DNA of 56,790 nucleotides from a virus, in IMG/VR virus record IMGVR_UViG_3300046820_001502, positions 1 to 56,790 of that record. One strand, written 5' to 3'. Made by a program: the position numbers and the translations under genes. This document shows positions 1 through 56,790 of this stretch, piece after piece (positions within the stretch are counted from its first letter, which is position 1; the number at the start of each line of letters is the position of its first letter). A model generated the notes under the pieces. That model made no database searches. It saw only the letters and a list, made by a program, of their open reading frames with translations, and was not told where the DNA came from.

Positions 1-3000
1 TTTTTGTATTCAGGCGTTTCTGCCAAATCAGTAAATTGTTTTTTCCAATAATCTTGGAAACTAATGTAATTAGCACTTAAAGCATCCGCAATTATTTTAA
101 TTTGTTCTACAGCGTTAGGATTTGTTTTAATTTCATTTCCACCTTGTAGGTCATTTATTAAAGTCGTTAAAGAATCTGATTTTGTAAATAATGGGGTCAT
201 TAAAATGTAAAATCTGTTGTCGGCACAGCTTTGGAAAAATGTTTTAATTAATGGTATTGTAAATCCACATCCGTCTCTATCAATGGTTGAGGTTGATTCT
301 TTGAAATAACTGTATGTCATGTCGTATGAATCTAAAAATTCATTATAAGTATCTATTGTGTTTTTAACATTAAATGTATATACATCAAATATTGATCCTG
401 ATGTTTCTTGCGGATCAAAGAAAGTACTACCGCTCAAATCATAAATTAATGGTTCGTTTGACGGACTTAAACTACCATCTAATTTTGACGCGATCACATC
501 AAGTTGTCTAAAGATAAAATTCAATTCGTTCTCAACATTAACCAAATTTGTCGTGTTATTTAAAATAACATTTAATAATGCAGTTTGTCTTTCGGTTGCA
601 ATATTTGTTAATTTCTCTTCGAGTTCTCTTTTTTGTTTTGCATTTATGGTATTGTCGGCTAATAATGTTTTTGTAAATGGATCTTCATTTTTAGAAATAT
701 CATCTTTAACTCTCACAACTAATTTTTCAACAAACTCCTGATACTTGTTAGTTTTTCCATAAATAGAAGTTTCTACTTTCTCAGGTGTGAATGGTGATAA
801 CTCACCTTTTGTGTAGTTTCTACTATTGTTTGCGATTTGTAACGCACCATAACCATAATCAGAATTAATTTTACTTAATGAATCGTATTGTGATTTAAAA
901 TACTGAACAAGTTTTTCTTCTAAAGATCCATATAATGTTGTGTAATCCATAACTGTAGCGTCAACTATACTACCAACAGTAGATCCACCTTTCTTAGGTT
1001 GTACACTATTGATTTGAGCTTGTTGTTGTGGAGATACAGGTGGTAATCCTCCTGTAATTTTTTCCACAACATATTGATCTTTTTTGGTGGTGTCTTCAGT
1101 TGGTGTTGCCCTTTCATCATAAATTTCTGTATTAGCGTAGAAGTTAAATGATAAAGCATTTTGTAATTGTTGTACTGGTTCTTTTAATCCCATACCTCCT
1201 ATTACGTTGAACCCCATGCTAACTTTTACGATCATAGGTTGTACACCAATACCTTCAGGATTTAAATCTAATTCGTTAAATGTAAAACCTAAACTTGTTG
1301 GGATTATCTTAGTGTGAAAGAAATCCCCAATTCTTAATACCAATACAGGTGGTGCTCCAAATGATGTATTTAAAGCATCATTATATTTTGGTCTTCCGTC
1401 AGGTCCAATAATAGGAATTGATTGTCCAGGTCTAACACACTGATTTAGGAATGTTAATCGAGCATTCAAACCTTCAGGGGTCATAGAGTGAAACGCAGGA
1501 TCAAAGTATTTGATTTTGTCTTTAATAGAATCAAACACCATAGGATCGGTCTCTTTTATTACCTCAAAATAATCACACTCAGAAAATAAATTTCTAAGTA
1601 TTTGTTTAGAAATCCCATTTTTAATTTTTTGTTCCACAGTAACTTGTGGTTCTGGTTTAATACTTTGAGTTGGTTCAGTAAGAATATTCTGTACGTTGTT
1701 TGGCTTATCGTTATTAGATGTAGTTGCCGTTTCTTTTTCTTGAACTGGTTTTGGATTTTCTTTTTGTTTTGCCCTAATTCTTTGTATATAAACCCTTCGA
1801 CACGCCATAGCAGGAACACTATATACTTGAGAAATTGGAGTTACCGGACTTCCAGGTGCGTCTAAATTTTGTATATCTTGAGTACAATTAACCGAATCAA
1901 ATAAAACTTGACCACCTTGTGCGTTTGTAACGGCATTATCATTAACGTCTGTTGTTCCTGATGCTTCTGATCTTGTTGCCGGTATTGAAATTGTTTCTCC
2001 CTTAGCAATAAGTTTAAGTTTAAAATTTTCCCCTGCGGTATAGTAAGTGTTTATCGTTGTTCCATCATCTAATGGTTGAGCTAAAAACCATTTTAAAACA
2101 GAATCATTTCTTCTTTGAGATAATTTGTCATTATAAGATACAGATGCGGTTGGTGATGCAGACCCCACCATATCAATTTCAACACTTCCACCATTTTTTA
2201 ATATGTCTTTAACTTGTGGTAATAAAGTGTTTTTAATGTAATTAAAGTTACCTTCAACAACATCAGTAAAGAAATTAGGGACTGCAGAACCTGAAAAAAC
2301 CGATCCTCCTTCTGGTTGTACTTTTTGTGGTGCCTTTTCTGTGTAAGTTGTTTTATTTGCAATATAACTATTATACCAATATTCATATGGTTGACTTGCG
2401 ACAATTGCAGTTGAGTTAGTACATTCAGGACAATCGTTATCAAAATAAAAACCTATTCCTTCATACTTAGTCATATCTACATCGGTAAAGACAGGATCAG
2501 TCGCAACTGTCGTACCTTGTTGTCCTCCGTTTTGAGTACCGTCGGCACCTGTTGCAGCTCCAGGTTGGTTTGTTGCCGTGTCCTGTGGTATACTTTCTAA
2601 AACTTGGATTTGTTCTTCTGCAGTTAATCTTGGGTTATTTAATATTTGTTGATATGTATATAAATCTTTTGTTGGTATTGTGTTAAACTTAGCAGCTAAA
2701 TCATATAAATCATATTTTGTACAACCAGCATAAAACGAATCTACAATACTATCTATTCTTTCTTTTTGAACTCCTTTTAATTGTTTTTCAATTATGGTGT
2801 TCATCGCTGAAGGTGTGTCCACAATAATTGTAAATCCTAATTGACCTGTTCTACTTGTGTTCTTATAAGTATAAATTGGTTCAGGTCTACCCATAAAGTT
2901 AGTTTGACTAAAGTCGGGTCTTGAGTCATCGGAGAATGTTAAATCATAAGGTGGGAACCACATAATTCTACCACCATTAGGTCCTTTTTCACAAACAGGT

Positions 3001-4898
3001 AAATCATCGTAAGTAAATCCAGGTCTATCTGAAGTTCTCCAAGCTAAGTTCTCTAAAGAGAACATATATTTTTTAACTTTACCATCTCTAATGTTTGTAG
3101 ACTCTTTACCTCTTAATGGTGCGATGTTCAAGTTATATGTGTTATCTAAAATTGAATAGTCAAATTGTCTTCCTGTTGTTGTAATACCATCTGATTTTTG
3201 TAGATCGGCATAGGTATAATACGGTGTATCTTTTTGGAATACTCTACAATATTCTAATCCTGCCTGTGTTCCATCCGCTTGATTAACATATGATAAAACT
3301 CTTGAACCTTTAGTAATTTCTTTATATCCGTCGTTGAATACTTTTGAAACTTGATTAATTGCGGTACCAACGTGTTTTAATCTTGTCTGACCTTGTACTT
3401 GATCAGCAGCATCTACTAATCTTTGTGTTTCATAAAGAATTGATCCAGGTCTAAATTCAATATCGGTAGATTGATATTGTAAATAATCTGCCGATATCTG
3501 ATTAAAATCGTCATCAAGACTACCTGCACCTCCACCCTGAGTCGCTCTAAACCCTGCGTTAGGTTTGTATTTTGGTGAAGTCCAAACTAATTGTCCTGTT
3601 ATTCCACCACCATCACTATAAGATCTACCTTTTAAACCAAACTTAATTGATTCTTCATTTCCTTCATAAAGGATACTAAGAGCGTCAGGTCCATAAACAA
3701 TACTTTGTTGTTGAACTCCGAATTGATTTACAGGTAATTGGTTTGGTGGTCCGTCAATTTGTGCCGGTTCTGAATTTTCACTACCAACATAATAACCTGA
3801 AGATTGTGCTTTATCTTGATCAAATAATCTATTTACTGCTGCCGATGCTCCTGCAATTAAACCACCAATAAGACCTCTGTTATACGCTGGTCTATAAAGG
3901 TTATAATCTAAAGCCGAGAATAATGCCGATCTTTGACCGTTACCTGTATTAGCAACAAACACCTCAGAAGGATTTCTATACTTGTTTAATATAGGTGCTA
4001 ATAAACCACCCGTTAGATTATTTGCAACACCTAAAGCGGCTTCTGTTTGTGGTTTGTTAATTGGGTTATCGTCATCAAAATAATCTCCCGGTATAAATGA
4101 AACGGGGAAATATGTACCTGTCAATCTATTCGCAAAAGAAACCGCAGCTAAAGCAGGGTTTTCAGGAACCGTAATTTTCCAATTCTTAATAAAGAATGGT
4201 TGTTGTCCTGTCGCCAATAAACTTGCAGATAACGGATCACTAATCGTATCTAAATTAATCGCACCTATTGTTGCTTGTTGTAGTTCTTGTGATATTCTTT
4301 CATTAAACGCAAACTTCAATTGACTTGCACCAATTTTTGCCAAATAACTATCGGAAGATAAAGGTCCGTTTGAACCTACAGGATCATCTTGAAATACGAT
4401 ATTAAATGTAGGGTAAGATGAATAGTTATAGTATAATGGATCCCAATATGGTTGATATATATTACCATTATTTTGTATATCTGTTATAACTACTAAATCT
4501 TTGAATCCTCCTGAAGGACCCCATTTGTTCGTGACATAAGCCGATTCTATGAAAAACTCATTTACAATTAAAAGCGCACCACTTGTAGAAACTGTGTTTG
4601 CTGCGTATGGTCCTTGATTTGGGTTCAGTACAGGCGTTAAATTAACGGCAATAGGAACTCCAAATCCACCTTCAGGCCCATATTCATTTAATGGATATAA
4701 GTCTTGCGCAAATAAATTTGTTGATACAAAATTATTAGGAGAATCTACCACATTCGCAACCGTTAATACAGTTTCAAAATTAATAGGGTTACCAGGTGAT
4801 GTATATGAACCTGGCACGTTGTATGGTGGTAAATTCCTTACCAACAATTGTTTTCTGAATGTTTCAGAACTACCAAAAGACAAAAAACTTTCCGCCAT
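1..4898 (-). CDS. Very large baseplate/tail protein with OmpA-like domain (3' end outside window)
   Basis: The reading frame is open without a stop from an ATG at 4898 to the left edge, giving at least 1632 residues; the protein starts MAESFLSFGSSETFRKQ. About residues 880-970 (roughly 1980-2250) resemble an OmpA C-terminal domain: a VEIDMVGSASP strand, then a YNDKLSQRRNDSV helix like the N-x-x-LS-x-x-R-A signature that binds peptidoglycan. The rest is rich in Asn, Tyr, Gly and Gln, as in structural proteins, and I do not recognise a family. It follows the tape-measure gene in transcription order, where myophages keep baseplate hub and wedge genes. I infer a baseplate or hub protein whose OmpA-like domain might contact the cell wall. 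A TATTTAT element lies 12 bases before the ATG. The assignment rests on position and one domain. Confidence 0.6.
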   Translation of the reverse strand, partial: MAESFLSFGSSETFRKQLLVRNLPPYNVPGSYTSPGNPINFETVLTVANVVDSPNNFVSTNLFAQDLYPLNEYGPEGGFGVPIAVNLTPVLNPNQGPYAANTVSTSGALLIVNEFFIESAYVTNKWGPSGGFKDLVVITDIQNNGNIYQPYWDPLYYNYSSYPTFNIVFQDDPVGSNGPLSSDSYLAKIGASQLKFAFNERISQELQQATIGAINLDTISDPLSASLLATGQQPFFIKNWKITVPENPALAAVSFANRLTGTYFPVSFIPGDYFDDDNPINKPQTEAALGVANNLTGGLLAPILNKYRNPSEVFVANTGNGQRSALFSALDYNLYRPAYNRGLIGGLIAGASAAVNRLFDQDKAQSSGYYVGSENSEPAQIDGPPNQLPVNQFGVQQQSIVYGPDALSILYEGNEESIKFGLKGRSYSDGGGITGQLVWTSPKYKPNAGFRATQGGGAGSLDDDFNQISADYLQYQSTDIEFRPGSILYETQRLVDAADQVQGQTRLKHVGTAINQVSKVFNDGYKEITKGSRVLSYVNQADGTQAGLEYCRVFQKDTPYYTYADLQKSDGITTTGRQFDYSILDNTYNLNIAPLRGKESTNIRDGKVKKYMFSLENLAWRTSDRPGFTYDDLPVCEKGPNGGRIMWFPPYDLTFSDDSRPDFSQTNFMGRPEPIYTYKNTSRTGQLGFTIIVDTPSAMNTIIEKQLKGVQKERIDSIVDSFYAGCTKYDLYDLAAKFNTIPTKDLYTYQQILNNPRLTAEEQIQVLESIPQDTATNQPGAATGADGTQNGGQQGTTVATDPVFTDVDMTKYEGIGFYFDNDCPECTNSTAIVASQPYEYWYNSYIANKTTYTEKAPQKVQPEGGSVFSGSAVPNFFTDVVEGNFNYIKNTLLPQVKDILKNGGSVEIDMVGSASPTASVSYNDKLSQRRNDSVLKWFLAQPLDDGTTINTYYTAGENFKLKLIAKGETISIPATRSEASGTTDVNDNAVTNAQGGQVLFDSVNCTQDIQNLDAPGSPVTPISQVYSVPAMACRRVYIQRIRAKQKENPKPVQEKETATTSNNDKPNNVQNILTEPTQSIKPEPQVTVEQKIKNGISKQILRNLFSECDYFEVIKETDPMVFDSIKDKIKYFDPAFHSMTPEGLNARLTFLNQCVRPGQSIPIIGPDGRPKYNDALNTSFGAPPVLVLRIGDFFHTKIIPTSLGFTFNELDLNPEGIGVQPMIVKVSMGFNVIGGMGLKEPVQQLQNALSFNFYANTEIYDERATPTEDTTKKDQYVVEKITGGLPPVSPQQQAQINSVQPKKGGSTVGSIVDATVMDYTTLYGSLEEKLVQYFKSQYDSLSKINSDYGYGALQIANNSRNYTKGELSPFTPEKVETSIYGKTNKYQEFVEKLVVRVKDDISKNEDPFTKTLLADNTINAKQKRELEEKLTNIATERQTALLNVILNNTTNLVNVENELNFIFRQLDVIASKLDGSLSPSNEPLIYDLSGSTFFDPQETSGSIFDVYTFNVKNTIDTYNEFLDSYDMTYSYFKESTSTIDRDGCGFTIPLIKTFFQSCADNRFYILMTPLFTKSDSLTTLINDLQGGNEIKTNPNAVEQIKIIADALSANYISFQDYWKKQFTDLAETPEYK

Positions 4899-4910
4899 TA
4901 ACTTTTATTT

Positions 4911-4917
4911 ATAAATA
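4911..4917 (-). promoter_or_regulatory. TATTTAT late-promoter-like element
   Basis: TATTTAT on the coding strand, 12 bases before the ATG at 4898. The same heptamer recurs upstream of most structural genes here. Confidence 0.5.
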
Positions 4918-4949
4918 GATATTAGGTGATTTTTTTTGTAAATATAGAT

Positions 4950-6749
4950 TTACTTATTTTTACCACCATTTGAAGACGAAGGTCCTATACCGTCTAACAC
5001 TACTTTTCTCAAACTAGCGGCAAATGCTGGGTCTTCTAACATTTTTTGTTTGATTTGTGCAACTTCGGTATCGGTTAATTTTAAAGTATTATTATCCCCC
5101 TCAACTTTTAAGTTAAAATTCACGTTTGCGTCAGATTTTGTTTCTACTTGTATTGGTTGTGAGTATGCCTTTTCAACTCTTTCCATTATTGATTTTTGTG
5201 AGATCTCAGTTTGTTTCATGAGGTTGTCTTCTAACCTTGATGTTACTGTACCAAAGTTTGTGAATAACTCGTCTAAGGCTTTATTTTGTCTATCTTTGTC
5301 ACCTGTAACCGCACCAGCGATAACATCCTCTAAAGGTCTGTATATCTCTTCTTGGTTTTTTCTCATGTCCTCAGTAGAACCAACTACATTAGAAAATCCT
5401 TTTGCAACATCTTTATAACTTTCAGATAGAGTACCATAAAATTTAGAAAGTGTTGGACTTGTTGCTTTTGCCATTTTTGCAGATACTTCACCACTTTTTA
5501 AGTAATTAAGGATTTGAGTTGTTTGATCCAATTGGTTCATTGCAATCTCTTCAATACTTTTTGAAGATTCCTCGTTAGCTCTTTGGAGTTGTTTAATATC
5601 GTCAGGTGTTAATTCCTCAACTTTTTTCTCTGTTGTAATTCCTGTTTCAGCATTTCTAACTTGTACCGTCGCAACACCATTTTTCATTTGAGCCATGGAT
5701 GCAATCAACTCTTTTGTTTCATCGTCTCCTGCAAAATTTGGCATTTTAATTTGTTTTAACTTCATTTCAAAGTCTGCAGATTTAAGAGCCATAGCGGCGA
5801 ATTCTTTTCCTGTCATACCAACAGCATCGGCAACTTCTCTCATTCTTCTTTTTGCACCAGGTAGGATTTCCATTTTACCTGTCTTCTCGTTGAATGTTGT
5901 AAATTCTTTACCAAGATTTACCATTTCTTTTTGTAACGCTTCAGGATCGTTTTGTGCCATGTCCATTGCTCTTAACGGATCTAATAAACCACTTGATGTA
6001 ACACCTAATCGTTGTAGTGCTGCTGACATATCAATTGCCTTTTCAGGATTCATTAAATTTTCCGCTTGTTGGAATACGTGGTCCATACTTATACCAAGTC
6101 TTTCTGAAGTTGCCGCCATTTTAGCTAATCCTTTAACACCAGTTTCAAAGTTGTACATATTCATTTCACCCAAATTAGCGACAACTTTTCCTGAAACTCC
6201 TGCAACTGAAACACCAACACTTCTCGCATAATCTGCAACTTCTTTCATTTGGTCTCCAACATCGTAAATTGAAACTCCTACATCTCTAAAACTAGCTGCT
6301 AGTGTTTCAATATTTTCACCTGTAAGTTGAGCAGCAGCGGATAATTCAACAACAGCTTCTTTACCAACACTAGCTGCGGTTCCCAAACCTTTCATTACAC
6401 TTGTTAAATTGGTTGCAAATTGATCTTCACTTATACCTAACTTAGCTAACTCAGGTCCGGCGTCTGCAATTGTTGTTTTGAATTCGTCAATTCTTGCCTT
6501 TGATAACCCAAAGCTTTGTTGTACAGATGTTGCATATTTATCCATATCCTCAAACACTTGAGAATCAAAAGGATTGATGGCACTAGCCATGCTTTTAACC
6601 GTATTATTGACAACACCCGCTAAAGAAGAAACGTTCATAGTAAAGGCATGGAAATCCTGTGAGGTTGAATTCACCATGTTTTTAAATTTTTCTCCTGTTT
6701 GAGAAAAATAATCTTTATTCTCTTGGGTAAAATCTTCTTCCCCTGCCAT
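4950..6749 (-). CDS. Probable tail tape measure protein
   Basis: 599 residues, close to the 590 of T4 gp29. The sequence is almost entirely alpha-helical with alternating Ala/Met/Val heptads and no enzyme motif. It has long amphipathic segments such as LGISEDQFATNLTSVMKGLG (residues 100-120) and helical blocks through the middle, as in the central region of tape measure proteins that occupy the tail tube lumen and set tail length. It lies directly after the sheath, tube and chaperone genes, the usual place for a tape measure. A polar C-terminus (about residues 530-599) could fold separately and contact the baseplate. If it behaves like gp29, its length predicts a tail of roughly 0.1 micrometre. 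The call rests on size, helicity and order rather than a diagnostic motif. Confidence 0.6.
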   Translation of the reverse strand: MAGEEDFTQENKDYFSQTGEKFKNMVNSTSQDFHAFTMNVSSLAGVVNNTVKSMASAINPFDSQVFEDMDKYATSVQQSFGLSKARIDEFKTTIADAGPELAKLGISEDQFATNLTSVMKGLGTAASVGKEAVVELSAAAQLTGENIETLAASFRDVGVSIYDVGDQMKEVADYARSVGVSVAGVSGKVVANLGEMNMYNFETGVKGLAKMAATSERLGISMDHVFQQAENLMNPEKAIDMSAALQRLGVTSSGLLDPLRAMDMAQNDPEALQKEMVNLGKEFTTFNEKTGKMEILPGAKRRMREVADAVGMTGKEFAAMALKSADFEMKLKQIKMPNFAGDDETKELIASMAQMKNGVATVQVRNAETGITTEKKVEELTPDDIKQLQRANEESSKSIEEIAMNQLDQTTQILNYLKSGEVSAKMAKATSPTLSKFYGTLSESYKDVAKGFSNVVGSTEDMRKNQEEIYRPLEDVIAGAVTGDKDRQNKALDELFTNFGTVTSRLEDNLMKQTEISQKSIMERVEKAYSQPIQVETKSDANVNFNLKVEGDNNTLKLTDTEVAQIKQKMLEDPAFAASLRKVVLDGIGPSSSNGGKNK

Positions 6750-6764
6750 AAATTACTTTATTTA

Positions 6765-6771
6765 ATAAATA
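6765..6771 (-). promoter_or_regulatory. TATTTAT late-promoter-like element
   Basis: TATTTAT on the coding strand, 15 bases before the ATG of the tape-measure gene (6749). Confidence 0.45.
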
Positions 6772-6774
6772 TTC

Positions 6775-6948
6775 TTAGTCAGTTTTTTTATTGTCTTCAA
6801 CATATTTGTTGATTAGATACTTTCTAACGTAAGTAGGCATTTTATAAAACTCTGAATATTGAGTTCTGAAGATTTTGGAAAAATAATAAAATTCGTCTAA
6901 AATGATTGACTTATACTGATATGAAAGGCCGAAAAAATTCCACCCCAA
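6775..6948 (-). CDS. Downstream half of tail-assembly chaperone (gp51-like), probably made by +1 frameshift
   Basis: A second frame is open from 6963 to the stop at 6775 and overlaps the end of the gp26-like gene. It reads GWNFFGLSYQYKSIILDEF and later MPTYVRKYLINK, which recalls the short gp51-type proteins of T4-like phages (a WN...L.Y start, then P-x-x-x-R-[KR]-[YFW] near the end). There is no ATG before 6843, where one would remove the first half. The start given is a possible TTG at 6948. More likely the ribosome shifts +1 at TTT TTT CGG (6937-6929), where the second TTT can re-pair as TTC and the A site would hold a rare CGG codon. The fused product would be about 301 residues. Tail chaperone pairs ahead of the tape-measure gene are commonly made by programmed frameshift. 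Real coding is likely; the start mechanism is inferred. Confidence 0.55.
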   Translation of the reverse strand: MGWNFFGLSYQYKSIILDEFYYFSKIFRTQYSEFYKMPTYVRKYLINKYVEDNKKTD

Positions 6949-7681
6949 AAGTAATGTCGACCATTACTCTTTCTCCTGACGGGGCTATAACTTCTTTTAC
7001 TAAATCTAATCTAGGTTCGTTTTCAGCCATAAACCTTCTAATAAATTTTGAATCTCCAATTGGCATTTGTTCCACAAACGTAGCAATATTTGTTCTATCG
7101 GAACTTCCATCTATTTCTACAATTTGACGAGTTATTCTTGTTGTTACAGTTGGCGATACACGACCAACAGGTGTTGACTGTAGAATTCTTTCAATTTCAA
7201 TTCTATCTCCAATAGTTAGAACTTTTAATTTAATATTTTTTTTAGATACAGGAAGAGTCACTTCAAACAACCCATCATCATTTGGTTTTTCTTTAGTTTG
7301 TTTAATGTTTAACTCATCTAACAAAATTGTAGTTGTAAACCTTTGTTCTGTTTTTGGGTCTGTTGATGAAATTGTATATTCAGGGCCAAAAGATGTATTT
7401 CTTAAAAATAAAAGAATCGCCTCAACATCACCATCAATTAATTCTTCAGGTCTTAAATCTCTTTCATATAACTTATTTCTAAGTAATGGTAATATAATAC
7501 TTTCTTGAATTGTTTTTTTAAAGTCGGCATCGGCAATTATGTTTTCGTCAACAGCGGTTAAGTAACCTATCTTAACAGATTTCTTTTTTGATTTGTAAAA
7601 AATACCCATACTTGGTAATGTGATTACATCATGTGGTAAATTAAACTCAGCTTGTCCTGCTGCATATACGTCTTGTTCCAT
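6911..7681 (-). CDS. T4 gp26-like baseplate hub / tail assembly chaperone
   Basis: 256 residues. The N-terminal LPHDVITLPSMGIFYKSKKK, followed by the IGYLTAVDENII segment, matches the start of the T4 gp26 family (T4_baseplate): LPS-x-G-x-FY, then a strand, then a helix beginning near 'EE-x-I'. T4 gp26 is somewhat shorter (208 residues). Genes of this family lie just before the tape measure and act with gp51 in hub assembly, probably as tail chaperones. The zero frame ends six codons after a TTT TTT CGG site; the overlapping +1 frame continues for 51 codons. No TATTTAT lies directly upstream; a terminator at 7706-7740 separates this gene from the tail tube gene, so its promoter is unclear. The family assignment comes from motif memory and gene order. 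Confidence 0.6.
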   Translation of the reverse strand: MEQDVYAAGQAEFNLPHDVITLPSMGIFYKSKKKSVKIGYLTAVDENIIADADFKKTIQESIILPLLRNKLYERDLRPEELIDGDVEAILLFLRNTSFGPEYTISSTDPKTEQRFTTTILLDELNIKQTKEKPNDDGLFEVTLPVSKKNIKLKVLTIGDRIEIERILQSTPVGRVSPTVTTRITRQIVEIDGSSDRTNIATFVEQMPIGDSKFIRRFMAENEPRLDLVKEVIAPSGERVMVDITFGVEFFRPFISV

Positions 7682-7699
7682 AGTTTCTTTTATTATAAA

Positions 7700-7740
7700 A
7701 ATAAAAAAAGACCTATACTAGTAAAGTAAATAGGTCTTTT
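7700..7740 (-). terminator. Rho-independent terminator after the tail tube gene
   Basis: Perfect 11-base inverted repeat, AAAAGACCTAT (7706-7716) with ATAGGTCTTTT (7730-7740) around a 13-base loop. Read on the minus strand the stem is followed by a run of T, and it lies 21 bases past the tail tube stop codon. Confidence 0.75.
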
Positions 7741-7761
7741 ATAATCAAAGTATTTTTTATA

Positions 7762-8250
7762 TTAGTATACCAAGATACAACGGTCCATTCTCATAGATGA
7801 TGTGATAGTTGCAATACCATCTTGTGAATAAGATAATTGTCCACCATCATATTTTGTTAAGAAGGTTCCTTCCAAAATCCATTTCTCAACAACAACACCT
7901 GTTGGGTCTAACATTTCTAAATCCACATTTTTCTTATATCCCGCAGCATATCCCATACGACCTGTAACTGACTCAGCACATAAACGTATCCACTCCATTA
8001 GAGCTTGTGAAGCTGAAGGTCCGATAGGGTCTCTGAAGGTAACACCAAGTTCACCCCAAGTAAATCTACCTGCAACATATGTTGAAGTGTTCAAAAACTG
8101 AATCTCTGTTGCCGCGATTGTTAAACTCGGTCTTGATGTTGTTTCTACATACCACTCGTTGATCCCCAATGAAGAAGGGAATCTTAGAATCCAACGGTTT
8201 TGCCTTTTCGGCTCGTAAGGAATCGGCATTTTCATTAATAAATCAGCCAT
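7762..8250 (-). CDS. Tail tube protein (T4 gp19-like)
   Basis: 162 residues, almost the same length as T4 gp19 (163). It is a compact beta-rich protein. It contains NRWILRFPSSLGINEWYVETTSRPS, written here in parts: NRWILRFPSS (residues 17-26) and EWYVETTSRP (31-40). It then has the TWGELGVTFRDPIGPSASQ stretch (about 64-82), which resembles the conserved 'w..i.vtf.D' strand of gp19 tube subunits, and ends in a strand-rich segment with ILEGTFLTKYDGGQLSYS (about 123-140). The tube is the inner hollow cylinder around which the sheath contracts. The gene is one removed from the sheath gene, with a HAD phosphatase inserted between, and has its own TATTTAT element 34 bases upstream and its own terminator, as expected for a highly expressed late gene. 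Confidence 0.85.
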   Translation of the reverse strand: MADLLMKMPIPYEPKRQNRWILRFPSSLGINEWYVETTSRPSLTIAATEIQFLNTSTYVAGRFTWGELGVTFRDPIGPSASQALMEWIRLCAESVTGRMGYAAGYKKNVDLEMLDPTGVVVEKWILEGTFLTKYDGGQLSYSQDGIATITSSMRMDRCILVY

Positions 8251-8284
8251 ATCTTAAATTTTCTTTTTTTGTTTTATTTTTATT

Positions 8285-8291
8285 ATAAATA
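8285..8291 (-). promoter_or_regulatory. TATTTAT late-promoter-like element
   Basis: TATTTAT on the coding strand, 34 bases before the tail tube ATG (8250), in a 109-base gap with no other recognisable content. Confidence 0.5.
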
Positions 8292-8359
8292 GTGTGAAAT
8301 AAAATTTTTTCTATTTACTTCAAATTTTTTTCAAGTTATATCTTAACTAGTCCTAGTTT

Positions 8360-9190
8360 TTATTCAAATTTAGTTTTCTTTCCTCCTCCAGTATAATAAA
8401 TATCTAATCCAGATTCATCATCAAAATGTTTCTTCATAGTTTGAACATTCTTTAAATCGTCATCTGAAAAACCTATATAAGGTATAAAATAATTACTAAT
8501 TTTGTTTTTCATAAATGCCTTTTCTTGTAGTTTTCTTGAAAGGTCTTGTACATAATTAACAAACTCTCTCATTGCAGTCACTTTAAGTTCCTCAGGGTTG
8601 GCAGCCGAACCTTCACCAAAACTTACAGGGTGGAATCTACACATATCTAAATACACCTTAATTAATTCGTCATCAGAAAGTTCGTCCTCGTCTGCAAGGT
8701 CTCTATATTTTTTAAGATTTTTAACAATCTCTGATTTATTTAAACCGTGTTTATTATTTTGAATTAAATTATAAACAGCCTGTTTTAATACCGAAGGGGT
8801 GTGTCCTCTTGCTGTTACAATGGCAAAAATGGATCCATTATTCACCGCCTCAACAAAGTCGTCCCACGCAGGACCAATAGGGGCTTTCATAGAGTCTGTT
8901 AAGAATTTTTTATCACCCGTAACTCTGAAGTCTCTAAAAGCATCGTCGTCAAAACCTGCGACAGTGTGACCTTCATATTCGAAAGGTTCTTTTCCAATTT
9001 CAGTTCGGTATTCAGCAAAGTCTTCTGTAGACATCCCAACACTATTACCTTTATCATCCTTCAAATATATTTTAGTTGGCATATACATAAGGTTATCATC
9101 CCAATCAAAAGCATAATACTTCATCGTAGGTTTCATTTGGTCCTGAATAATTTCTGATATTATTTCTTTAACAATTTTTTTGTGATACAT
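8360..9190 (-). CDS. HAD-superfamily phosphatase-like protein
   Basis: 276 residues with the HAD fold motifs in order. Motif I is FDWDDN (residues 28-33; nucleophile D29 and acid/base D31), motif II is VTARG (T126), and an acidic motif IV-like cluster is GFSDDD (240-245). HAD enzymes cleave phosphate esters through a phospho-aspartate; in phages the fold is used for polynucleotide 3'-phosphatase and nucleotidase roles. No kinase P-loop is present, so this is not a polynucleotide kinase fusion. The substrate is unknown. The gene sits between sheath and tube, an odd place for an enzyme. The annotated ATG is only 4 bases after a TATTTAT element; ATG codons at residues 19 and 23, just before motif I, are alternative starts that would leave a normal leader. 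Confidence 0.7.
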   Translation of the reverse strand: MYHKKIVKEIISEIIQDQMKPTMKYYAFDWDDNLMYMPTKIYLKDDKGNSVGMSTEDFAEYRTEIGKEPFEYEGHTVAGFDDDAFRDFRVTGDKKFLTDSMKAPIGPAWDDFVEAVNNGSIFAIVTARGHTPSVLKQAVYNLIQNNKHGLNKSEIVKNLKKYRDLADEDELSDDELIKVYLDMCRFHPVSFGEGSAANPEELKVTAMREFVNYVQDLSRKLQEKAFMKNKISNYFIPYIGFSDDDLKNVQTMKKHFDDESGLDIYYTGGGKKTKFE

Positions 9191-9194
9191 ACTA

Positions 9195-9201
9195 ATAAAT
9201 A
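9195..9201 (-). promoter_or_regulatory. TATTTAT element abutting the start codon
   Basis: TATTTAT on the coding strand only 4 bases before the ATG at 9190. If it is a -10 element, transcription would begin at or inside that ATG, so translation may start at the internal ATG at residue 19 or 23. Confidence 0.4.
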
Positions 9202-9214
9202 TTGTGTTTAATAA

Positions 9215-9246
9215 AAAAGGGGAACGTTTGTCCCCCTTTTCTTTTT
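9215..9246 (-). terminator. Rho-independent terminator after the tail sheath gene
   Basis: AAAAGGGG (9215-9222) pairs with CCCCTTTT (9233-9240) around a short loop. On the minus strand the GC stem is followed by six T, and it lies just past the sheath stop codon at 9259. It is nearly symmetrical and could work on both strands. Confidence 0.7.
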
Positions 9247-9258
9247 TTATAACTTAAA

Positions 9259-12200
9259 TTAGATATTTTCAAACGATGCTCCTGTTGGAGTGATGTAGAA
9301 TGTAATATCAATAAATTCAAGAGATCTTGTTGGTTTGATATAGATTTTTCCTGTTAATTGGTTTCTATCTATATCCTCAGGATCTGAAGAAACTGTTACA
9401 CGGAAGTCATATAAACCACGGTCTCTTCTAATCGCATCTAAGATTGGGTTAACCGCATTTAAGAAGTCTTGTCTTACTTGTGCGTCGTTTTGTTCAAACA
9501 ACAATCTGATAGATACTGCTGAAATCAACTTACGAGTTTGTAATAACAATCTTCTTACGTTGATTCTATCAAGAGCCGATTCTCTTACTTGTAGAGTTTT
9601 GTTACCCCAAATTACGGTACCTACGTCAGAGAAAGTTGCAATTGGGTTAATTCTACCAATATAAAGGATGTCTCTATCTTCTTGAGTCAACTTCTTACGA
9701 GCTTTAATACAGTTAACAATACCACGAGTGTAACCCGCCGCCGCGAACCATGGGAATGCGATGTTGTCTGTAAGAGCTAAGTTTCTTGTTACCTCAGCCG
9801 TTGGTGGAATATAAAGTTGAGTGTTGTTTACACTATCTCTTGTTAATACCCAAGGGTAGTAAGTACAAGTGTAGTTAGAGTCAATTCCTGTGTTATCTAA
9901 GTTGTCAACTGCTTCTGTTGGGTAAATAAATATGTCAGTACCGTTAGGTGATGGAACATATAAATCTATATCAGGAGTAGTACAGATATAAAGTGAGTCA
10001 GCTCTGTTGAATTCAATCATACTAACCGCATCCTCAACCAAGTTACTGTTATTTACATAATCAATACCAGGAGTTACGAATACGTTGATGTTTGTTGCCT
10101 CAGGGTTTGCGAATGTCTGTTGTCCTAACAAGTATGCGTAGTAGTCAGTATTCGCCCAATCTTGAGTACCATCTCCAAGAGAAATCTCTTTAAATGCTCC
10201 CCATCCTGTAGCGTTAGGGTATCTTGTAGAAGGACAAGCTCCTCTTAAGAATCCACTTCTACCAATTTGGAATTCATCTGTATTTGTTCTCCACTCTCTG
10301 TAGATATCCCATCCGTCGAATCCACCTTGTACTAAGAATGTGAATTTACGTGCAAATAATCTATAGTATGCGTTTGTCGGAGATTCAGGTTCAGTAATGA
10401 ATGGTGAATTACCACAGATAAATCTTGGGTCACCACTTGTTGAGAACTCAGGTCCGATTGTTAATCCACTTGCGTTTACGTCCATGTGGAAACCTGCTGA
10501 TCTGAAGTTGAATGGTAATCCATCAATATCACAAGAATTCACAGGATTTCTCTTACCAACATATTCGAAGAAAGCTGGATCCCAACCATAAGAGTTAGAA
10601 ATACCTAAGTAAGTTCTTCTAACATTATCTCCTGAACTAACTAATGCATCGTTGTTTCCTGAAGATAAACCAAATGGTGGATCGTAAATTACTTCACCAG
10701 GGAAGTCATATTTTCCTTTAATGATTGGGAATGGTGAGTTAGCACCTGCGTAATTTCTAAAGTTAAATCCGTTAAATCCACAAGGTAATGTGTCGATCGG
10801 AGCGTCTTCAGACATTTCAATCATAACGTATTTAGAGTTAAGAGCGTACTCCCCATCTAATGTTCCAATTTTATTTGCAACGAAGTTGTTTTGACCTGGA
10901 TCCATAGTACAGTTTGTGAATTTCTCAATTACAACAGGGTTTGCATCCGTATCAAAATAATCTCTAATCAATACATCAAATGTTAAATTAGAATAAGTTT
11001 GATTGATGATTGAAATTTTAATTAATGTGTTCGCCGCGTCTCCATCAGAAATTGTGTAGAATCTAAATAAGTCATATACTTTATTACCTCTTAATTCTGA
11101 CACAACAAACGGAGATACTGGTGTTTGCCATCTGTCTAAGTACCAACCAATTGAGTTTGGATCTCCACTCTGAGCTGAGTCAAGTGCAATTAAGTTAGGG
11201 TTTAGACCTCTAATGTATCCTTTTCTCCAAGCGAAGTTCAACCATGATTGGAAGTTTTCTTCTGCAAATACAGGAACTTCGATTCTTGGTTTTTGGAAGT
11301 TGGTTACACCAAACACTTTAGTCCAATATTCAGGATCATTTTGAGTAAATGAAGTTTCAAATGTAAAGTTAGTACCAAATTTGTCTTTAACATTTACAGC
11401 AAAAGTTGCATATGGGTTTTTAAGAACCGCCGAGTATTGACCTGTCATATTTAAAGTAACATCAGACGTTCCTGTTACAGAATATGTAGGGTTTGTTGCC
11501 GTAGTATAAGTTGAGACACCTCTTGATCTTAATGTACCAACAACAACATTATCGTAATTAGTATATGATGTACCTGTGTAGTAGTATTGTTTAACAACTA
11601 ATATACCACTATAACAATTAATAGGTGCTGCAGTTGTTGTAGTTGTGGTTGTTCCTGGTACAGGAGTAACACAAGGACTAGTTGTTGTAGTCGTTGTTGA
11701 AGGTGAGATTGTTGTTGTAGTTGTGATTGGGGTAAGTGTCAAACCTGAAACATAAGTCAAGAAAGAATATCCAAGATAATTTGTATTTCCAGTATTTGAG
11801 AACAACGCATAGTACCAAGAATCGTTTAATGGAGATAATAAATTTGTATCGTCCAAAGAAACTGAAGGAACACCAAACACGTTTGTTTGTGCTGTCCATC
11901 CTGCGTTAGTTAAAGCTTCATAATCGCTTGTTTTAACCGAACCAAAATATGAAATGTACTCATCTTCCGCAACATATGGTTGTGAATCTGTAATTACACT
12001 GAAAATTAGATCTTTAATTTGAGCGTCTAATGTTGATGTACTACCATTAAATTGTTCGTATTGATCGTACAATATACTTTCTATATCTGCCGGGAATAAT
12101 GTTTCATATGAAATTGTACTTGTGTCGTTAGTACATGCTGTGAACGCAACTAATGTTGTTTGTTCGTATGGTACTGCACATATAGTTTCACAAGTGTAAA

Positions 12201-12594
12201 CGTCAGTAACAGAACTTAAACAATAAACACCGATTGTTGATGGGTTTACGTTAGCAACCGTTGCCACAGACCAAGATGGACCTGCATCATATCCTGATAA
12301 ACCAAGAATTCTAGTTACAAATAATTGATTTGATTGTTGTAAGTACGCCTTTGCAATATAAGATGCCTCGTATTTAGGGATTTGAGTATTTACAAATTTT
12401 TCAGGTGAGTTTCCACCAAAAACTGTTTGGAATTCATCAAAATTTGTTATGAAGATTGGTTCAAAGGCTGGACCAATTAGAGTTTCTCCAACTATACCCA
12501 AAGTAGTTACACCGACACTTTGAGCCACAAAACTCAAGTCAACTTCTGATGTGTATACTCCAGGTGATACAAAAACTTTACTGTTTGTTGCCAT
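9259..12594 (-). CDS. Tail sheath protein (T4 gp18-like) with Thr-rich insert
   Basis: 1111 residues, against 659 in T4 gp18. The N-terminus VFVSPGVYTSEVDLS is the classic sheath start. The C-terminal domain is clear: SLYICTTPDIDLY, then FPWFAAAGYTRG, then NVRRLLLQTRKLISA and FRVTVSSDPEDID near the end, the region that interlocks subunits during contraction. The extra length lies in the middle. It includes a low-complexity segment (residues about 285-320, DNA about 11628-11735) with several runs of four to seven Thr broken by SPS, SPCVTPVPG and AAP, flanked by beta-rich sequence. The insert probably projects on the outer surface of the tail, and similar Thr/Pro runs occur in five other proteins here. 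A TATTTAT element lies 34 bases before the ATG. Sheath identity is firm; surface exposure of the insert is inferred. Confidence 0.92.
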   Translation of the reverse strand: MATNSKVFVSPGVYTSEVDLSFVAQSVGVTTLGIVGETLIGPAFEPIFITNFDEFQTVFGGNSPEKFVNTQIPKYEASYIAKAYLQQSNQLFVTRILGLSGYDAGPSWSVATVANVNPSTIGVYCLSSVTDVYTCETICAVPYEQTTLVAFTACTNDTSTISYETLFPADIESILYDQYEQFNGSTSTLDAQIKDLIFSVITDSQPYVAEDEYISYFGSVKTSDYEALTNAGWTAQTNVFGVPSVSLDDTNLLSPLNDSWYYALFSNTGNTNYLGYSFLTYVSGLTLTPITTTTTISPSTTTTTTSPCVTPVPGTTTTTTTAAPINCYSGILVVKQYYYTGTSYTNYDNVVVGTLRSRGVSTYTTATNPTYSVTGTSDVTLNMTGQYSAVLKNPYATFAVNVKDKFGTNFTFETSFTQNDPEYWTKVFGVTNFQKPRIEVPVFAEENFQSWLNFAWRKGYIRGLNPNLIALDSAQSGDPNSIGWYLDRWQTPVSPFVVSELRGNKVYDLFRFYTISDGDAANTLIKISIINQTYSNLTFDVLIRDYFDTDANPVVIEKFTNCTMDPGQNNFVANKIGTLDGEYALNSKYVMIEMSEDAPIDTLPCGFNGFNFRNYAGANSPFPIIKGKYDFPGEVIYDPPFGLSSGNNDALVSSGDNVRRTYLGISNSYGWDPAFFEYVGKRNPVNSCDIDGLPFNFRSAGFHMDVNASGLTIGPEFSTSGDPRFICGNSPFITEPESPTNAYYRLFARKFTFLVQGGFDGWDIYREWRTNTDEFQIGRSGFLRGACPSTRYPNATGWGAFKEISLGDGTQDWANTDYYAYLLGQQTFANPEATNINVFVTPGIDYVNNSNLVEDAVSMIEFNRADSLYICTTPDIDLYVPSPNGTDIFIYPTEAVDNLDNTGIDSNYTCTYYPWVLTRDSVNNTQLYIPPTAEVTRNLALTDNIAFPWFAAAGYTRGIVNCIKARKKLTQEDRDILYIGRINPIATFSDVGTVIWGNKTLQVRESALDRINVRRLLLQTRKLISAVSIRLLFEQNDAQVRQDFLNAVNPILDAIRRDRGLYDFRVTVSSDPEDIDRNQLTGKIYIKPTRSLEFIDITFYITPTGASFENI
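11628..11735 (-). repeat. Thr-rich low-complexity insert in tail sheath
   Basis: Reiterated ACN codons (gttgttgtagttg on the plus strand) encode runs of four to seven Thr with Ser/Pro interruptions inside the sheath gene. Confidence 0.8.
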
Positions 12595-12628
12595 ATTAAG
12601 TATTTCTTTTAGTTATTTATTTTTTTCT

Positions 12629-12635
12629 ATAAATA
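12629..12635 (-). promoter_or_regulatory. TATTTAT late-promoter-like element
   Basis: TATTTAT on the coding strand, 34 bases before the sheath ATG (12594), the same spacing as for the tail tube gene. Confidence 0.5.
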
Positions 12636-12716
12636 CTCGATAAAACAACAAAAACTTTACAATAATGAAACTATTTATATTTTGGTAAGATTTTATTCTG
12701 CCTTTTTTCTACCCCT

Positions 12717-12881
12717 ATGTCTAAAGATATTAAAAAGATAAAAAACTTAAAAATTGATGTTGAGGCCCACAACGTTCTGAAAAAATACTGCGATAAAAGA
12801 GGAATTAAAATGTATCGTTTTTTAGAGAACCTAATATTTGAAAAATGTAAGGAGAAAAAAGATATCTACGGAGAAGACTAA
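12717..12881 (+). CDS. Small basic protein, possible ribbon-helix-helix regulator
   Basis: 54 residues: MSKDIKKIKNLKIDVEAHN, then two predicted helices around VLKKYCDKRGIKMYRFLENLIFEK. A short strand ending in 'L-K-I-D', followed by two helices separated by a G-I-K turn, is the layout of CopG/Arc-type ribbon-helix-helix DNA-binding proteins, but there is no decisive motif. It is the only plus-strand gene in a minus-strand block, placed between sheath and neck genes. Its stop codon overlaps by 4 bases the stop of the convergent gp15-like gene, so both genes end there without a terminator. The upstream gap holds the sheath promoter on the other strand and an AT-rich plus-strand segment (TATTTATATTTTGG at 12673-12686) that may serve this gene. 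Coding is supported by a clean frame; function is a guess. Confidence 0.5.
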   Translation: MSKDIKKIKNLKIDVEAHNVLKKYCDKRGIKMYRFLENLIFEKCKEKKDIYGED

Positions 12882-13921
12882 ACTAATTTCTGCGAGAAAG
12901 AAATTGACGGGACTTCAATACCATCACCTTTTACAATATCAATTCTTAAAAGATCATTTGTGTTAATTTGTATTAAATCAACATCATCACCATAATAACT
13001 ATTATTTATGTAAACGGAATAACTGTCTATGTTTTTAGTATTCTCATAATATAAATTACAAGTGTATTCAAAAAAGTATTCGGCACTTGTAGAATCATCA
13101 GGATAAATTAATTTAATCGTTTCTAACACAACAGGTTCTTCTTTTTTTCTTTTTCTTTTGACAGGTCTTTGATCAACCTCATACATTTGAAAAGTTCGAG
13201 ACAACGCAGGTGTAACCTCAAATTCGTTTTCATCTAATAAGAATCCCATCATAGTGAAGTCATATTTTTGAACGTAGTATTTTCTTTTTTCCAAATCCAT
13301 AACAGATTCGTCAGTAAAACCGTCATTAATTATTGGAATGTAATGGCCGTTAATTGTTTGGTATGCTTGTCTTGATGCAAATGTTTCCATAACTCTTTGG
13401 TTCAAAGTATTAACTTCTCTCATTCTATTACAAACAATTGCAACACTATATTTTATATCAACAGGAACAGGTTGTGGTATTTTATAAATGTCCGCACCCA
13501 TTCTATTTCCATCCCATGTCGGAACTTCCATGTAGTAATACATTCTTCTTACAGGAATATTATACATAACCGCAGGGTTATTACCATATTTTACCTCGGG
13601 GTTTCTAACTACGGTGATAAAAGGTGGTTCAAGGTTCTTGTCGATATTTTGAAAATCCCATGTTTCAACAAATTGTGACCAATTTTGGGTTGTTATTAAA
13701 ATATCAACGACAGGAATTGTTTTTCCCTCAGAAACTATATTAAATTTTTGTTTAACAAAATCTAAAAACCCTCGGTCTAAGTCCGCATGTAAAAGAGACT
13801 TAGGTAAATAAGTTCCATCCTTTGTAATCATATCCTTAATCTGTTCTCTTCTCGGTAAAAGAGTTTTTGGATAATTCAAAGGTATTGTAGGTTTAACAGG
13901 TCCTTTCTTTGGTATTGCCAT
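12878..13921 (-). CDS. Probable tail terminator / sheath stabiliser (T4 gp15-like)
   Basis: 347 residues, with a Pro-rich basic start and a beta-alpha core: VVDILITTQNWSQFVETW (about 69-86), PFITVVRNPEV, YNIPVRRMYYYMEVPTW and PVDIKYSVAIVCNRMREVN (about 152-170), then YDFTMMGFLLDENEFEV (about 224-240). T4 gp15 has a similar course: a Y-E-L-S-I-F-T strand-helix, then a late strand with G-[WF]. In T4 it caps the tail tube and stabilises the sheath end. The last 75 residues (after a KRKRKKEE linker) look like an added beta domain. The gene precedes the sheath gene and begins at the stop codon of the gp14-like gene (1-base overlap), consistent with a shared neck operon. Homology is inferred from pattern and order. 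Confidence 0.5.
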   Translation of the reverse strand: MAIPKKGPVKPTIPLNYPKTLLPRREQIKDMITKDGTYLPKSLLHADLDRGFLDFVKQKFNIVSEGKTIPVVDILITTQNWSQFVETWDFQNIDKNLEPPFITVVRNPEVKYGNNPAVMYNIPVRRMYYYMEVPTWDGNRMGADIYKIPQPVPVDIKYSVAIVCNRMREVNTLNQRVMETFASRQAYQTINGHYIPIINDGFTDESVMDLEKRKYYVQKYDFTMMGFLLDENEFEVTPALSRTFQMYEVDQRPVKRKRKKEEPVVLETIKLIYPDDSTSAEYFFEYTCNLYYENTKNIDSYSVYINNSYYGDDVDLIQINTNDLLRIDIVKGDGIEVPSISFSQKLV

Positions 13922-14433
13922 TATAATCCTCTAAATTCGTTTGGTCCGACAGGAGCCGCGATTATTGTTCTATAAAAAGGTTTGAATCCTTTATAAGTAT
14001 GTTTAGTATCAGAGATCACACGACCGTCATTAACAACCGTATAATATCTAACAAAGTTTTCACTATCATAATATCCGATATAATCACCAAAATCAATATC
14101 AATTCCCAAATCATTTAAAGTCTTTAGGTATACCGATATGGTAATATTACCTGGCTCAACTTGATCCATTTTTGTTGTACCAACCATTTTGTTTTCAGGT
14201 GCCGCAATAGTTACTTGACCATTAAACTCAACAGGAGGTAAAAACTTAATACCATCTTCTATCACCTCACCATAAACATCATCAGTTTTAATTTTGTTTC
14301 TGTCAATTTTATATAAGACACAAGTATAGTTCATATCCCCAATTAACCATTCTTGACCCATCCCAATTTCTAATTCGAAATCACGATCACCAAAAAATTT
14401 ACCTAATCTTGTAATTGGAACATTACTTCTCAT
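13921..14433 (-). CDS. Probable neck protein (T4 gp14-like)
   Basis: 170 residues from the ATG at 14433; a GTG two codons upstream (14439) is in frame but lies closer to the TATTTAT element, so the ATG is preferred. The protein is beta-rich with no enzyme motif. Landmarks are YTCVLYKIDRNKIKTDDVYGE (split here as YTCVLYKIDR and DDVYGE), VEPGNITISVYLKTLNDLGI (about 99-118) and FGDYIGYYDSENFVRYYTV. T4 gp14 has the same succession of a 'D-x-x-[FY]-G-E' segment, a strand-rich middle and 'x-G-D-[LY]-I-[YG]-[FY]' before a C-terminal strand. It sits ahead of the gp15-like and sheath genes, as gp14 does in T4. The resemblance is partial. Confidence 0.4.
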   Translation of the reverse strand: MRSNVPITRLGKFFGDRDFELEIGMGQEWLIGDMNYTCVLYKIDRNKIKTDDVYGEVIEDGIKFLPPVEFNGQVTIAAPENKMVGTTKMDQVEPGNITISVYLKTLNDLGIDIDFGDYIGYYDSENFVRYYTVVNDGRVISDTKHTYKGFKPFYRTIIAAPVGPNEFRGL

Positions 14434-14447
14434 AACCACTTTTATTG

Positions 14448-14454
14448 ATAAATA
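14448..14454 (-). promoter_or_regulatory. TATTTAT late-promoter-like element
   Basis: TATTTAT on the coding strand, 14 bases before the ATG at 14433, in the short gap between divergent neck and helicase genes. Confidence 0.5.
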
Positions 14455-14482
14455 TTAATTTTATTGTTATTTTTAATATATA

Positions 14483-16258
14483 ATGAATTTGGAAAATCCA
14501 AAACCACTTGTAGAACACAGAGCTCTTGAATTATTAGAGTCGTATAGTGGTGCAAATAATTATATTTTATATCTGAAACATAAACAAGAAGTTTCCAAAA
14601 AATTCTATCCTACAAGGTCCCAAGCTGATTACATCGTCACATTTATAGATTCAACACCAAAGGTTGCAAGAAAGTGGGTTGATCTTGATACGTACTTTGC
14701 CAAAAAGTTTGCCGAAGAAAGGTACTTGTTAGAAACACCTGAAAAAATTTATATTGAGAAATTATTGGTTGAGAAAGAAAAATCTTATCATGTTTGGGGT
14801 AAGTTTTTTGAAAAAGATAAACTATCTGAGTTTTGGGTTCCCAAATCAGCATTAATTAAAACACATAATGTCCAATCAGTTACTATTGATTATTCGAAGT
14901 ATTCACATCGTCCTCCGCTTGATCATCAAAAAAGTGCGATCGAAAAATTAGCAGGATCAAAAAGATTTATCTTAGCTGATGATATGGGTCTTGGTAAAAC
15001 CACATCCACAATTATCGCGGCTTTAGAGACAGGTGCAAAGAAAATATTAATTGTTTGTCCAGCATCTTTAAAAATAAATTGGCAACGTGAAATTGAAAAT
15101 TATTCAGATAGACCTGTTTTTATTGCGGAAAGTAAAAAATTTTCAACTGAATCTGATTTTGTAATTGTTAATTATGATATTCTAAAAAACTTCCACGACT
15201 CAGACCCAAAGAAAAAAGAAGAGTCGTTATTATTACAAAGTAATTTTGATTTAGTTATTTTAGATGAGGCCCATATGATCTCAAACGTTCAGGCTCAAAG
15301 AACAAAAATTATAAACAGTTTTGTTAAAAGGATCGATAAAGTTTGGTTATTAACGGGAACTCCTATGACCTCAAGACCTATGAATTATTATAACTTGTTA
15401 AATATAATTGAAAGTCCTGTTGCTCAAAACTGGAAAGCATACGCGATCCGTTATTGTCAAGGGTTTCAGTTTACAGCAGGAAAAAGAAAAGTTTGGAATG
15501 TGACGGGGGCATCTAACTTGGAGGAATTAAGAGATCGAACATCAAAACAAATTCTTCGTAGATTAAAAGAAGATGTTTTAGATCTACCTGATAAAATTAT
15601 CACTCCTGTTTATTTGAGATTGAAATCAAAAGAATATGAAGATTTAATGGGGGAATATTTTGATTGGTACGATAAAAACCCTGACGAGTCTTCATCACTT
15701 ACGGTTCAGTTTTCAAAACTAATGAAGGTTAGAAAAGTAATCGCGAATGAAAAAACAAAACAAACAATTGAATTCACAGAAAATATTATAGAACAAGGCA
15801 AGAAAGTTATAATCTTTACCAACTTTACAGACACACTCCAAACAATCTACCAACATTTTGGAAAACAGGCGGTGTATCTTGATGGTAGTTGTTCTAATGC
15901 TATTCGTCAACAGGCTGTCGACCAATTTCAAAACGAAGATAAAATAAAAGTATTTGTTGGGAACTTAAAAGCCGCAGGTGTTGGTTTAACGTTAACAGCT
16001 GCCGAAGCGGTCATAATGAATGATTTATCTTTTGTTCCCGCAGAACACGCACAAGCCGAAGACAGGGCGTATCGTTACGGTCAAAAATCAAATGTATTAG
16101 TTTATTATCCTTTGTTTGAGAATACTATTGAAGGTGCAATTTATGACATTCTAAATAAGAAAAAACAGATAATTAAAACTGTTATGGGTGACGGTGTTCA
16201 AGAAACCACGGGAGATGTTGCTGAAGAAATCCTTAAAATGATAAATAAAAATAGATAG
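14483..16258 (+). CDS. SNF2/DEAD-like superfamily 2 helicase
   Basis: 591 residues with a complete set of SNF2-type motifs: motif I DDMGLGKT (about residues 164-171, Walker A), motif II DEAH (about 261-264, Walker B), motif III LLTGTP (about 288-293), motif V GVGLTLTAAE (about 499) and motif VI QAEDRAYRYGQ (about 525-535). The Q-x-x-D-R-x-[YH]-R-x-G-Q form of motif VI is typical of SNF2 proteins. The first 140 residues are a separate domain that I do not recognise. Such ATPases translocate on double-stranded DNA; in T4-like phages the related UvsW remodels recombination and replication intermediates. It starts a plus-strand group whose next gene follows after 15 bases. Its 43-base upstream gap has AT-rich sequence but no TATTTAT in this orientation. 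Confidence 0.85.
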   Translation: MNLENPKPLVEHRALELLESYSGANNYILYLKHKQEVSKKFYPTRSQADYIVTFIDSTPKVARKWVDLDTYFAKKFAEERYLLETPEKIYIEKLLVEKEKSYHVWGKFFEKDKLSEFWVPKSALIKTHNVQSVTIDYSKYSHRPPLDHQKSAIEKLAGSKRFILADDMGLGKTTSTIIAALETGAKKILIVCPASLKINWQREIENYSDRPVFIAESKKFSTESDFVIVNYDILKNFHDSDPKKKEESLLLQSNFDLVILDEAHMISNVQAQRTKIINSFVKRIDKVWLLTGTPMTSRPMNYYNLLNIIESPVAQNWKAYAIRYCQGFQFTAGKRKVWNVTGASNLEELRDRTSKQILRRLKEDVLDLPDKIITPVYLRLKSKEYEDLMGEYFDWYDKNPDESSSLTVQFSKLMKVRKVIANEKTKQTIEFTENIIEQGKKVIIFTNFTDTLQTIYQHFGKQAVYLDGSCSNAIRQQAVDQFQNEDKIKVFVGNLKAAGVGLTLTAAEAVIMNDLSFVPAEHAQAEDRAYRYGQKSNVLVYYPLFENTIEGAIYDILNKKKQIIKTVMGDGVQETTGDVAEEILKMINKNR

Positions 16259-16261
16259 ATA

Positions 16262-16268
16262 TATTTAT
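16262..16268 (+). promoter_or_regulatory. TATTTAT late-promoter-like element
   Basis: TATTTAT on the coding strand, 5 bases before the ATG of the superoxide-dismutase-containing gene, suggesting late or very short-leader expression. Confidence 0.4.
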
Positions 16269-16273
16269 CTATA

Positions 16274-18412
16274 ATGAAAGTTTCTATTAAATACGAAAAT
16301 TCCGATCTAAAACAGTATCAAGATTTTGTTAAAAAATTCATCAATTTATTACAAGATGAATATCCGTTAAAGGATGATATCAGAATCGAGTTTTTAAATG
16401 GTCGAAAAGGTGAGATGTCTACAGGTAGCAGAAGAGGAGATCATCTTATTAAAGTCTTAGCGAAGAAAAGACTTAATCGTGATATTATGAGAACTTTGGC
16501 TCACGAGTGGGTACATGAATATCAATTTGCAATTCTTAACAGAGAACATGGACCAAACATCGGTGGTAAAAACGAAGACGAAGCAAATGCGGTTGCAGGA
16601 CAGATTGTTAAAAAATTCGAAAAGAAATATCCCAAACTTGAAAAGTTAATGTACGAAGGTACGGGTATTGAAGGAAAGCTCAATTTACTTACAGAACAAA
16701 TTCTAATTGAAGAAAAAACAAGTGTTCAAAATGACTTGTTACTTGAAATGAAAAAGGTTGGTATTGAAAAATTACCATATTCATATTCTTCTTTGGGTAG
16801 GTTTATTGATAGTAGAACTATGAATATTCACTATAACAAACATTACAAGGGTTATGTTGACAAACTCAACAAAGCATTAAAAGATGTTGATGGTGATATG
16901 GGATTAGAAGAAATTGTTAAATCAATCAGTAAGTTTGACAACAAAGTTAGAAATAATGCTGGCGGAGCATTTAACCACGCACTATTTTGGAAAATGTTAT
17001 CTCCAAAAAAACAAAAACCCAAAGGAAATATTTTTGATAAAATTAAAGAAGATTTTGGTAATATAAAAAAAATGAAAGATAAATTTAACGAAGCCGCCAA
17101 AGATCGTTTTGGATCGGGTTGGGCTTGGTTATATTTAACAAAAAACGGTGACTTAGAAATTATGTCCACCCCAAACCAAGACAACCCTTTAATGAATGTT
17201 GTTAAAAAAGGTGGTTATCCTTTATTAGGTCTTGATGTTTGGGAACACGCTTACTATTTAAAATACCAAAATAAAAGAGATGAATATATTGAGAAGTTTT
17301 GGGATGTTGTTAATTGGGAATTTGTTGAGGAATTATATAATCAACATACTAAAAAGAAAAACCTAAAAGAGAATTACGATAACTCAAACATAATATCTGA
17401 GGCAAAGAAAGATCCTGCATTCCCATACACAGCAAAACAAACTAGAGACTTAATATATCCACAATATGTTGGTTGTTATGAAAAACAATTTAAATACGGT
17501 TGTTTAGGTAAAATTGAAAAGAAAAGATGTCAAACTAGTTTGGGTGTTTTAGGTGGTGATTTTGCCGAAAACAAATACGGTGGTAATAGTAATTGGTCTA
17601 TTATAAATCGTTTTGATACTAATAAATCGGTTCATAGAGAAATAATTAAAATTTGGAAAGAGGAGACTCAAGGTCTTGAAGATATTGCAACTTGGATTAA
17701 ACAACATGCTTATGACCTATTTTCAAATGAAGGTATGTATACAGAAAGGTTGGTTGATATCAATTCAGAAATCATTAGTGACGGTAATCTTAATGAAGAT
17801 TATGCCAAACAAATTATTATTGAGCAATATAATTTAGACCCTGCAAACGAAGGTATAACATATGAGTTATATGAAAGTTGTTCTGGTGATCCAAATGATA
17901 TTAAAAAAGGTCAAGACATCATATTAAAATTGTTAGATAAAAATGAGGTTGTTTATTTCCAAGTCAAACCTTTTAAGTCAGATATTGTAATCTTATATGG
18001 TGGTGGGGATAGAGGTATATATTTTATTGTTCCGTCAAGTTACAATATGAACAAGTATAAGGCCGAAAATGTTGATGTTTTTGTTTTTGTTGATAGAGAA
18101 CAACAAAAATTTATGATGTTCAGAAATGATAAAAATAGAATATTAACCATAGCAAACCCAGACAGATACCCTCCGTTTTTGAATTACTTTTATGAACTTC
18201 CTTTAAAGAGTAATTTTAAAGTTCCAGAATCAGAGGAACCTATAAGAACACCAATTAAAAAATCTTTAGAAAGAGATAAAGATAAAGAAATCCAATATTA
18301 CAAAGACAGAATTAAAGTTCTAATGAAAAAAGTTGAGGAGTTAGGCGGATCTGTTGATATTGAAAATTTATTAGAATACTACCAAAAGGAACTCGAAAAA
18401 ATTTCTTTTTAA
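16274..18412 (+). CDS. Composite protein: zincin-like + Fe/Mn superoxide dismutase + nuclease-like C-terminus
   Basis: 712 residues. Residues about 1-130 hold a zincin signature, LAHEWVHEYQF (HEWVH at 77-81), followed by an EDEANAVA helix that could give a third ligand. Residues about 165-370 are a full Fe/Mn superoxide dismutase domain: it starts LPYSYSSLGRFIDSRTM and keeps all four metal ligands (H186 in NIHYNKHY, H235 in FNHALFW, D321 and H325 in LDVWEHAYY), plus the GSGWAWLY and VVNWEFVEELY family blocks. The last 320 residues are of unknown type. VYFQVKPFKSDIVILYGG (about 557-574) could be the Q-x-K strand of a PD-(D/E)XK-like fold, and residues 660-712 are charged and probably coiled coil. 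Superoxide dismutase converts superoxide to peroxide and oxygen. Such a fusion is unusual; it may be a virion-delivered protein protecting or processing host targets. Confidence 0.8.
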   Translation: MKVSIKYENSDLKQYQDFVKKFINLLQDEYPLKDDIRIEFLNGRKGEMSTGSRRGDHLIKVLAKKRLNRDIMRTLAHEWVHEYQFAILNREHGPNIGGKNEDEANAVAGQIVKKFEKKYPKLEKLMYEGTGIEGKLNLLTEQILIEEKTSVQNDLLLEMKKVGIEKLPYSYSSLGRFIDSRTMNIHYNKHYKGYVDKLNKALKDVDGDMGLEEIVKSISKFDNKVRNNAGGAFNHALFWKMLSPKKQKPKGNIFDKIKEDFGNIKKMKDKFNEAAKDRFGSGWAWLYLTKNGDLEIMSTPNQDNPLMNVVKKGGYPLLGLDVWEHAYYLKYQNKRDEYIEKFWDVVNWEFVEELYNQHTKKKNLKENYDNSNIISEAKKDPAFPYTAKQTRDLIYPQYVGCYEKQFKYGCLGKIEKKRCQTSLGVLGGDFAENKYGGNSNWSIINRFDTNKSVHREIIKIWKEETQGLEDIATWIKQHAYDLFSNEGMYTERLVDINSEIISDGNLNEDYAKQIIIEQYNLDPANEGITYELYESCSGDPNDIKKGQDIILKLLDKNEVVYFQVKPFKSDIVILYGGGDRGIYFIVPSSYNMNKYKAENVDVFVFVDREQQKFMMFRNDKNRILTIANPDRYPPFLNYFYELPLKSNFKVPESEEPIRTPIKKSLERDKDKEIQYYKDRIKVLMKKVEELGGSVDIENLLEYYQKELEKISF

Positions 18413-18420
18413 TTTCTGGA

Positions 18421-18427
18421 TATTTAT
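18421..18427 (+). promoter_or_regulatory. TATTTAT late-promoter-like element
   Basis: TATTTAT on the coding strand, 13 bases before the ATG of the neck gene (18441). Confidence 0.5.
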
Positions 18428-18440
18428 AGGAAAAACACCT

Positions 18441-19568
18441 ATGGCAATTATTAATGAACCGGAAAGAAGTCAATTCTACCAAAAAGTTAGACACTTATTA
18501 GGGGCTCCTTTAAGATCTGTAGAATTGGAAGATGAGATGATGGATACCTTATTAGAGTATGCAATTGACGATTATTCTCAGTATGTCCAAGATTGGTTAA
18601 TTGAGTCCCAATGGACTTCATTAAATAATTTAAATTTAGATACCCAATCTTTATCAAGAGCATTTATCACTAAAAGTTTAGACTTTGAAACTAGATATAC
18701 TTACGCATACTCTAAAATTGTTGGTCTACAGGCTGGTGGTGATTGGGAAATTAAAAAAGATTATATACAGTTAGTTCCTAATCAACAAATTTATGAGATA
18801 CCTGCAGGTCGTGAAATAAACGAAGTATTATGGTTTACTCCATCCACACTTAACAATTTAATGTTTGGTTTAGGTGGTTTTGCAGGTGTTGGTATTGGTA
18901 CAGGACTTGGTGGTGGTGGAGGTCTTGCACAGATCGGTAACATGGCGGGAAGTTATTATTTAACACCGGCATTTGATACTTTATTAAGAATGCAAGAGGT
19001 TAACATACAAAGAAGAATATATGCGGGTGATTTAACATATTACATAACTGCACTTCCCGACGGTAAAAAAGCATTACACCTTTTGAACACACCTGGAGGT
19101 AAATTTGACTTTGGTAATGCAGAATTATCAAAAGGTCAAGTTTGGTATTGGTATTATGATACTTCACAAGGTGATAGAGATAAATGTTTAGCAGATAATC
19201 CTGATATTGTATTATTACCATCAGATGTTCCATTTAATAAAATAAGTTGGGACAGACTTAATAATCCTGCACAAATATGGGTTAGAAGATGGTTTACCGC
19301 TTATTGTAAAGAAACACTTGCAAGAGTACGTGGTAAGTTTAGTGGTAGTTTAAAAACTCCTGATGGTGAATTAACTATGGATTATGCGGCACTTGCAACT
19401 GAAGGTAAAGATGAGAAGACAAAATTAATAGAAGAATTAATTGGTGCGGAAGGAAGATTAACAAGACTTCGTCCTGAAAAAATAATGGAGAGAGAAGCAT
19501 TACTTGCTGAAAACTTAAACAAACAACTTAAGTTTAGGGCAATGCCACGTCAAATTTATGTGATTTAA
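18441..19568 (+). CDS. Probable neck / head completion protein (T4 gp13-like)
   Basis: 375 residues. The N-terminal 75 residues are helical, then come beta-rich segments (DYIQLVPNQQIYEIPAGREI, about 114-133), a Gly-rich loop at about 140-165 and a helical C-terminus. The stretch RRWFTAYCKETLARVRGKFS (about 288-307), followed by a short loop and a run beginning 'LTMDYAALATEGKDEK', matches my memory of gp13-type neck proteins in T4-like phages (x-x-A-K-E-M-L-G-x-x-R-x-K-[FY], then G-D-x-L-x-x-E-A). In T4, gp13 and gp14 close the head after packaging and make the tail-joining site. Here it lies on the opposite strand from the gp14-like gene, 28 bases after the composite superoxide dismutase gene. 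Confidence 0.55.
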   Translation: MAIINEPERSQFYQKVRHLLGAPLRSVELEDEMMDTLLEYAIDDYSQYVQDWLIESQWTSLNNLNLDTQSLSRAFITKSLDFETRYTYAYSKIVGLQAGGDWEIKKDYIQLVPNQQIYEIPAGREINEVLWFTPSTLNNLMFGLGGFAGVGIGTGLGGGGGLAQIGNMAGSYYLTPAFDTLLRMQEVNIQRRIYAGDLTYYITALPDGKKALHLLNTPGGKFDFGNAELSKGQVWYWYYDTSQGDRDKCLADNPDIVLLPSDVPFNKISWDRLNNPAQIWVRRWFTAYCKETLARVRGKFSGSLKTPDGELTMDYAALATEGKDEKTKLIEELIGAEGRLTRLRPEKIMEREALLAENLNKQLKFRAMPRQIYVI

Positions 19569-19570
19569 TT

Positions 19571-19918
19571 ATGCCAGTATTAAAAGATAGACCAATAAGA
19601 AAAACTGTTTTACGAGGTGACAGGTCAATTAATTTGGATACGTTTGAAACTGTTGTTGTAAGTGATGAATTTTACTCAACAAAAGGTGAATTACTTTTAA
19701 TTATAAGAGATGTCGATCGTTGTAAAGTAAAACTTGATTCTACAACGACCGACAAAATAAAAATCAAAACCTTAACAAACTGTATCATTTTTCCCGACAT
19801 GGGAAGAATAGATGAAGATTGGGATGAAATATCCGTAGGTCGTGGTGCTTGTGTTGAGTTACAAAACGTAAGAGGTGTGTGGTATATCCTATCCTCCGAC
19901 GGTCTCAAGATGGAATAA
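19571..19918 (+). CDS. Small beta-rich protein of unknown function
   Basis: 115 residues, starting 2 bases after the neck gene stop and so translated from the same message. It is composed of short strands: RPIRKTVLRGDRSINLDTFETVVV (first 30 residues, partly quoted), GELLLIIRDVDRCKVKLDS and CVELQNVRGVWYILSS at the end. I see no transmembrane segment, Cys motif or catalytic signature. The pattern suits a small capsid decoration, connector or fibre-cap protein, and its neighbour is a neck gene. Its last 30 bases overlap the 3' end of the convergent DNA polymerase gene, so there is no room for a terminator between them. Function not recognised. Confidence 0.6.
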   Translation: MPVLKDRPIRKTVLRGDRSINLDTFETVVVSDEFYSTKGELLLIIRDVDRCKVKLDSTTTDKIKIKTLTNCIIFPDMGRIDEDWDEISVGRGACVELQNVRGVWYILSSDGLKME

Positions 19919-22720
19919 ATTAGAGTCAGGTAAATATCTCCACATATAAGGATCTGCATTCTTATACATATGGTATGGAGTTTCACCAACGCGATTCCAA
20001 AATAACATCTCTTCATCAGAAATCTCCATCACATCTTCTAATTTATCTTGATCACCTTCATCAAATGGTTGTCCGTTAATTAATTCGCACTGAACTTTAG
20101 TAAAGAATGGTCTATCTTCAGGATTTTTAACTAACAACCCATTTCTAACTTCTTGTTTGAATACAACCAATAAAGGCTCAACTCGTTTGTTAAAAGTGGC
20201 AATTGCTCGCTGTATATTGTATTCACCTGTCATAGTTGGGTTAGTTTCAATATCAGAAGGATCAACTCGATAACAATTTAATTGAATTATTGAGTCAACG
20301 TTTTCAGGTATTGTAGTTCCCCAATCTCTCAAATAATTATCGATGTGTTCTTGTGACCAACCTTTCTTTGGTTTGTTAACTTTCTGAACATCACCATGAG
20401 ATGCCTTTGTGCCGTTATTAACATAGAATATTACCTCACCAAGATTAGCATTTAGTTTATCTTTAATGGCCAACTCCATATGTGCTTGACGTGACATTAA
20501 TGCTCCTGACTTAGTTTTTGTTTTACTTCGTGCGATGTAATCATCAATTGTTTGTTTTATTTTTGATTTGTTGGCAATATCCATTAAAGGAATTTTTTGG
20601 TCAAATATTTTTTGTACGTATTCATAATACCACTCAACAAACTCTTGTCCTTTACCATCAAGAAGTAATTTAATCCCTTTATCCAAAAACTTCTCAATAT
20701 AGATTGGCATCTTTTTGGATTTGATTGAGTTCCCTGTAAGTTTAATTTTACCTTTTGCTGTGATCAAAGCGTAGTTCTTACGAGCCAAGTTAATACATGC
20801 TGGCCATTGACCGTCAGTATCAAGTGCCATCTCACCTCTCATCGCAAAATCATTAAACTCCATTACGTCGGCTTCTTCACCAATATATTCTTTACCCTCA
20901 ACAACTTTCCAGTTTAACCCTTTACCAACATACTTTCTTGTCTCTACTCCATCAGGAACAGAAAAGTTAATACCGTCCGTGTCCATTACAAGAGGTGTAT
21001 ATCCACGATCCATAAAGAAGTGAATCATCATGCGAAGATACTGACGACCCGTACAAGTAATCATCTCACCTTTATCCATATCACCCCAATGGAATACTTG
21101 AGGTGCGGATAATGCACCGAACATCGAGTTAATAAAGATCTTAATTGGTAATTGTTTACGGTCATAAGATGTTGATTTCTTTTTATCAATACTTGCGTAT
21201 TCCTCAGCGAGTTGTTTGTATTTGATACGAGTGTTACGGAAGTAAGATAATAAACCTTTCATCGCGCCTGTCACATCACACTCGGGGAATACATCGTGTA
21301 CTAACTGAATAGATGGATATAGAGACGAGTAGTCAAGTTTTAATACGTTTCTTGAGTATCCTGTTCGGATCAATCGAGAAAGTCCTCCTACGAAGTTCCC
21401 TTTATCATTCTTAGCAGGAATTGCCAAGTTATGTTTATAAGACCATGCTAACATTAACATTTTCCATAATGTTGCGGTACCCATAGTTGAAACTCTTTCA
21501 TATGTTGTTGGAAGTAATGATGCCAACAAGAATGACCCTTGATTGAATTCCTCATCGACCAATAGAGTTTCTTCTAAGTCATCATCAAGGTAACGCTCAA
21601 TAATATCGTCCCCCGTTGTTTTAATATAAACTTTAGAATGTCTTCCACAAACATCATCGATCTTTAAATCTACTCCGACTTTCTTGTACTTACCATTTTC
21701 AATATTCAACCAATACTCTTCTTTGTCTCGATACATAGAACCAATCTTATCGTGATCAACATAAACACGATCAGGAGCTTCAGCCTCAATATATTTGGTA
21801 ATATATTTCAAACCGGCTTCTTTAATATTTGAATTGATTGCTTGTGCTCTACGGACTGAATGTAAAATATCAATAATGTTATAACCCCACATTTGAGTTT
21901 GATTAAATTTCTCAACCTCATTTGCCAATTTCAACATCGACTCTTTCATCGAGATTGATTTGTCGGGATTTAAAGACTTTGCAATTCTTTTTACATCAAG
22001 ATTTAACGCCTTACACCTTTCATAGATCCAATACCAGTCAAAGTTGAATGAGTTATATCCTGAAAGAATTGAAGGTTTGATGTCGTCGATTATATTAAAG
22101 AATTCAACTAACCCTCTTCTTTCATCATCAGGTGTTGCACACTCAATAACTTTTTTATATCCTTTGTTTGTTTTAATTCCAATCATGAAGATACGACCAT
22201 CCTTGGGCTCAAGTGAGGTCGTCTCCAAGTCGAATACCATCCTCGTGATGTCGTTGTATTCTTCGAATCCTTTGAATAGTCGTTTCTCTTTTGAGATGAG
22301 GTATTGCTCAACAGGAGGAAGTACCATGATGAGGTCTTTTGTTTTTTCACCCCAAGGATCTAATCCACCCTCTCTAAAAAATTGTATTAGGTTTCGATAA
22401 CCTTTCATAGACTTAACCATAAATGTAAGTCCTCGTTCTAAACGATCGTTATCTTCTGTTCGAAGTTTCTCAATCATAATACCATGTTTGGTCATGGCTT
22501 CTTTCTGTAAAGCTTTTGATGATGAGTAAAAATTTTGACCACGTAGATCACCAACCCAAGCAAATGAGATTAATGTGTCTCGTTGAATCTGTTTCCCTTT
22601 ACCGGGAACTTCTTTGATTTTGTAGATTTTATCAGATACGTAATCGTATTCTACGGATACGATGAATTCCTCGGGGTCATTACCCACAAGGAAGCTTTCA
22701 ATTTCTTCTTGTGATATCAT
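19889..22720 (-). CDS. DNA polymerase, family B (T4 gp43-like)
   Basis: 943 residues (T4 gp43: 898). The 3'-5' exonuclease has Exo I FDLETTS (D164, E166) and Exo II GYNSFNFD (221-228); YNIIDI (280-285) resembles T4 Exo III. Polymerase motifs are complete: motif A DYSSLYPSI (463-471), motif B KIFINSMFGAL (527-537) and motif C MDTDGINF (579-586; catalytic D580, D582), followed by TGNSIKSKKMPIYIEKF in the thumb, equivalent to the KKRY region. It should be an active replicative polymerase with proofreading. It stands alone here: no clamp, loader or other replisome gene is adjacent, unlike T4 where gp43 lies near gp62/44/45. The gene is convergent with the plus-strand neck group. A TATTTAT element lies 58 bases upstream. 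Confidence 0.95.
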   Translation of the reverse strand: MISQEEIESFLVGNDPEEFIVSVEYDYVSDKIYKIKEVPGKGKQIQRDTLISFAWVGDLRGQNFYSSSKALQKEAMTKHGIMIEKLRTEDNDRLERGLTFMVKSMKGYRNLIQFFREGGLDPWGEKTKDLIMVLPPVEQYLISKEKRLFKGFEEYNDITRMVFDLETTSLEPKDGRIFMIGIKTNKGYKKVIECATPDDERRGLVEFFNIIDDIKPSILSGYNSFNFDWYWIYERCKALNLDVKRIAKSLNPDKSISMKESMLKLANEVEKFNQTQMWGYNIIDILHSVRRAQAINSNIKEAGLKYITKYIEAEAPDRVYVDHDKIGSMYRDKEEYWLNIENGKYKKVGVDLKIDDVCGRHSKVYIKTTGDDIIERYLDDDLEETLLVDEEFNQGSFLLASLLPTTYERVSTMGTATLWKMLMLAWSYKHNLAIPAKNDKGNFVGGLSRLIRTGYSRNVLKLDYSSLYPSIQLVHDVFPECDVTGAMKGLLSYFRNTRIKYKQLAEEYASIDKKKSTSYDRKQLPIKIFINSMFGALSAPQVFHWGDMDKGEMITCTGRQYLRMMIHFFMDRGYTPLVMDTDGINFSVPDGVETRKYVGKGLNWKVVEGKEYIGEEADVMEFNDFAMRGEMALDTDGQWPACINLARKNYALITAKGKIKLTGNSIKSKKMPIYIEKFLDKGIKLLLDGKGQEFVEWYYEYVQKIFDQKIPLMDIANKSKIKQTIDDYIARSKTKTKSGALMSRQAHMELAIKDKLNANLGEVIFYVNNGTKASHGDVQKVNKPKKGWSQEHIDNYLRDWGTTIPENVDSIIQLNCYRVDPSDIETNPTMTGEYNIQRAIATFNKRVEPLLVVFKQEVRNGLLVKNPEDRPFFTKVQCELINGQPFDEGDQDKLEDVMEISDEEMLFWNRVGETPYHMYKNADPYMWRYLPDSNLFHLETVGG

Positions 22721-22778
22721 ATATTTTTTTACTTTTGGTGTATTAGCTACCGAATTAGGTCGGCATTTACCTTCGTAA

Positions 22779-22785
22779 ATAAATA
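22779..22785 (-). promoter_or_regulatory. TATTTAT element upstream of DNA polymerase
   Basis: TATTTAT on the coding strand, 58 bases before the polymerase ATG, farther than usual; an early promoter may be used instead. Confidence 0.3.
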
Positions 22786-22806
22786 TAAATGAAAGGATTT
22801 ATCTTA

Positions 22807-23649
22807 TCAACAGATGTATTCTGAATTTTGTAAAACTCCGTTTATAAATTGGATCACAGCAAATGATCCATCTAACCACATTATGAAATATCCTGTGTCG
22901 TTTGTCGGATAACAAGTGGTTTCATTTGCAAATGCTAGTGACCCAACAGTTGGTCCATTAACATTAAAATATCTATCATAATATCCATCATAATTACATA
23001 GAGTGTTTCTTAAACAATATAACGCCTCACATGCCCTATCCCTATCGTTTGTAAAATCACCGTGTAAGGTAGTTGAATAGATCAACTCTTCGTATCTTGG
23101 GTGAGGACAAATCGGTTGGTTAGGCGTTTGTGTTGGAGTTAAAGTTGGTGTCGGTGTTGGTGTTACCGTACTAGTTGGTGTAGGACTTATAACTGGTTCT
23201 CTTGTCGGTGTTGGTGTTGGTGATGGAAGTGGGGTAACACAACAATTATATTCTAAAACATAACAATTATTGTATGGTAGATCAGTCGCAATATAACTCT
23301 CAACAATATTAATAAATAATGGCTCTCTTATTGGTAAAACTAAAGTACCTGTGTCATTTATAAACATAAACTGACCTTCATACCTACCAATTTTACTTGT
23401 ATCTTGTTGAGTAAATCTATAATAAACATAATACTCAGGAGATGCATTTGGGTCCATGTCTATTTTTTCAACAAATCCAGCGGACTTTGTATAGACTTTT
23501 GGGATACCGTTGTCGGTATTTACCATAGTAAAAAAAATAGAGGATCTCTCTATGAACTCCATCATAGAGTTATAACTCTCAATACCATCATTAACAACTT
23601 GAAGTTTAAGTAAGGGTAGAGTTGAATTTTGACCTATTGTAAATTCCAT
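22807..23649 (-). CDS. Modular tail adhesin: conserved N-terminal dock + Pro/Thr linker + short tip
   Basis: 280 residues in three parts. Residues 1-138 (MEFTIGQNSTLPLLKLQV..., ending CYVLEYNCC) match the N-terminus of the protein encoded at 26656-28218, including the blocks YYVYYRFTQQDTSKIGRYEG versus YYVYYQFTPFDTKVVGRYKG and the C-Y-V-x-[ED]-x-x-C-C end. This is probably a docking module on the tail. Residues about 139-185 are a linker of (S/T)PTPT repeats. The C-terminal 95 residues, with a PRYEELIYSTTLHGDFTND start and four to five Cys, form a different small domain, possibly the receptor-contacting tip. A TATTTAT element lies 14 bases upstream. Adhesin role is inferred from architecture. 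Confidence 0.65.
   Translation of the reverse strand: MEFTIGQNSTLPLLKLQVVNDGIESYNSMMEFIERSSIFFTMVNTDNGIPKVYTKSAGFVEKIDMDPNASPEYYVYYRFTQQDTSKIGRYEGQFMFINDTGTLVLPIREPLFINIVESYIATDLPYNNCYVLEYNCCVTPLPSPTPTPTREPVISPTPTSTVTPTPTPTLTPTQTPNQPICPHPRYEELIYSTTLHGDFTNDRDRACEALYCLRNTLCNYDGYYDRYFNVNGPTVGSLAFANETTCYPTNDTGYFIMWLDGSFAVIQFINGVLQNSEYIC
23112..23232 (-). repeat. Pro/Thr linker repeat
   Basis: Reiterated CCN ACN codons (ggtgttggtgt on the plus strand) encode (T/S)PTPT units in the adhesin at 22807-23649. Confidence 0.8.
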
Positions 23650-23663
23650 CTATTCTTTTATCT

Positions 23664-23670
23664 ATAAATA
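23664..23670 (-). promoter_or_regulatory. TATTTAT late-promoter-like element
   Basis: TATTTAT on the coding strand, 14 bases before the ATG at 23649. Confidence 0.5.
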
Positions 23671-23709
23671 TTAGAAAAGAAGTTTACTAAATAATTTAAT
23701 TTAAATTAC

Positions 23710-23967
23710 TTATTTTTTGGTAAGTTCCATATAATATTGCAACCCTGATTTTTTATCCGGCACAATATCATCATCTTTTAATTCGTTACTACCTAAATAT
23801 ACAATCTCTTTTTCGATTGTATAAAGGTCTAAGAATTTATTTGTTTTTTTAATTTCTGTTTTAAAATCGGCGACTGCGATGTTGTCGTTTAAATTAAGTG
23901 AAGTAACGTAATTTTGTAAATTACCTTGACCTTTTAGTTTTACTGTTATTTGTGTTTGATATTTCAT
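23710..23967 (-). CDS. Small protein of unknown function
   Basis: 85 residues when started at the ATG at 23967 (MKYQTQITVKLKGQGN). A longer version from 23991 would overlap the previous gene and begin inside it, while the internal ATG lies 1 base after that gene's TAA, so the shorter form is preferred. The protein has a strand, a short helix (NYVTSLNLNDNIAVADFKTE) and more strands, with many Lys and Asp. I see no motif. It is translated directly after the large 683-residue tail protein and may be its chaperone or cap, as small genes after long fibre genes often are. Function not recognised. Confidence 0.5.
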   Translation of the reverse strand: MKYQTQITVKLKGQGNLQNYVTSLNLNDNIAVADFKTEIKKTNKFLDLYTIEKEIVYLGSNELKDDDIVPDKKSGLQYYMELTKK

Positions 23968-23968
23968 T

Positions 23969-26020
23969 TTAATCCCACCATATATAATCATTTATCATAT
24001 CCCAACTGGTATATTCATTATCTATTGTTATTTGTTTTACATCATCATCAGAAATCATCGTTAGTAAGTATTGACCATCAATACTATTTTTTATCACATA
24101 TCTATCTTTAACCGAATAAATATCACTCCAATAATCATCCTCAACAATAATACTATTTAGTAATGCTCCATTAAAATTATATAGATTAACCCTTAAGTTA
24201 TCTGAATTGGTAAGATAAACATATAAGAAATTATTTCTACCAATACTTAAATCTCTTTCACCTGAATCCTCGGGTAAACTAAATTGATTACTTAACGAAT
24301 CTTTAGTTAAAACTCTAGCCGTTGAATTTTGAGAATTGTATAAAACAATATTTGAGTTACTATAATAGTATTCTTGAGTATAATAACCATTTGATGTATT
24401 AACATCTTGATATACCTCTATTTGTGTATACCCCGTTACTTGATTATTAACATAGTAACCATTAGTGTAATTAGTTAAGTAAAATGTTTCATAACTTGTC
24501 CAAATATTAAAACCTTCAGGTGTTGAAAATTCTAATGTGTCAATTACTTCACCATTTAAGAATAACATATTATTACTCACTGTATTACCTTCTGTGTTGT
24601 AAGAATAATTAAAATAATCTCCAAACCAATTAGTGTTCGTTCCGTTTATATCATCATAACTAACATTTGTTGACGTAAGATTAACACCATCTTCAGTTAT
24701 TGAAAAAACTACTGAATTAGTATCTCCTGTAGAACAGAATGTGTAAAAGGTCTTATTACCCCAAGAATACGGATAAAAAGTTTTATCATTTGAACCGCTA
24801 TCTTGGAAAGTATAAGTCGTAAGTTCGGTTTGATTTTCTAATCTGTAAATAATATCTAAATAACTAACCTCGTAACCTCCACCATTAAAATAGGTACCAA
24901 GACCATTATATAATATAATAAAAATACCACCCGTAGGGACATCACTAGGGAAAAAATTTGTTTCATACTGAATACTGATACTTGTGTAATTAGTACCCCT
25001 TGTGTGTGTTGTTGATGAAACATAGTCAGTGACACCATTATAGTTGTAAATTAAATAATCAATATTACTATCAGCACTGTTCCACATTATGATATTAAAT
25101 GATTGATTACCATACCATTCTAAATTCCAAGATTCGTATGTGTTTGGTGTTATTGATAAATTAGCCGTTTCAGTAAGTGATGTGTCATAAATTTTTAAAG
25201 AACTAAGTGTACCGTCACTTATTAAATAAGATAGTTCGTAAAAATAATTTGAGGAGTAATATGTTCCGTAGTATCTTTGCTCGACTGTCGAATCCCAAGA
25301 ATCTATTAATTGAGTAGATCCGTTATAATTTACTTTATATGAATATCCTGTGTTATTGTCACTATTATTAATTATAAAAAAGAACGAACCATCTAAACAA
25401 GTACTATCCCAATCCCATTGAATATCTAAACTCTCTATAAGTGGATCATATGTATATTGATAAACTGATTGACCATTAAACCAATATAATAAACCAGCAT
25501 CAGGGTCTTGGAAATATACAATTCTACCGTCTAACACATCAGTTTGAGAGTCTATCGTAATTGCGCTGAATTGATCAACAATATTTCCGTTTTCATCTAA
25601 AAATAACGTTAAACGTGCATTATCCGTATAATTATAAAAACTTAATGCACTACCACTTTCAGATAACGGGTACCAATCATTACTACTCCAATATGTTGTA
25701 TCAATATCAAGATCTATAACTTCAGCGGTAAAATCATTAAAGTTTAAGATTCCTAAACTGAAAGTAGTTTCCCCCGATACATTACCTAATTGCATATAAT
25801 TTTGGTTTTGTCCGTAAGGTTGTTGTACATTTAATCTGTAAACATAATCATATGTTATTGATGAAAGTATATATTCACCATAAGGAAGTTCACTATAATA
25901 GTTAAATGGTATTGTTTTAATACCCAAATCTATTGGTGTCCCACCTGTCATTGGTTGGAAAACAACGTTAACGGTCTGACCGATTAGGTTTTCACTTGTA
26001 ATTCTAACTCCTATTGCCAT
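23969..26020 (-). CDS. Beta-rich tail adhesin with Tyr/Asn/Ser-rich repeats
   Basis: 683 residues. Residues 1-65 (ITSENLIGQTVNVVFQPMTG ... TIPFNYYSELPYGEYIL) align with the start of the protein at 53615-54043 (L-x-G/E-x-x-x-V-x-F-x-P, then L-G-x-x-T-x-P-F, then P-x-G-x-Y-x-L), indicating a shared docking module. The rest is strand after strand, rich in Tyr, Asn, Ser and Trp, with about 45-55-residue periods of short strands (for example NYNGVTDYV, NYNGSTQLIDSW, LYNFNGALLNS) that resemble blades of a beta propeller, although WD or kelch motifs are absent. No Pro/Thr linker is present. A TATTTAT element lies 14 bases upstream. I infer a receptor-binding or baseplate-periphery protein. Confidence 0.55.
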   Translation of the reverse strand: MAIGVRITSENLIGQTVNVVFQPMTGGTPIDLGIKTIPFNYYSELPYGEYILSSITYDYVYRLNVQQPYGQNQNYMQLGNVSGETTFSLGILNFNDFTAEVIDLDIDTTYWSSNDWYPLSESGSALSFYNYTDNARLTLFLDENGNIVDQFSAITIDSQTDVLDGRIVYFQDPDAGLLYWFNGQSVYQYTYDPLIESLDIQWDWDSTCLDGSFFFIINNSDNNTGYSYKVNYNGSTQLIDSWDSTVEQRYYGTYYSSNYFYELSYLISDGTLSSLKIYDTSLTETANLSITPNTYESWNLEWYGNQSFNIIMWNSADSNIDYLIYNYNGVTDYVSSTTHTRGTNYTSISIQYETNFFPSDVPTGGIFIILYNGLGTYFNGGGYEVSYLDIIYRLENQTELTTYTFQDSGSNDKTFYPYSWGNKTFYTFCSTGDTNSVVFSITEDGVNLTSTNVSYDDINGTNTNWFGDYFNYSYNTEGNTVSNNMLFLNGEVIDTLEFSTPEGFNIWTSYETFYLTNYTNGYYVNNQVTGYTQIEVYQDVNTSNGYYTQEYYYSNSNIVLYNSQNSTARVLTKDSLSNQFSLPEDSGERDLSIGRNNFLYVYLTNSDNLRVNLYNFNGALLNSIIVEDDYWSDIYSVKDRYVIKNSIDGQYLLTMISDDDVKQITIDNEYTSWDMINDYIWWD

Positions 26021-26034
26021 TTTGTTTTTATTTT

Positions 26035-26041
26035 ATAAATA
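26035..26041 (-). promoter_or_regulatory. TATTTAT late-promoter-like element
   Basis: TATTTAT on the coding strand, 14 bases before the ATG at 26020. The rest of the 111-base gap to 26131 shows nothing recognisable. Confidence 0.5.
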
Positions 26042-26131
26042 TCATTTACTTTTTATTTGTTTAATATAACTCACTATAAAATCCCTCCTATTTAAAATGT
26101 TATTAATTGTACCATGTAATTAAAATCCCAA

Positions 26132-26638
26132 TTAACTTACTTTAATATAACCGTAATATACTATTTGAGATGATCCACTGTTATTGGTTATGCCAAATGT
26201 AAAGGTATTTGAATTTGAAACTGCCGGAGATGAGGTAATAATAGTTCCCGCAGTTCCAACTATCTGACTTGGTATTGAGGTTAAAACCAAAGCATTTCCT
26301 GCAAGATAATACCAACCATACTGAACACCTATTACAGGTACATTATTGTTTGATAATGTTACTGTTGCATTCCAATTAACAATACCGTTTGGAATATTTC
26401 CATTCACCCACATAACATATGATTGACCTGCAGGAACTGTAAAACTAACAGTATTTGTACCTGCAGATAATGTCCAACTTCCTGTGACGGGGGATATCGC
26501 ACTTTGTGAATACCCACTAAATAATGTTTCTTTAGTTATTTTGAATGATTCTGTGTTACCACTATTGTTCATAACAAGAAAAACACCATTTGTGTTTCCT
26601 GTGTATGTTTGTAAATCTGATATTAATGTGTTTGCCAT
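26132..26638 (-). CDS. Small tail fibre / adhesin
   Basis: 168 residues. The first 45 (MANTLISDLQTYTGNTNGVF ... TKETLFSG) resemble in layout the start of the collagen-like protein at 49421-53536 (a short helix, 'V-x-x-V-x-N', and an L-x-x-x-L-F/L-S-G end), a likely shared attachment segment. The remaining 120 residues are beta-rich: GSWTLSAGTNTVSFTVPAGQ, QYGWYYLAGNALVLTSIPSQ and GTAGTIITSSPAVSNSNTF, a jelly-roll-like pattern seen in phage fibre tips. No Cys or low-complexity linker. The ATG is only 4 bases after a TATTTAT element, so the message may be nearly leaderless. Confidence 0.55.
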   Translation of the reverse strand: MANTLISDLQTYTGNTNGVFLVMNNSGNTESFKITKETLFSGYSQSAISPVTGSWTLSAGTNTVSFTVPAGQSYVMWVNGNIPNGIVNWNATVTLSNNNVPVIGVQYGWYYLAGNALVLTSIPSQIVGTAGTIITSSPAVSNSNTFTFGITNNSGSSQIVYYGYIKVS

Positions 26639-26642
26639 TTTT

Positions 26643-26649
26643 ATAAATA
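26643..26649 (-). promoter_or_regulatory. TATTTAT element abutting the start codon
   Basis: TATTTAT on the coding strand with only AAAA between it and the ATG at 26638. Confidence 0.4.
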
Positions 26650-26655
26650 TTAATT

Positions 26656-28218
26656 TTAATGTTGATATTCTATTCCATCACCATTTTGAGCGGTTAATAT
26701 GTTACCATTCTGAGCTAATATAAAGAATGGTTCTGTTGGTGTAGGTGTAATAGTTGGTGTAGGTGTAATAGTTGAAGTAACACTCGGTGTTGGGGTTGGT
26801 GTTTGCGTTACCGTTACCGTGGGGGTTATGGTTGGTGTAGGTGTTGGTGGTAATATTATTTCATATGACACGCATACCTGTTCTCCCGCAACAAAATCAA
26901 CAGGAGATGATTGTATTAATATTAATTGAGATGTTGGCCCACCAAAACCACCATTTATAAAACCACCAAAATCAGGATAAAATGAATTTTGATCTCCTTG
27001 ATATATTGAGGTATTACCATTTTGACTGAATGATATTAAATAATTGTTTGATAATAATTGATCATAGTAATCATATAAATTATTACCTAAATCATCCACA
27101 GATGCAAAATCAACTCCATTAATATCAAAAGTGTTTGGGTTAAGTATACCTTCAACGGAACTTGGATTTGTGAATTCAGGGAATATTATATTACCAGATT
27201 CAGGATAAAAATAAGGTAATGTTATTAAATTAAATAAACCTCCGCCACATGTTAATACTTCTGGTGTTAAATCATTATTTGGTATTATTTCAGAACCTAA
27301 ACCATCGTTTGGTATTTGATTATCATTTAAATCATTTAAAGGTATAAATCCACCATTTAAATCATTATTTGGTATAAATCCACCATTTAAATCATTATTT
27401 GGTATAAATCCACCATTTAAATCATTATTTGGAATATTATTACCGGTAAGATCGCCATTAGGTATATTATTACCAAGTAAATCATTATCGGGTATATTTT
27501 GATCACCCAAATCATTATTAGGTATTACCAAATACTCAAAATCATTTGGTGGTGCAGGAGTACTTGTTGGTGTTAAAGTTGGGGTCGGTGTAGGTGTTGG
27601 TGACGATCCTTCAGTTGGGGTCGGTGTTAAAGTTGGAGTCGGTGTAGGTGACGATCCTTGTGACGGTGTAATTGAGACAGTAACCGTTGGGGTTGGTGTT
27701 TGAGTTACAGTTGGTGTTGGTACAATAGTAGTTGTTGTAGTTGTTGGTATTACAGTTGTTGTGGTTGTTGTAATTGGTGGTACAGGGGGTATTATTCCTC
27801 CTGATTTACAACAGGGAAAATCAACAACATAACAGCTTTGATATTCCATATCATCCAGAATAAAACTGTCCGTTACATTAATATAAATTTCTTGATTTAA
27901 TGGTAAGGTTAGAATTCCTGTTTCATTTCTAACTAAAAACTGGCCTTTATATCTACCAACGACTTTAGTATCAAAAGGTGTGAATTGATAATAAACGTAA
28001 TATTGTAGTTCTTCATTATTATTGAAATCTTGTTTTTCCTTTAATCCCGCAGGTCGAGAAGTTATTTTAGGAATACCCGTTACGGTGTCCACCATGGAAA
28101 AAAAAATATCCGTACCCGAAAGGAACCTCATGGTTCTATCGTAGTCACTTCTCCCATCTTTAATAATGTTAATTTTTAGAACAGGAAGGGTCGCATTTTT
28201 TTTGATAAAAAATTCCAT
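26656..28218 (-). CDS. Modular tail adhesin with two Pro/Thr linkers and IPNNDL repeats
   Basis: 520 residues from the ATG at 28218; a TTG at 28233 is in frame but falls inside the TATTTAT element, and the ATG aligns with the start of its paralogue at 22807-23649 (MEFF versus MEFT). Residues 1-145 are the shared docking module, ending CYVVDFPCC. A Thr/Pro linker follows (about 150-230, with Thr runs of six and PTPTPT units). Next are eight to nine copies of a 10-residue unit, IPNNDLNGGF and variants (about 232-317), a beta domain (about 325-455), a second Pro/Thr linker (about 460-495) and a 23-residue tail FFILAQNGNILTAQ.... The decapeptide array may form a beta solenoid. It lies at the end of the sugar-enzyme block. 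Confidence 0.65.
   Translation of the reverse strand: MEFFIKKNATLPVLKINIIKDGRSDYDRTMRFLSGTDIFFSMVDTVTGIPKITSRPAGLKEKQDFNNNEELQYYVYYQFTPFDTKVVGRYKGQFLVRNETGILTLPLNQEIYINVTDSFILDDMEYQSCYVVDFPCCKSGGIIPPVPPITTTTTTVIPTTTTTTIVPTPTVTQTPTPTVTVSITPSQGSSPTPTPTLTPTPTEGSSPTPTPTPTLTPTSTPAPPNDFEYLVIPNNDLGDQNIPDNDLLGNNIPNGDLTGNNIPNNDLNGGFIPNNDLNGGFIPNNDLNGGFIPLNDLNDNQIPNDGLGSEIIPNNDLTPEVLTCGGGLFNLITLPYFYPESGNIIFPEFTNPSSVEGILNPNTFDINGVDFASVDDLGNNLYDYYDQLLSNNYLISFSQNGNTSIYQGDQNSFYPDFGGFINGGFGGPTSQLILIQSSPVDFVAGEQVCVSYEIILPPTPTPTITPTVTVTQTPTPTPSVTSTITPTPTITPTPTEPFFILAQNGNILTAQNGDGIEYQH
26728..26850 (-). repeat. Pro/Thr linker repeat (C-terminal)
   Basis: Second PTPT-coding low-complexity segment of the adhesin at 26656-28218. 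Confidence 0.75.
27270..27530 (-). repeat. 30-base tandem repeats encoding IPNNDLNGGF units
   Basis: Eight to nine 30-base units. Three consecutive copies near 27340-27430 are almost identical (ggtataaatccaccattt and following); outer copies have diverged, a pattern of recent expansion from the centre. Confidence 0.85.
27555..27790 (-). repeat. Thr/Pro-rich linker repeat (N-terminal)
   Basis: Two runs of six Thr and many PTPT units, with two copies of an EGSSPTPTPT-type unit, encoded by reiterated ACN and CCN codons. Confidence 0.8.
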
Positions 28219-28232
28219 TAAACCTTTTATCA

Positions 28233-28239
28233 ATAAATA
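28233..28239 (-). promoter_or_regulatory. TATTTAT late-promoter-like element
   Basis: TATTTAT on the coding strand, 14 bases before the ATG at 28218, the same spacing as its paralogue; this supports that start over the upstream TTG. Confidence 0.5.
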
Positions 28240-28245
28240 CTCCGT

Positions 28246-30624
28246 TTAGAATTCTTTTCTTAAATTTCCTTCGTAGAACTCAAACCTATCATGTTCTGTT
28301 GGTGTCATCAAAAGAACTCCGGCATTAATTTTACCTTGTTTCATCTCTTTATAACAGTGAGACATTAAAGTTTGCTCGTAAGGATAAGTGAACTTAGTTT
28401 CGATATAACATTTGTAATTACCTTCTTGTGAAAGAATTATTGGCCAGTTAGACAAATAAACTTCACCTGTCGCATATGGAATACCGTCATAAATTTTTAT
28501 GTTTTTATATTCTAAATAAGGTGCGTTTGGATCTTGTCCGTTTACAGGTAATTTTGGATTGTCAGGCCAATGCTCATCTCTATATGCTTTGTCTACATTA
28601 TACCAAGCCCACTGTTTTTCATGACTACCATAAAACTCAGTAAAGTTGAACTTTAAAAAATCAAAGTTTTCTTTTCTTGTAATTTGTAAAACTTTTTCAT
28701 ATAAATTATTTGTTTTTCTTAAAAACCCATTTCTACAAGATGTTTCAGCTCCACCGTAGAAAAACATATCATCCTCAAAGAAAATATAATAATCCATGTC
28801 AGATTCATTAAAATGTTCGGCAACAAACACTCTACCACCTGTAATACCTATGTTATCTTTTTTAATGTGCTCAAATCCGTATTGTTCACAAAGTTCTAAG
28901 TATCGTGGTGTGGTTGATAGATCTGTTGAGTTATTTAGTAAAAACTTTTTAGTTCTTGTAAGAAAATCATTATCATATAACTCCATAGATCGTATTAGAG
29001 TTTCAAATTGTTTAGGACTATTAAATGTGATTACGTATAAACCAACATCTCCATTCTTTTTGATTTTAATCGGATCTTCTTTTCTAAAACTTTTAATAAC
29101 TACTGAATCATTTTTTACGTCCTCAAAAAACTTATAAAGTAATCCATTTGATTCGATTTCTACATAATCAATATTTTTTGGACTCGTATAAGTCATGATT
29201 GAAAATAAACTTTCTTCAGTACCCATCAAACCTCTGTTAAGTGTTGATTTCATTAGATCATAATACAAAGTATTCATTTCTCTAATCAAAGGTTTTGGTC
29301 CACCAAAAAATCCACCCCTACAAACTTTATTAACTCGTTGACCAACAAGTTCAGTCATAGAATTAATTTCAAAACCGTGGATCTCGTTGTCGGCTTCATA
29401 TGGGAATGCAACAAATGTAAAATTATCAAATAAGTTGTCTATTTTTGGTAATACATTATCGTGAGTAAAGTAACCTATATTAACTGTGTTGGCAATACCG
29501 GCATCTAACCAATATAATTTTTGGGAATTGAATTTGTCTAAAATAACCGCATCGTGCAGTAAAAACATTTTTGACATTACAAGAGGGTTATACATTTCTA
29601 ATTTGGCCTGTGTCGAATCTTTTAACCAACCCGCCAAATTATACCAATCAGGATTTGTTCTAATTTCTTGTATTTTATCGTAAAACTCTCCTTTGAACCA
29701 AGATTGATCTCTTAAAATGAATTGAGTATTTTCATGACTTCTTTTTGTAAATACAAAACTTTCTAATTCTGCATCACCAAAAATTATCATATTACAAGGA
29801 ATGTCTAAGAACTGTAAAAACTTTTCTAAATAATGTTGATACGATCTTGCCCATCCTTCAGTTAACCCATCTCTTTTGATATCCCATAAACCTGTAACTA
29901 ATGTAAGTTTTGAGTCTATTTTTTTTACAACTTCTTTTGGTTCTAAAGTTGCCTTAATTTCATCGTGTACGTCTTTTCTAATCGCATCAATATCCATATT
30001 ACCCAATATCTCATAAAGATAACCAGCCTCTGTTAACTTGTTTGTGATGTTAGTTTTTTCTTCGTCAGTCATATTACACCACTCTAACCGAATTAAACTT
30101 GGTCTAAACTTTCCTAAATCAATTTGTTTAAAGATTGTATAATCGTGTCCTTCAGTATCAACAGATAAAACATCAAAATGATCTATTCCGTGTTTTTGTA
30201 CTAATGTGTCCCAAGTAATACAATTAACCTCAACGTCAACGGCATATTTTTCAACAACTTCTCTATCACCTTCACTACCCATACCATTTTTAGATGGATC
30301 AATTACACTCATACCATAAAAAGCAGGATGAACTAAACCTTCGTCAACAACTTCGATTGGGATTGTTTTCATAGTTATAGTTCCATTAAAATCACTTACC
30401 GCAGAGTTTTCAAATTTGTTGCCAGGGTTATTACTCTTATGATTAACTAATCTCTCAAAATGAGGTTTCATAGGCTCAACATATAAAACATCCGAATTAT
30501 AGATTTGGGCGTATCCACTCATACTATCAAACATAACACCATCCATTGCTCCGATGTTAATCATAAATAATTTTTGGCCCTTTCTACCGTAATAATGTAA
30601 TACCTTATCAAAAAAATCTTCCAT
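28246..30624 (-). CDS. Three-domain enzyme: FkbM methyltransferase + HtrL/YibB-type + glycosyltransferase
   Basis: 792 residues. Residues about 1-210 are an FkbM-type SAM methyltransferase: INIGAMDGVMFD (22-33) for SAM binding and VLSVDTEGHDYTIF, the D-x-E-G-x-[DE] FkbM signature. Residues about 235-500 (LTLVTGLWDIKRDG, YWLDAGIANT, RGGFFGGP) resemble the HtrL/YibB family of putative glycosyltransferases. Residues about 520-792 have VGLYVITFNSPKQFETLIRS and FFEDDMFF (about 615), a GT2-like arrangement with a D-x-D metal site. The product probably transfers and O-methylates sugars. It follows the next HtrL gene by 9 bases and is the last enzyme of the block before an adhesin gene. Acceptors are unknown: phage virion protein or host glycan. 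Confidence 0.7.
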   Translation of the reverse strand: MEDFFDKVLHYYGRKGQKLFMINIGAMDGVMFDSMSGYAQIYNSDVLYVEPMKPHFERLVNHKSNNPGNKFENSAVSDFNGTITMKTIPIEVVDEGLVHPAFYGMSVIDPSKNGMGSEGDREVVEKYAVDVEVNCITWDTLVQKHGIDHFDVLSVDTEGHDYTIFKQIDLGKFRPSLIRLEWCNMTDEEKTNITNKLTEAGYLYEILGNMDIDAIRKDVHDEIKATLEPKEVVKKIDSKLTLVTGLWDIKRDGLTEGWARSYQHYLEKFLQFLDIPCNMIIFGDAELESFVFTKRSHENTQFILRDQSWFKGEFYDKIQEIRTNPDWYNLAGWLKDSTQAKLEMYNPLVMSKMFLLHDAVILDKFNSQKLYWLDAGIANTVNIGYFTHDNVLPKIDNLFDNFTFVAFPYEADNEIHGFEINSMTELVGQRVNKVCRGGFFGGPKPLIREMNTLYYDLMKSTLNRGLMGTEESLFSIMTYTSPKNIDYVEIESNGLLYKFFEDVKNDSVVIKSFRKEDPIKIKKNGDVGLYVITFNSPKQFETLIRSMELYDNDFLTRTKKFLLNNSTDLSTTPRYLELCEQYGFEHIKKDNIGITGGRVFVAEHFNESDMDYYIFFEDDMFFYGGAETSCRNGFLRKTNNLYEKVLQITRKENFDFLKFNFTEFYGSHEKQWAWYNVDKAYRDEHWPDNPKLPVNGQDPNAPYLEYKNIKIYDGIPYATGEVYLSNWPIILSQEGNYKCYIETKFTYPYEQTLMSHCYKEMKQGKINAGVLLMTPTEHDRFEFYEGNLRKEF

Positions 30625-30633
30625 ATCTAATTT

Positions 30634-31521
30634 TTAAATTCCTAATTCCGTCTCAAAAAAATGAACGAAGTGTGTTTTATTTTTAATTGATTCTCTATCG
30701 AAAACCGGAGTTGTGAGCCAAAAGTCTTCATGATACCAAGTATCAAAACTGAATGTTTTAAACATATCAGGATTTTCGAACTCTAAGTTTGTAATCATAC
30801 CTTCGTGATTTAATATATGATTTTCATTTAAACATAAATTACTTATTATATCAAATTCTTGTATGAACCATTTTATTTTTGAAATGTGTCCTCCCAAAAT
30901 ACCACCAACAGACATATGTTTATAATCATTATTATTTTTATAAACTTTTCTAATCTCATTTGGGTTATGTGAAAACATGGTATTTGCCAAGTTGATTAAT
31001 TTATCGCCAACCCAATTATTTATCTTTGGGAATAATTCAGGACAAAATATTTTTGTAAATGAATAGTTTTCCCAATCTCGAGATAAACCAGTAATCTTAT
31101 CGGAGTAAGGATTATATTTTAAGGTAAACAATCCTCTGTGAGATAAACCACAATCAATCCAATAAATGTAGTCATAGGATTCGTCGTATTCTTTTGAAAT
31201 AAGGTATATTTTATTCCAATCAACTTCATGGTAGAAATTAAATTGTTCGTTAGATTTTTTAATCTCTAACATTCTTTCCGTTTTTGGGTAGTCTTTAAGA
31301 TTTGAAATTTTAATCGTTACGTTATTTAAATTAAATTCCTCACAATATTTTTGTAACAAATCAAATTGAGTTTCATTACAATAACATATAATTTCATTAT
31401 TCATGTTATTTAATGTCCTTAAAGAATGTAAGTATCTTTCTTGTCTTGCAAATGACTCGTGACCAAAAAAAGGAAACCCAATAATATCGGTATAAAAGGC
31501 GGTTACTAGCTTTGTCTTCAT
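30634..31521 (-). CDS. HtrL/YibB-family putative glycosyltransferase
   Basis: 295 residues, starting KLVTAFYTDIIGFPFFGHES, then DYIYWIDCGLSHRG (about 137-150; the W-x-D-x-G site of the family) and HMSVGGILGG (about 201-210), corresponding to the GGFFGG block in the composite neighbour. This matches the WlaTC/HtrL family found in lipopolysaccharide and capsule clusters, presumed to be a nucleotide-sugar transferase with a GT-A fold. The donor cannot be told from sequence. Its ATG overlaps the carbamoyltransferase stop by 4 bases, indicating translational coupling, and 9 bases separate it from the three-domain enzyme, whose middle segment is a paralogue. Confidence 0.7.
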   Translation of the reverse strand: MKTKLVTAFYTDIIGFPFFGHESFARQERYLHSLRTLNNMNNEIICYCNETQFDLLQKYCEEFNLNNVTIKISNLKDYPKTERMLEIKKSNEQFNFYHEVDWNKIYLISKEYDESYDYIYWIDCGLSHRGLFTLKYNPYSDKITGLSRDWENYSFTKIFCPELFPKINNWVGDKLINLANTMFSHNPNEIRKVYKNNNDYKHMSVGGILGGHISKIKWFIQEFDIISNLCLNENHILNHEGMITNLEFENPDMFKTFSFDTWYHEDFWLTTPVFDRESIKNKTHFVHFFETELGI

Positions 31522-33095
31522 ATTCTTTTTCTAAAATAGTAATCACCTAATAAAAGACAATCCATTTCTGTTTTATCGTAAACCGAAATCGCATCACTAT
31601 ATCGAGAAAGTATTGGTTTTCCATTAACGTTGAACGATGTATTTAATAATACCCCTATACCTGATTGTTTCTCAAACTCAGTTAATAAATTGTATAACCA
31701 AGGGTTTTGTTCTTCAGTTACGGTTTGTACTCTTGCTGTACCATCTACGTGTGTAATTGAAACTAATTTTTCTCTCCACTCTTCTTTTACAGTAGGACAA
31801 AATCCCATCCACTTACTTTCACCCTCAAAATTAAAATATTTAGATACGTCTTCTAATTTACATACAGGGGCAAAAGGTCTATACCACTCTCTGTTTTTTA
31901 CTTTAGCATTTAATATATCTTTCATGTTATCATAAGCAGGATTACAAATAATACTTCTATTCCCTAAAGCTCTCGGACCATGTTCTGCATTACCTCTGAC
32001 AACACCAACAATTCTTCCATCTACTAAATCCTTAACTAACATTTCTGTCTCTAAAGGTAAAGCGTGTCTTTCCTCAACATGAGACATTAATGTATGTTTA
32101 TCTAAAATTGGAATACCTGCGTATGTAATGTCGATAGCCTTTTCAGGTTTAATATGATTTAACATCATTCCTGTTGCAATTCCACAATCATTTGGATTGG
32201 GTGGTACAAAAACTGGTCTATCAAGTTCTTGGTGTAACTTTGTGTTTAACAATATGTTTAATGCACAACCACCAACAAGTATTAAAGGTATATTTGGGTA
32301 TTGATCTAAAAATGGTATAGTTAACTCCATAAACACATTCTCAAATGCAATCTGAGAAGTTTTAGCAACATCCCAACCTATTTGACCCGTTAATCTATTT
32401 TCAAAATCAAAAGAAAGACCTGTTTGTTCTGCCAACTCATTTAAATAACCTAAGTAATTATTTCCGTCAGGTTTTTTTCTATAGTATTCTTCGAAGTGTG
32501 GCAACCAATCTTCATTAACATTACCATAAGAACAAAGTCCCATAATTTTTCCTGAGTAAACTAAATTACCAATATTAAGTGCCGGTTCTTTTGTAATATC
32601 ACCCAAGTAATCACCAAATGACATATATGGAAACCCTAAATCAGTATTAAATTTTTCAATAAGGTTTATGTTATTTCTGTCTTCCGCATGATACACATTA
32701 AAGAATCCATCATTACCTCCTCCATCAAATGAAATAATTAAAGCTTCGTTATAATCTGTTTGGTATAAACCACAAGCAGCATGGCTTAAATGGTGTAGTG
32801 AATTAATATATTCTTTTGCCGGTATTAACTCTTGATAATGAACCTTTGTTGTGTGTTCGATTGTATCCGCATTTAAGTAATAACATTTATCATATTCTGA
32901 AATTCCATATTCATCTTTAATAAATTGTAAAATATGTTTTAACAAAAAGGGTCTTGAGTATGAAATTAAATATTGTGCGTAACCTGCGTTTTTTTGGGTA
33001 AGAAATCTTTCGACTTCTATTACCACAATAATTTTTCCTTGATCCTCAACAACAACCGCAGAATTGTGAGATCCGTAAAATGAAATGTTTGCCAT
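31518..33095 (-). CDS. Carbamoyltransferase (NodU/CmcH family)
   Basis: 525 residues. The N-terminal Kae1-like domain shows HHLSHAACGLY (101-111) and ISFDGGGNDG (121-130), and in the middle LVGGCALNILLN, the metal/nucleotide pocket of this family. The C-terminal YrdC-like-to-transfer part has EHGPRALGNRSI, RPFAPV and FNVNGKPI. Members such as NodU, CmcH and TobZ use carbamoyl phosphate and ATP to place a carbamoyl group on a sugar or antibiotic hydroxyl. In this block it likely decorates a glycan made by the neighbouring transferases. It is 10 bases downstream of the GT60-like gene and overlaps the next by 4. No late-type TATTTAT precedes it. Confidence 0.9.
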   Translation of the reverse strand: MANISFYGSHNSAVVVEDQGKIIVVIEVERFLTQKNAGYAQYLISYSRPFLLKHILQFIKDEYGISEYDKCYYLNADTIEHTTKVHYQELIPAKEYINSLHHLSHAACGLYQTDYNEALIISFDGGGNDGFFNVYHAEDRNNINLIEKFNTDLGFPYMSFGDYLGDITKEPALNIGNLVYSGKIMGLCSYGNVNEDWLPHFEEYYRKKPDGNNYLGYLNELAEQTGLSFDFENRLTGQIGWDVAKTSQIAFENVFMELTIPFLDQYPNIPLILVGGCALNILLNTKLHQELDRPVFVPPNPNDCGIATGMMLNHIKPEKAIDITYAGIPILDKHTLMSHVEERHALPLETEMLVKDLVDGRIVGVVRGNAEHGPRALGNRSIICNPAYDNMKDILNAKVKNREWYRPFAPVCKLEDVSKYFNFEGESKWMGFCPTVKEEWREKLVSITHVDGTARVQTVTEEQNPWLYNLLTEFEKQSGIGVLLNTSFNVNGKPILSRYSDAISVYDKTEMDCLLLGDYYFRKRI

Positions 33096-33105
33096 TATTA
33101 TATTT

Positions 33106-34350
33106 TTATAAATTTCCTGTTATTCTATCACACCAACCTTTAGATGTTGAGTAAGGCCAAACAACCCAATATTTAGGTTTTTTAGTTGTATTGAATTCTC
33201 TCCATACTTTACAGTATCCATCAGGATCTCTAAAGAAACCGTTTATTTCATTAATATCTGCATCTCTTCTATATAAAGTTTCATCATTTTCATCGTGAAA
33301 AGCAACTACCCAATATTCATAATCTTTTTCAGGAACACTCACATAATTTACGTCTATACAGTGTTTGAAGATTGTTGAAAATGATTTCTTCCATTCCTCT
33401 TCTGTCTCGAAGTTATAGGTGTTTGGTGGATATTTTTTGTCAATTGTCTCTTGTTGGATTCCTCTTGACTCAAACAAAACACCAGCATATTTTTCATAGT
33501 CACTTACGGTTCTTTCAGTTCCAAACCATAAAGAATAATCTCCATCAAATTTTTCACCGTCAACTCCTAAAAGTTGTCTGTTTTTAATATGACAAGCTGT
33601 GTTTCTTAAATGCCAATCTTTGTCATCGTCCCACTGTTTAGTTCTACCTTTTCTTGTGTATTCGTGCCAAATTAAAACTTTGTGTGGATGGAATAAATCA
33701 TAACCATATGTATAAGCTCTTACTGAAATTGAAATTTCTTCTCCGTGAAAATAAAATTCAGGATCATGTTGAACTTCAGTTGAAAATTCACCTAAAGTAA
33801 AACAATAATGTGCTGAGTAAAATCTTGCAGGAACAGGTTGTTTCATTTCTTGCCAACCTGGAATTGATTCAGGCAAGAAGAATACAACACCTTCAGGTGT
33901 AAATCTATCAAATGCCATTCTCCATGGTTCTCTAACACGACCTTCAGGATCATTATCAGGATCAAATGATGAAACATATCCTGTTAAAAGAGGTTTTTTA
34001 TGTCCTTTCTTTTGAAGTTGTTTAATCATTTTAATCATTTCATCATCCCAATTCTTTTCGAATCTCATGTGAGAATCGATTTGAAGAGTATACTCCTCAC
34101 CACCATACAGTTGTTGGACTTGATGTCTTGCCCAACAAACCCCTTTTGATTCTGTGTAAGGAATATTTAGGATTCTAAATCTTTTATCTTTTTCATACTT
34201 AGATAAATCATCAAAACCATCTTCAGGATGGAATTGTCTTGCAACACCAATAATTACATTTTTTGGTCTTTTTGCGTTTTCCAACATATTTTCTATTGTT
34301 GGTATTAGTTGAGGGTCGCGATACGCAGCGATTTGTACAAATATTTTCAT
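33106..34350 (-). CDS. GT60-type (GlcNAc) glycosyltransferase acting on polypeptides
   Basis: 414 residues. It starts KIFVQIAAYRDPQLIPTIEN, then GVCWARHQVQQLYGGEEYTL and QIDSHMRF (D92-S-H94, the D-x-H/D-x-D-like metal site), followed by FYSAHYCFTLGEF and YFHGEEISISVRAYTYGYD. These are the marks of the GlcNAc (PF11397) family, whose characterised eukaryotic members are Dictyostelium Skp1 hydroxyproline GlcNAc transferase and Trypanosoma mucin Thr-GlcNAc transferases (CAZy GT60). The family assignment is confident from motifs; the phage acceptor is inferred. Because the phage also encodes many Thr-rich linkers, its own adhesins are plausible substrates. The gene follows the 100-residue small protein gene by 37 bases. 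Confidence 0.8.
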   Translation of the reverse strand: MKIFVQIAAYRDPQLIPTIENMLENAKRPKNVIIGVARQFHPEDGFDDLSKYEKDKRFRILNIPYTESKGVCWARHQVQQLYGGEEYTLQIDSHMRFEKNWDDEMIKMIKQLQKKGHKKPLLTGYVSSFDPDNDPEGRVREPWRMAFDRFTPEGVVFFLPESIPGWQEMKQPVPARFYSAHYCFTLGEFSTEVQHDPEFYFHGEEISISVRAYTYGYDLFHPHKVLIWHEYTRKGRTKQWDDDKDWHLRNTACHIKNRQLLGVDGEKFDGDYSLWFGTERTVSDYEKYAGVLFESRGIQQETIDKKYPPNTYNFETEEEWKKSFSTIFKHCIDVNYVSVPEKDYEYWVVAFHDENDETLYRRDADINEINGFFRDPDGYCKVWREFNTTKKPKYWVVWPYSTSKGWCDRITGNL

Positions 34351-34387
34351 AAAACAAAAATATTATACACATTCCAATAGTAAATTG

Positions 34388-34690
34388 TTAGGGACCTTCG
34401 AATAAATAAATCACATCATCTTGGAACATGAAGACCTCAAAGTCCTCAAATTGTTTACCATAAAGTATTCCACAACTTAGTAATACAAATTTTTCACAAC
34501 CTAAAGAATCAACAATTTTTAAAAGTAAAGATACAACATTATCAAGTGGTGGCGGAACAACAAATTGGTATGGAGTTACAATTGTTGTTGCACTTGAAAC
34601 TAAAAAACAATAAGTCAAAGTAACATCACAAACATAAATGTCATATGGTGAATTACCTGATATAGAATTTATTTGGATTATGTTTGCCAT
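34388..34690 (-). CDS. Small virion-associated protein of unknown function
   Basis: 100 residues: MANIIQINSISGNSPYDIYVCD, YCFLVSSATTIVTPYQFVVPPP (both partly quoted) and GCEKFVLLSCGILYG. It is beta-rich with four Cys and no signal peptide or helix-turn-helix. Similar short MAN-initiated proteins accompany fibre genes, and this one lies between a LamG-type adhesin and the sugar-enzyme genes with its own TATTTAT element 7 bases upstream, so I infer a small tail or fibre component. The hydrophobic stretch around residues 55-60 (VVSLLLKIV) is too short to be a membrane segment. Function not recognised. Confidence 0.5.
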   Translation of the reverse strand: MANIIQINSISGNSPYDIYVCDVTLTYCFLVSSATTIVTPYQFVVPPPLDNVVSLLLKIVDSLGCEKFVLLSCGILYGKQFEDFEVFMFQDDVIYLFEGP

Positions 34691-34697
34691 GATACTA

Positions 34698-34704
34698 ATA
34701 AATA
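34698..34704 (-). promoter_or_regulatory. TATTTAT late-promoter-like element
   Basis: TATTTAT on the coding strand, 7 bases before the ATG at 34690. Confidence 0.45.
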
Positions 34705-34736
34705 GTTATGATAAAATTATTTAAATTTCAAAAACC

Positions 34737-35720
34737 TTAAATGTATCTTGTATACGTATTGTTGTAATATTGTACGATATCAGAATTTGATAATGCAATA
34801 TCGTATATTAATACTTCACCAACATTACCTTGCAAATATTCATTACTTACTGTTTTTGCGATTTGTATCGCACTTGTTGTGACATTATGTCCTGAAGGTG
34901 TATCTGAACCAACTAAAACACCGTTAACCAATATACTTCTTGTTGTACCATCATATTTTACAACAGCATTAAACCACCCATTTGTTGGTGACACGGAACT
35001 TGTCACAACTAAATCATTACCCCACCAATAATTTATTACTTGATTAGTTCCTCCGGCTCTAAATGCATTTGATTGGTTACCAGTTCCAAATGAACCAACA
35101 CTCATAAATCCATTACCACCCCAATTAGTACCAAGTTGTACCCATATTATAAAAGTATAATCTGAGTTTCCTGTCGGTAAGTTAGTTCCTGATGGATTAC
35201 TAAACCATCCATTAGACCCTGTTGAGAAATAAACCGCTCCTGTATTATTCCAAGTTATACTACCTGAGTTTACCATGGTAACATCATTTCCATTACCACT
35301 TAAATCATACCAAGTAGTACCCGCACCTGAGTAACTATTAGGGTCGGCAGCATCTAAATGCAAACTTAAATTAGAAACGTATGAGGTCCAGTATCCTTGA
35401 TTGTTTAAATAAGTTTTACATTGACTTCCCGTTGTAAATGTTTGATTAAAAACTCCATTTACTAAGTTAACAAAAGATTGTTCTGTTTTAACTTTTGATC
35501 TCAAAAATCTAATATATGCCGGTACATTATCAGGATTAGGTTGATTACCAAAAAAGTTAGGTCTACATATAACATAACCCAAATCTTCATCAGGACCATT
35601 CCACCATCTTGGTAAACCTGTAAATCCTGTGGTTGGGAAACCTACCGCCAAGTCTCCAATCTGTAATGTTCCTGAAATTGTTGATCCTGTGTTAAAAGCA
35701 AAAGGTCTTGTTGTTGACAT
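34737..35720 (-). CDS. Tail fibre/adhesin with LamG-like lectin domain
   Basis: 327 residues. The first 115 (ISGTLQIGDLAVGF, RWWNGPDEDLGYVICRPNFF, PAYIRFLRSK) form a virion-attachment module. Residues about 118-327 are a concanavalin-like/LamG domain: LSLHLDAADPNSYSG, WYDLSGNGNDVTM, FTFIIWVQLG-like strand (YTFIIWVQLGTNW), WFNAVVKYDGTTRSILVNG and a final GNVGEVLIYDIALSNSDIVQ. This is the usual order of strands in phage and bacterial LamG-type sugar-binding domains. It probably binds a host surface glycan. A TATTTAT element lies 15 bases upstream. It stands between two glycosyltransferase genes. Confidence 0.75.
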   Translation of the reverse strand: MSTTRPFAFNTGSTISGTLQIGDLAVGFPTTGFTGLPRWWNGPDEDLGYVICRPNFFGNQPNPDNVPAYIRFLRSKVKTEQSFVNLVNGVFNQTFTTGSQCKTYLNNQGYWTSYVSNLSLHLDAADPNSYSGAGTTWYDLSGNGNDVTMVNSGSITWNNTGAVYFSTGSNGWFSNPSGTNLPTGNSDYTFIIWVQLGTNWGGNGFMSVGSFGTGNQSNAFRAGGTNQVINYWWGNDLVVTSSVSPTNGWFNAVVKYDGTTRSILVNGVLVGSDTPSGHNVTTSAIQIAKTVSNEYLQGNVGEVLIYDIALSNSDIVQYYNNTYTRYI

Positions 35721-35735
35721 TATTGTAGTTTAACA

Positions 35736-35742
35736 ATAAATA
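35736..35742 (-). promoter_or_regulatory. TATTTAT late-promoter-like element
   Basis: TATTTAT on the coding strand, 15 bases before the ATG of the LamG adhesin (35720). Confidence 0.5.
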
Positions 35743-35749
35743 TCATTAA

Positions 35750-36676
35750 CTACACTATTTCCAATACTTTGTTATAAACCGCAAATATTGTTGGGTGACA
35801 CTCAAATGTTTCTTTTCTTTCTAAACAATTAACTAAAGATGGGATGCCTTGTATTGATCCCCACTCTCTAACACCATATTTTATGTTGGAAGCGCAATTA
35901 AGACCACAACCACCAACAACATAATGGTATTTGTATTGTTGCGATCCTCGTCTAAATGGTGATCTAAACTCAGGATTTATAGAGCTACCTAATTGAATTA
36001 TTTCAGCATCTGTTGTTCCTGCCAAATGTAGTAAACCAGAATCCATGGTTATGAAACACATACTATTGTGAATTAAATGCCAAGCCTGATCCATATCCGT
36101 GTTGTTCATTAAATTTAAACCTAAGTTGATTGGAAAATTAAAAACAGGTTTATCAACATTAGATCCGCCAAGTTCTGAAGAATCTTTACCAATTGACACA
36201 ACCGCAATTCCTTTTTGATTTAAAAGTTTCGTTAACATTTGCCAATTTTTTGCATCCCAAGTTCTTGAGTTCCAATTTTGAACAGGATGTATTAAAACGT
36301 ATTTTTCAGGTAGACCCTCTATTTTTTCAATTGATTTTGGTATGTAATCCATCCCCATCTCATCTTTGGTTAACATAAACCCAAGATTGATTGCATGAAA
36401 TTGTCTAATATCCATGGCGTTATGTTTATAACAAACCCCATTTGGGTGATATCCAACATTAAATGAAACAAAGACTTCATGTGTTTCTTTTAATTCATCT
36501 GTAACTTCAGTAAAGATTTGATCAACACAAGGATTATTAGAAAATAAATATGGGTGGTGTGTTGCGACAGATATTTTTTTACCGTAAGAATAGTAAAGTT
36601 TTCTTAAAGTTGGTGTAACTGCTAAGGTATCACCTAACGCTCTACAACCTAATACATCAATACAAACATTTTTCAT
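35750..36676 (-). CDS. Heptosyltransferase-like glycosyltransferase (GT9 fold)
   Basis: 308 residues with a GT-B arrangement typical of GT9: LGCRALGDTLAVTPTLRKLY near the start (G-D-x-[LI] motif), HPVQNWNSRTWDAKNWQML (about 145-163; the H/S-x-x-x-x-x-[KR]-x-W donor region) and ITMDSGLLHLAGTT (about 214-227; D-S-G-x-x-H). The C-terminus carries GGCGLNCASN and later VNCLERKETFEC; a four-Cys arrangement like the iron site of TibC-type protein heptosyltransferases is possible, though spacing differs. It would move a heptose or similar sugar from a nucleotide donor. It is the first enzyme of the minus-strand block and is divergent from the 974-residue composite, which also holds a GT9-like domain. 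Confidence 0.8.
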   Translation of the reverse strand: MKNVCIDVLGCRALGDTLAVTPTLRKLYYSYGKKISVATHHPYLFSNNPCVDQIFTEVTDELKETHEVFVSFNVGYHPNGVCYKHNAMDIRQFHAINLGFMLTKDEMGMDYIPKSIEKIEGLPEKYVLIHPVQNWNSRTWDAKNWQMLTKLLNQKGIAVVSIGKDSSELGGSNVDKPVFNFPINLGLNLMNNTDMDQAWHLIHNSMCFITMDSGLLHLAGTTDAEIIQLGSSINPEFRSPFRRGSQQYKYHYVVGGCGLNCASNIKYGVREWGSIQGIPSLVNCLERKETFECHPTIFAVYNKVLEIV

Positions 36677-36742
36677 ACAAAAATTATAACTAATAGATCT
36701 ATTAAAATACAGAATTAGAAAATTGTTTTTATTATTAAGAGT

Positions 36743-39667
36743 ATGAAAAAGATTAAATTATTGTATTTAACACCTCATCTATCAACAGGTGGGATGCCAC
36801 AATTTGTTTTAAAACGAATTCAAGAACTCCAAAAATTTAAAGACAAGATTGAAATATTTTTAGTTGAGTATTCTCAATTCAGTTCAACTTACGTTGTTCA
36901 AAGAAATGAGATCATTAAATTATTAGGTGAAAACCATTTTTTTAGTTTAGGAGACACTACTGATGTAGATAGAAAATATCAACTAATGGATATTATTAAA
37001 AATAATGATATTGATATTATACATTCAGAGGAGATGATGGAAGGTTTTGAAAGTTTTAATAAAATCCCATTACCGTTATTAAATCAAATTTATTCTAATG
37101 ATAGAACTTGGAGAATTGTTGAGACTTGTCATAATATTTGGTTTAACCCACAAACACATAAAAAGTTTAATCCTGACGCATATTCGTTTGTAACACCATA
37201 CCATTTAGAAGAAACATTCTCTAATGAGAAACCGATGAAATTTTTATCACTATATCCGATTGAAGATAAAGTTTCTGAAATTTTAAAGGAGTGTGAGATT
37301 TATGGGGACTTTAATCAAGTACCTTTAATTAAAAAAATACAAATAAGAAATGAACTTGGTTTGGATATGTTTAAAACTCATGTTTTAAATGTTGGGTTAT
37401 GGACAAGTGGTAAAAATCAAGGTGAGGGTGTGAATGTTGCAAAAGAGTTAATCGAATCAAACCCTGATATTGAATTTCATTTTATTGGAAACCAAGCTCC
37501 GAACTTTGAGGATTATTGGGGACCGATCATGAATGACTTACCATCAAATGTAAAAGTTTGGGGTGAAAGAAATGATGTTGATAAGTTCATGCAAGCATGC
37601 GATGTATTGATGTTTAATTCAACTTGGGAATGTAATCCATTAGTTATCCGACAATCAATTGGATATGGAATGAAAATCCTATCAAGAAATCTACCACAAT
37701 ACATGGGTATGTTTGACGGATACATCACTCCGATTGAAGGGGATGTCAAAAATATATCAAAACAATTGGTCAGTCTTATTGAAAGTAATGGGGTTTACTC
37801 GATATTACCTGATGATAAATTTGGTGAAGATTTATTATCGATGTATAAAATTGTAATGAACGAGAATACCACAGAAAACAAACCACTAACCAAAGATTAT
37901 ACTTTTATTAAACATTATGTAACCCAACCTTATTTTGAGGTACAAGGGACTACTCAAAACAAATTAAACATTAAATATTTTGATGAAAACAATAATGTGG
38001 TTTATCAAAATGAATTACCTATCAATAGTTGGGTAAAACTAAATAAAGAATATTTTATTAAGTGGAGAACTACGGTTGAGGAAAACGGTCAAGTCATATA
38101 TGATGAAACCTTAAACTTAAAAGATAAAAGAGTTTATATTTCATTTGGATCTAAGTCTTTGGGTGATACGATGGCTTGGGTTCCTTATTGTGAAGAGTTT
38201 AGAAAAAAACACAACTGTAAACTAATCGTTTCTACATTCCTTAATGGGTTATTTAAAGATCAATATCCTGAAATAGAATTTATTGAGCCAGGTGAGGTTG
38301 TACCAAACATTCACGCACAATACAGATTAGGTTGGTATTACGACGATAAAGGTGAATTTGATAGAAACAAACACCCACACGACTTTAGAAAAATGCCGTT
38401 ACAAAAAACAGCATCTGATATTTTAGGATTAGAATATACTGAAATCAGACCAAAGTTAAAATTACCTAACACACCAAAAAAGAAAAAAGTTGGTATCGGT
38501 ATTCACTCAACAGCACAATCTAAGTATTGGAACAACTCAACAGGTTGGCAAGAAGTAGTTGATTATTTGAGATCATTTGGTTATGAGTGTATGATTTATT
38601 CCAAAGAAAATGATGGGTATATGGGTAACCATCACCCAAATGGTGTAACCAAATTTGTTGGTGGGACATTACAAGATGTAATTGATGATCTATCAACTTG
38701 TGAATTTTTTATTGGTTTAGGATCAGGTTTATCTTGGTTAGCTTGGGCATGTGAACTACCTGTTGTTTTAATTTCAGGGTTTAGTGAGAAATGGGCGGAA
38801 ACAAAATTAGACACATATAGAGTTATAAATGAAAATGTTTGTCACGGATGTTTTAATTCGGAAAGATTAGACGCTGGTGATTGGAATTGGTGTCCTTTAC
38901 ATAAAAACACAGATCGGATGTTTGAATGTACAAAACAAATAAATTCCGATATGGTTATAAATGAAATAAAAAAAATTATGAATAATACTAAAGAAGTTAC
39001 GCAAAGTAAGTTAGAAGGATTTGATTGGGGTGGAAAAGATAATTGGTATAGTGATGCCGCAATACAAGAAATTGAAAATGATAATATGTACGATAGATTT
39101 TTTACCGTTGAGGAAGGTGATATTGTTGTGGATTTAGGAGCGTCAATGGGCCCATTTACCTATTCTATTTTACCAAATAGCCCTAAACAATGTTATGTTG
39201 TTGAACCATTATCTTATCAAGTTGATGTGTTACATAAAAATGTTGGGGGAGATAATGTGAAAATTATTCGAGGAGCAATTACCGATAAAAAGAAAATTGA
39301 GATTACTTGGGATGGTATAACTGAAATTGCACCAACATTTACCTTTAAAGAGTTTTTGGATGAAAATAATATTGATAAAATTGATTTTTTAAAATGTGAT
39401 TGTGAAGGTGGTGAGTACGACGTATTCCAACCAAGTAATATTGAGTTTTTAAAAACCATACCAAAAATTGTGACTGAATTCCACATGAGAGTTGATGAGA
39501 ATTTTCATAACTGTAAGTTCAGATGGTTTAGAGATAATATACTACCACAATTTAATAACTACCAAGTTTTTTCTGTGGATGGTGTTGACATCAAATGGGA
39601 TTTATGGAATGACCACTTTTTAGAATACTATTGTGAAGTAATCATTTATATTGACAATAGAAAATAA
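36743..39667 (+). CDS. Composite protein glycosyltransferase: GT4 + TibC-like O-heptosyltransferase + FkbM methyltransferase
   Basis: 974 residues. Residues 1-370 are GT4-like: STGGMPQFVLKRIQEL for donor-domain start, then NVGLWTSGKNQGEG and NSTWECNPLVIRQSIGYGMK. Residues about 460-740 resemble bacterial autotransporter O-heptosyltransferases such as TibC/AAH: SFGSKSLGDTMAWVPY, IHSTAQSKYWNN, GLGSGLSWLAWA, and four Cys in VCHGCFN...DWNWCP...MFEC (C700, C703, C717, C729; C-x2-C-x13-C-x11-C), like the iron-binding site of TibC. Residues about 770-974 are an FkbM methyltransferase (VVDLGASMG and KCDCEGGEYDVF). TibC-type enzymes put heptose on Ser of adhesin repeats, so a protein acceptor is likely. 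It is divergent from the GT9 gene and faces the collagen fibre with a shared terminator. Confidence 0.75.
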   Translation: MKKIKLLYLTPHLSTGGMPQFVLKRIQELQKFKDKIEIFLVEYSQFSSTYVVQRNEIIKLLGENHFFSLGDTTDVDRKYQLMDIIKNNDIDIIHSEEMMEGFESFNKIPLPLLNQIYSNDRTWRIVETCHNIWFNPQTHKKFNPDAYSFVTPYHLEETFSNEKPMKFLSLYPIEDKVSEILKECEIYGDFNQVPLIKKIQIRNELGLDMFKTHVLNVGLWTSGKNQGEGVNVAKELIESNPDIEFHFIGNQAPNFEDYWGPIMNDLPSNVKVWGERNDVDKFMQACDVLMFNSTWECNPLVIRQSIGYGMKILSRNLPQYMGMFDGYITPIEGDVKNISKQLVSLIESNGVYSILPDDKFGEDLLSMYKIVMNENTTENKPLTKDYTFIKHYVTQPYFEVQGTTQNKLNIKYFDENNNVVYQNELPINSWVKLNKEYFIKWRTTVEENGQVIYDETLNLKDKRVYISFGSKSLGDTMAWVPYCEEFRKKHNCKLIVSTFLNGLFKDQYPEIEFIEPGEVVPNIHAQYRLGWYYDDKGEFDRNKHPHDFRKMPLQKTASDILGLEYTEIRPKLKLPNTPKKKKVGIGIHSTAQSKYWNNSTGWQEVVDYLRSFGYECMIYSKENDGYMGNHHPNGVTKFVGGTLQDVIDDLSTCEFFIGLGSGLSWLAWACELPVVLISGFSEKWAETKLDTYRVINENVCHGCFNSERLDAGDWNWCPLHKNTDRMFECTKQINSDMVINEIKKIMNNTKEVTQSKLEGFDWGGKDNWYSDAAIQEIENDNMYDRFFTVEEGDIVVDLGASMGPFTYSILPNSPKQCYVVEPLSYQVDVLHKNVGGDNVKIIRGAITDKKKIEITWDGITEIAPTFTFKEFLDENNIDKIDFLKCDCEGGEYDVFQPSNIEFLKTIPKIVTEFHMRVDENFHNCKFRWFRDNILPQFNNYQVFSVDGVDIKWDLWNDHFLEYYCEVIIYIDNRK

Positions 39668-39691
39668 TTTAAGATTTAAATAAGTTAAATT

Positions 39692-39725
39692 AAAAACCCC
39701 CATCTTTTCAGGTAGGGGTTTTTTT
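39692..39725. terminator. Bidirectional terminator between convergent genes
   Basis: AAAAACCCC (39692-39700) pairs with GGGGTTTTT (39715-39723) around a 14-base loop, in the 56-base gap between the composite transferase and the giant fibre. It has T runs on both strands and overlaps the fibre's stop region. Confidence 0.75.
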
Positions 39726-41000
39726 ATGCTGGACAAGCGTGTGCCGCAATACAAGTCGTACAGTCACTATATTGTGCGGTTATTGTTCCTACTGATACGG
39801 TTGCGGGCCCAGTACTAGATGAAACAAAGTCAAAACATACACCAGTAAGAGGATCATAAAATCCACTGAATCCCATACCACCTTGAGCTAATACAACTTG
39901 GTTAGTGTTTAAACAACAGTTATAAACTTCGTAATAATTACAAGGGTTGGATTCTAAACACTTTTCACAAGTATCATAAGGAGTATCAGTGTAAAAATTA
40001 CTTGTTGGTGTATCTGTCGTTATTGACACACAAACATAACAGTTATCACTTATTACTTCAAGATAACTTAATCCAATTGTAAATACTCCATATGCGACTT
40101 GTGTTACGCCAGTTTCACAACAAGCCGAGAATAAATAATAGTCAGGACAGCCACCAACATCTAAACGACATTGTGTACAATCATCAAATTGTTTGGAGTT
40201 ATAAATTGGTACTGGCCAACTTACAGTACCCGTTAAGTCCCAAGAAGTAACTTCCCAACAAACACCATTTGTGTCTGTAAATATAGTCCCTGTTTGTGGG
40301 ACAAACGCTTGAGTTGCATATACCTCAACTTGTAAAGGGTTACAACAATTTCTTATTGTAACATAAACAACTTCAGGACAAGGATTTGCTGTTTTACAAG
40401 CTTCACATCCACCAAAATATTGGCTAGCTAAAGATATACTATAATTTGTTGGTAATTGATTTACTTGTGTATTAATTACCCAACAAAAACCATTTGTGTC
40501 TATCCAAATTTCTCCAATAGATACAGTTCCGGCTGGTATTGATATGATTTCTTGAGGTAAAACCTTACAACATGAATTAATAAACCAAAACTCAGGACAC
40601 TCATTTGTGGTAATACAGTCATCACAATTTGTGTATCCCGTTGTTCCAATTGTAATTGTTGGTGCTGTTACAGGTGCCCCGGTTCCAGATGTAACATTCC
40701 AACACAATCCATTATCATCAACAAAAGTATCACCAACTACTAAATCTAACGAACCTGTAACATATTCAAGTCCAGTAACACAACAACTATCAATTACCGC
40801 ATTATCAGGACAAGGGTTACTTGATATACAAGAAGAACAACTTGCGTAATTGGTCACTAATGTTCTAATACTATTTGGTGCTGCAAGTGTAGTACTTTCT
40901 ATTTCCCAACAGTTATCTTGAGCATCACTCCAAAATGTTCCTATCGTTAAACTACTACCAACAATAATTTCAGTTACAGTTGGTTCACAACAGTTTCTTA
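39724..41000 (-). repeat. Six Cys-rich modules at the fibre tip
   Basis: Six units of about 65-75 residues, each [NSA]-C-C, then about 25 residues, G-x-C-[WYF], then about 25 residues, C-x2-C-x5-C-[PN]. Units are diverged (for example NCCEPTV..., SCCVTGL..., ACCETGV...). Disulphides or metal sites are likely; I do not recognise the module. Confidence 0.8.
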
Positions 41001-44000
41001 ACACATAAAATTCACCATCAGGAATTGTACAATCTTTTTCATAATTTAAGGTATATGTAAATCGTGGTTCTTGTGTAGGAGTATCAGCATCTTGAACAAT
41101 ATTAAAACCAACAACATAGAATATGTCACACGCATTATAATATTGTGTAAATGTATGTGAAACATCAAAACATAAATAGTTTGATGTCATATTGAAATAT
41201 GCTGGAGATATTACAGTTGTTAAAGGAATTAAATCTCCTAAATCATTACATTGATATAAATAAAGTGCCACAACAAAAGATGGTTGGTACGAAGATAGGT
41301 TAATCTTCCACCATACATTACCACAAAGTCTTATACTATCTCCAGCTCTAACATTAACTGGTGATGGAACACCTAAAAAGGCTGTATCACCTCTAAGGGG
41401 GTTCGCACTAAATCTTATAGGAACTCCTATATCCCAAGGACAACCATTCCAACCACATTCGGAACTACCCATCCAAAGAAAATTTGTGTTTGTGTCTGGC
41501 TGTGGGGTTAGTTTAAATTTACCCGAATTTGACGCTATTAATGTATTATCTATGTTACAACTTCCACCTCCACCAGTACAAGTTAATGTTACATTTACAG
41601 ATCCACTTGTTCCTGAGGTTGCGGTTATACAAGTTCCGATAAAATTAATACTTGTTGCACTTGATTGAACTAAATTTCCTTCGTCGAATATAGAAATTGC
41701 ACCTCCTCCGCCGCCACTTGTACCTGAAGATCCGTTTGTACCATTTGTTCCCGAAGTTCCAGGTGATCCTGTTGCCCCATTTGTTCCGTTTGTTCCTGAC
41801 GTACCATTTGTTCCGTTAGTTCCTGAAGTTCCCGGTGATCCTGTCGCCCCATTTGTTCCGTTTGTTCCTGACGTACCATTTGTTCCGTTAGTACCTGAAG
41901 TTCCCGGTGATCCTGTCGCCCCATTAGTTCCGTTTGTTCCCGAAGTCCCATTTGTTCCATTCGTACCTGAAGTTCCCGGTGATCCTGTCGCCCCATTAGT
42001 TCCGTTTGTTCCCGAAGTCCCATTTGTTCCATTCGTACCTGAAGTTCCCGGTGATCCTGTTGCCCCATTTGTACCATTAGTTCCTGAAGTACCATTTGTA
42101 CCATTAGTTCCTGAAGTTCCCGGTGATCCTGTAGCCCCATTTGTACCATTAGTTCCTGAAGTACCATTTGTACCATTAGTTCCTGAAGTACCAGGTGATC
42201 CTGTCGCCCCATTTGTTCCGTTTGTTCCTGACGTTCCATTTGTACCATTAGTTCCGTTTGTTCCATTAGTACCCGAAGTCCCATTAGTTCCATTCGTTCC
42301 TGAAGTCCCATTAGTCCCGTTAGTTCCATTTGTTCCTGACGTACCCCTTGTTCCTGACGTTCCATTAGTTCCGCTAGTACCATTTGTTCCATTTGTTCCT
42401 GATGTACCGTTCGTTCCTGAAGTTCCATTTGTTCCGTTAGTTCCATTGGTTCCCGAAGTTCCGTTTGTACCGTTGGTACCAGAAGTCCCATTTGTTCCAT
42501 TAGTTCCATTTGTTCCGCTAGTACCATTCGTACCGCTTGTCCCATTCGTACCATTCGTTCCTGATGTTCCATTTGTTCCGTTGGTCCCGTTAGTACCTGA
42601 CGTTCCATTTGTACCACTAGTACCATTAGTTCCGTTAGTTCCGCTAGTACCATTAGTACCGCTCGAACCATTTGTTCCATTTGTTCCTGAAGTACCATTT
42701 GTTCCATTAGTACCCGATGTTCCGTTGGTACCGCTAGTTCCGTTAGTTCCATTAGTCCCTGACGTACCGTTGGTTCCTGAAGTTCCATTAGTTCCATTTG
42801 TACCACTTGTTCCATTTGTACCATTAGTTCCTGAAGTTCCGTTTGTTCCATTTGTACCATTTGTCCCGTTGGTCCCTGAAGTCCCGTTAGTACCTGAAGT
42901 ACCATTCGTTCCTGACGTACCGTTTGTTCCATTAGTACCTGATGATCCGTTTGTACCGTTAGTACCTGAAGTTCCATTTGTCCCGCTAGTTCCGTTAGTA
43001 CCATTAGTTCCTGATGTACCATTAGTTCCGTTTGTCCCTGAAGTACCATTAGTGCCTGATGTTCCGTTTGTTCCATTTGTCCCGCTAGTTCCGTTTGTAC
43101 CATTGGTTCCGTTTGTTCCGCTAGTCCCGTTAGTACCGTTGGTACCACTTGAACCATTTGTTCCATTAGTTCCCGACGTACCGTTTGTACCTGAGGTTCC
43201 GTTAGTACCATTCGTACCGCTAGTGCCATTTGTTCCATTCGTACCGCTAGTTCCATTTGTACCATTAGTTCCCGAAGTTCCATTGGTACCTGATGTTCCG
43301 TTAGTCCCATTAGTACCACTAGTTCCATTCGTACCGTTTGTTCCGCTAGTACCGTTGGTTCCACTTGAACCATTTGTTCCATTCGTCCCTGAAGTGCCGT
43401 TTGTCCCATTTGTTCCATTTGTTCCCGAAGATCCGTTTGTTCCGTTAGTACCTGATGTTCCATTGGTTCCGTTAGTTCCATTCGTCCCTGATGTACCATT
43501 TGTTCCTGATGATCCGTTTGTACCGTTAGTACCTGATGTTCCATTAGTTCCCGAAGTCCCATTTGTACCGTTGGTACCACTTGAGCCATTAGTTCCGTTC
43601 GTTCCGCTCGTACCGTTTGTTCCTGACGTTCCATTTGTACCATTCGTTCCATTTGTACCATTTGTTCCTGAAGTTCCATTGGTTCCCGAAGTTCCGTTGG
43701 TTCCATTCGTACCTGAAGTTCCATTAGTACCATTTGTTCCGTTAGTTCCTGAAGTTCCGTTAGTTCCGCTCGTACCATTTGTTCCATTAGTTCCATTAGT
43801 ACCGTTGGTTCCTGAAGTCCCATTTGTTCCTGAAGTTCCGTTGGTTCCACTAGTACCATTTGTACCGCTCGTACCATTAGTACCCGATGTTCCATTAGTT
43901 CCGTTTGTTCCATTAGTTCCGTTTGTTCCCGATGTACCATTAGTACCACTTGTACCATTCGTTCCATTAGTTCCTGAAGTACCATTAGTTCCCGATGTCC

Positions 44001-47000
44001 CATTTGTCCCATTCGTACCTGATGTTCCATTTGTGCCGTTAGTTCCGTTTGTACCGCTAGTACCATTTGTACCATTTGTTCCTGAAGTTCCATTGGTTCC
44101 GTTAGTTCCTGAAGTTCCATTTGTACCTGACGTTCCATTGGTACCATTTGTTCCTGAAGTACCATTCGTACCTGATGTTCCATTAGTCCCATTAGTACCT
44201 GAAGTTCCGTTGGTACCATTTGTTCCTGAAGTACCATTTGTTCCGTTTGTACCTGAAGTACCGTTGGTTCCGTTAGTACCACTTGTACCATTCGTACCTG
44301 ATGTTCCGTTAGTTCCATTTGTACCGCTAGTACCATTAGTACCATTTGTTCCTGATGTGCCGTTAGTCCCAGAAGTTCCATTGGTTCCACTTGTTCCGTT
44401 AGTACCATTCGTTCCTGACGATCCATTGGTTCCATTGGTACCTGATGTTCCATTAGTCCCACTTGTTCCATTTGTACCATTTGTTCCTGAAGTACCATTA
44501 GTTCCGCTAGTTCCGTTTGTACCATTTGTTCCGCTAGTTCCATTTGTTCCGTTCGTACCGCTAGTACCATTTGTACCTGAAGTTCCGTTCGTACCATTTG
44601 TTCCTGATGTTCCATTCGTACCTGAAGTTCCATTTGTCCCATTCGTACCACTAGTACCATTAGTTCCATTTGTACCGTTAGTTCCGTTTGTTCCTGATGT
44701 CCCATTTGTTCCGTTGGTTCCTGATGTTCCATTAGTACCTGAAGTTCCATTTGTGCCGTTAGTTCCGTTTGTACCGCTAGTTCCATTGGTTCCGTTAGTT
44801 CCTGAAGTTCCATTTGTACCTGACGTTCCATTGGTACCATTTGTTCCTGAAGTACCATTCGTACCTGATGTTCCATTAGTCCCATTAGTACCTGAAGTTC
44901 CGTTGGTACCATTTGTTCCTGAAGTACCATTTGTTCCGTTTGTACCTGAAGTCCCGTTTGTCCCACTTGTTCCGTTGGTTCCATTCGTTCCATTAGTCCC
45001 ACTTGTTCCGTTGGTTCCATTCGTTCCGCTAGTTCCATTAGTCCCATTTGTTCCGTTAGTCCCATTCGTTCCGCTAGTTCCATTCGTTCCTGACGTTCCA
45101 TTCGTACCGTTGGTACCACTTGAACCATTTGTTCCGTTAGTACCCGAAGTTCCGTTTGTACCATTCGTCCCTGAAGTACCATTTGTTCCGCTTGTACCGT
45201 TAGTCCCATTAGTTCCACTAGTACCATTTGTTCCGTTTGTTCCACTAGTTCCGTTAGTACCTGAAGTACCGTTGGTTCCATTTGTACCGCTAGTACCGTT
45301 TGTTCCATTTGTTCCTGAGGTTCCATTCGTACCGCTAGTACCATTAGTACCATTTGTTCCCGAAGTACCATTTGTACCATTCGTACCTGAGGTTCCGTTT
45401 GTTCCGCTAGTTCCATTTGTTCCATTAGTACCGCTAGTCCCGTTAGTTCCATTTGTTCCTGAAGTTCCATTAGTACCCGAAGTACCATTCGTACCATTAG
45501 TTCCTGACGTACCATTAGTACCGTTGGTTCCATTCGTACCATTCGTACCATTTGTACCACTAGTCCCATTTGTTCCTGATGTTCCATTCGTACCACTAGT
45601 TCCGTTAGTTCCATTTGTACCTGAAGTACCATTAGTGCCGTTTGTACCAGATGTTCCATTCGTTCCGCTAGTACCATTTGTTCCGTTTGTCCCTGACGTT
45701 CCATTAGTTCCGTTCGTTCCATTCGTTCCGTTGGTTCCCGAAGTTCCATTGGTTCCATTTGTACCACTTGTACCGTTAGTACCATTAGTTCCGTTTGTTC
45801 CATTTGTACCACTTGTACCGTTAGTACCATTAGTTCCTGATGTTCCGTTAGTCCCATTAGTACCCGATGTACCATTTGTTCCGCTAGTTCCGTTGGTTCC
45901 ATTAGTACCATTCGTACCATTAGTTCCGCTAGTACCATTTGTACCGTTAGTTCCTGATGTTCCGTTTGTCCCTGAAGTACCGTTAGTACCGTTGGTTCCC
46001 GAAGTTCCATTCGTTCCGTTTGTACCTGAAGTTCCATTTGTACCATTTGTCCCCGATGTACCATTAGTACCTGAAGATCCGTTCGTACCATTCGTTCCGC
46101 TAGTTCCATTAGTACCATTCGTTCCACTAGTACCATTTGTTCCAGACGTACCATTTGTTCCATTAGTACCGCTAGTTCCGTTCGTACCATTTGTTCCATT
46201 AGTACCGTTAGTACCTGATGTTCCGTTTGTTCCATTCGTACCTGATGTTCCATTGGTTCCATTTGTTCCTGACGTACCGTTCGTACCGCTAGTACCGTTT
46301 GTTCCATTTGTTCCTGACGTTCCATTAGTTCCATTAGTTCCGTTAGTACCGTTTGTTCCCGATGTCCCATTCGTACCGCTAGTACCATTAGTTCCGTTAG
46401 TACCGTTTGTACCTGAGGTTCCGTTGGTTCCATTAGTTCCGTTGGTACCATTTGTTCCGCTAGTTCCATTCGTTCCTGACGTACCGTTTGTTCCTGATGT
46501 GCCGTTAGTTCCGTTAGTTCCGTTAGTACCGTTTGTTCCCGATGTTCCGTTAGTACCGTTTGTTCCCGATGTTCCGTTCGTTCCTGAAGTTCCATTTGTA
46601 CCGTTGGTACCGTTAGTTCCGCTTGAACCATTTGTTCCATTTGTTCCTGACGTACCGTTTGTTCCATTAGTACCGCTAGTACCATTTGTTCCCGATGTTC
46701 CATTAGTACCGTTGGTTCCTGATGATCCGTTTGTACCATTTGTCCCACTAGTGCCATTTGTGCCTGAAGTTCCATTCGTTCCATTGGTACCGTTAGTTCC
46801 TGATGTTCCGTTTGTTCCATTCGTACCTGAGGTTCCGTTGGTACCATTTGTTCCGTTTGTACCATTTGTACCCGATGTCCCATTGGTTCCGTTCGTTCCG
46901 CTAGTTCCATTGGTTCCGTTTGTTCCCGATGTTCCGTTGGTACCATTTGTTCCATTAGTTCCGTTCGTACCGCTAGTTCCGTTGGTACCATTTGTTCCAT

Positions 47001-49302
47001 TAGTACCATTTGTACCTGATGTACCATTCGTTCCACTAGTTCCATTCGTTCCGTTTGTACCATTCGTTCCATTTGTCCCGCTAGTTCCATTAGTACCTGA
47101 TGTTCCGTTTGTTCCATTAGTACCCGACGTCCCGTTTGTTCCAGAAGTACCATTAGTACCGTTGGTACCGCTTGAACCATTTGTTCCATTCGTTCCCGAA
47201 GTTCCATTAGTACCTGATGTACCATTGGTTCCATTAGTACCTGAAGTTCCGTTTGTCCCATTCGTACCTGATGTACCATTTGTTCCCGAAGTTCCATTCG
47301 TACCATTCGTACCTGAAGTTCCATTTGTACCTGAGGTTCCGTTTGTTCCGTTTGTGCCCGATGACCCATTAGTTCCATTCGTACCGTTGGTACCATTTGT
47401 ACCTGAAGTCCCATTAGTTCCTGACGATCCATTTGTCCCATTAGTACCCGATGTCCCATTAGTACCCGATGTTCCGTTAGTACCGTTGGTTCCATTTGTT
47501 CCGTTAGTTCCATTTGTTCCGCTAGTACCGTTGGTTCCGTTTGTTCCATTCGTTCCGCTAGTTCCATTTGTACCTGAGGTTCCATTCGTTCCGTTTGTTC
47601 CTGATGTTCCATTAGTACCGTTTGTTCCTGAAGTTCCATTGGTACCACTTGAACCATTTGTTCCATTAGTACCGTTAGTTCCATTCGTACCTGATGTTCC
47701 GTTAGTCCCTGATGTACCATTTGTTCCATTTGTCCCTGAAGTACCATTAGTCCCGTTTGTTCCATTTGTACCTGAGGTACCATCAGCCCCACTTGTTCTA
47801 TAATATGTATTTCCGCTTGTATCAACAACAACAAATCTTGTTGCTCCTGAATTAATTGTAATGCCTGTAATACTTAACGCATCCGTAGTTGTTCTACCCG
47901 AACCATCAAAAGATATCTTATGAACTCCCGCACCATTTTTAATTTCTAACACCGGATCAGCATCAGACGCACTACCTCTTTGTATTGTAACCGCACCTAA
48001 TGTTGAATTAGTTATAATCTCAGGTTCAGATGAGTTATTATATGCTTGTTGTAAATTTGTTGTTGGACTACCTCCCGCAGCACCTACCACATCACCAAAT
48101 TTTGATACATTAAAGAATAACGCTTTTGCAGTATCTGTTAAGACAGTTGTGTCTTTTCTAAGAGAAAGTATTCCTATTAAAATGGCATCATTATTGAAAT
48201 TAGAAAATTCAACAAATTGTTCAGTTTGGATTCCAGCAACCGCCGCAGCCAAACTTGAATATGTTTGTTGTCCATATTGAACTCTAAACACACCATTTTG
48301 AACCAAATAAATTCTTTGGTTAGTTGAAGTTCCCCCTCCACCAGGTATAGTGGTGATAACACCATTCAAATCGTATTTTGTTGGATCAATAAATGTAGTG
48401 TTTGATGCCGTACCCCCTGTTTGTGTTCTATATTGAAATGTACATGGAGAGGTACCTGAAACGTATATTGTATCAGGTTGTAAAGGATTAGCAGCAAAGT
48501 TAATACCCAAACCATACAAATATTGTGCACTTGTGTTAAACCTTAAATTCGCACCATTTGCTGATGGATAGATACCCCCATTTATTAAGTTAATAGGAGT
48601 GAACATGTCACGAAGTTGTGACAATGGTGATTGGATAAAGTCAGGTTGACTAAACGCATTTATAATAGTTGTTTTGTCAGCATGTCCTAATTTACCTAAG
48701 AATATATTTTGTCTTCTTTGTGTCTCAGTTAAAGGAAGATTTGATTGTGAAAGTGTACCACCACTTGTTAAATAAATCCAACTTTCTGTATCAGTTGTTC
48801 TATATGTAGCACTATAAGTACCACCACTGTATGCGACATAATAAAGTTGCGGAAATAAAGGATTTGTAAAATCATCTACAACCCAACCTTTTACAGGTGC
48901 TACAGTAAATGTGGTTGGGGATGCAATACTTAAACCAGAAAATGAAAATACCCCTGTTGAGGAGTTAACACTTGAAATATTATATGCAATGGCAACCCAG
49001 TTTGAACCGTTACTTGCAAGTTGTAATGAATTTGTTTCCCCTAATACAACAAATGACTTATCATCAATATTCTGACCAGAATATGGTAATACAGTAACCG
49101 CACCACCACCATTATTTTTAATTACAATTAATCTACCCTGTTTTCCAACAGCTGTCTGTAGTTGAACGTTAAAGGTACCACCTGTAACGTCAATCATGTA
49201 ATCACTATCAGTAACAGTATAAGTACTGTTAATTGTAAGTTGGGGGAATGTTATACCACTAAGAGATTTAAGCCCATTACGGGCAACGAATTCATTTGCC
49301 AT
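39724..49302 (-). CDS. Giant collagen-like tail fibre with Cys-rich C-terminal repeats
   Basis: 3192 residues. Residues 1-500 form a fibre base: MANEFVARNGLKSL, then TYTVTDSDYMIDVTGGTF and IVIKNNGGGAVTVLP, a segment common at tail-fibre starts. Residues about 501-2530 are almost only G-T-N and G-T-S triplets, a collagen-type Gly-x-y repeat with Thr at x, Asn or Ser at y and almost no Pro. Near its end are seven 24-residue repeats containing GATGSPGTS. After a GTSGGGGG hinge come a beta domain (about 2540-2770) and six Cys-rich modules to the end. If triple-helical (0.286 nm per residue) the shaft would be about 0.58 micrometre. Every G-T-N-G-T gives an N-G-T sequon. Expression from a TATTTAT 58 bases upstream is possible. 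Fibre identity is strong; helix formation and glycosylation are inferred. Confidence 0.85.
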   Translation of the reverse strand: MANEFVARNGLKSLSGITFPQLTINSTYTVTDSDYMIDVTGGTFNVQLQTAVGKQGRLIVIKNNGGGAVTVLPYSGQNIDDKSFVVLGETNSLQLASNGSNWVAIAYNISSVNSSTGVFSFSGLSIASPTTFTVAPVKGWVVDDFTNPLFPQLYYVAYSGGTYSATYRTTDTESWIYLTSGGTLSQSNLPLTETQRRQNIFLGKLGHADKTTIINAFSQPDFIQSPLSQLRDMFTPINLINGGIYPSANGANLRFNTSAQYLYGLGINFAANPLQPDTIYVSGTSPCTFQYRTQTGGTASNTTFIDPTKYDLNGVITTIPGGGGTSTNQRIYLVQNGVFRVQYGQQTYSSLAAAVAGIQTEQFVEFSNFNNDAILIGILSLRKDTTVLTDTAKALFFNVSKFGDVVGAAGGSPTTNLQQAYNNSSEPEIITNSTLGAVTIQRGSASDADPVLEIKNGAGVHKISFDGSGRTTTDALSITGITINSGATRFVVVDTSGNTYYRTSGADGTSGTNGTNGTNGTSGTNGTNGTSGTNGTSGTNGTNGTNGTNGSSGTNGTSGTNGTNGTSGTNGTNGTSGTNGTSGTNGTNGTNGTSGTNGTNGTNGTNGTNGTSGTNGTSGTNGTNGSSGTNGTSGTNGTNGTNGTNGSSGTNGTNGTSGTNGTSGTNGTNGTSGTNGTSGTNGTNGTSGTNGTNGTSGTNGTSGTNGTNGSSGTNGTNGTSGTNGTSGTNGTNGTSGTNGTSGTNGTNGTNGTNGTSGTNGTSGTNGTNGTNGTNGTSGTNGTNGTNGTNGTSGTNGTNGTSGTNGTNGTSGTNGTNGTNGTNGTSGTNGTNGTSGTNGTNGTNGTSGTNGTSGTNGTNGSSGTNGTNGTSGTNGTSGTNGTNGTSGTNGTNGSSGTNGTNGTNGTSGTNGTSGTNGTNGTSGTNGTNGTNGTNGTSGTNGTSGTNGTSGTNGTNGTNGTNGTSGTNGTNGTNGTSGTNGTSGTNGTNGTNGTNGTSGTNGTNGTSGTNGTSGTNGTNGTSGTNGTNGTSGTNGTNGTNGTNGTSGTNGTNGTSGTNGTSGTNGTNGTSGTNGTNGSSGTNGTSGTNGTNGTSGTNGTNGTSGTNGTNGTSGTNGTSGTNGTNGTSGTNGTNGTNGTNGTSGTNGTSGTNGTNGTSGTNGTNGTSGTNGTNGTNGTNGTSGTNGTNGTSGTNGTNGTNGTNGTSGTNGTNGTSGTNGTSGTNGTNGTSGTNGTNGTSGTNGTSGTNGTSGTNGTNGTNGTNGTNGTSGTNGTNGTSGTNGTSGTNGTNGTSGTNGTNGTSGTNGTSGTNGTNGTSGTNGTNGTSGTNGTSGTNGTNGTSGTNGTNGTSGTNGTSGTNGTNGTSGTNGTNGTSGTNGTSGTNGTNGTSGTNGTNGSSGTNGTNGTSGTNGTSGTNGTNGTNGTNGTSGTNGTNGTSGTNGTNGTNGTSGTNGTSGTNGTNGTSGTNGTNGTSGTNGTNGTSGTNGTSGTNGTNGTSGTNGTSGTNGTNGTSGTNGTNGTNGTSGTNGTSGTNGTNGTSGTNGTNGTNGTNGTSGTNGTNGTSGTNGTSGTNGTNGTSGTNGTSGTNGTNGTSGTNGTNGTSGTNGTSGTNGTNGTSGTNGTSGTNGTNGSSGTNGTNGTSGTNGTSGTNGTSGTNGTNGTSGTNGTNGTSGTNGTSGTNGTNGTSGTNGTNGTSGTNGTNGTSGTNGTNGTSGTNGTSGTNGTNGTSGTNGTSGTNGTNGTSGTNGTNGTSGTNGTNGTNGTSGTNGTNGTSGTNGTSGTNGTNGTSGTNGTSGTNGTNGTNGTNGTSGTNGTSGTNGTSGTNGTSGTNGTSGTNGTNGTNGTNGTSGTNGTSGTNGTNGTNGTSGTNGTNGTSGTNGTSGTNGTNGTNGTNGTSGTNGTSGTNGTNGSSGTNGTNGTSGTNGTSGTNGTNGSSGTNGTSGTNGTNGTNGTSGTNGTNGSSGTNGTNGTNGTSGTNGTNGSSGTNGTSGTNGTNGTSGTNGTNGTSGTNGTSGTNGTNGTSGTNGTNGTSGTNGTNGTSGTNGTSGTNGTNGSSGTNGTNGTSGTNGTNGTNGTSGTNGTNGTSGTNGTSGTNGTNGTSGTNGTNGTSGTNGTSGTNGTNGSSGTNGTNGTSGTNGTSGTNGTSGTNGTNGTNGTNGTSGTNGTNGTSGTNGTNGTSGTNGTSGTNGTNGTSGTNGTSGTNGTNGTSGTNGTNGSSGTNGTSGTNGTNGTSGTNGTSGTNGTNGTNGTSGTNGTNGTSGTNGTSGTNGTNGTNGTSGTNGTNGTSGTNGTNGTNGTSGTNGTSGTNGTNGTSGTNGTSGTRGTSGTNGTNGTNGTSGTNGTNGTSGTNGTNGTNGTNGTSGTNGTNGATGSPGTSGTNGTNGTSGTNGTNGATGSPGTSGTNGTNGTSGTNGTNGATGSPGTSGTNGTNGTSGTNGTNGATGSPGTSGTNGTNGTSGTNGTNGATGSPGTSGTNGTNGTSGTNGTNGATGSPGTSGTNGTNGTSGTNGTNGATGSPGTSGTNGTNGSSGTSGGGGGAISIFDEGNLVQSSATSINFIGTCITATSGTSGSVNVTLTCTGGGGSCNIDNTLIASNSGKFKLTPQPDTNTNFLWMGSSECGWNGCPWDIGVPIRFSANPLRGDTAFLGVPSPVNVRAGDSIRLCGNVWWKINLSSYQPSFVVALYLYQCNDLGDLIPLTTVISPAYFNMTSNYLCFDVSHTFTQYYNACDIFYVVGFNIVQDADTPTQEPRFTYTLNYEKDCTIPDGEFYVLRNCCEPTVTEIIVGSSLTIGTFWSDAQDNCWEIESTTLAAPNSIRTLVTNYASCSSCISSNPCPDNAVIDSCCVTGLEYVTGSLDLVVGDTFVDDNGLCWNVTSGTGAPVTAPTITIGTTGYTNCDDCITTNECPEFWFINSCCKVLPQEIISIPAGTVSIGEIWIDTNGFCWVINTQVNQLPTNYSISLASQYFGGCEACKTANPCPEVVYVTIRNCCNPLQVEVYATQAFVPQTGTIFTDTNGVCWEVTSWDLTGTVSWPVPIYNSKQFDDCTQCRLDVGGCPDYYLFSACCETGVTQVAYGVFTIGLSYLEVISDNCYVCVSITTDTPTSNFYTDTPYDTCEKCLESNPCNYYEVYNCCLNTNQVVLAQGGMGFSGFYDPLTGVCFDFVSSSTGPATVSVGTITAQYSDCTTCIAAHACPA
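41705..47800 (-). repeat. 9-base-unit collagen-like repeat array (G-T-N/G-T-S)
   Basis: About 6.1 kb of GGN ACN (AAY or TCN) codons, with constant amino acids and highly variable third bases. Runs of N between S residues are usually one or two triplets, giving an irregular alternation with no single fixed period. Confidence 0.9.
41742..42245 (-). repeat. Seven 72-base tandem repeats with GATGSP unit
   Basis: Seven copies of a 24-residue unit (GTSGTNGTNGTSGTNGTN followed by GATGSP), nearly identical in DNA, unlike the codon-scrambled array upstream in the gene; they contain the only Pro codons of the collagen region. Confidence 0.8.
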
Positions 49303-49360
49303 CTATATTATTTCTTTTTTCCCTATCCAAAAGAAAATCCTTTGATTTATTTGTTATTCA

Positions 49361-49367
49361 ATAAATA
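49361..49367 (-). promoter_or_regulatory. TATTTAT element upstream of giant fibre
   Basis: TATTTAT on the coding strand, 58 bases before the ATG at 49302. The 118-base gap holds no other recognisable content. Confidence 0.35.
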
Positions 49368-49420
49368 TTTGTTAAGTAACGATTATTACCTAAAAAGAAA
49401 AATTAAATAAAAGATTGATT

Positions 49421-52400
49421 TTAGAATACAATTCTTGTAGCGACTAAGATGTCCCAAGTACCTCCAGTAATTGTTGCAATTAAATCAACAATACCTGCGG
49501 TTACTTGGACATTCCATTTAAGATTCGCGGTAGAACCATTCAAATCAGGTGATGACACATCAGTAAATGCGGCCCCCGCATTATCCCAAGTTGCATATAC
49601 TTGACCAACTCTTTTTTGACCTGCATTTCCTGTAATACAATATTCGAAGAACGCAGCACATCCAAAATCAGATCTAAATCTATCGATAGTGGTTGTTGTA
49701 GTTATACCTGTTGCGGTTTTAGTATTAACTTTATCGTAACTTCTATTTAGAGTTAATATACCGTCAGTTCCATTATATGTGAAATTAGTTTCTGCAACTA
49801 TTCCTCCCGAGCCGTCAGATGTTAGTATTTCATTATCCGAACCTGGTACTACAGGTGATGATCCGCTTGTACCATCAGTACCTGAAGTTCCATTTGTCCC
49901 TGACGTTCCATTAGTTCCGCTAGTACCATTTGTTCCTGACGTTCCGTTTGTTCCTGAAGTCCCATCTGTTCCATTAGTTCCTGAAGTCCCATCTGTTCCA
50001 TTAGTTCCTGAAGTACCGTTTGTTCCGTTAGTACCCGATGTCCCATCAGTACCTGAAGTTCCGTTAGTTCCATTTGTTCCCGAAGTCCCGTTAGTACCAT
50101 TCGTACCATTCGTACCATTCGTACCACTAGTACCATTAGTTCCGCTAGTACCATCAGTTCCATTAGTTCCTGATGTACCATTCGTACCATTAGTTCCATT
50201 TGTTCCTGAAGTACCGTTGGTTCCATTTGTTCCTGATGTACCATTAGTACCATTTGTTCCTGAAGTCCCATTAGTACCATCCGTACCATTCGTACCATTA
50301 GTTCCGCTTGTTCCGTTAGTTCCGTTAGTCCCATTTGTCCCCGAAGTACCATCAGTCCCGTTAGTACCTGATGTTCCGTTTGTACCATTTGTGCCTGAAG
50401 TTCCGTTGGTTCCATTAGTACCTGATGTTCCATCTGTTCCGTTAGTTCCATTAGTCCCCGAAGTTCCATCTGTTCCGTTAGTACCTGAAGTACCGTTGGT
50501 TCCGTTAGTACCTGAAGTACCATCTGTCCCATTAGTTCCGTTAGTCCCATTTGTACCAGAAGTCCCATCTGTTCCTGATGTTCCGTTAGTTCCATTTGTA
50601 CCGCTAGATCCATCTGTTCCGTTGGTTCCACTTGTACCATTAGTACCTGAAGTACCATTTACACCTGATATCCCACTAGTACCATCTGTCCCTGAAGTGC
50701 CGTTAGTTCCGCTAGTTCCATCTGTACCATTTGTACCATCGGTTCCTGAAGAGCCATTTGTCCCATCGGTTCCTGAAGAGCCATTTGTCCCATCGGTTCC
50801 TGAAGTTCCATTTGTCCCATCGGTTCCTGAAGTCCCATCTGTTCCGTCAACACCTGAAATACCACTTGTCCCATCTGTACCTGAAGTACCGTCTGTTCCA
50901 TTAGTCCCATCTGTTCCGCTTGAACCATTTGTTCCGTCAGTTCCACTTGTTCCATCTGTTCCATTTGTTCCTGAAGTCCCATCTGTTCCGTTTGTACCTG
51001 AGGTTCCATCTGTTCCATTTGTTCCTGAAGTCCCATCTGTTCCGTTTGTCCCCGAAGTACCATCTGTTCCGCTAGTACCATCAGTTCCATTCGTACCATT
51101 TGTTCCGCTAGTACCATCAGTTCCTGAACTTCCATCCGTACCATTTGTTCCGCTAGTACCATCAGTTCCATTCGTACCATTAGTTCCACTTGTTCCATTC
51201 GTACCACTTGATCCGTCTGTTCCATTAGTTCCCGAAGTTCCATCTGTTCCATTAGTTCCCGAAGTTCCGTCCGTTCCGTTTGTACCGCTTGAACCGTTTG
51301 TACCGCTTGAACCATTTGTTCCTGAAGTCCCATCTGTTCCATTTGTACCTGAAGTTCCATCCGTACCACTTGATCCATTTGTACCATCAGTTCCATCAGT
51401 CCCATTAGTACCTGAAGTTCCATCAGTCCCGTTTGTTCCACTAGTACCATCAGTACCCGAAGTACCATTTGTTCCGTCCGTACCGCTAGTACCATCAGTT
51501 CCATTTGTTCCACTAGTACCGTCTGTTCCATTTGTCCCTGAAGATCCATTTGTCCCATCTGTACCGCTAGTTCCATTTGTCCCATCTGTACCGCTAGTTC
51601 CGTCAGTACCATTAGTACCTGAAGTTCCATCTGTACCATCAGTTCCATTTGTACCACTAGTACCACTAGTACCATCTGTTCCATTTGTACCTGAAGTACC
51701 ATCTGTTCCATTTGTACCTGAAGTTCCATCTGTTCCACTTGAACCATCTGTACCATTCGTCCCACTAGTCCCATCAGTCCCTGAAGTCCCATCTGTCCCG
51801 TTAGTTCCGCTTGAACCATCTGTTCCGTCTGTCCCATTTGTACCCGAAGTACCATCTGTTCCGCTAGTTCCATCTGTACCATTAGTTCCGTCTGTACCTG
51901 AAGTACCATCTGTTCCATTTGTACCGTCAGTACCTGAGGTTCCATCTGTACCATTAGTTCCTGATGTACCATTAGTTCCTGATGTTCCGTTAGTACCATC
52001 TGTACCTGAAGTCCCATCTGTTCCATTTGTTCCGCTAGTCCCATCTGTTCCATTTGTTCCGCTAGTCCCATCTGTTCCATTTGTTCCGCTAGTTCCATCT
52101 GTACCATTTGTTCCGCTAGTTCCATCTGTACCATTTGTACCGTCAGTACCATTTGTTCCTGAAGTTCCGTCTGTTCCATCTGTTCCTGAAGTTCCATCTG
52201 TTCCATCTGTTCCTGAAGTTCCGTCTGTACCATTTGTACCCGAAGTCCCATCAGTACCATTTGTTCCATTTGTTCCATCTGTACCATTAGTTCCTGAAGT
52301 TCCGTCCGTACCACTAGTACCATCAGATCCATCTGTTCCGTTTGTACCACTTGAACCGTCAGTTCCATTAGTTCCCGACGTACCATTTGTTCCGTTAGTT

Positions 52401-53536
52401 CCTGATGTACCGTTGGTACCATTTGTTCCTGAAGTTCCGTTTACTCCAGATATACCACTTGTCCCATCAGTCCCTGAAGTTCCGTCTGTTCCGCTAGTCC
52501 CATCAGTTCCGTTTGTGCCTGATGATCCGTCTGTTCCGTTTGTGCCACTACTACCTGAAGTACCGTCTGTTCCGCTAGTTCCGTCTGTTCCGTTAGTTCC
52601 CGACGAACCGTCTGTTCCGTTAGTTCCCGACGAACCATCTGTACCATTTGTTCCGCTAGTTCCGTCTGTACCACTAGTCCCATCGGTTCCTGAAGTTCCA
52701 TCAGTCCCATTTGTACCCGAAGATCCATCAGTACCATTAGTTCCACTACTTCCATCAGTACCATTTGTACCTGACGTTCCATTTACACCTGATAATCCGC
52801 TTGTTCCATCTGTTCCGCTTGTTCCATCTGTTCCACTTGTTCCATCTGTTCCACTTGTTCCATCTGTTCCACTTGTTCCATCAGTTCCTGAAGTTCCGTC
52901 TGTTCCACTACTTCCGTCCGTACCATTTGTACCTGAAGACCCATCTGTCCCGTTAGTACCACTTGATCCATCAGTACCATTTGTTCCGCTAGTTCCATCT
53001 GACCCACTAGTTCCATCAGTTCCTGAAGTTCCATCTGTTCCTGAAGTTCCATCTGTTCCACTTGAACCTGAAGACCCACTTGAACCTGAAGACCCACTTG
53101 AACCTGAAGACCCACTCGATCCTGAAGATCCATTAGTTCCGTCTGTTCCACTTGATCCTGAAGATCCGCTTGAACCTGAAGACCCACTCGATCCTGAAGA
53201 TCCACTCGATCCTGATGAACCTGAACTACCTGATGAACCTGAACTACCTGATGAACCGCTTGATCCTGAACTACCTGATGAACCTGAACTACCTGCAGTT
53301 CCTGATCCACCACTTGTACCACTTGAACCATCTGTTCCTGAAGTACCGTCTGTACCTGAACTACCACTACTTCCTGTGGCACCACTTAAAATTGCCTGTA
53401 AATCACTTAAAGGAGCATAATAAGAAGAACCTTGTGGGCTCTGAGAAGTGTCTCCCGTAACAACTACGTGAAAAATATCGTTTAAGGTTACAGCTGAAAC
53501 CCTACTCCTGTCCGTTAATCTACTATATACTGGCAT
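49421..53536 (-). CDS. Second collagen-like tail fibre (G-S-S / G-T-D / G-T-N)
   Basis: 1371 residues. The first 50 (MPVYSRLTDRSRVSAVTLND ... DLQAILSG) are an attachment segment. Residues about 51-1228 are Gly triplets: G-S-S runs near the N-terminus, then G-T-D/G-T-S, shifting to G-T-N/G-T-S toward the C-terminus, with GISGVNGTS or GLSGVNGTS interruptions at several places. After SPVVPGSDNEILTSDGSGGI comes a 120-residue beta head (RFRSDFGCAAFFEYCITGNA, VGQVYATWDNAG, TGGTWDILVATRIVF), a pattern frequent at phage fibre tips. If triple-helical, the shaft would be about 0.34 micrometre. A TATTTAT lies 8 bases before the ATG. Confidence 0.85.
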   Translation of the reverse strand: MPVYSRLTDRSRVSAVTLNDIFHVVVTGDTSQSPQGSSYYAPLSDLQAILSGATGSSGSSGTDGTSGTDGSSGTSGGSGTAGSSGSSGSSGSSGSSGSSGSSGSSGSSGSSGSSGSSGSSGSSGSSGSSGTDGTNGSSGSSGSSGSSGSSGSSGSSGSSGTDGTSGTDGTSGTDGTSGSDGTSGTNGTDGSSGTNGTDGSSGTNGTDGSSGTDGTSGTDGTSGTDGTSGTDGTSGTDGTSGTDGTSGLSGVNGTSGTNGTDGSSGTNGTDGSSGTNGTDGTSGTDGTSGTDGTSGTNGTDGSSGTNGTDGSSGTNGTDGTSGTDGTSGSSGTNGTDGSSGTNGTDGTSGTDGTSGTDGTSGISGVNGTSGTNGTNGTSGTNGTNGTSGTNGTDGSSGTNGTDGSDGTSGTDGTSGTNGTDGTNGTNGTDGTSGTNGTDGTSGTDGTDGTSGTDGTDGTSGTNGTDGTNGTDGTSGTNGTDGTSGTNGTDGTSGTNGTDGTSGTNGTDGTSGTDGTNGTSGTNGTSGTNGTDGTSGTDGTNGTDGTSGTDGTNGTDGTSGTDGTSGTNGTDGTDGSSGTNGTDGTSGTDGTSGTNGTDGSSGTDGTSGTNGTDGTSGTNGTDGTSGTSGTNGTDGTDGTSGTNGTDGTSGTDGTNGTSGTDGTNGSSGTNGTDGTSGTNGTDGTSGTDGTNGTSGTDGTSGTNGTDGTSGTNGTDGTDGTNGSSGTDGTSGTNGTDGTSGTNGSSGTNGSSGTNGTDGTSGTNGTDGTSGTNGTDGSSGTNGTSGTNGTNGTDGTSGTNGTDGSSGTDGTSGTNGTNGTDGTSGTDGTSGTNGTDGTSGTNGTDGTSGTNGTDGTSGTNGTDGTSGTDGTNGSSGTDGTNGTDGTSGTDGTSGISGVDGTDGTSGTDGTNGTSGTDGTNGSSGTDGTNGSSGTDGTNGTDGTSGTNGTSGTDGTSGISGVNGTSGTNGTSGTNGTDGSSGTNGTNGTSGTDGTSGTNGTNGTNGTDGTSGTNGTNGTSGTNGTDGTSGTNGTNGTDGTSGTNGTNGTSGTNGTNGTSGTNGTDGTSGTNGTNGTNGTSGTNGTNGTDGTNGTSGTNGTNGTSGTNGTNGTSGTNGTNGTNGTSGTNGTDGTSGTNGTSGTNGTNGTNGTNGTSGTNGTNGTSGTDGTSGTNGTNGTSGTNGTDGTSGTNGTDGTSGTNGTSGTNGTSGTNGTSGTNGTSGTDGTSGSSPVVPGSDNEILTSDGSGGIVAETNFTYNGTDGILTLNRSYDKVNTKTATGITTTTTIDRFRSDFGCAAFFEYCITGNAGQKRVGQVYATWDNAGAAFTDVSSPDLNGSTANLKWNVQVTAGIVDLIATITGGTWDILVATRIVF
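49857..53387 (-). repeat. 9-base-unit collagen-like repeat array (G-S-S/G-T-D/G-T-N)
   Basis: About 3.5 kb of GGN (ACN or TCN) (AAY, GAY or TCN) codons with a composition gradient along the protein: Ser-rich at the N-terminal end, Asp-rich in the middle, Asn-rich at the C-terminal end. Confidence 0.9.
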
Positions 53537-53544
53537 TTCAAACT

Positions 53545-53551
53545 ATAAATA
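53545..53551 (-). promoter_or_regulatory. TATTTAT late-promoter-like element
   Basis: TATTTAT on the coding strand, 8 bases before the ATG of the second collagen fibre (53536). Confidence 0.5.
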
Positions 53552-53614
53552 TTTATGACTTGTGAAGTATCTACTCATATTATAATAATTATTTAACTTT
53601 ATTGTTTATAAAGA

Positions 53615-54043
53615 TTAAATTGCAAAATTACTACATGGTATAAAACTTCCTGATGCCGTAGGCGTAACTGTTGGCGTTAAAGTATGTATTGGGGTTCGAG
53701 TAGGAGTTGGTGTTGGTGTACTTGAAGAACAAGGTAAAGGTGATGTTGTCGGACTTGGTGTTGGTGTTGCAGTTGGTGTAGGTGTTTTAGTCGGTGTATG
53801 TGTTGGGGTTGTTGTTGGTGTAGGTCTTGGTACATTTAAAAAATAAGGACAATCTGTACCAACTACTAATATTGTGTATGTTCCAAAAACTTCTCTTGGT
53901 GGAATTAGTAATGAAGGATCAAATGTAAATGGTAATGTAACTTCCCCAAGATTGATCACCACATCACTATTATCCGGTTTAAATAAAACTTCCGCCAATT
54001 CACCCTCATTAAAAACACTATTGATTATAATATTTTGACTCAT
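53615..54043 (-). CDS. Small adhesin with docking module and long Pro/Thr linker
   Basis: 142 residues from the ATG at 54043 ([11 protein letters not shown]), chosen because it follows the upstream stop by 2 bases; a longer version would overlap the previous gene. Residues 1-75 align with the docking module of the 683-residue protein at 23969-26020 (V-x-F-x-P, I-x-L-G-x-x-T-x-P-F, P-x-x-x-x-G-x-Y, Y-x-L/F-N-V). The remaining half is a Thr/Pro linker ([18 protein letters not shown]-type) with two Cys (PLPCSSS and FIPCSNF) and ends almost directly after it, without a tip domain. The gene may therefore be truncated, or the linker itself may be the functional (for example glycan-bearing) end. Confidence 0.65.
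53645..53830 (-). repeat. Pro/Thr linker repeat
   Basis: PTPT-coding low-complexity DNA filling about half of the gene at 53615-54043. Confidence 0.8.
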
Positions 54044-54045
54044 AA

Positions 54046-56235
54046 TTAATTGACTATTGTGTATGAAAAATCGTTTATAGCACAAGCCAAAATATCACAA
54101 TTAGGACAATCAGGATCGAACATCATGAAAGGTTCCTTTAATATTGAAAAGTTATGTTTAACTTCGGGTGCTGATAATGGTTCTGTATAAAATCTAAATT
54201 GAGAAATTGCACCATCAAAAGTCCCTGCAAAGTTTTCTTCTAATAATATGTGTGTTTTTAATTTATTTAATGTTGTAGCACTTAAAATATTTTCAGGAAA
54301 ACATTCAGGATCTTGGATATATAAACCTGGTGATGTTGCGGTAATTGCAGATAAAGTTAAATTTTCATGAAGTCCTTGAGTCCCTCCACCCCAAGACATA
54401 TTAAATGGAACCGCAACTTGTTTTTCTTTATCCGTATCCAAAGCACGAGGTATAACCTCTTCAAAATCTTCAATAGTGTAAAATATTCTACCATTTATAT
54501 AGATCTTTAATCTACCAAGTCTGAACTTTGTTTCATCTAACCAAGTTTGATTCAACGCAACTAATTCAATTTGTTCAGGAAATGCACCACCATTTGTATA
54601 TGGAGGAGCAATAAGAGCAATTGCATTATTTGCTAAACTTTGTAAAAATTCAACTCTTGTTATTTGATCTAACCCACCAAACCATCTTAAATCACAATAA
54701 TCTAAAAACGTATATCTTTCAAATACGACATCAACTTGGAACCAGTGTTCAAGATTCAACCATGCAGGATTTACCGTATTACAATACGGATATATTGGTG
54801 GAGTACAAATATCAACAATAGTATAACCTGTTGTGTAAGTTTGTCCTGTGATACAACTACCTGTAGTTTCACACACACCTGTTATTTTAATTGCTCTAAT
54901 CCCAATACCAGGATTTTTAGGATCACCACATAATCTAACTGAAAAATTATTAGACAACGCATCAAATTTAGGATCAACCTCACATGTATTTTGTACTGAT
55001 GAAAAAGTGTAAGATGGATACTTCGGAGGACAATAACAAGCGTCGGACTCACAACCACAAGCCGGACAAGAGGTACAACAAGGTGTTGTTTTTGGGCAAT
55101 TAACAACCGTAGAATAACTATCACAAGGTACTGTTGGGGTTGGTGTAGGAGTTGGTGTTGGGCTTGGGACCATTATGGTTTTACAATCGTGATCAAAACA
55201 CATCCATCCACAAGTCAAACAAGGTTGCAAATTACAACCGCAACCACATGTTAGTTTTTCTTTATCATCTCCTTTACATAAATCACAACCGTAATTTAAA
55301 TGTGGGTCATATTCACCACCTTTTGTTCTTGGTGGATATACGTATATACATCTACTATTTGTAATATAATAATCACAACAAGCACAAGTTTCTTCTTTTG
55401 TTAATCCTGATGTAACTCTCACATAATTAGGTTCACATTTTGGTGACCCATCGGCGTAATGATAAAATTTATTTTCCGCTCTTGTACCTAAGTAAAAGAA
55501 AGTGTTTCTATTATTTGGGTAAATTTGGTTTAATGTTGTGTATCCTGGTGGTGGTGTATATTCATCAACAAACCTCGGTTTTAATAACATCTCAACGGTC
55601 CACCCTTTTTTCATTCTTTCAGGTAGAATTTCATAATCATAACCAAACAATTTATAAAACCCTTGATAAAACCCACCATATAACTCAACGTATCTACCAA
55701 TAACAGGAGCCGTTTTTGAGACCATTTGGTATGTTGTATATAAAGGAACACCTGAAAACTTATGGTTTTGAGGAACATTTGTTGTTGTTTGAATAAATTT
55801 CATTCTTCTGTCGTAGAATAACCTATCAAACTTCTCAACGTCATCAAAAAATCCATTAGTATAACTTAATGTATCTCCCTTTATTTTATTTACCAATCCA
55901 TTATCAACGCCAGTAAGACCTATATCACATGTTGTACCTGCGGTAAAACAATCAAAATTCAAATCATCAGGTTGATAATAATTTTCAGACACAATTACAT
56001 TATTAGGATTATAAACACCATAACTTAAGTTTATATTTTGTGCTGATGAAGGATTATTTAAATCCACATTAACAGGAAGTTTTTTTCCGTTATCAACCGC
56101 AATAATAAAAGGTGAAAAAATTACTTCTTGATTAAAGTCTATTTCGTCTGATGCCAAAGACATATCTTGCCCGTCATAAATAACTTGCAGTTTTAACTTT
56201 GGGTAGTTATATTGATTTATATTTTGGTATGCCAT
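54046..56235 (-). CDS. Tail/baseplate protein with LamG-like domain and Cys-rich insert
   Basis: 729 residues. The start ([15 protein letters not shown]) resembles the docking modules at 22807-23649 and 26656-28218 (L-P-x-L-K-L-Q-V-x-x-D-G). About residues 190-240 and 500-710 carry strands of a split concanavalin/LamG-type fold ([65 protein letters not shown]). Between them (about 283-420) is an insert dense in Cys: [28 protein letters not shown], then a short [10 protein letters not shown] linker and [10 protein letters not shown]. The protein ends with another cluster, [12 protein letters not shown]. The clusters could bind zinc or form disulphides. It begins the minus-strand run that ends with the small adhesin and has a TATTTAT 11 bases upstream. 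I infer a structural tail component. Confidence 0.65.
55135..55170 (-). repeat. Short Pro/Thr repeat between Cys clusters
   Basis: Encodes [14 protein letters not shown] inside the Cys-rich insert of the gene at 54046-56235. Confidence 0.7.
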
Positions 56236-56246
56236 CAGTTTTACTT

Positions 56247-56253
56247 ATAAATA
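56247..56253 (-). promoter_or_regulatory. TATTTAT late-promoter-like element
   Basis: TATTTAT on the coding strand, 11 bases before the ATG at 56235. Confidence 0.5.
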
Positions 56254-56266
56254 CAACAAATGAAAG

Positions 56267-56273
56267 TATTTAT
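56267..56273 (+). promoter_or_regulatory. TATTTAT late-promoter-like element
   Basis: TATTTAT on the plus strand, 15 bases before the ATG at 56289, so the same 53-base gap has one oriented element for each divergent gene. Confidence 0.5.
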
Positions 56274-56288
56274 TAAGAAAATTGTATC

Positions 56289-56790
56289 ATGGTTAAACTT
56301 AATAGTGAGTATTTCAACAGCCCGTATTATTTCTATTTGAAAGATAAGGGTGATAAAGTTGCGATATATTATTCTGTATCTGATACTTTAACTGAGTCAA
56401 GAAAAAATGATAATGTTATTGTTGTAGATAAATCTATTTTTGAAGACATGCAAAAAGTTATTGCATCAATTTTAAAATCAGGAAAAAAACTTACAAAGGA
56501 ATACGTACATAAATTATTAGATTCAAAGGCCAAAAGTGTTGAGAAACCTGACGGTGAATTAGGTGAACTTGTAAATCCTGATGGATCTATAATCGGATCA
56601 AGTATTCCAATTTTAAACCAAAGAAATTTGGCCAAGAAAACTATGGACCAAACTGTTCGTATGAGTAAATCAACTCAGTTCCCATTCATCCGTGTATATT
56701 ATGGTGAGAATGAAGATAAAGGTGAAAATATAGTATCTGAGGAAGACTCAACGTGTCCAGAACACGTTAGTCCAAGTGGTAAAAAAACTA
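56289..56790 (+). CDS. Partial protein of unknown function (3' end outside window)
   Basis: 167 codons in an open plus-strand frame from the ATG at 56289 to the right edge: MVKLNSEYFNSPYYFYLKDK, then KVAIYYSVSDTLTESRKN, LLDSKAKSVEKPDGELGELV and QFPFIRVYYGENEDKGENIV. It is mixed alpha/beta and Lys- and Asp-rich, with one Cys and no recognised motif. A late-type TATTTAT element 15 bases upstream suggests it belongs to the structural set, possibly a head or neck gene starting the next plus-strand group. Function not recognised. Confidence 0.6.
   Translation, partial: MVKLNSEYFNSPYYFYLKDKGDKVAIYYSVSDTLTESRKNDNVIVVDKSIFEDMQKVIASILKSGKKLTKEYVHKLLDSKAKSVEKPDGELGELVNPDGSIIGSSIPILNQRNLAKKTMDQTVRMSKSTQFPFIRVYYGENEDKGENIVSEEDSTCPEHVSPSGKKT

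Follow-up and report, generated by a model that had tools for sequence, protein, structure and literature searches.

The window analysed here is the whole 56,790-nucleotide stretch of viral DNA, which carries a run of tail genes on its minus strand (Table 1). The central gene encodes 256 residues and scores 29.1 bits against Pfam PF12322, the family of T4 gp26 (cut-off 24.5), and E 2e-12 against PHROG 150, which is annotated as baseplate hub. It lies directly between a gp19-like tail tube gene, which also matches Pfam gp19 at E 1e-5, under that model's cut-off, and a tape-measure-like gene; tail tube, chaperone, tape measure is the order by which a G/GT pair is recognized. The predicted model (mean pLDDT 62) of the fusion of this protein with the +1 frame described below consists of a mixed G part, then a loose linker of low confidence, and three T helices. 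In the PDB, its fold comes closest to 2ob9, a tail assembly chaperone of HK97, and to 3klu, the phage-like protein YqbN; both score Z 5.4, well over the next match (3.4), yet below 8, and support a chaperone identity without proving one. A sequence search of the PDB yielded no relative. The phage is T4-like and has dozens of relatives.

Table 1. Features of the tail chaperone locus, in window coordinates.
Feature	Position	Strand	Evidence or remark
Tail tube gene (gp19-like), directly upstream of chaperone gene	7762..8250	minus	PHROG 4542, E 1e-21
0-frame gene, putative short tail assembly chaperone (G-like, TAC-N; T4 gp26-like)	6911..7681	minus	PF12322, PHROG 150
Upstream RNA hairpin	6942..6985	minus	covariation and fold z, protein sequence preserved
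Outer stem RCCCC/GGGGU	6985-6981 with 6946-6942	minus	
9-nt bulge NTCNGGAGA	6980-6972	minus	
Inner stem	6971-6962 with 6956-6947	minus	
7-nt spacer KGARUUU, hairpin base to P-site codon	6935..6941	minus	same length in 67/67 aligned relatives
Candidate shift site UUU_UUU_CGG	6929..6937 (E-site 6937-6935, P-site 6934-6932, A-site 6931-6929)	minus	TTT TTT in 68/68 deduplicated relatives, among the matches listed
+1 frame, putative T-like C-terminal part of long chaperone (TAC-NC)	6775..6930	minus	51 codons and TAA
Tape-measure-like gene, directly downstream of chaperone gene	4950..6749	minus	PHROG 10613 tape measure, E 3e-4

The words TATTTAT/ATTTATA occur within 25 nt upstream of 15 of the 30 ORFs of at least 100 aa, for example at 6750-6775, and 68 times in the whole window, both strands counted; a similar motif stands ahead of the tape-measure gene in all close relatives and is perhaps a promoter or translation signal. 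Elsewhere on the minus strand, two giant ORFs (39724-49302 and 49421-53536; 3192 and 1371 aa) consist largely of 9-nt-based tandem repeats, in a region of higher GC and strong AT skew, and are probably collagen-like structural proteins. A run of ORFs at 28246-39667, inside the structural region, resembles glycan- or sugar-related enzymes, by eye only.

The 0-frame of the chaperone gene ends GTG GAA TTT TTT CGG CCT TTC ATA TCA GTA TAA on the minus strand, so that an earlier note on this DNA, which had the gp26-like frame stop shortly past GAA TTT TTT CGG, was correct (TAA at 6911). Past TTT TTT C, the +1 frame continues as GGC CTT TCA ... for exactly 51 codons (GLSYQYKS...MPTYVRKYLINKYVEDNKKTD), the number given in the same note, up to a TAA at 6777-6775. 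That these codons looked conserved is borne out by their pN/pS, which in nine diverse members is 0.23 in the +1 frame past the 0-frame stop versus 1.40 and 1.79 in the other two frames; by this measure, the +1 frame is under purifying selection. The P-site codon of the candidate site is Phe 250 (F250), the only place in the whole gene where the shift word TTTC occurs in frame. The CGG that follows, already taken to be rare, makes up 3 of the 18,295 codons of the window, level with CGC as the rarest sense codon. Synonymous differences are depleted, to ~0.3 of the expected number, in two islands (codons 229-240 and 244-255), and the ratio is near 1 elsewhere in the gene; the slip site shows no variation at synonymous positions, and part of the DNA conservation downstream of it is attributable to conserved protein in two overlapping frames. 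A -1 frameshift of the X_XXY_YYZ type is out for the window, as the -1 frame at the junction is closed within about 12 codons and offers no in-phase heptamer. There is no phage-encoded tRNA in the window, and no sign of a 3' RNA stimulator, the fold z being about 0 just past the site and at most -0.97 around +44.

In IMG/VR, a first set of 22 relatives includes 20 that reach the junction, and all 20 agree in offset, in tail, and in slip site. A degenerate scan with GGNGTNGARTTYTTYCGNCC, in which TTC is permitted at both Phe codons and any CGN is accepted, returns at least 80 loci, at least 79 of them in the gene family of the window; the relatives counted here are related sequences, not independent events. 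Among the matches listed, TTT TTT is found in 68 of 68 deduplicated relatives and TTC never, on a background in the same genes of 19% TTC (126/669) and 81% TTT for Phe. The Arg codon, again among the matches listed, is CGG in 41 of the 68, CGT in 13, CGC in 12, and CGA in 2; its third base is free to vary, and the first +1 residue is thus Gly, Val, Ala, or Asp. Since the scan pattern itself demands CGN, these counts speak to the third base and not to whether other A-site codons occur. Where the earlier note had looked to homologues for conservation of both TTT-TTT-C and CGG, the former is therefore invariant among the matches listed, and the latter is one of the CGN codons that the scan requires. 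The clade of the window has the properties of a UUU_CGN site, a P-site UUU that is never UUC and a rare A-site codon (CGG, by the window count), and the +1 tail is kept in every relative that has the junction.

As the site is a T6 homopolymer, the offset could be thought a sequencing or assembly error in a genome that is truly fused in one frame; this is refuted by its recurrence in isolate genomes of related phages and, across different studies, in some 100 independent contigs, and is given practically no weight. Alternatively, the downstream frame could be a separate small gene, initiated at a start of its own (for example a TTG that lies 14 nt before the P-site) or by re-initiation past the 0-frame stop. 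This TTG, which lies in the +1 frame and comes from TTTGGGG, is present in 58 of the 68 relatives among the matches listed; however, it is absent in the other 10, and is a consequence of the conserved TTTGGGG. In 4 of 68 members of the window clade and 16 of 70 of a related clade, the relevant stretch has no ATG, GTG, or TTG, and in no relative of the window's clade does the downstream frame have a conserved ATG of its own; homologues with such an ATG and an RBS would, as the earlier note had held, refute its reading. The distant homologues L121 (about 3229-3550) and L126 (about 3217-3500) do have, right past the G stop, the T-like domain in an ORF of its own with an ATG, and separate initiation may there stand in place of a frameshift. 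For the window, where it would also leave the invariant TTT TTT unexplained, a separate gene is very improbable.

Just upstream of the slip site, the RNA forms a predicted hairpin with a bulge between its outer and inner stems; its 5' arm lies in codons 233-237 (RCC CCG TCA GGA GAA), and the outer partner reads GGG G.. in codons. Across 67 aligned relatives, 84% of the cells of this hairpin are paired, falling to 49-58% when the partner is slid by one base; 100 cells are changed on both sides, where shuffles give 42±5, and covariation scores 0.267 versus 0.152±0.007 in shuffles (0/500). The outer stem of L154, CACC/GGTG, is a compensated change, and RNAalifold recovers the outer stem unprompted. 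Relative to a null in which synonymous codons are reshuffled with the protein sequence fixed, the 45 nt that end 7 nt upstream of the P-site codon have a mean fold z of -2.24 (68 sequences), versus -0.18±0.22 elsewhere in the gene. The bulge is nearly invariant in nucleotides, with GG in all and GGAG in most of the 67 relatives, for which pairing provides no explanation. Homologues L031-L043, whose site is UUU_UGG, have a hairpin of their own, of a different type (GACATCC-CGAT-GGATGTC), about 5-25 nt upstream of the P-site codon; its mean z is -2.24 (11 sequences), and its column covariation is not counted, because the pairing register differs between sequences. In the remaining UGG clade, the hairpin signal is no more than suggestive.

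A GGGGU is found 8-12 nt upstream of the slip codon, but is paired within the hairpin. An internal Shine-Dalgarno sequence is a less favored candidate stimulator, as the GGAG sits in the bulge, ~39 nt upstream in the linear sequence, and few genes of the window use Shine-Dalgarno sequences, a core standing before the start of 4 of 30 ORFs. A bacteroidete host is suggested by this low use together with the relatives from Flavobacterium. Among Bacteroidia, prfB frameshifting is common even though the anti-Shine-Dalgarno is occluded (PMC8710568).

In other clades, the site takes several forms. Stretches related to Microcystis phage Mel-JY01 (>600, of which 80 were examined) mostly have TTT TTT TGG CCT and a +1 tail, and L111-L125 have TTC TTT TGG, also in the +1 layout; the site is TTT CTT TGG in Flavobacterium immuto phages, TTC TTT CGT in Streptococcus phage SagM-GXN1, TTT TTT CAC in Bacillus SP-15, and TTT TTT AGT in Listeria LIS04. 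The direction is likewise +1 in the related clades with UUU_UGG, CUU_UGG, or UUU_CGU, and among 79 representatives of several clades that match the main pattern, the P-site codon is UUU in 77, CUU in 2, and UUC in none. Scans with the SP-15 and Streptococcus phage proteins returned almost no further relatives. Among L028, L136, and L137, the records of SP-15 and the Flavobacterium immuto phages give just a fragment of the +1 tail (39 and 36 aa) as a separate ORF, and in that of Listeria LIS04, no part of it is annotated.

These variants bear on the main alternative, transcriptional slippage, in which RNA polymerase, stimulated by the nascent hairpin behind it, would drop one U from the U6 run, and the shortened mRNA would yield the identical fusion protein. 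The hairpin stands closely before the run, which is invariant (U7 in the related clade), and stem-loop-driven loss of one base has a precedent at T5C5 in a Roseiflexus IS element (PMC5009743). However, homologues with the +1 layout do without such a run: UUC_UUU_UGG has U4 (L111-L125), UUU_CUU_UGG (L136) and UUC_UUU_CGU (L025) have U3, and L024 has UUU_CUA. A slippage site should show a long homopolymer run in all relatives; here it is U6, and elsewhere U4 or U3, and slippage without a stimulator is described at runs of about 9 (PMC5009743). Further, four non-U bases (KGAR), which would mismatch on realignment, separate the hairpin from the run, whereas the known hairpin is directly adjacent. 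Slippage by the polymerase thus appears unlikely.

The jumbo-phage relatives L027 and L133-L135, and also L138, L139, and L140, have instead at this FF position the canonical heptamer for a -1 shift, U_UUU_UUC; the named phages that have it are Agrobacterium Atu_ph07, a Synechococcus phage, and Aeromonas phiAS5. T4 gp26 has neither the +1 site nor the -1 heptamer. As read from these sites, the direction of the shift is thus different within one gene family, and on a tree of 36 proteins, unrooted and with long branches, it changes at least two or three times. Profiles of the T-like domain form a chain from the window clade to the UGG clade (95%), from there to the -1 clade (95%), and on to the C-terminus of gp51 (95%). 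Compared directly, the T domain of the window and gp51 match with a probability of 1%, and BLASTP of the fusion versus T4 gp51 gives no match; the putative link from the T domain to gp51 runs only via this chain through the UGG and -1 clades.

The best-supported reading of the locus is the +1 frameshift that the earlier note had proposed for the tail chaperone pair, and it has passed the comparative tests; three things escaped that note, namely that a hairpin with covariation lies upstream, that relatives differ in direction (+1, -1, duplication), and that slippage in U6 is an alternative. We consider it highly probable that programmed +1 frameshifting at UUU_CGG produces a short and a long tail assembly chaperone, the hairpin probably promoting the slip. 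The sequence itself shows how the genes are laid out, that the +1 frame is under coding selection, that the shift site is invariant, and that a conserved, covarying hairpin stands at a fixed distance; we infer that slippage occurs and with what efficiency, that the hairpin stimulates it, and what the proteins do. The majority of ribosomes would end at the 0-frame TAA and release the short G-like protein. In a minority, while UUU (Phe 250) occupies the P site and CGG, a very rare codon, waits in the A site, the ribosome would slip one base forward, tRNA-Phe re-pairing from UUU to the better-matched UUC, and translation would go on through the 51-codon T-like domain. In the UUU_CGN motif, the A site is held by a slow CGN codon while tRNA-Phe favors UUC over UUU (PMC3498833, PMC5052127). 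The hairpin, re-formed behind the ribosome, would pull the mRNA from the exit channel and so probably promote the forward slip; with 7 nt between its base and the P-site codon downstream, it would take the place of the Shine-Dalgarno helix in prfB. Synthetic upstream hairpins on the E-site side stimulate +1 shifts on 70S ribosomes as internal Shine-Dalgarno mimics (PMC6321510), a stimulation for which the A site had to be starved (no RF2). By analogy with lambda G/GT, the short and the long form would bind the tape measure and bring in subunits of the tail tube. We lean slightly towards a broader view, by which this is a natural +1 site stimulated in cis by a hairpin in the position of the prfB Shine-Dalgarno helix, is widespread in phages whose genes hardly use Shine-Dalgarno sequences, and has arisen at least twice with different hairpins (in the window clade and in L031-L043).

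The core of this arrangement is not new, because UUU_CGN is a known +1 motif that has already been proposed for haloviral tail chaperones. Lambda G/GT (Xu, Hendrix and Duda; review PMC5009743) uses a -1 shift on a classical heptamer, whereas the window would combine a 5' hairpin with a +1 shift on UUU_CGN; for HSTV-2, a +1 shift in the tail chaperone gene is proposed (PMC5009743). The same is proposed for haloviruses of the HF1 group, at TTT_CGC within a conserved 15-bp stretch; these are archaeal viruses, six genomes were compared, and the available text reports no upstream hairpin (PMC7230728). Influenza A PA-X and plant amalgaviruses share the P-site UUU followed by C, the rare A-site CGN, and the +1 direction, but employ eukaryotic ribosomes, and the portions available of their descriptions do not mention a conserved 5' hairpin (PMC3498833, PMC5052127). 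In prfB (RF2), the +1 slip in the P site is likewise aided by a duplex just upstream of it; particular to the window are a hairpin within the mRNA and a sense codon. T4 gene 60 bypassing also has a 5' stem-loop that re-forms at the mRNA exit and is proposed to move the ribosome forward (PMC5009743), but over a hop of 50 nt rather than one base. What is new here is a covarying RNA hairpin that ends 7 nt upstream of a P-site UUU, akin to the synthetic Shine-Dalgarno-mimic hairpins; few natural +1 shifts driven by a hairpin are known, and the open-access papers searched yielded no natural phage +1 site with a conserved 5' hairpin.

According to a 2016 review, G-T frameshifting is conserved widely among the long-tailed phages, T4 excepted. 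T4 gp26 shares PF12322 with the window gene, and the C-terminus of gp51 is tied to the T-like domain through the -1 relatives, but T4 obtains its two forms, short and fused, from two genes (26/51, duplicated), without frameshifting, according to a citing source (Vladimirov, Gautam and Davidson 2022, cited in PMC10885494). The T4-type chaperone gene would thus resort to +1 shifting, -1 shifting, or duplication, all at the same point, and with three solutions at one point, the evolution of a switch in direction becomes testable. Gene callers cut short or misname the long chaperone, as in SP-15, Listeria LIS04, and the Flavobacterium immuto phages, which list it as a small hypothetical ORF or omit it. 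The upstream hairpin, if active, would represent in nature, and in dozens of natural variants, a kind of stimulator that is mainly known through synthetic constructs.

Follow-up and report, generated by a model that had tools for sequence, protein, structure and literature searches.

Why would a virus of bacteria encode a complete superoxide dismutase (SOD) in the middle of a 712-residue protein, beside a gene for its neck? The reading frame in question occupies positions 16274-18412 (+) of a 56,790-nt stretch of viral DNA, a partial genome (IMG/VR record IMGVR_UViG_3300046820_001502) that we refer to as the window. It runs through 712 codons with no internal stop and comprises a zincin-like domain, the SOD and a nuclease-like C-terminal module (C-module). 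Two aspects are new here, as judged from the sequences of the protein and its relatives: the joints match the motif of the T4 prohead protease gp21, and the domains appear to be separable cassettes. The pattern suggests that the SOD may be packed in the particle and delivered into bacteria.

Distribution of the fusion

The earlier note proposed that this architecture be sought in other phages. A single IMG/VR scan recovered it on many separate contigs: 276 stretches encoded relatives, and the 80 that were kept yielded 62 distinct proteins (counting that of the window, 63 distinct frames), all 62 with the same zincin-SOD order. The note had also named an assembly error and the loss of metal ligands in relatives as grounds for doubt. 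The recurrence of the same fusion on separate contigs rules out an assembly chimera, and no relative has lost a ligand. One relative, L046, is split by a stop codon in the N-terminal part of the SOD, just past the H190 region (frames 7965-8570 and 8574-10142), perhaps a genuine interruption, perhaps an error of sequencing.

A survey anchored on the neck gene covered 80 loci, with the fusion at 69, an SOD without the zincin at six and neither at five. An SOD is thus not present at the locus in every relative (the five loci without it keep the neighbours), nor are zincin and SOD always fused, as a zincin-less SOD group and stand-alone zincins exist. Ten long phage records, selected for carrying the gene, gave one SOD match each. 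The phage collection contained no isolate homologue covering 80% of the protein, and PADLOC returned no match to a known defence family. The best predicted-structure match is a "superoxide dismutase" of an uncultured Caudovirales phage (A0A6J5L953, 501 aa; 34% identity over 512 columns). The databases thus already contain a relative, automatically named, for which we know of no description of the joints, the cassette exchange or the late element. A freshwater record filed as "Bacteriophage sp." (MW462191.1, L210) has a stand-alone SOD among bacterial-looking genes; the stretch shown, with an aminotransferase, an efflux gene and transcriptional regulators, looks like bacterial DNA.

The carriers of the gene form a large and widespread group among the uncultured viruses of aquatic bacteria. 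They are best read as large T4-like phages, given that relatives encode gp23 and a gp21-type protease, and their hosts are probably aquatic Bacteroidota. The protease (PF03420, family S77) was found in three of ten related records, namely the three that exceed 270 kb, and gp23 is encoded by these three and by a fourth record. No gp21-type protease was found in the window, which is a genome fragment. When the gp23 of two relatives was aligned to that of T4, the junction E65-A66 (LTE|A), the established T4 gp23 cleavage site, was invariant.

The superoxide dismutase domain

The SOD domain spans residues 161-358 (16754-17347, +). Its completeness, claimed in the earlier note, is borne out by Pfam matches to Sod_Fe_N (residues 165-243, E 2.4e-20) and Sod_Fe_C (residues 249-353, E 2.7e-40) and by the closest solved structure, a Sphingobacterium MnSOD (residues 166-357, E 1.5e-64). 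Both family domains of the Fe/Mn SODs and the full-length fold are therefore present. When the predicted structure is aligned to SOD chains, the VIA Z reaches 18; the search with the full-length model returned SOD-fold chains only and is uninformative on the other domains. Mn-type models outscore Fe-type models (195 versus 166 bits). The four ligands that the note had listed as intact, H186, H235, D321 and H325, are invariant in all distinct relatives covering them, in the zincin-bearing and zincin-less groups alike. Other active-site residues are likewise conserved, and the dN/dS of 0.03-0.09 in the SOD part points to strong purifying selection, in keeping with the suggestion that the domain may be active. 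We conclude that it is probably active and of the Mn type.

The phage SODs form one clade (support 100/100), set on a long branch apart from the cellular SODs compared, and they sit beside phage genes; host contamination is ruled out on these grounds. The closest cellular SODs are nearly all from Bacteroidota, with identity up to 56%. The fold, the four ligands and the surrounding blocks are shared with bacterial MnSODs (e.g., PDB 6gsc, Sphingobacterium), whereas the phage SOD lies within a multi-domain phage protein and in a clade of its own.

The flanking domains

The zincin-like domain comprises residues 1-128 (16274-16657, +). The HEWVH segment (an HExxH motif, residues 77-81) noticed earlier is conserved, and both it and NEDEAN (residues 100-105) are invariant in this domain. 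Pfam gave weak zincin matches, and the fold matches in BFVD were to IrrE-like and SprT-like predicted phage proteins. The same zincin also occurs in other contexts as a stand-alone protein of 129 residues.

The exchangeable C-module of the window covers residues 381-712 (17414-18409, +) and is PD-(D/E)XK-like. The Q-x-K strand of the earlier note is conserved (residues 563-565) and belongs to an invariant pair, GQD (546-548) and Q563-x-K565-P566, that forms a Q variant of the D...(D/E/Q)-x-K active-site pattern. The model of this module has a pLDDT of 85, and its best fold matches are the restriction-endonuclease-like I-Ssp6803I, SPARDA and Hjc, with scores (Foldseek E 3e-3, VIA Z up to 7.5) that are moderate and within the range of unspecific matches. 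The dN/dS of the window-type C-module is about 0.2. By eye, the module of the zincin-less group has a similar GID...QIKPF pattern. A scan with the window's C-module alone returned one further fused protein only, and the other C-module types matched no Pfam family below E 0.01.

Candidate protease sites in the linkers

Linker 1 (residues 129-160; 16658-16753, +) contains L/I-X-E motifs that end at E141, E147 and E158, and linker 2 (residues 359-380; 17348-17413, +) contains motifs that end at E366 and E376. The AlphaFold pLDDT falls below 50 at residues 129-145 and 361-379. The linkers are more variable than the domains, and within them E141, E158, E366 and E376 are invariant or nearly so, each with L or I two residues earlier. 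In protease notation, P3 is almost always L/I and P1 almost always E, while P2 is free at most sites. T4 gp21 cuts C-terminal to L/I-X-E (PMC9026906). The interdomain joints match this motif and are candidate cleavage sites, with a P1' residue (M at E158, mostly Q at E141) less typical than A/S/G.

The motif is short and common, and its frequency was compared with shuffled sequences. In linker 1 we counted 61 instances of [LI]xE versus 24.3 (sd 3.9) in shuffles over 19 sequence clusters, and in linker 2 45 versus 15.6 (sd 3.3) over 20 clusters; the sequences are related, so that these scores overstate the significance. The evidence from cassette loss and exchange, given below, is independent of them. 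The motif is depleted in the zincin-like domain (14 versus 33 expected) and at chance in the SOD domain (24 versus 25). Most other triplets tested had no comparable linker excess; in linker 1 an LLxE pattern also lifts the count of [LI]xxE (z 5.4). As a calibration, the T4 scaffold protein gp22 is rich in [LI]xE (z 4.9). Ranking all proteins of one relative by [LI]xE content did not single out the SOD protein (19th of 190), the signal being located in the linkers.

Loss and exchange of domains

Thirteen distinct proteins have no C-module and end at most about ten residues past the SOD, just before the linker-2 site. The linker-2 [LI]xE is present in all 20 clusters that have a C-module and absent where the protein ends there. 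The C-modules themselves fall into at least three groups with no detectable similarity to one another. An exchange can be followed in the DNA of the window and relative L023. Over 4370 nt the two share 98% identity, which ends at position 17370, within the E366 codon; this is the left border of the module swap. Past this point L023 has an unrelated module, and identity returns at 18419, just past the stop codon.

A further scan gave 61 distinct proteins of the zincin-less sister group, all with the ligands kept. In each of the 61, the SOD is immediately preceded by a leader, about 30 residues long, that has [LI]xE at its end; in 3 of 18 clusters this site is LxE or IxE with A as the next residue, the arrangement of T4 gp23. 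A short leader of this kind is found only in this group; the window protein starts with the zincin-like domain and has no short N-terminal targeting peptide of the T4 style. At the five loci without SOD, the same C-module family stands alone. In three of four such sequences inspected, an N-terminal stretch is retained in which LSE|S or LTE stands at the junction that follows the SOD in other relatives; in L276 it is not. Taken together, the cassettes are separable, and the candidate L/I-X-E sites persist through domain loss and exchange.

A late-type element and tagged reading frames

As the earlier note recorded, a TATTTAT element (16262-16268, +) ends exactly 5 bases before the ATG. It recurs in relatives, 50 of 53 having it at most 40 nt upstream of the start codon, and also precedes 76 of 80 sister genes of the zincin-less group. 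In a 272-kb relative (G001), TATTTAT precedes 96 of 280 reading frames in the coding orientation versus 38 for its reverse complement, and the frames so preceded include sheath, tube, scaffold and protease genes. We infer that it acts as a late promoter. The element is more frequent before reading frames whose N-terminus bears an [LI]xE tag than before others (38/70 versus 56/182, p 8e-4; control region p 0.58).

Many reading frames of the 272-kb relative (L195-L209) open with recurring short tags, for example MKRIIRLTESDLARIVRRVINEE, MKIIITESQ and MKELIRHILKEET; those at 235709-236047, 246899-247333 and 251192-252778 are examples, and the tagged frames bear [LI]xE, often with TATTTAT. These tags look like a family of capsid-targeting peptides. 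In the window, a protein encoded at 8360-9190 (-), between the sheath and tube genes, opens with a resembling tag, KIVKEIISEIIQDQ, and has no Pfam, PHROG or NCBIfam match.

The genes around the SOD frame are consistent with the neck-gene neighbourhood described in the earlier note. The downstream gene (18441-19568, +), a constant neighbour of the cassette, matches the head-tail adaptor (neck) family phrog_211, and the upstream gene (14483-16258, +) encodes an SNF2-type helicase and is kept in the relatives inspected. Tail sheath, tube and baseplate-hub genes also lie near the frame in the window.

A proposed processed head cargo and its alternatives

Candidate gp21-type L/I-X-E sites in the linkers, together with exchangeable domains, make the protein look like head cargo that is made as a polyprotein and then processed, not like a single fusion enzyme of fixed composition. 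We lean, without strong conviction, towards a late cargo polyprotein that is cut in the prohead, with the SOD packaged and possibly injected. The polyprotein would be made together with the structural genes, late in infection, and would enter the prohead core, where the phage's own S77-type prohead protease would cut after L/I-X-E in the flexible linkers. Cutting would free the zincin-like domain, an active Mn-type SOD and, where present, the nuclease-like module. The released parts would stay in the capsid with the DNA, some of them perhaps entering the host at infection, and the SOD would clear superoxide in the vicinity of DNA that is packaged or entering the host. Late expression, packaging, cleavage, catalysis and injection, as well as host and purpose, are what we infer from sequence. 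The purpose may be to blunt an oxidative defence, as the earlier note proposed; as for the target of protection, packaged DNA, incoming DNA, the particle or the late infected cell may each fit as well.

An ordinary late intracellular SOD, that is, an auxiliary stress gene shielding the infected cell and the new phage, would involve neither packaging nor cutting, and the extra domains would act within the cell. Freshwater phage SOD and anti-oxidant genes have been read in this way, as protecting the infected host, including in grazers (PMC6802176), and jumbo phages, among them the PA5oct group, have annotated SOD genes that stand alone. We consider this account unlikely, as it leaves unexplained both why the L/I-X-E motif stays at all joints when domains are lost or exchanged and why L/I-X-E tags are linked with the late-type element. 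A role for the zincin itself has to be considered as well: in a polyvalent protein it could process its own chain, before packaging or in the new host, and release the SOD and the nuclease-like module as effectors. A zincin-like domain beside diverse effectors near late genes is the polyvalent pattern, for which self-processing has been proposed (PMC5512222), and HEWVH and NEDEAN are invariant here. Yet the zincin-less group retains the same L/I-X-E sites, which are thus independent of the zincin, and the zincin is also found alone; self-processing is in our estimate improbable. That the SOD fold serves the structure or the assembly of the head-neck region, with catalysis incidental or lost, we regard as very improbable, considering that neither group varies at any of the four ligands and that some phages have no SOD at the locus yet keep its neighbours. 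The neck gene next door and the long phage-specific stem of the SOD tree are what would speak for such a role.

If the SOD is indeed processed head cargo, phages would bring along an antioxidant enzyme already made, in the particle itself, and not just the genes for one, and oxidative stress at entry or in the water would become a directly testable selective force on them. Among the numerous uncharacterised proteins that uncultured T4-like phages encode, head cargo could then be predicted by a sequence rule that combines L/I-X-E at exchangeable joints with a late-type element. Only tentatively, and with more doubt than belief, do we extend the idea to a general cargo-cassette system in a Bacteroidota large-phage clade, in which many late proteins per genome, tagged with L/I-X-E at the N-terminus or internally, would be loaded into the capsid and released by the protease, the SOD being a common payload carried into the host.

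Relation to known systems

The T4 internal head proteins IPI-III and Alt are targeted to the capsid, processed by gp21 and injected (PMC9026906). They have in common with the SOD polyprotein the logic of late head cargo, the L/I-X-E motif and a cargo that varies among related phages, and the relatives here encode a gp21-type protease as well as a gp23 in which the T4 junction is kept. They differ in that the cargo here is an SOD with internal joints between several domains, in that the window form begins with a zincin-like domain instead of a targeting peptide of about 10 residues, and in that packaging here is proposed from sequence. Polyvalent proteins of phages and plasmids combine several unrelated enzymatic domains in one chain, a zincin-like domain among them, with variable architecture and adjoining late genes (PMC5512222), and the same features are found here. 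That paper makes no mention of SOD, whereas the sites here fit a prohead protease and persist without the zincin. The giant phages phiKZ and SPN3US have head proteins that are processed and ejected. According to the sections cited, propeptides in these heads are cut after short X-X-E motifs, and many proteins are packaged with the DNA (PMC5694885); the motif given there is A/S-X-E, the cargo includes the virion RNA polymerase, and those sections mention no SOD. Chlorovirus PBCV-1 has a late-expressed Cu/Zn SOD packaged in its particle (PMC7019647), a viral parallel to the packaging proposed here, although that enzyme is unrelated, has a single domain and belongs to a virus of eukaryotic algae. 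Searches of the literature turned up nothing usable on a phage virion SOD or on the proteomics of a related Flavobacterium phage.

Other genes of the window

The tail sheath (9259-12594, -) has 1111 residues, with threonine-rich low-complexity stretches in its N-terminal half. A carbamoyltransferase gene (31518-33095, -) lies amid structural genes, and the adjoining reading frames are glycosyltransferase-like by eye. Two very long proteins (39724-49302 and 49421-53536, both -) consist mainly of collagen-like GTNGTSG/GTDGTSG repeats and are probably tail fibres; their repeat DNA also yields long spurious open stretches in other frames and strands.

Follow-up and report, generated by a model that had tools for sequence, protein, structure and literature searches.

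Protein glycosylation is well known in eukaryotic giant viruses and is documented for very few phages. Virion glycosylation has been described in mycobacteriophages (PMC12619734, citing Freeman et al. 2023). For the jumbo phage XacN1, a proteomic study of the virion (public set PXD008065) reported two or more glycoproteins, and its authors suggested ORF328 and ORF334 as their makers (PMC5852040). The GT60 family includes Gnt1, which adds alpha-GlcNAc to a hydroxyproline of Skp1, and a polypeptide GlcNAc-transferase of T. cruzi (PMC6939170), and TibC, characterized by the residue Asp110 and by four iron-finger cysteines, heptosylates autotransporter adhesins (PMC4358343). The HtrL/YibB family is listed in Pfam as being of "unknown function". 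A survey of large aquatic phages reports four core putative glycosyltransferases and assigns them no target. A literature search returned no paper that links GT60 with phages and, judged by title and abstract, none about phage TibC.

Sugar-enzyme genes among adhesins and fibres

The window, i.e., the whole stretch of DNA that was analysed, is a 56.8-kb IMG/VR virus record with 35% G+C, derived from a large contractile-tailed freshwater phage that encodes a T4-type baseplate protein (6911-7681), a tail sheath (9259-12594, minus strand) and a family-B DNA polymerase (19889-22720). Between 28246 and 39667, profile searches identify six sugar-enzyme genes, whose products comprise about ten catalytic domains; the preliminary description had placed at least six such genes between tail adhesins and giant fibres, and each family is confirmed by profile, as is the location between adhesins and the giant collagen-like fibres by the gene positions. 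From 22807 to 36676, every gene lies on the minus strand, and the enzyme and adhesin genes are packed with gaps of -4 to 46 bp.

The GT60 glycosyltransferase (33106-34350, minus; PF11397, 8e-69) is the fixed left-hand gene of the frame described below. It scores 233 bits against a gathering score of 21, the DSH motif is kept in 19/19 aligned GT60 members, and the enzyme formerly called GT60-like is a true GT60 (PF11397). Its AlphaFold model (mean pLDDT 56.6) is too poor to judge the fold and gives uninformative fold matches, and a PDB sequence search with the GT60 and YibB-GT profiles gave no match. Downstream of it lies an O-carbamoyltransferase of the TobZ/NodU family (31518-33095, minus; PF16861 4.5e-63, phrog_1601 3e-118), which is a member of the variable cassette, followed by two proteins that had been assigned to the HtrL/YibB type, the first by gene position of which (30634-31521, minus, 295 aa) has no direct match in Pfam or in the profile libraries. 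The other (28246-30624, minus, 792 aa) combines an FkbM methyltransferase, an HtrL_YibB domain (PF09612, E 3.7e-10) and a C-terminal GT-A-like domain, an extra domain absent from the preliminary description; its YibB-GT part is the fixed right-hand gene of the frame. The YibB domain reaches 55.9 bits with TIGR02192, under the equivalog cut-off of 264.9, and is therefore a relative of YibB rather than an equivalog. The family profile of the 295-aa protein matches this domain in a profile-profile comparison (hhalign, 97.7% probability, E 1.7e-12), so that both assignments hold, one by PF09612 and the other through its neighbour. A structural model of the YibB domain (window 28249-29907) matches GT6 enzymes of the GT-A fold (Z 11.4, rmsd 3.7 over 193 residues), and the model of the C-terminal part of YibB-GT is weak.

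At the other end of the operon, a GT9 gene of the heptosyltransferase family (35750-36676, minus; PF01075 5e-14) is divergent from, and separated by 66 bp from, the gene of a 974-aa composite of GT4, TibC (BAHT) and FkbM (36743-39667, plus). The TibC domain, at about residues 407-748, is the strongest single call (TIGR04414, 297.3 bits against an equivalog cut-off of 200; PDB 4rap, phmmer E 3.5e-72), which upholds the composite as first described, and the equivalents of Asp110 and of the iron-finger residues Cys339/342/358/370 are all kept in its alignment.

Adhesin-like genes are interleaved with the enzymes. They encode a 100-aa protein (34388-34690, minus), whose family adjoins GT60 or fibres in many loci, a laminin-G/ConA-like lectin-domain adhesin within the sugar operon (34737-35720, minus), and two Thr/Pro-linker proteins that are candidate acceptors, namely a 525-aa protein with two long linkers lying 12 bp downstream of the cassette (26656-28233, minus) and an adhesin-like virion protein with a linker (22807-23649, minus). 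Beyond the composite, two further candidate acceptors are a 3192-aa tail fibre (39724-49302, minus) with 675 Gly-x-x triplets (GTN/GTS) in an array at 41716-47790 that contains 7 Pro, and a 1371-aa collagen-like fibre (49421-53536, minus) with a 383-triplet array (GTN/GTD/GTS) at 49856-53302 that contains no Pro. The two giant fibres hold 788 + 357 Thr and 519 + 131 Asn, about 1,800 Thr and Asn together, the "thousands" of the preliminary description being a slight overstatement. They are followed by a 156-aa candidate acceptor consisting mostly of Thr/Pro linker (53615-54085, minus) and by a virion-like protein of 729 aa, in which the Thr/Pro linker is short (54046-56235, minus). At a threshold of at least 14 T+P in 25 residues, linkers are present in five proteins of the window (the tail sheath and those starting at 22807, 26656, 53615 and 54046) rather than in the six or more counted earlier; residue shuffling yields a maximum T+P of 11, against 19 observed in that run. 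The tail sheath, a candidate acceptor outside the 28246-53536 interval, is an odd place for its Thr-run/Pro segment, which is inserted near residues 290-325.

TATTTAT is more frequent than any other 7-mer in the 60 nt that precede starts on the coding strand, being found at 17/30 ORFs (shuffles: mean 1.9, maximum 7), for example at 4906, 8284, 12628, 23663, 26034, 53544 and 56246. It precedes virion genes, the GT60 gene and the lectin gene, which suggests their shared, probably late, expression, and it is a candidate promoter motif distinct from that of T4 late genes. The T4 late promoter TATAAATA itself is not enriched (12 against 9.2 expected), whereas its reverse complement TATTTAT is.

Frame and cassette in related loci

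Relatives of the GT60 enzyme occur in 213 viral contigs, the best 80 of the 213 at 73-93% identity. In 62 dereplicated loci, the order is one or more linker or collagen-like proteins, GT60, a cassette of 0-9 ORFs, YibB-GT, a protein of the Thr/Pro-linker family and usually the DNA polymerase. Specifically, Thr/Pro linkers lie inside the locus in 58/62 cases, the ORF directly upstream of GT60 encodes a linker or collagen-like protein in 39/61 (against 132/875 ORFs overall), and YibB-GT comes after GT60 in 53/62, with a family member of the linker protein 22807-23649 directly beyond it in 48 of these 53. The cassette ORFs, which are all on the same strand (164/164), form 57 clusters, and their Pfam content comprises GT2, GT7, GT10, GT11, GT25, GT34 and PLOD-type glycosyltransferase domains, FkbM and other methyltransferases, two sulfotransferase families, a HAD hydrolase and a carbamoyltransferase; the GT25 cluster alone has 18 members across 53 cassettes. 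GT60 is conserved above the phage DNA polymerase in 45/59 loci. The constant gene order, together with the varied cassette clusters, indicates a fixed frame with varying decoration. Separately, the PLOD-type (collagen glucosyltransferase-like) and GT25 enzymes of the relatives' cassettes can be seen at L011:3902-4597, L013:11965-12702 and L013:11251-11961.

A wider generalization, which may prove right or wrong with about equal probability, is that a modular virion-glycosylation locus is widespread in large aquatic phages, in which an invariant GT60 primer and YibB-GT extender frame a fast-exchanged cassette of glycosyl-, methyl-, sulfo- and carbamoyltransferases, so that the glycan carried by the Thr/Pro linkers would differ from phage to phage, and a second system, built on TibC, would serve the collagen-like fibres. 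If true, it would be a counterpart, in phages, of O-antigen or flagellin-glycan variation.

Among 50,697 phage records, GT60 is found in three, those of XacN1, RAS14 and CM1, and all of them contain a GT60-CarbT-YibB-[YibB-GT] block in the same order; in XacN1, ORF334 is the GT60 orthologue, and ORF333, ORF332 and ORF330 make up the remainder. The DNA polymerases of these phages belong to the RaK2-like/T4 group and none is found by the polymerase of the window, to which they are not detectably related; a block common to unrelated replication lineages either moves as a functional unit or persists as one. In each of the two jumbo-phage regions examined, a Thr/Pro linker is found in a giant protein longer than 3,000 residues, and XacN1 also has a 654-aa linker protein; ORF325 and ORF350 are linker proteins of XacN1. 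The glycoproteins reported from XacN1 proteomics are the experimental link to this block, and ORF334 (GT60) is one of the two makers suggested by the authors. In XacN1, tblastn detects no TibC composite, and the 41-kb region examined contains no collagen-like array.

Relatives of TibC are encoded by 260 viral contigs, with the Cys pattern present in 77 of the best 80 phage TibC loci and the LGD motif in 83/83 motif-bearing ORFs. Next to many viral TibC genes, the other strand carries a very long collagen-like gene, and a collagen-like gene is located within two genes of TibC in 13/44 dereplicated loci, many TibC loci ending early at contig ends, against 0/43 control loci, such genes numbering 25/505 overall. 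AIDA/BAHT-type target repeats are not detected by Pfam in the nine virion proteins or segments scanned. GT60 tracks Thr/Pro linkers and the TibC composite tracks collagen-like genes, and the linker acceptors and the collagen-array acceptors must be kept separate. TibC-type domains are also present in the Microcystis phage Mel-JY01 (L177) and in the 735-kb uncultured phage LR756501 (L178). Some TibC phages encode GmhA-like proteins (the records behind L126, 373 kb, and L120) and, in the L126 record, an HldE-II-like protein, all below cut-off, and it is possible that such phages make their own ADP-heptose.

Candidate acceptors and competing explanations

The association of GT60 with Thr/Pro linkers extends beyond the lineage of the window. 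The TPTPTPT codon pattern occurs 16, 6 and 6 times in the three GT60-positive jumbo phages and 0 times in 16 GT60-negative records (14 retrieved with the polymerase, two other Xanthomonas phages among them, plus two TibC phages; Fisher p 0.001), although this 3/3 versus 0/16 contrast amounts to one or two evolutionary events, because RAS14 and CM1 are near-identical. The association is hence partly phylogenetic, the GT60-positive jumbo set representing one or two lineages. The pattern is also present in 15/15 large records of the window lineage or of its TibC relatives. Moreover, viral contigs picked only by a Thr/Pro-repeat pattern encode GT60 in 12/49 cases, against 0/49 for Pro-Lys/Glu-repeat controls (Fisher p 2e-4); the other 37/49, many of which are fragments, are without it. 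Some of the GT60 enzymes from Thr/Pro-picked contigs are 38-41% identical to that of the window and lie beside linker genes in other neighbourhoods, and three distant GT60 loci (L435-L437; 27-33% identity) have no linker nearby.

The best explanation, and a probable one, is that the phage encodes a system for the glycosylation of its own virion proteins. This idea, advanced in the preliminary description, is strengthened by the synteny with linker and fibre proteins, by the recurrence of the block in XacN1, RAS14 and CM1, by the GT60/Thr-Pro co-occurrence in separate lineages, by the TibC score above its cut-off, by the glycoproteins reported for XacN1, and by the packing with adhesin genes and the TATTTAT motif that GT60 has in common with virion genes. 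Gene content, family membership and conserved architecture are observed, and the enzyme genes are linked to structural genes and co-vary with a candidate acceptor. Against the idea count the Thr/Pro-picked contigs that do not encode GT60, the three GT60 loci with no linker nearby and the lack of a BAHT-type target repeat among the virion proteins scanned by Pfam. For the acceptor residues, the sugars, the order of the steps and the benefit, we infer the following scheme from the enzyme families. GT60 most likely primes the glycan by adding a first sugar, GlcNAc by family, onto Thr of the adhesin Thr/Pro linkers; YibB-GT, with its two GT-A-type domains, and the second YibB would extend it; and the cassette enzymes would cap it, through carbamoylation and perhaps methylation here and through fucosyl-, galactosyl-, sulfo- and methyltransferases in the relatives. 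GT9 and the GT4-TibC-FkbM composite probably modify Ser/Thr of the giant collagen-like fibres, whose arrays are Thr/Ser-rich and nearly Pro-free, and this modification would be cytoplasmic and precede assembly, as for TibC on autotransporters. Soluble glycosylating enzymes can reach the phage proteins, for which the cytoplasm is the site of both synthesis and assembly. The benefit may lie in shielding, linker stiffening, protease resistance or the tuning of adhesion.

The T. cruzi GT60 enzyme uses Thr as its acceptor. A hydroxyproline route for GT60 is not general, given that a PF13640 2OG-Fe(II) oxygenase is above cut-off in 1/10 of the GT60/TibC genomes tested, and its lack in most near-complete GT60-positive relatives makes Thr the likelier acceptor.

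The main rival holds that the enzymes alter the host surface polysaccharide (LPS/LOS/capsule) during infection, either blocking superinfection or releasing progeny, and that the proximity of fibre genes reflects a shared host-recognition island. This is how a pelagimyophage island with tail fibres and glycosyltransferases has been read (PMC7029224), and it would account for the families that count against virion glycosylation, as GT9, GT4, GT25, FkbM, the carbamoyltransferase and YibB are also known from LPS/LOS loci, htrL appearing in a study of A. baumannii outer-core loci (PMC4172580); a hypervariable cassette would likewise suit changing host surfaces. However, the two most diagnostic enzymes, GT60 and TibC, belong to protein-modifying families, and the action of their characterized members on proteins counts for the glycosylation of virion proteins; an invariant GT60, better conserved than the polymerase, is unlike a host-specific trait; GT60 tracks the linkers in unrelated phages; and glycoproteins have been reported for XacN1. 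Modification of the host surface is thus unlikely as an explanation of the whole locus, and possible for part of the cassette. Far less probable is the action of the enzymes on a host protein, such as a surface adhesin or a pilin receptor: TibC-family enzymes usually act on bacterial surface adhesins (PMC4358343), but it is the phage's own linker proteins that adjoin the enzymes, and from phage to phage they co-vary with GT60. Lastly, hypermodification of phage DNA by the carbamoyltransferase and glycosyltransferases (e.g., to carbamoylated or glycosylated hydroxymethylcytosine) is hardly credible. In its favour, 5-carbamoyloxymethylcytosine is made by a carbamoyltransferase that belongs to the same Pfam family and comes from a phage contig. 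However, that enzyme pairs with an Asp177 thymidylate-synthase homologue, and it is the carbamoyltransferases of unmodified contigs that, like the one in the window, have glycosyltransferases on either side (PMC8670742); moreover, every thymidylate-synthase homologue read (in RAS14, which has the carbamoyltransferase, and in five large relatives) carries Asn instead of Asp177, the window fragment contains no gene for such a homologue, and the search for a 5hmC glucosyltransferase gave no convincing match (best PHROG E 0.07).

Comparison with known systems

Virion glycosylation is already known in mycobacteriophages and suspected in XacN1, and the enzyme set and modular architecture presented here are, as far as the literature was searched, undescribed. 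If the self-glycosylation of virion proteins is true, hundreds of freshwater phages devote a hypervariable glycan locus to their own adhesins, the usual annotation of phage glycosyltransferases as LPS- or DNA-modifying has to be reconsidered, a role as a GT-A glycosyltransferase becomes likely for the HtrL/YibB family, and portable enzymes become available to glycosylate Thr/Pro linkers.

At the level of single enzymes, the GT60 of the window shares the Pfam family PF11397 with the protein alpha-GlcNAc-transferases Gnt1 (acting on Skp1) and that of T. cruzi (PMC6939170) and, unlike these, it is viral, and most of its near-complete GT60-positive relatives are without a PF13640-type hydroxylase gene. 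Similarly, the TibC domain belongs to the sequence family of the TibC/AAH autotransporter heptosyltransferases (BAHT; PMC4358343, PDB 4rap), with the catalytic Asp110 and the four-Cys iron finger in common, but the phage TibC is fused between GT4 and FkbM, the window encodes no autotransporter and the acceptor is presumably a fibre.

At the level of whole systems, XacN1 has the orthologous block beside a giant Thr/Pro-linker protein and at least two glycoproteins reported from proteomics (PMC5852040), although its replication lineage is unrelated to that of the window. Giant eukaryotic viruses also glycosylate their own fibres or capsid with their own enzymes (the PBCV-1 capsid; mimivirus L230 on collagen-like proteins; PMC4691112), a likeness that extends to the PLOD-type glycosyltransferase domains in the relatives' cassettes, whereas the window comes from a bacterial virus with a different enzyme set and no lysyl hydroxylase seen. 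Mycobacteriophages likewise modify their own structural proteins with phage-encoded enzymes and, as cited in PMC12619734, bear glycans at the C-termini of capsid and tail-tube subunits; the locus described here instead relies on GT60, TibC and YibB-GT, with linkers and fibres as the proposed acceptors and a swappable cassette that would set the decoration.

What the first reader, a model, noticed from the sequence alone, without database searches (positions are those of the whole stretch)
33106..34350. GT60-type polypeptide GlcNAc transferase beside Thr-run proteins
The QIDSHMRF site and flanking blocks match the family that includes trypanosome mucin Thr-GlcNAc transferases. Trypanosome mucin targets are runs of Thr followed by Pro, and runs of six or seven Thr near Pro occur here in the sheath (11628-11735) and in the adhesin at 26656-28218.
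Basis: partly seen in the sequence, partly recalled or inferred. Interest (0 to 1): 0.7.

Follow-up and report, generated by a model that had tools for sequence, protein, structure and literature searches.

The report
Phage enzyme for mucin-like protein glycosylation
This bacterial virus carries a gene for a relative of the enzymes that hang sugars on threonines in animal and trypanosome mucins, and such viruses also encode extraordinarily threonine-rich fibre-like proteins, which suggests that they coat their own particles with sugars.

Summary
ORF 33106-34350(-) is a strong GT60-type match (Pfam PF11397, 233 bits against a cut-off of 21) with an invariant DxH site. Its AlphaFold model (pLDDT 92.7) is closest to polypeptide GalNAc-transferases, the mucin-initiating GT27 enzymes: all of the best 29 VIA-align rows, Z 19.6-22.6.

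The link is not local chance. The gene directly upstream of GT60 is Thr-rich in 43 of 77 related loci (11.4 expected). T-P-T-x-T-P-T-x-T tracts occur in 14 of 14 GT60-bearing jumbo phages and 0 of 12 related jumbo phages without GT60. GT60 heads a cassette (carbamoyltransferase, FkbM/YibB fusion) that recurs in isolates XacN1 and RAS14 and on the Jiulongibacter sediminis chromosome, there beside a Thr-Pro protein. The XacN1 authors reported at least two glycoproteins by proteomics.

Most likely this is a phage-encoded mucin-type O-glycosylation system for its own fibres. Donor, linkage and acceptor remain unshown. New variant of a known kind (phage virion glycosylation).

The parts
33106..34350 (-). 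GT60-type (PF11397) glycosyltransferase, 414 aa: GT-A catalytic domain (about residues 1-320) plus a C-terminal beta-sandwich (about 325-414)
   Evidence: Pfam 233 bits; AF2 pLDDT 92.7; nearest folds polypeptide GalNAc-transferases; C-terminal domain model pLDDT 95.6
34060..34083 (-). QIDSHMRF, the DxH metal/nucleotide-sugar site
   Evidence: D92, S93, H94, R96, F97 invariant in 46 rows; DxH is shared by GT27 and GT60 (PMC7185993)
31518..33095 (-). NodU-like O-carbamoyltransferase, directly downstream of GT60
   Evidence: PF16861 and PF02543; same neighbour in XacN1, RAS14 and J. sediminis, but found in only 5 of 80 viral representatives
30634..31521 (-). conserved cassette protein of unknown family, 295 aa
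   Evidence: relatives in 31 of 80 viral representatives and in XacN1 and RAS14; no Pfam family
28246..30624 (-). FkbM methyltransferase + HtrL_YibB + C-terminal region (possible GT-A enzyme), 792 aa
   Evidence: PF05050 and PF09612; YibB part in 76 of 80 and C part in 74 of 80 representatives; same architecture in J. sediminis. The GT-A reading of the C part is inference: no Pfam hit
35750..36676 (-). GT9 (heptosyltransferase-type) glycosyltransferase
   Evidence: PF01075
36743..39667 (+). GT4 + autotransporter-type protein O-heptosyltransferase (TIGR04414) + FkbM methyltransferase, 974 aa
   Evidence: TIGR04414 297 bits against cut-off 200; BAHT part in 15 of 80 representatives
39724..49302 (-). 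collagen-like fibre protein, 3192 aa; residues 505-2529 are 675 uninterrupted Gly-X-Y triplets (435 GTN, 207 GTS); 788 Thr in all. Candidate acceptor
49421..53536 (-). collagen-like fibre protein, 1371 aa; residues 79-1227 are 383 uninterrupted triplets (117 GTN, 106 GTD, 102 GTS); 357 Thr. Candidate acceptor
53615..54085 (-). Thr-Pro tract protein, 156 aa (13 TP, 40% Thr over 60 aa). Candidate acceptor
   Evidence: phrog_15511
26656..28233 (-). adhesin-like protein with two Thr6 runs (27727-27771) and Thr-Pro tracts (25 TP, 45% Thr over 60 aa). Candidate acceptor
   Evidence: relatives of its N-terminal domain in 71 of 80 representatives
22807..23649 (-). adhesin-like protein with an N-terminus resembling that of 26656-28233 and a short Thr-Pro tract (9 TP). 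Weaker candidate acceptor
9259..12594 (-). tail sheath with an insertion of Thr runs 5, 6 and 7 (codons 11632-11724). Possible acceptor
   Evidence: phrog_23 tail sheath

Best explanation
The gene encodes a cytoplasmic, metal-dependent, retaining GT-A polypeptide transferase of the GT60/GT27 kind. During late infection it would transfer a HexNAc, most likely GlcNAc, from UDP-sugar to threonines of the phage's own Thr-rich fibre and adhesin proteins: here the Gly-Thr-Asn/Ser collagen-like fibres and the Thr-Pro tracts, in most relatives long T-P-T-x 'mucin-like' domains. Neighbouring enzymes (YibB-type and GT9 transferases, NodU-like carbamoyltransferase, FkbM methyltransferases) would extend and cap the glycan. 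The result would be a sugar-coated, extended, protease-resistant particle surface. Supported by sequence, fold and genome comparison: family, catalytic site, fold, association with Thr-rich proteins, cassette conservation. Inferred: donor, linkage, exact acceptors, glycan structure and purpose.
For: PF11397 at 233 bits. DxH and GEE invariant in 46 of 46 rows. Model pLDDT 92.7; the first 28 Foldseek rows and 29 VIA-align rows are all polypeptide GalNAc-transferases, Z 19.6-22.6, next row 17.8. GT27 and GT60 are placed together and said to share polypeptide Ser/Thr O-glycosylation (PMC7185993, passages). The gene directly upstream is Thr-rich in 43 of 77 loci, 11.4 expected; 75 of 77 loci hold a Thr-rich or collagen-like ORF. 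Thr-rich ORFs 10.14 per 100 kb against 0.28 in 80 control loci. TP tracts in 14 of 14 GT60+ jumbo records and 0 of 12 GT60- ones (Fisher 1.0e-7). Reverse: PF11397 in 11 of 18 TP-tract contigs and 0 of 13 controls. In the cultured bacterium J. sediminis the same cassette stands beside a Thr-Pro protein. XacN1: 13 Thr-rich ORFs, two glycosyltransferases including the GT60 homologue ORF334, and 'at least two glycoproteins' by proteomics (PMC5852040, passages).
Against: No activity, linkage or glycopeptide was seen for this family in phages. The XacN1 glycoproteins are not identified in the text I could read, and its glycosyltransferases were not tested. GT60+ phages form few independent lineages, so the Fisher values overstate independence. 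7 of 18 TP-tract contigs show no PF11397. In XacN1 and RAS14 the Thr-rich genes are not beside GT60. In this window the two genes just upstream of GT60 are not Thr-rich. The roughly 530-aa Pseudomonadota PF11397 class (L364-L391) shows a Thr-rich neighbour (30% or more) in one locus only, L385, on short loci, so PF11397 alone does not imply Thr-rich acceptors.
Confidence: 0.75

Rival explanations
1. The cassette builds or alters a host surface glycan (LPS, capsule or exopolysaccharide), for example to block superinfection, and the Thr-rich fibres are merely common in the same phages.
For: GT9, GT4, carbamoyltransferase and FkbM enzymes are typical of surface polysaccharide loci (general knowledge). 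In J. sediminis the cassette lies near ORFs that I read by eye as a UDP-glucose dehydrogenase and a UDP-glucuronate decarboxylase (translations, no profile run).
Against: The GT60 model is closest to polypeptide transferases. TP tracts track GT60 across 26 jumbo records. A second protein-directed enzyme, TIGR04414, lies in the same block.
Confidence: 0.13
2. The enzyme glycosylates polypeptides, but other ones: structural loops such as the Thr-run insertion of the sheath, host proteins, or hydroxyproline as in the Skp1 branch of GT60.
For: GT60 includes the Skp1 hydroxyproline transferase Gnt1 (PMC6939170, passages). The sheath carries Thr5, Thr6 and Thr7 runs.
Against: No prolyl hydroxylase among the 20 window proteins scanned with Pfam. 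The Gly-X-Y tracts hold almost no Pro. The genomic association is with Thr-rich tracts.
Confidence: 0.09
3. DNA hypermodification: the carbamoyltransferase and glycosyltransferases act on modified cytosine, as carbamoyltransferases do in some phages.
For: Phage carbamoyltransferases can make 5-carbamoyloxymethylcytosine where a thymidylate synthase relative is present (PMC8670742, passages). XacN1 and RAS14 hold both genes.
Against: Carbamoyltransferase in 2 of 19 and thymidylate synthase in 8 of 19 large GT60 records searched. The cassette also stands on a bacterial chromosome. In that study carbamoyltransferases of unmodified contigs sat beside glycosyltransferases. The fold is that of polypeptide transferases.
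Confidence: 0.03

Closest known systems
GT60 polypeptide alpha-GlcNAc-transferases (T. cruzi TcOGNT1/2; Skp1 Gnt1)
   Same: Pfam PF11397 profile, DxH site; predicted transfer to hydroxyl amino acids; Thr/Pro-rich mucin-like acceptors proposed in both
   Different: Phage-encoded and presumably cytoplasmic; extra C-terminal beta-sandwich; candidate acceptors are T-P-T-x tracts and collagen-like Gly-Thr-x fibres; sits in a cassette with carbamoyl- and methyltransferases
GT27 polypeptide GalNAc-transferases (animal and Toxoplasma mucin-type O-glycosylation)
   Same: Closest solved fold, Z up to 22.6 over 279 residues, rmsd 3.6; DxH
   Different: About 12% identity. C-terminal part is a small beta-sandwich, best weak match fibronectin type III, Z 7.7, whereas GT27 enzymes carry a ricin-type lectin domain (recalled); donor unknown
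Mycobacteriophage virion glycosylation (Freeman et al. 2023, cited in PMC12363180; not read)
   Same: Phage-encoded glycosyltransferases modify virion proteins
   Different: Reported there for capsid and tail tube proteins; enzyme family, acceptor type and cassette were not compared here
Xanthomonas phage XacN1 ORF334 and ORF333
   Same: Homologous GT60 (46% identity) and carbamoyltransferase in the same order; Thr-rich proteins; glycoproteins reported
   Different: Its Thr-rich genes are scattered, not adjacent; no collagen-like Gly-Thr-x ORF in the 254 kb examined
Jiulongibacter sediminis chromosomal cassette (L091)
   Same: GT60 - carbamoyltransferase - FkbM/YibB fusion in the same order, beside a Thr-Pro protein
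   Different: Cellular, with a second PF11397 gene; the Thr-Pro protein is a single 262-aa ORF

Membership tests
CAZy GT60 / Pfam PF11397 | Profile match over the catalytic domain | tested here: met
   233.1 bits, cut-off 21, two stretches covering profile 2-43 and about 97-348 of 352
CAZy GT60 / Pfam PF11397 | DxH in place of DxD | tested here: met
   D92-S93-H94 in 46 of 46 rows; DxH for GT27 and GT60 from PMC7185993
CAZy GT60 / Pfam PF11397 | GT-A fold related to GT27 | tested here: met
   29 best VIA-align rows are polypeptide GalNAc-transferases, Z 19.6-22.6
CAZy GT60 / Pfam PF11397 | UDP-GlcNAc donor, retaining alpha linkage to Thr/Ser or Hyp of a polypeptide | not testable with these tools
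   Needs an enzyme assay; only genome association supports a polypeptide acceptor
GT27 polypeptide GalNAc-transferase | C-terminal ricin-type lectin domain (recalled) | tested here: inconclusive
   C-terminal 90 residues model as a small beta-sandwich, no Foldseek match at E <= 0.001, best VIA-align rows fibronectin type III at Z 7.7
GT27 polypeptide GalNAc-transferase | Recognisable sequence identity | tested here: inconclusive
   phmmer against PDB sequences gave no GT27 chain at E <= 1; about 12% identity over structure
Autotransporter protein O-heptosyltransferase (TIGR04414), gene 36743-39667 | Profile above curated cut-off | tested here: met
   297.3 bits, cut-off 200, residues 408-745
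Phage virion protein glycosylation | Glycan shown on virion proteins and dependent on a phage glycosyltransferase | not tested
   Only a statement of glycoproteins in the relative XacN1 (PMC5852040)

The most novel reading that the evidence does not exclude
Phages and some free-living bacteria possess true mucin-type O-glycosylation: a GT60/GT27-type polypeptide transferase initiates glycans on dedicated T-P-T-x 'phage mucins' and on Gly-Thr-x collagens, with its own capping enzymes. It would be a portable glycoprotein system that extends mucin-type initiation beyond eukaryotes and gives jumbo phages a sugar coat.
Probability: 0.5. Interest if true: 0.87.

Novelty: new variant of a known kind. 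Interest (0 to 1): 0.72.

Why it matters
Phage virion glycosylation is known from few systems. This would be a lineage-wide one (PF11397 in 29 of 37 polymerase-anchored records of at least 40 kb) using the fold of animal mucin-initiating enzymes, with visible candidate acceptors, three sequenced isolates and a cultured bacterium in which it can be tested. It would also give collagen-like and Thr-Pro phage proteins, now mostly of unknown function, a biochemical meaning.

Tried and rejected
Thr-rich acceptors absent from the isolates: at first XacN1 and RAS14 looked like counter-examples, because the genes around GT60 are not Thr-rich. Scanning XacN1 (66001-320000) and RAS14 in pieces gave 13 and 7 Thr-rich ORFs elsewhere, so this was dropped as a refutation but kept as evidence that adjacency is not general. 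DNA modification was considered and set low. Hydroxyproline acceptors: no hydroxylase among 20 window proteins scanned with Pfam. Asn-linked glycosylation: the collagen-like proteins hold 443 and 124 N-x-S/T sequons, but none of the proteins scanned with Pfam matched a cytoplasmic N-glycosyltransferase family. Bacterial PF11397 at large: 11 of 395 Bacteroidota genomes had a match (8 over cut-off, one strong) and 28 of 398 Pseudomonadota; the approximately 530-aa class has a Thr-rich neighbour in one locus only (L385), on loci of about 2-4 kb.

Sequence search against PDB gave no useful hit. The C-terminal domain has no clear fold match. Five paper searches gave no paper on a phage GT60 or Thr-rich phage glycoproteins: phage + GT60 (0), virion protein glycosylation (0), collagen-like + glycosyltransferase + threonine (6, none on this by title), threonine-rich + mucin-like + tail fiber (7, none on this by title), carbamoyltransferase + virion + glycan (1, chloroviruses). 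Searches found mycobacteriophage virion glycosylation. The library lacks most subscription journals.

Rows dropped before counts: L001, L002, L085 and L086 were left out of the GT60 locus count; L087-L100 (genome contigs) and L083, L084 (isolates) were meant to be kept apart from the viral loci, and 119 viral loci were counted and 39 of them collapsed at 97% identity; 3 of 80 representatives lack an upstream ORF and were left out of the upstream count; I gave 37 of the 80 polymerase loci (long records, a duplicate left out); I chose 19 large records; I gave 18 of 80 listed tract loci and 13 of 80 control loci (contigs of at least 80 kb, one record represented by one of its two loci).

Full report
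Observation. The window is a 56,790-base virus record of a contractile-tailed phage (tail sheath, tube and hub matches). ORF 33106-34350(-) encodes 414 aa and matches PF11397 at 233 bits with a cut-off of 21; PHROGs calls it a glycosyltransferase. The site QIDSHMRF is residues 90-97.

Fold. An alignment of 46 relatives gave a model with pLDDT 92.7. Foldseek against PDB puts polypeptide GalNAc-transferases in the first 28 rows, E from 9e-11; the 29th row is S. aureus TarS. VIA-align gives 29 rows of these enzymes at Z 19.6-22.6 before the first other protein at 17.8. D92, S93, H94, G203, E204, E205 and R233 are invariant in 46 rows, H229 in 45 with one X. DxH is described as shared by GT27 and GT60, which are placed in one clade and said to share Ser/Thr O-glycosylation of polypeptides (PMC7185993, passages). 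T. cruzi GT60 enzymes start O-glycans on mucin-like proteins (PMC9472816, passages); another GT60, Gnt1, acts on hydroxyproline of Skp1 (PMC6939170, passages). The C-terminal 90 residues fold separately and confidently (pLDDT 95.6) as a beta-sandwich without a clear match.

Candidate acceptors in the window. Beyond the named Thr runs there are two collagen-like proteins: 675 uninterrupted Gly-X-Y triplets (435 GTN, 207 GTS) and 383 triplets (117 GTN, 106 GTD, 102 GTS), with 788 and 357 Thr in the two proteins, and Thr-Pro tracts at 53615-54085, 26656-28233 and 22807-23649. These repeats hold almost no proline, and Thr sits in the X position. In some relatives (L005/L006, L103, L116) a collagen-like gene is directly upstream of GT60; the one in L005 matches Pfam Collagen.

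Association across phages. Two scans gave 119 viral loci with GT60 relatives, 80 after collapsing at 97% identity. Of 77 with an upstream ORF, the immediate upstream gene is Thr-rich (at least 30% Thr over 60 aa) in 43, against 11.4 expected from the other ORFs of the same loci; 5 are collagen-like, 3 of them both. Collapsing at 85% leaves 31 clusters: 14 Thr-rich upstream against 5.0 expected, and 29 of 31 with a Thr-rich or collagen-like ORF in the locus. Thr-rich ORFs number 149 in 1470 kb (10.14 per 100 kb) against 2 in 707 kb (0.28) of 80 control loci picked by a tRNA word; among ORFs of at least 300 aa the counts are 114 of 566 and 2 of 165. The upstream protein can reach 3315 aa with 230 Thr-Pro pairs (L065).

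Presence and absence. Twelve jumbo phages related to XacN1 by tail sheath but lacking PF11397 have no T-P-T-x-T-P-T-x-T site; all 14 GT60+ records (XacN1, RAS14, CM1 and eleven environmental ones) have 6 to 127 sites, while the reversed control pattern gave 0 to 2 in any of the 26. Fisher P is 1.0e-7, or 7.4e-7 after dropping two near-duplicates. These records share ancestry, so the values are indicative. In reverse, 11 of 18 tract-bearing contigs of at least 80 kb hold PF11397, against 0 of 13 control contigs (P 4.4e-4); 7 do not, through incompleteness or other enzymes. Within four large records Thr-rich or collagen-like ORFs are found both near GT60 and elsewhere. GT60 is close to universal in this lineage: 29 of 37 polymerase-anchored records, the other eight being 44-98 kb pieces.

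Cassette. In the same loci the YibB-type part is found in 76 of 80 representatives and its C-terminal part in 74, an adhesin-type N-terminus in 71, the 30634-type protein in 31, BAHT in 15 and the carbamoyltransferase in 5; the YibB part lies within 6 kb downstream on the same strand in 72. XacN1 and RAS14 keep GT60 - carbamoyltransferase - 30634-like - YibB. The cultured bacterium Jiulongibacter sediminis JN14-9 carries, on a 1.3 Mb contig, GT60 (57% identical), the carbamoyltransferase (69%) and an FkbM-YibB fusion of the same architecture, beside a 262-aa Thr-Pro protein and a second PF11397 gene. The window also encodes an autotransporter-type protein O-heptosyltransferase domain (TIGR04414), a second protein-directed enzyme.

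Independent hint. [quoted passage not shown] the supplementary figure was not seen). ORF334 is the GT60 homologue.

Conclusion. The best reading is a phage-encoded, mucin-type O-glycosylation system acting on Thr-rich fibre proteins, with capping by carbamoyl, methyl and further sugar groups. Family and fold are well supported, acceptor class is supported by association, and donor, linkage and purpose are inferred. Surface-glycan modification is the main rival. As a kind it is a new variant of phage virion glycosylation, which is known from mycobacteriophages (PMC12363180, passages).

Noticed in passing
window 16274-18412 (+): A 712-aa protein with Fe/Mn superoxide dismutase domains (PF02777, PF00081) and a weak SprT-like metallopeptidase match at its N-terminus, beside helicase and head-tail genes.
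   Followed up: no
window 36743-39667 (+): A three-part enzyme: GT4, autotransporter-type protein O-heptosyltransferase (TIGR04414, 297 bits) and FkbM methyltransferase, convergent with the larger collagen-like gene.
   Followed up: partly
window 39724-49302 and 49421-53536 (-): The collagen-like proteins hold 443 and 124 N-x-S/T sequons, a by-product of Gly-Thr-Asn repeats.
   Followed up: no
L091:7942-8862 (-): Second PF11397 gene in Jiulongibacter sediminis, divergent from the first, on the other side of the Thr-Pro protein.
   Followed up: partly
L625 (G852:C1:15212-15970): A diverged PF11397 match (E 2.5e-37) inside an 820-aa open frame in a 310 kb virus record with Thr-Pro tracts.
   Followed up: no
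L364-L391: A separate class of PF11397 proteins of about 530 aa in Pseudomonadota genomes (phylum of G050), nearly always without Thr-rich neighbours on the short loci read.
   Followed up: partly
L465, L466, L042, window 26656-28233: phrog_15511 (function unknown) picks up Thr-Pro tracts of many otherwise unrelated phage proteins.
   Followed up: no
window 3-4898 (-): An ORF of at least 1632 aa runs off the left end of the record; not analysed.
   Followed up: no

Follow-up and report, generated by a model that had tools for sequence, protein, structure and literature searches.

The window, which is the whole 56,790-nucleotide stretch of DNA analyzed here, derives from a freshwater phage and represents an incomplete virus record (56.8 kb) that includes tail sheath and DNA polymerase genes. 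It encodes a protein in which a GT4-type glycosyltransferase, a TibC-type O-heptosyltransferase and an FkbM-type methyltransferase domain follow one another (Table 1). The two outer domains, which the first-pass annotation of the sequence had already placed upstream and downstream of the middle one in a single polypeptide, are borne out by profile matches over the respective cut-offs: the GT4 part barely exceeds the Pfam threshold (PF13692, Glyco_trans_1_4, 28.6 bits; cut-off 27), its counterparts in relatives are well over it (PF00534, 52.8 bits in locus L007), and BshA/MshA-like GT4 structures are among the Foldseek matches of the full-length model, while the FkbM part is matched by both PF05050 (2e-10, 41.4 bits; cut-off 22.7) and TIGR01444 (46.8 bits; cut-off 37.7). 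Since the fusion is kept across many independent viral contigs, including L001 to L008, it is real and conserved rather than an assembly artefact.

On one side of the fusion gene lies an island of putative glycan-modification genes. The standalone GT9-type gene adjoins the fusion in most near relatives, and its product, judged by its sequence, is possibly a reduced cousin of TibC; it carries a C-terminal Cys group of its own (CGLNC...NC...FEC). Relatives of the PF11397 family attach GlcNAc to Ser/Thr or hydroxyproline of proteins, and the presence of such a gene here fits a protein-glycosylation island. The FkbM and HtrL_YibB fusion has a relative in L001 that lacks the FkbM part. Adhesin-like ORFs, ConA-like or Thr-rich, are found in the island at 34737-35720 and 26656-28233.

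On the other side, 57 bp separate the fusion gene from a gene for a giant collagen-like protein, which is followed by a second collagen-like gene (Pfam Collagen, 4e-167). The enzyme and fiber genes converge across a terminator-like hairpin and are therefore neighbors rather than members of one operon. The C-terminal part of the larger protein contains about seven Cys-rich repeats (..CC..NPCP..) after the collagen-like stretch. The possibility that GTN-GT serves as an N-x-T sequon for N-glycosylation was set aside, as no N-glycosylation enzyme was noticed.

Table 1. Genes, domains and residues at the locus (window coordinates)
Feature	Position	Strand	Basis
Rest of island: FkbM + HtrL fusion, further ORF, carbamoyltransferase	28246..33095	-	Profile matches
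FkbM + HtrL_YibB fusion, 792 aa, second multi-domain glycan enzyme	28246-30624	-	
PF11397 GlcNAc-transferase-like protein	33106..34350	-	PF11397 8e-69, phrog_24687
Standalone GT9-type transferase	35750..36676	-	PF01075 5e-14, weak TIGR04414 (33.6 bits), synteny
GT4 / TibC-type / FkbM fusion, 974 aa, ATG start	36743..39667	+	ORF, profile matches
GT4-type GT-B glycosyltransferase domain, aa 1-380	36743..37882	+	Pfam PF13692 / PF00534
TibC-type O-heptosyltransferase domain, aa 386-748	37898..38986	+	TIGR04414, model
Asp475, equivalent of TibC catalytic base Asp110	38165..38167	+	Alignments
Thr590 and Lys594, equivalents of TibC Thr226/Lys230 (beta-phosphate)	38510..38524	+	Alignment
Tyr626-Met627, equivalents of TibC thumb tip Phe265/Val266	38618..38623	+	Alignments
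Val646, replacing TibC Arg286 (adenine N1 contact)	38678..38680	+	Alignment
Iron-finger motif Cys700, 703, 717, 729	38840..38929	+	Alignment to TibC Cys339/342/358/370
FkbM-type methyltransferase domain, aa 760-974	39020..39664	+	PF05050, TIGR01444
Terminator-like hairpin + T-run, AAAACCCCCATC...GTAGGGGTTTTTTT	39686..39727	.	Seen directly; between convergent enzyme and fiber genes
Collagen-like protein, 3192 aa, proposed acceptor	39724..49302	-	677 G-X-Y triplets: GTN 435, GTS 207, GSS 17
Collagen-like protein, 1371 aa, second candidate acceptor	49421..53536	-	392 triplets (GTN, GTD, GTS, GSS)

Assignment of the middle domain to the TibC family

The TibC likeness of the middle domain, proposed in the first-pass annotation, was confirmed by profile, sequence and structure comparisons, and the family assignment is secure. 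The TIGR04414 profile (hepto_Aah_TibC) matches aa 408-745 with 297.3 bits against a cut-off of 200, and the only strong PDB matches of the fusion are the TibC entries 4rap and 4rb4 (E about 1e-72; phmmer, 3.5e-72 for 4rap), the domain being about 37% identical to TibC. An AlphaFold2 model of the domain, built from 26 sequences of the window and the related loci, reached a pLDDT of 92 and a pTM of 0.90, while the full-length model (pLDDT 76, pTM 0.49) is too weak for placing the three domains relative to one another. The comparison that the annotation had suggested, AlphaFold and Foldseek against TibC, returned only TibC chains at the top ranks (TM 0.87/0.84, E 1e-37); VIA-align superimposed the model on 4rap over 355 residues with a Z of 39.7 and an rmsd of 2.6, and both the N-terminal barrel and the GT-B core of the TibC fold are present. 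LPS heptosyltransferases and a GT9 gave Z values of 18 to 20. As the TibC score lies far above those of the LPS enzymes, the contrary case named in the annotation, a better match to lipid-sugar transferases, did not hold, and a lipid-acceptor heptosyltransferase (WaaC/WaaF, Z 18-19) was rejected as the closest kin.

The residues tell the same story as the fold, and computation shows that the catalytic residues of TibC are in place. In TibC, Asp110 is the catalytic base, Thr226 and Lys230 hold the beta-phosphate, Trp305 contacts the heptose, and Cys339/342/358/370 are the iron ligands (PMC4358343); all of these are kept almost throughout our 80-sequence alignment. The annotation had likened the C-x2-C-x13-C-x11-C pattern and its DWNWCP element, which holds the third Cys, to the TibC iron site, and the four residues indeed align one to one with the TibC ligands and are invariant in two alignments (A1 and A4). 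The tip of the TibC thumb, used in ring assembly (PMC4358343), is replaced by Tyr-Met in nearly all members of the subfamily to which the phage enzyme belongs and stays hydrophobic; the thumb is deleted in some phage members (L009, L010, L011 and L012). TibC forms a dodecameric ring through its thumb and iron finger. Because the finger and the hydrophobic tip are kept, a TibC-like ring is predicted as likely also for the phage enzyme.

A divergent subfamily of TibC-type enzymes

Relatives are encoded in at least 591 viral stretches of the database. Arg286, the adenine contact of TibC, is a strongly conserved residue of the family. In the 80-sequence alignment, residue 286 is Arg in TibC and in seven classical bacterial members; in the phage and methanotroph members it is Val, Ile, Leu, Met, Thr or Ala, with the exception of one phage (L118) and of L139, an archaeal MAG gene without the Cys finger. 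Pro300 of TibC, which sets heptose stereoselectivity (PMC4358343), is also replaced. A maximum likelihood tree of 55 domains separates the classical members by a long branch (length 1.19, support 100/99) and joins the methanotroph/Polaromonas group into one clade (100/100) that adjoins phage sequences. By sequence, then, the phage enzyme belongs to a new, divergent subfamily apart from the classical TibC enzymes that modify autotransporters; since its neighbor at 57 bp is collagen-like and no autotransporter, we regard it as a relative within the family that stands outside the autotransporter-modifying class. The first-pass annotation contained neither this division between classical and divergent enzymes, nor the loss of the Arg associated with ADP specificity, nor the adjoining likely substrate.

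Two kinds of atypical member were observed. The TibC-type domain of L139 (997-3348), from a MAG labelled Pacearchaeota, has Arg286 and lacks the four Cys; it lies among transferase genes and a cytidylyltransferase gene and may be phage or misbinned. Two loci (L011:1100-4275 and L048:9280-11576) each carry a tandem pair of TibC-type genes, one of which lacks the N-terminal barrel.

Collagen-like neighbors in phages and bacteria

A collagen-like gene adjoins the fusion also in L001, L002, L004, L006, L009 and L048, as well as in the isolated Microcystis phage Mel-JY01 (L050; relative at CDS 4750-8430 of PP395634) and many of L051-L130, and Pfam collagen matches occur in 27 of 30 enzyme-bearing records. 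Among the 11 whole or nearly whole records, which represent different clades, the enzyme lies less than 4 kb from a G-X-Y ORF in 10 (combined rank p of about 1e-6); of the 20-kb tiles, 7 of 11 with the enzyme hold S/T-type G-X-Y ORFs, versus 6 of 82 without it. The triplets in the phages are mostly GTS and GSS, plus GTN in the close kin of the window, and GTS is common to the phage and the bacterial partner proteins described below. Among viral loci at least 11 kb long, roughly one in two has no S/T-rich G-X-Y ORF, though the records are fragments, and one clade (L094-L104, L106) has no G-X-Y gene in reach, its TibC-type gene lying within a long run of transferase genes. In a control set of viral loci with FkbM only, S/T-rich G-X-Y ORFs were present in 8 of 34. 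Such ORFs are thus fairly common in these phages, so that proximity in phages carries little weight by itself and the bacterial loci weigh more; fiber and glycosyltransferase genes may cluster in phages for general reasons.

The bacterial members of the subfamily are located outside phage regions. One of them, from Methylomicrobium (L135), is a single-domain enzyme that has a GTS protein as its companion. When 301 Methylobacter-order genomes and 399 genomes from the Polaromonas family were scanned, matches over the cut-off formed two score groups, of 616-663 and 303-327 bits. Divergent-class genes have a small secreted (GTS/GTA/GTT)n protein as their immediate neighbor in nine of ten Pseudomonadota loci (the exception being L150), versus none of seven classical-class loci (Fisher, 4e-4), at least four of which show, by eye, AIDA-like strand-loop-strand repeats beside the gene. 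With their repeats masked, the partner proteins fall into at least two families that show no detectable similarity to one another (L147/148/149/152/154 and L146/151/153), and one further protein (L171) consists almost entirely of repeat; as the non-repeat parts are unrelated in sequence, it is the repeat that the partners have in common. Strict Gly-Thr-[Ser/Thr-like] runs, searched as a DNA pattern, occur in 15 of the 301 Methylobacter-order genomes, namely in seven of nine with the divergent enzyme and eight of 292 without it (Fisher, 5e-9, a value that ignores kinship and, the genomes being related, overstates the case). Of these seven genomes, five have the run next to the gene for the enzyme; in G165 and G166, the runs listed lie elsewhere.

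These neighborhoods, conserved in bacteria and phages, lead us to favor the view that the fusion probably O-heptosylates the Gly-Thr/Ser-Ser repeats on the phage's own collagen-like fibers and also extends and methylates the glycan. The TibC-type domain would transfer manno-heptose from a nucleotide-heptose to the hydroxyl side chains of the repeats in the giant fiber proteins; extension by another sugar would fall to the GT4 domain and capping with an O-methyl group to the FkbM domain, roles that are deduced from family membership and from the fusion itself. A single polypeptide could thereby dot the fiber with numerous copies of a short methylated glycan, and a proline-poor fiber glycosylated in this manner would be expected to gain in stiffness, solubility and protease resistance; any influence on fiber stability or adsorption is speculation. 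Substrate, donor base and glycan are all predictions from genomic context, and several observations count against the proposal: the fiber in the window is composed mainly of GTN with GTS second, while Ser and not Thr was found to be modified by TibC (PMC4358343); Arg286 is lost; the window has no heptose genes; and many viral loci have no S/T-rich G-X-Y ORF.

Two other acceptors were considered: (i) the enzyme may act on the infected host, modifying its surface polysaccharide, its LPS core or one of its surface proteins, for instance to block superinfection, its proximity to fiber genes reflecting an accessory region; many phages have glycosyltransferases that alter host receptors, and the carbamoyltransferase, GT9 and HtrL-type domains of the island are typical of polysaccharide loci, but in fold and sequence the domain most resembles TibC, which modifies protein, and stands well apart from heptosyltransferases with lipid acceptors, and the bacterial members sit beside secreted GTS-repeat proteins, which makes this explanation distinctly unlikely; and (ii) protein O-glycosylation may be directed at another virion protein, such as the ConA-like or Thr-rich ORFs, rather than at the collagen-like repeat, as suggested by the presence of several adhesin-like ORFs in the island and by subfamily members without a nearby G-X-Y gene; we judge this very unlikely, considering that phage and bacterial neighbors have the G-[T/S]-S repeat in common and that no ConA-like ORF was noticed at the loci in bacteria.

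Comparison with known systems

The phage enzyme shares with TibC and AAH (BAHT; TIGR04414; PDB 4rap, 4rb4) the N-terminal barrel, the catalytic Asp, the phosphate and heptose contacts, the four-Cys iron finger and a thumb with a hydrophobic tip, as well as a highly repetitive, Ser/Thr-rich secreted or structural protein as its neighbor. It differs from them in its separate long-branch clade with Arg286 and Pro300 replaced, in being phage encoded and fused to GT4 and FkbM domains, and in its partner, where a G-[T/S]-S collagen-like repeat takes the place of the autotransporter. Glycosylated collagen-like proteins of the Bacillus BclA type likewise have Thr-rich G-X-Y repeats, and transferase and methyltransferase genes lie close to theirs; their glycans are rhamnose based and displayed on the spore surface, and the transferases are unlike the phage enzyme.

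Viral parallels exist for the architecture and for the acceptor. A064R of the chlorovirus PBCV-1 combines two sugar-transferase domains with a C-terminal methyltransferase and decorates a virion protein with a methylated glycan that is thereby capped (PMC9614988), the same GT-GT-methyltransferase layout in one viral protein, although the transferase families are unrelated, the sugar is rhamnose, and an N-glycan on an algal-virus capsid is what the enzyme extends. By analogy with this precedent, it is plausible, as the first-pass annotation suggested, that the fusion would serve as a one-protein assembly line for a protein-linked methylated glycan. In Mimivirus, the viral enzyme L230 glycosylates a collagen-like protein of the virus that is poor in proline (PMC9614988), the pairing of viral enzyme and acceptor that we propose for the phage; it belongs to other enzyme families, however, and uses other chemistry (Lys hydroxylation and glucose). 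Searches of the open-licence literature for phages together with O-heptosyltransferases, or for heptosyltransferases together with collagen-like proteins, returned nothing relevant.

Our results put forward the Gly-Thr/Ser-Ser repeat as a candidate for a substrate class that is new to the TibC family. If the proposal is true, the reach of an enzyme of adhesin glycosylation includes phage virions and, in the collagen-like triplet repeat, an acceptor of a quite different kind; dense O-glycosylation would be a purpose of the widespread G-[T/S]-S repeat proteins; and the nucleotide-heptose enzymes reported in viruses, whose role a 2024 commentary lists as unsolved (PMC11573728), would gain one purpose. 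The proposal predicts an encoded enzyme-substrate pair in methanotrophs and phages and a change of donor recognition at one residue.

The sugar donor

Heptose genes are absent from the 57-kb window. In two other phage clades (L079-L084 and L119-L127), split HldC-like and HldA-like genes follow the TibC-type gene within 1 kb; they match TIGR02199 (heptose-1-P nucleotidyltransferase, 100 bits) and TIGR02198 (heptose-7-P kinase, 117-122 bits), which are under the equivalog cut-offs yet the best matches. These operons support a manno-heptose donor in the two clades, and it is from them that the heptose donor of the phage fusion is predicted.

The loss of Arg286 means that ADP-heptose cannot be assumed to be the donor. 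A non-heptose sugar or another nucleotide donor, compatible with either kind of acceptor, would account for the replacement of this residue in nearly all members, given that Arg286 of TibC contacts adenine N1 and that the Ala mutant retains little or no activity (PMC4358343); moreover, some heptose nucleotidyltransferases produce CDP- and UDP-heptose and carry a promiscuity motif, (F/L)XXGRSTT (PMC11573728). We nevertheless consider this unlikely, for Lys230 and Trp305, the heptose O5/O4 contacts, are kept, the kinase and nucleotidyltransferase genes stand in the operons of two phage clades, and the operon nucleotidyltransferases read STTK without the promiscuity motif. The switch to CDP- or UDP-heptose suggested by the loss of Arg286 is consequently unsupported.

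A broader reading gathers these observations: a second class of TibC-type enzymes, in hundreds of phages and some bacterial chromosomes, would heptosylate Gly-Thr/Ser-Ser collagen-like repeats, coating virion fibers in the phages, some of which would have their own heptose supply, and would read the donor nucleotide in a changed manner with the loss of Arg286; we hold the chances for and against it to be evenly balanced. Split heptose kinase and nucleotidyltransferase genes were also observed by TibC-type genes at L232:8531-9665 and L256:5160-6300.

Follow-up and report, generated by a model that had tools for sequence, protein, structure and literature searches.

Long, nearly proline-free collagen-like fibers in a tailed phage and a glycosyltransferase-methyltransferase gene that accompanies long collagen tracts

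Two adjoining genes for collagen-like fibers, F1 (a tail-fiber protein) and F2, were found in a 56.8-kb IMG/VR viral record (56,790 nucleotides, the whole of which was analyzed and is here called the window) that carries the sheath, tube and baseplate genes and the family B DNA polymerase (PolB) of a tailed phage. F1 converges, across a gap of about 56 bp, on TRI, a gene combining GT4, GT9 and FkbM methyltransferase parts. It seems probable, judging from gene content and sequence, that these fibers hold a collagen-like spacer between a virion anchor and a receptor-binding head, and that the spacer is glycosylated and methylated by TRI as a dedicated phage enzyme. The observations behind this reading are the anatomy of the tract, its tail-fiber homology, the swapping of heads, spacers and anchors among related fibers, and the association of TRI with collagen genes. 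Phage collagen fibers as such were known, and the pairing of TRI with collagen is our strongest new result; a search of the open-access literature brought up no account in which GTN/GTS phage collagens go together with a TRI-like enzyme. The features are collected in Table 1.

Table 1. Fiber genes, further structural genes and the sugar/methyl gene island of the window.
Feature	Position	Strand	Basis
F1, collagen-like tail-fiber protein, 3192 aa	39724..49302	-	Open reading frame, repeat count, Pfam Collagen
F1 N-terminal part, aa 1-504, tail-fiber domain	47791..49302	-	PHROG tail fiber protein, E 8.6e-22
F1 Gly-X-Y tract, aa 505-2535, 677 triplets	41698..47790	-	Pfam Collagen, triplet count
F1 C-terminal head, aa 2536-3192, with about six Cys-rich modules	39724..41697	-	Modules read by eye
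F2, second collagen-like fiber, 1371 aa	49421..53536	-	Pfam Collagen, triplet count
F2 Gly-X-Y tract, 392 triplets (GTN/GTD/GTS/GSS)	49856..53383	-	Triplet count
F2 N-terminal 51-aa segment, probable virion anchor	53384..53536	-	Common to 38 ORFs of related loci
Laminin_G_3 (concanavalin-like) structural protein	34737..35720	-	Pfam PF13385, E 8e-14; PHROG virion structural protein
TRI: GT4 + GT9 + FkbM methyltransferase, 974 aa	36743..39667	+	Pfam; collagen association
GT9 glycosyltransferase	35750..36676	-	Pfam PF01075, E 5e-14
GT60-type GlcNAc transferase	33106..34350	-	Pfam PF11397, E 8e-69, 233 bits, above cut-off
Carbamoyltransferase	31518..33095	-	Pfam PF16861, E 5e-63
FkbM methyltransferase + HtrL_YibB protein	28246..30624	-	Pfam

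The F1 tract consists of consecutive Gly-X-Y triplets without a single break, 2031 residues by count, and matches Pfam Collagen (PF01391) with E = 9e-273, in agreement with the initial annotation, which had estimated about 2030 residues of GTN and GTS repeats. The fiber locus named there is a real frame, corrected here to the minus strand and adjoined by F2 as a second collagen-like fiber. GTN (435) and GTS (207) dominate the triplets, followed by GSS (17), GAT (7) and GSP (7); thus Thr stands at X in 643 of 677 triplets (95%) and at Y in only 7, Y being Asn or Ser. Charged residues number two, one Arg and one Asp, and the seven Pro all lie within GSP, close to the C-terminal end. The unbroken F2 tract (Pfam Collagen, E 4e-167) has no Pro and uses Asp at Y besides Asn and Ser. 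The Pro-rich X and Y positions typical of the collagen family are lacking in both fibers, and they are not required for Pfam membership.

Phage fiber domains flank the F1 tract, as indicated by the N-terminal PHROG match and by head swaps among fibers. The N-terminal part is 26-36% identical to fiber or tailspike proteins of Streptomyces, Stenotrophomonas DLP6 and Flavobacterium 11b phages. At the head end (39727-41010, minus strand), modules of about 70 aa, some six in tandem, follow a CC...CW...CxxC...C pattern and are without Pfam match. AlphaFold models were poor for both the head (mean pLDDT 58) and the N-terminal part (pLDDT 41), and when these models of the F1 parts were compared by Foldseek, no PDB match was significant and the matches obtained were viral only, with very low TM-scores. 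The N-terminal segment type of F2 is found also on fibers without long collagen tracts. Antisense open frames on the plus strand face both tracts (42446-47803, 1785 aa; 49779-53420, 1213 aa); they are by-products of the repeats that a gene caller could choose. Elsewhere in the window, the 1111-aa tail sheath protein (9259-12594, minus strand) has a large insertion with TTTTTT and Pro-Thr linkers, the sheath match covering its last 290 residues only, and in a 712-aa phage protein (16274-18412, plus strand) a complete Fe/Mn superoxide dismutase domain (Pfam E 3e-40) is preceded by about 160 extra residues and followed by about 360.

One DNA pattern for GTN/GTS repeats matched at least 118 segments of viral contigs, and the Thr/Ser-rich, almost Pro-free make-up is general among the tracts listed. 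The longest among the matches listed have 926 (L009), 877 (L044), 824 (L040), 734 (L081) and 695 (L084) triplets, and F1, which had been put forward as extremely long, is therefore long yet unexceptional for its kind. In L138 a head of the F1 type follows an F2-type N-terminus with 0 triplets between them, and in L083 such a head stands behind 644 triplets, and therefore the tract appears to be an optional spacer; a weaker relative of the head (33%) ends L009. If triple-helical, F1 would have a contour of 581 nm and F2 of 336 nm, both by arithmetic only (0.286 nm per residue). A collagen of 581 nm contour is expected to be flexible.

The coding of the F1 tract bears on whether the long protein is real. 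Gly and Thr employ all four synonymous third bases in an almost uniform protein, and for this reason the DNA of the repeat copies agrees at only about 65-70% of positions; the tract is thus no simple DNA repeat. Exact DNA repeats reach 174 bp at most, in copies 693 bp apart, compared with 32-44 bp after synonymous-codon shuffling, which indicates some recent duplication. At the level of sequence, a tract so diverse in DNA and so uniform in protein reads as the trace of selection on the protein plus this duplication. Since a common short read spans less than 174 bp, the assembly may have the length of the tract wrong by about 77 triplets, and one might suspect an artefact of assembly or repeat expansion with no long protein behind it. 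We regard this as hardly credible, since of the 41-base words of the tract 93% occur only once, the frame is open throughout, and independent contigs carry 566-926 triplets, the 566 being in a relative whose N-terminal part is 74% identical.

A second alternative is that the repeats form a disordered, hydrophilic, mucin-like tether or another Gly-rich fold, with selection acting on length and hydration and not on helix stability. Such a tether is favored by the composition, since host-guest peptides lead one to expect that Thr at X combined with Asn or Ser at Y is unfavorable in collagen, by the variation from 0 to 926 triplets among relatives, and by the lack of a predictable structure for the tract. 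However, Gly occupies every third position with zero exceptions in 677 + 392 triplets despite the diversified codons, which a tether would not need, and known phage collagens are triple-helical (PMC3368898); we thus consider the tether quite unlikely.

The association between TRI and collagen was counted in deduplicated loci of at least 10 kb found by TRI search alone, and independent evidence was limited to loci not found through collagen, including the GT60-found subset, with collagen-found loci left out. Gly-X-Y tracts were present in 36 of 51 TRI-found loci, compared with 9 of 53 GT60-found (Fisher p = 4e-8) and 3 of 46 PolB-found loci (p = 3e-11), although TRI loci share ancestry and the counts are not fully independent. 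Where at least 4 kb of 3' flank was available, collagen lay 3' of TRI in 24 of 36 deduplicated loci, antiparallel in 24/24, and of six TRI records in which no collagen lay within 10 kb, four have it at another place in the record. In the GT60 and PolB sets, full-length TRI was found in 6/12 collagen-bearing and 0/9 collagen-free records (p = 0.019), rising to 8/12 with split versions included (p = 0.005); G004 and G007, which bear collagen without TRI, both end inside the collagen gene.

The same pattern is seen among GT60-found loci on a shared backbone, in which tracts of about 90-370 triplets are accompanied by TRI and loci with short tracts or none lack it. On the backbone ending in GT60, FkbM-HtrL and PolB, L134, L137, L146 and L192 have long tracts and TRI, whereas L138, L142, L163, L168, L170 and L195 have short tracts or none and no TRI match in the locus; L136, with short tracts, has only a partial TRI match (34% identical). 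The record holding the collagen-free L138 fiber, G037, is also without TRI. L212 is an exception, with 440 S-rich triplets and no TRI, and L299 and L300 are TRI loci without GTN-type collagen nearby. No TRI was found in a bacterial genome scan. Searching with FkbM only also gave collagen-rich loci (9 of 14 deduplicated), with another collagen type; in L309-L336, found in this way, GTQ/GAT/GTT collagen is often encoded a few kb upstream of FkbM, on the same strand. Judged by gene content, it is TRI and not the whole island that accompanies long collagen tracts, and because it tracks them across phages, a link of sugar to collagen is credible.

The remainder of the island behaves differently. 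GT60 is a core gene of the lineage, present in every record of the polymerase-found set, and collagen (E <= 1e-9) was found in only 12 of 21 GT60 records. The GT60 of the window is 43-46% identical to that of the jumbo phages XacN1, RAS14 and CM1, and GT60 is present in XacN1, RAS14, G020 and G023, which are phages without collagen. XacN1 has the same annotated adjacency and order of GT60 and carbamoyltransferase and a GT9 gene as well (GT60 is ORF334, GT9 is ORF328). Neither XacN1 nor RAS14 gave a Pfam Collagen match, and the GT60/carbamoyltransferase part of the island is therefore not collagen-specific. At least two glycoproteins were detected in XacN1 virions, in which no tail fibers were seen (PMC5852040). 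Runs of four Pro-Thr pairs occurred in 26/27 records with GT60 and in 2/8 without it (p = 1e-4, the records being related and some near-duplicates). In the window, four structural-looking proteins on the minus strand have long Pro-Thr linkers (22807-23649, 26656-28233, 53615-54085 and 54046-56235). Since GT60 is found in collagen-free phages and follows Pro-Thr linkers, other substrates explain it better than collagen does, and these four linker proteins would be the better candidates. GT60 has no PDB relative by sequence. The earlier suggestion that the glycosyltransferases beside the fiber point to a glycan is accordingly retained for TRI and not for GT60 and the carbamoyltransferase. The idea of an island serving collagen as a whole was rejected for GT60 on its distribution and finds no support for the carbamoyltransferase, which was near collagen in 1/13 loci.

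These data also bear on a third alternative, according to which F1 is unmodified, the repeats fold sufficiently at host temperature with the aid of great length and terminal trimer domains, and the transferases act on other virion proteins, for example those with Pro-Thr linkers, or on the host surface. The Escherichia coli prophage fiber EPclA provides a precedent as an unglycosylated phage collagen, stable without sugar with a Tm of 42 C (PMC3368898). The distribution of GT60, including its presence in collagen-free XacN1 with virion glycoproteins, fits this alternative too, and sugar enzymes could adjoin fibers for other reasons. The stabilizers proposed for EPclA are, however, almost missing in F1, and TRI, unlike GT60, tracks the long tracts; we see an unmodified fiber as rather unlikely.

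Two further candidates were set aside. N-glycosylation was considered for the 428 N-G-T/S sequons, which Thr at X creates automatically, and no N-glycosyltransferase family was seen. As to prolyl hydroxylation, the 2OG oxygenase PF13640 was found in only 2 of 18 records, and a gene of this kind was not found in the window. In L299 (9962-18881), a TRI homologue is followed by a 2OG-Fe(II) oxygenase and, farther along, by a DUF6445 protein and a Pro-containing collagen with GPQGAQ repeats, a gene set that is possibly a hydroxylated counterpart.

The placement of Ser within the F1 tract is uneven. Ser at Y in adjacent triplets occurs as one pair against about 74 expected from composition, the spacing being mostly 2-3 triplets. 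AGY serines, which are one transition from Asn, have 1 Ser neighbor against 55 expected from random placement, and their avoidance of adjacency argues for selection; descent from a repeated unit could also have produced it. The avoidance is seen in 30 or more related N-rich tracts, and S-rich fibers such as L009 do not follow it. A helical period behind the pattern was rejected, since spectral peaks differ among fibers (mostly 2.3-2.8 triplets) and give no common pitch. As a tentative possibility, widespread Pro-free phage collagens may be stabilized or cloaked by the GT4-GT9-FkbM enzyme through a methylated sugar on X-Thr or Y-Ser, with the spacing of Ser at Y serving as a modification code.

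Returning to the TRI-modified spacer as our preferred reading, the anchor and the N-terminal part would hold F1 on the virion, and a spacer of collagen type would place the presumably receptor-binding C-terminal head far from the tail, this spacer being most likely a flexible, trimeric triple helix whose contour reaches about 0.58 micrometre at most. TRI most likely adds a short methylated sugar to the repeats, on X-Thr or Y-Ser, and the sugar would give the solubility, hydration or stability that Pro, hydroxyproline or charge pairs lend to other collagens, or would serve for shielding. We infer the helix, its trimeric state, the modification, the residue carrying it and the stabilizing or shielding role from the observations above. 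How a collagen without proline or hydroxyproline holds together is a standing problem, and natural repeats by the hundreds, on similar anchors and heads and with a candidate enzyme next to them, open the question to experiment with a single gene pair. If TRI modifies the repeats, the fiber would be a rare virus-made glycoprotein among tailed phages, of which XacN1 is one of few examples (PMC5852040), and the pair would be a compact phage sugar-based system to stabilize long collagen-like materials.

Some likeness to F1 is seen in other systems. Two of them are isolated phages in which the pairing recurs, with Gly-X-Y fiber genes within a few kb of TRI-related GT or FkbM genes: Microcystis phage Mel-JY01 has a collagen-like open frame in the vicinity of a TRI-related gene that fuses GT and FkbM, and in Synechococcus phage DSL-LC02 an annotated collagen-like protein lies beside mannosyltransferase and FkbM genes. 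They differ in that only 26-34% of TRI is matched, the DSL-LC02 repeats are of the GTQ/GTT/GAT type and interrupted, and those of Mel-JY01 include GPP stretches. The public annotation of Mel-JY01 (L413, 739-2298) gives an antisense hypothetical protein, and the collagen-like frame of about 1000 codons is on the opposite strand.

Riftia cuticle collagen consists of Thr-rich Gly-X-Y repeats for which a sugar contribution to hydration or stability has been proposed, and Bacillus BclA is likewise a Thr-rich Gly-X-Y protein with a sugar proposed to aid hydration or stability. Invertebrate and BclA collagens bear the sugar on Thr at Y, typically in Gly-Pro-Thr, whereas in F1 Thr occupies X and Asn or Ser occupies Y, Pro is nearly missing, and the sugar is a prediction. 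The precedent of Thr-glycosylated invertebrate collagens, to which the initial annotation had appealed, therefore does not map directly on F1.

Close known counterparts are also the E. coli prophage proteins EPclA and EPclB, collagen-like side-tail fibers that, similarly to F1, have a Gly-X-Y tract between N- and C-terminal fiber domains; EPclA is a proven triple-helical trimer, and its stability has been ascribed to Pro at X and charged residues (PMC3368898). In contrast to EPclA, which is high in Pro at X and has many charges, F1 is poor in both, has 677 triplets and no recognized coiled-coil domain, and is adjoined by a sugar/methyl gene. As F1 is nearly without the Pro at X and the charged residues of EPclA, a substitute stabilizer in F1 is plausible.
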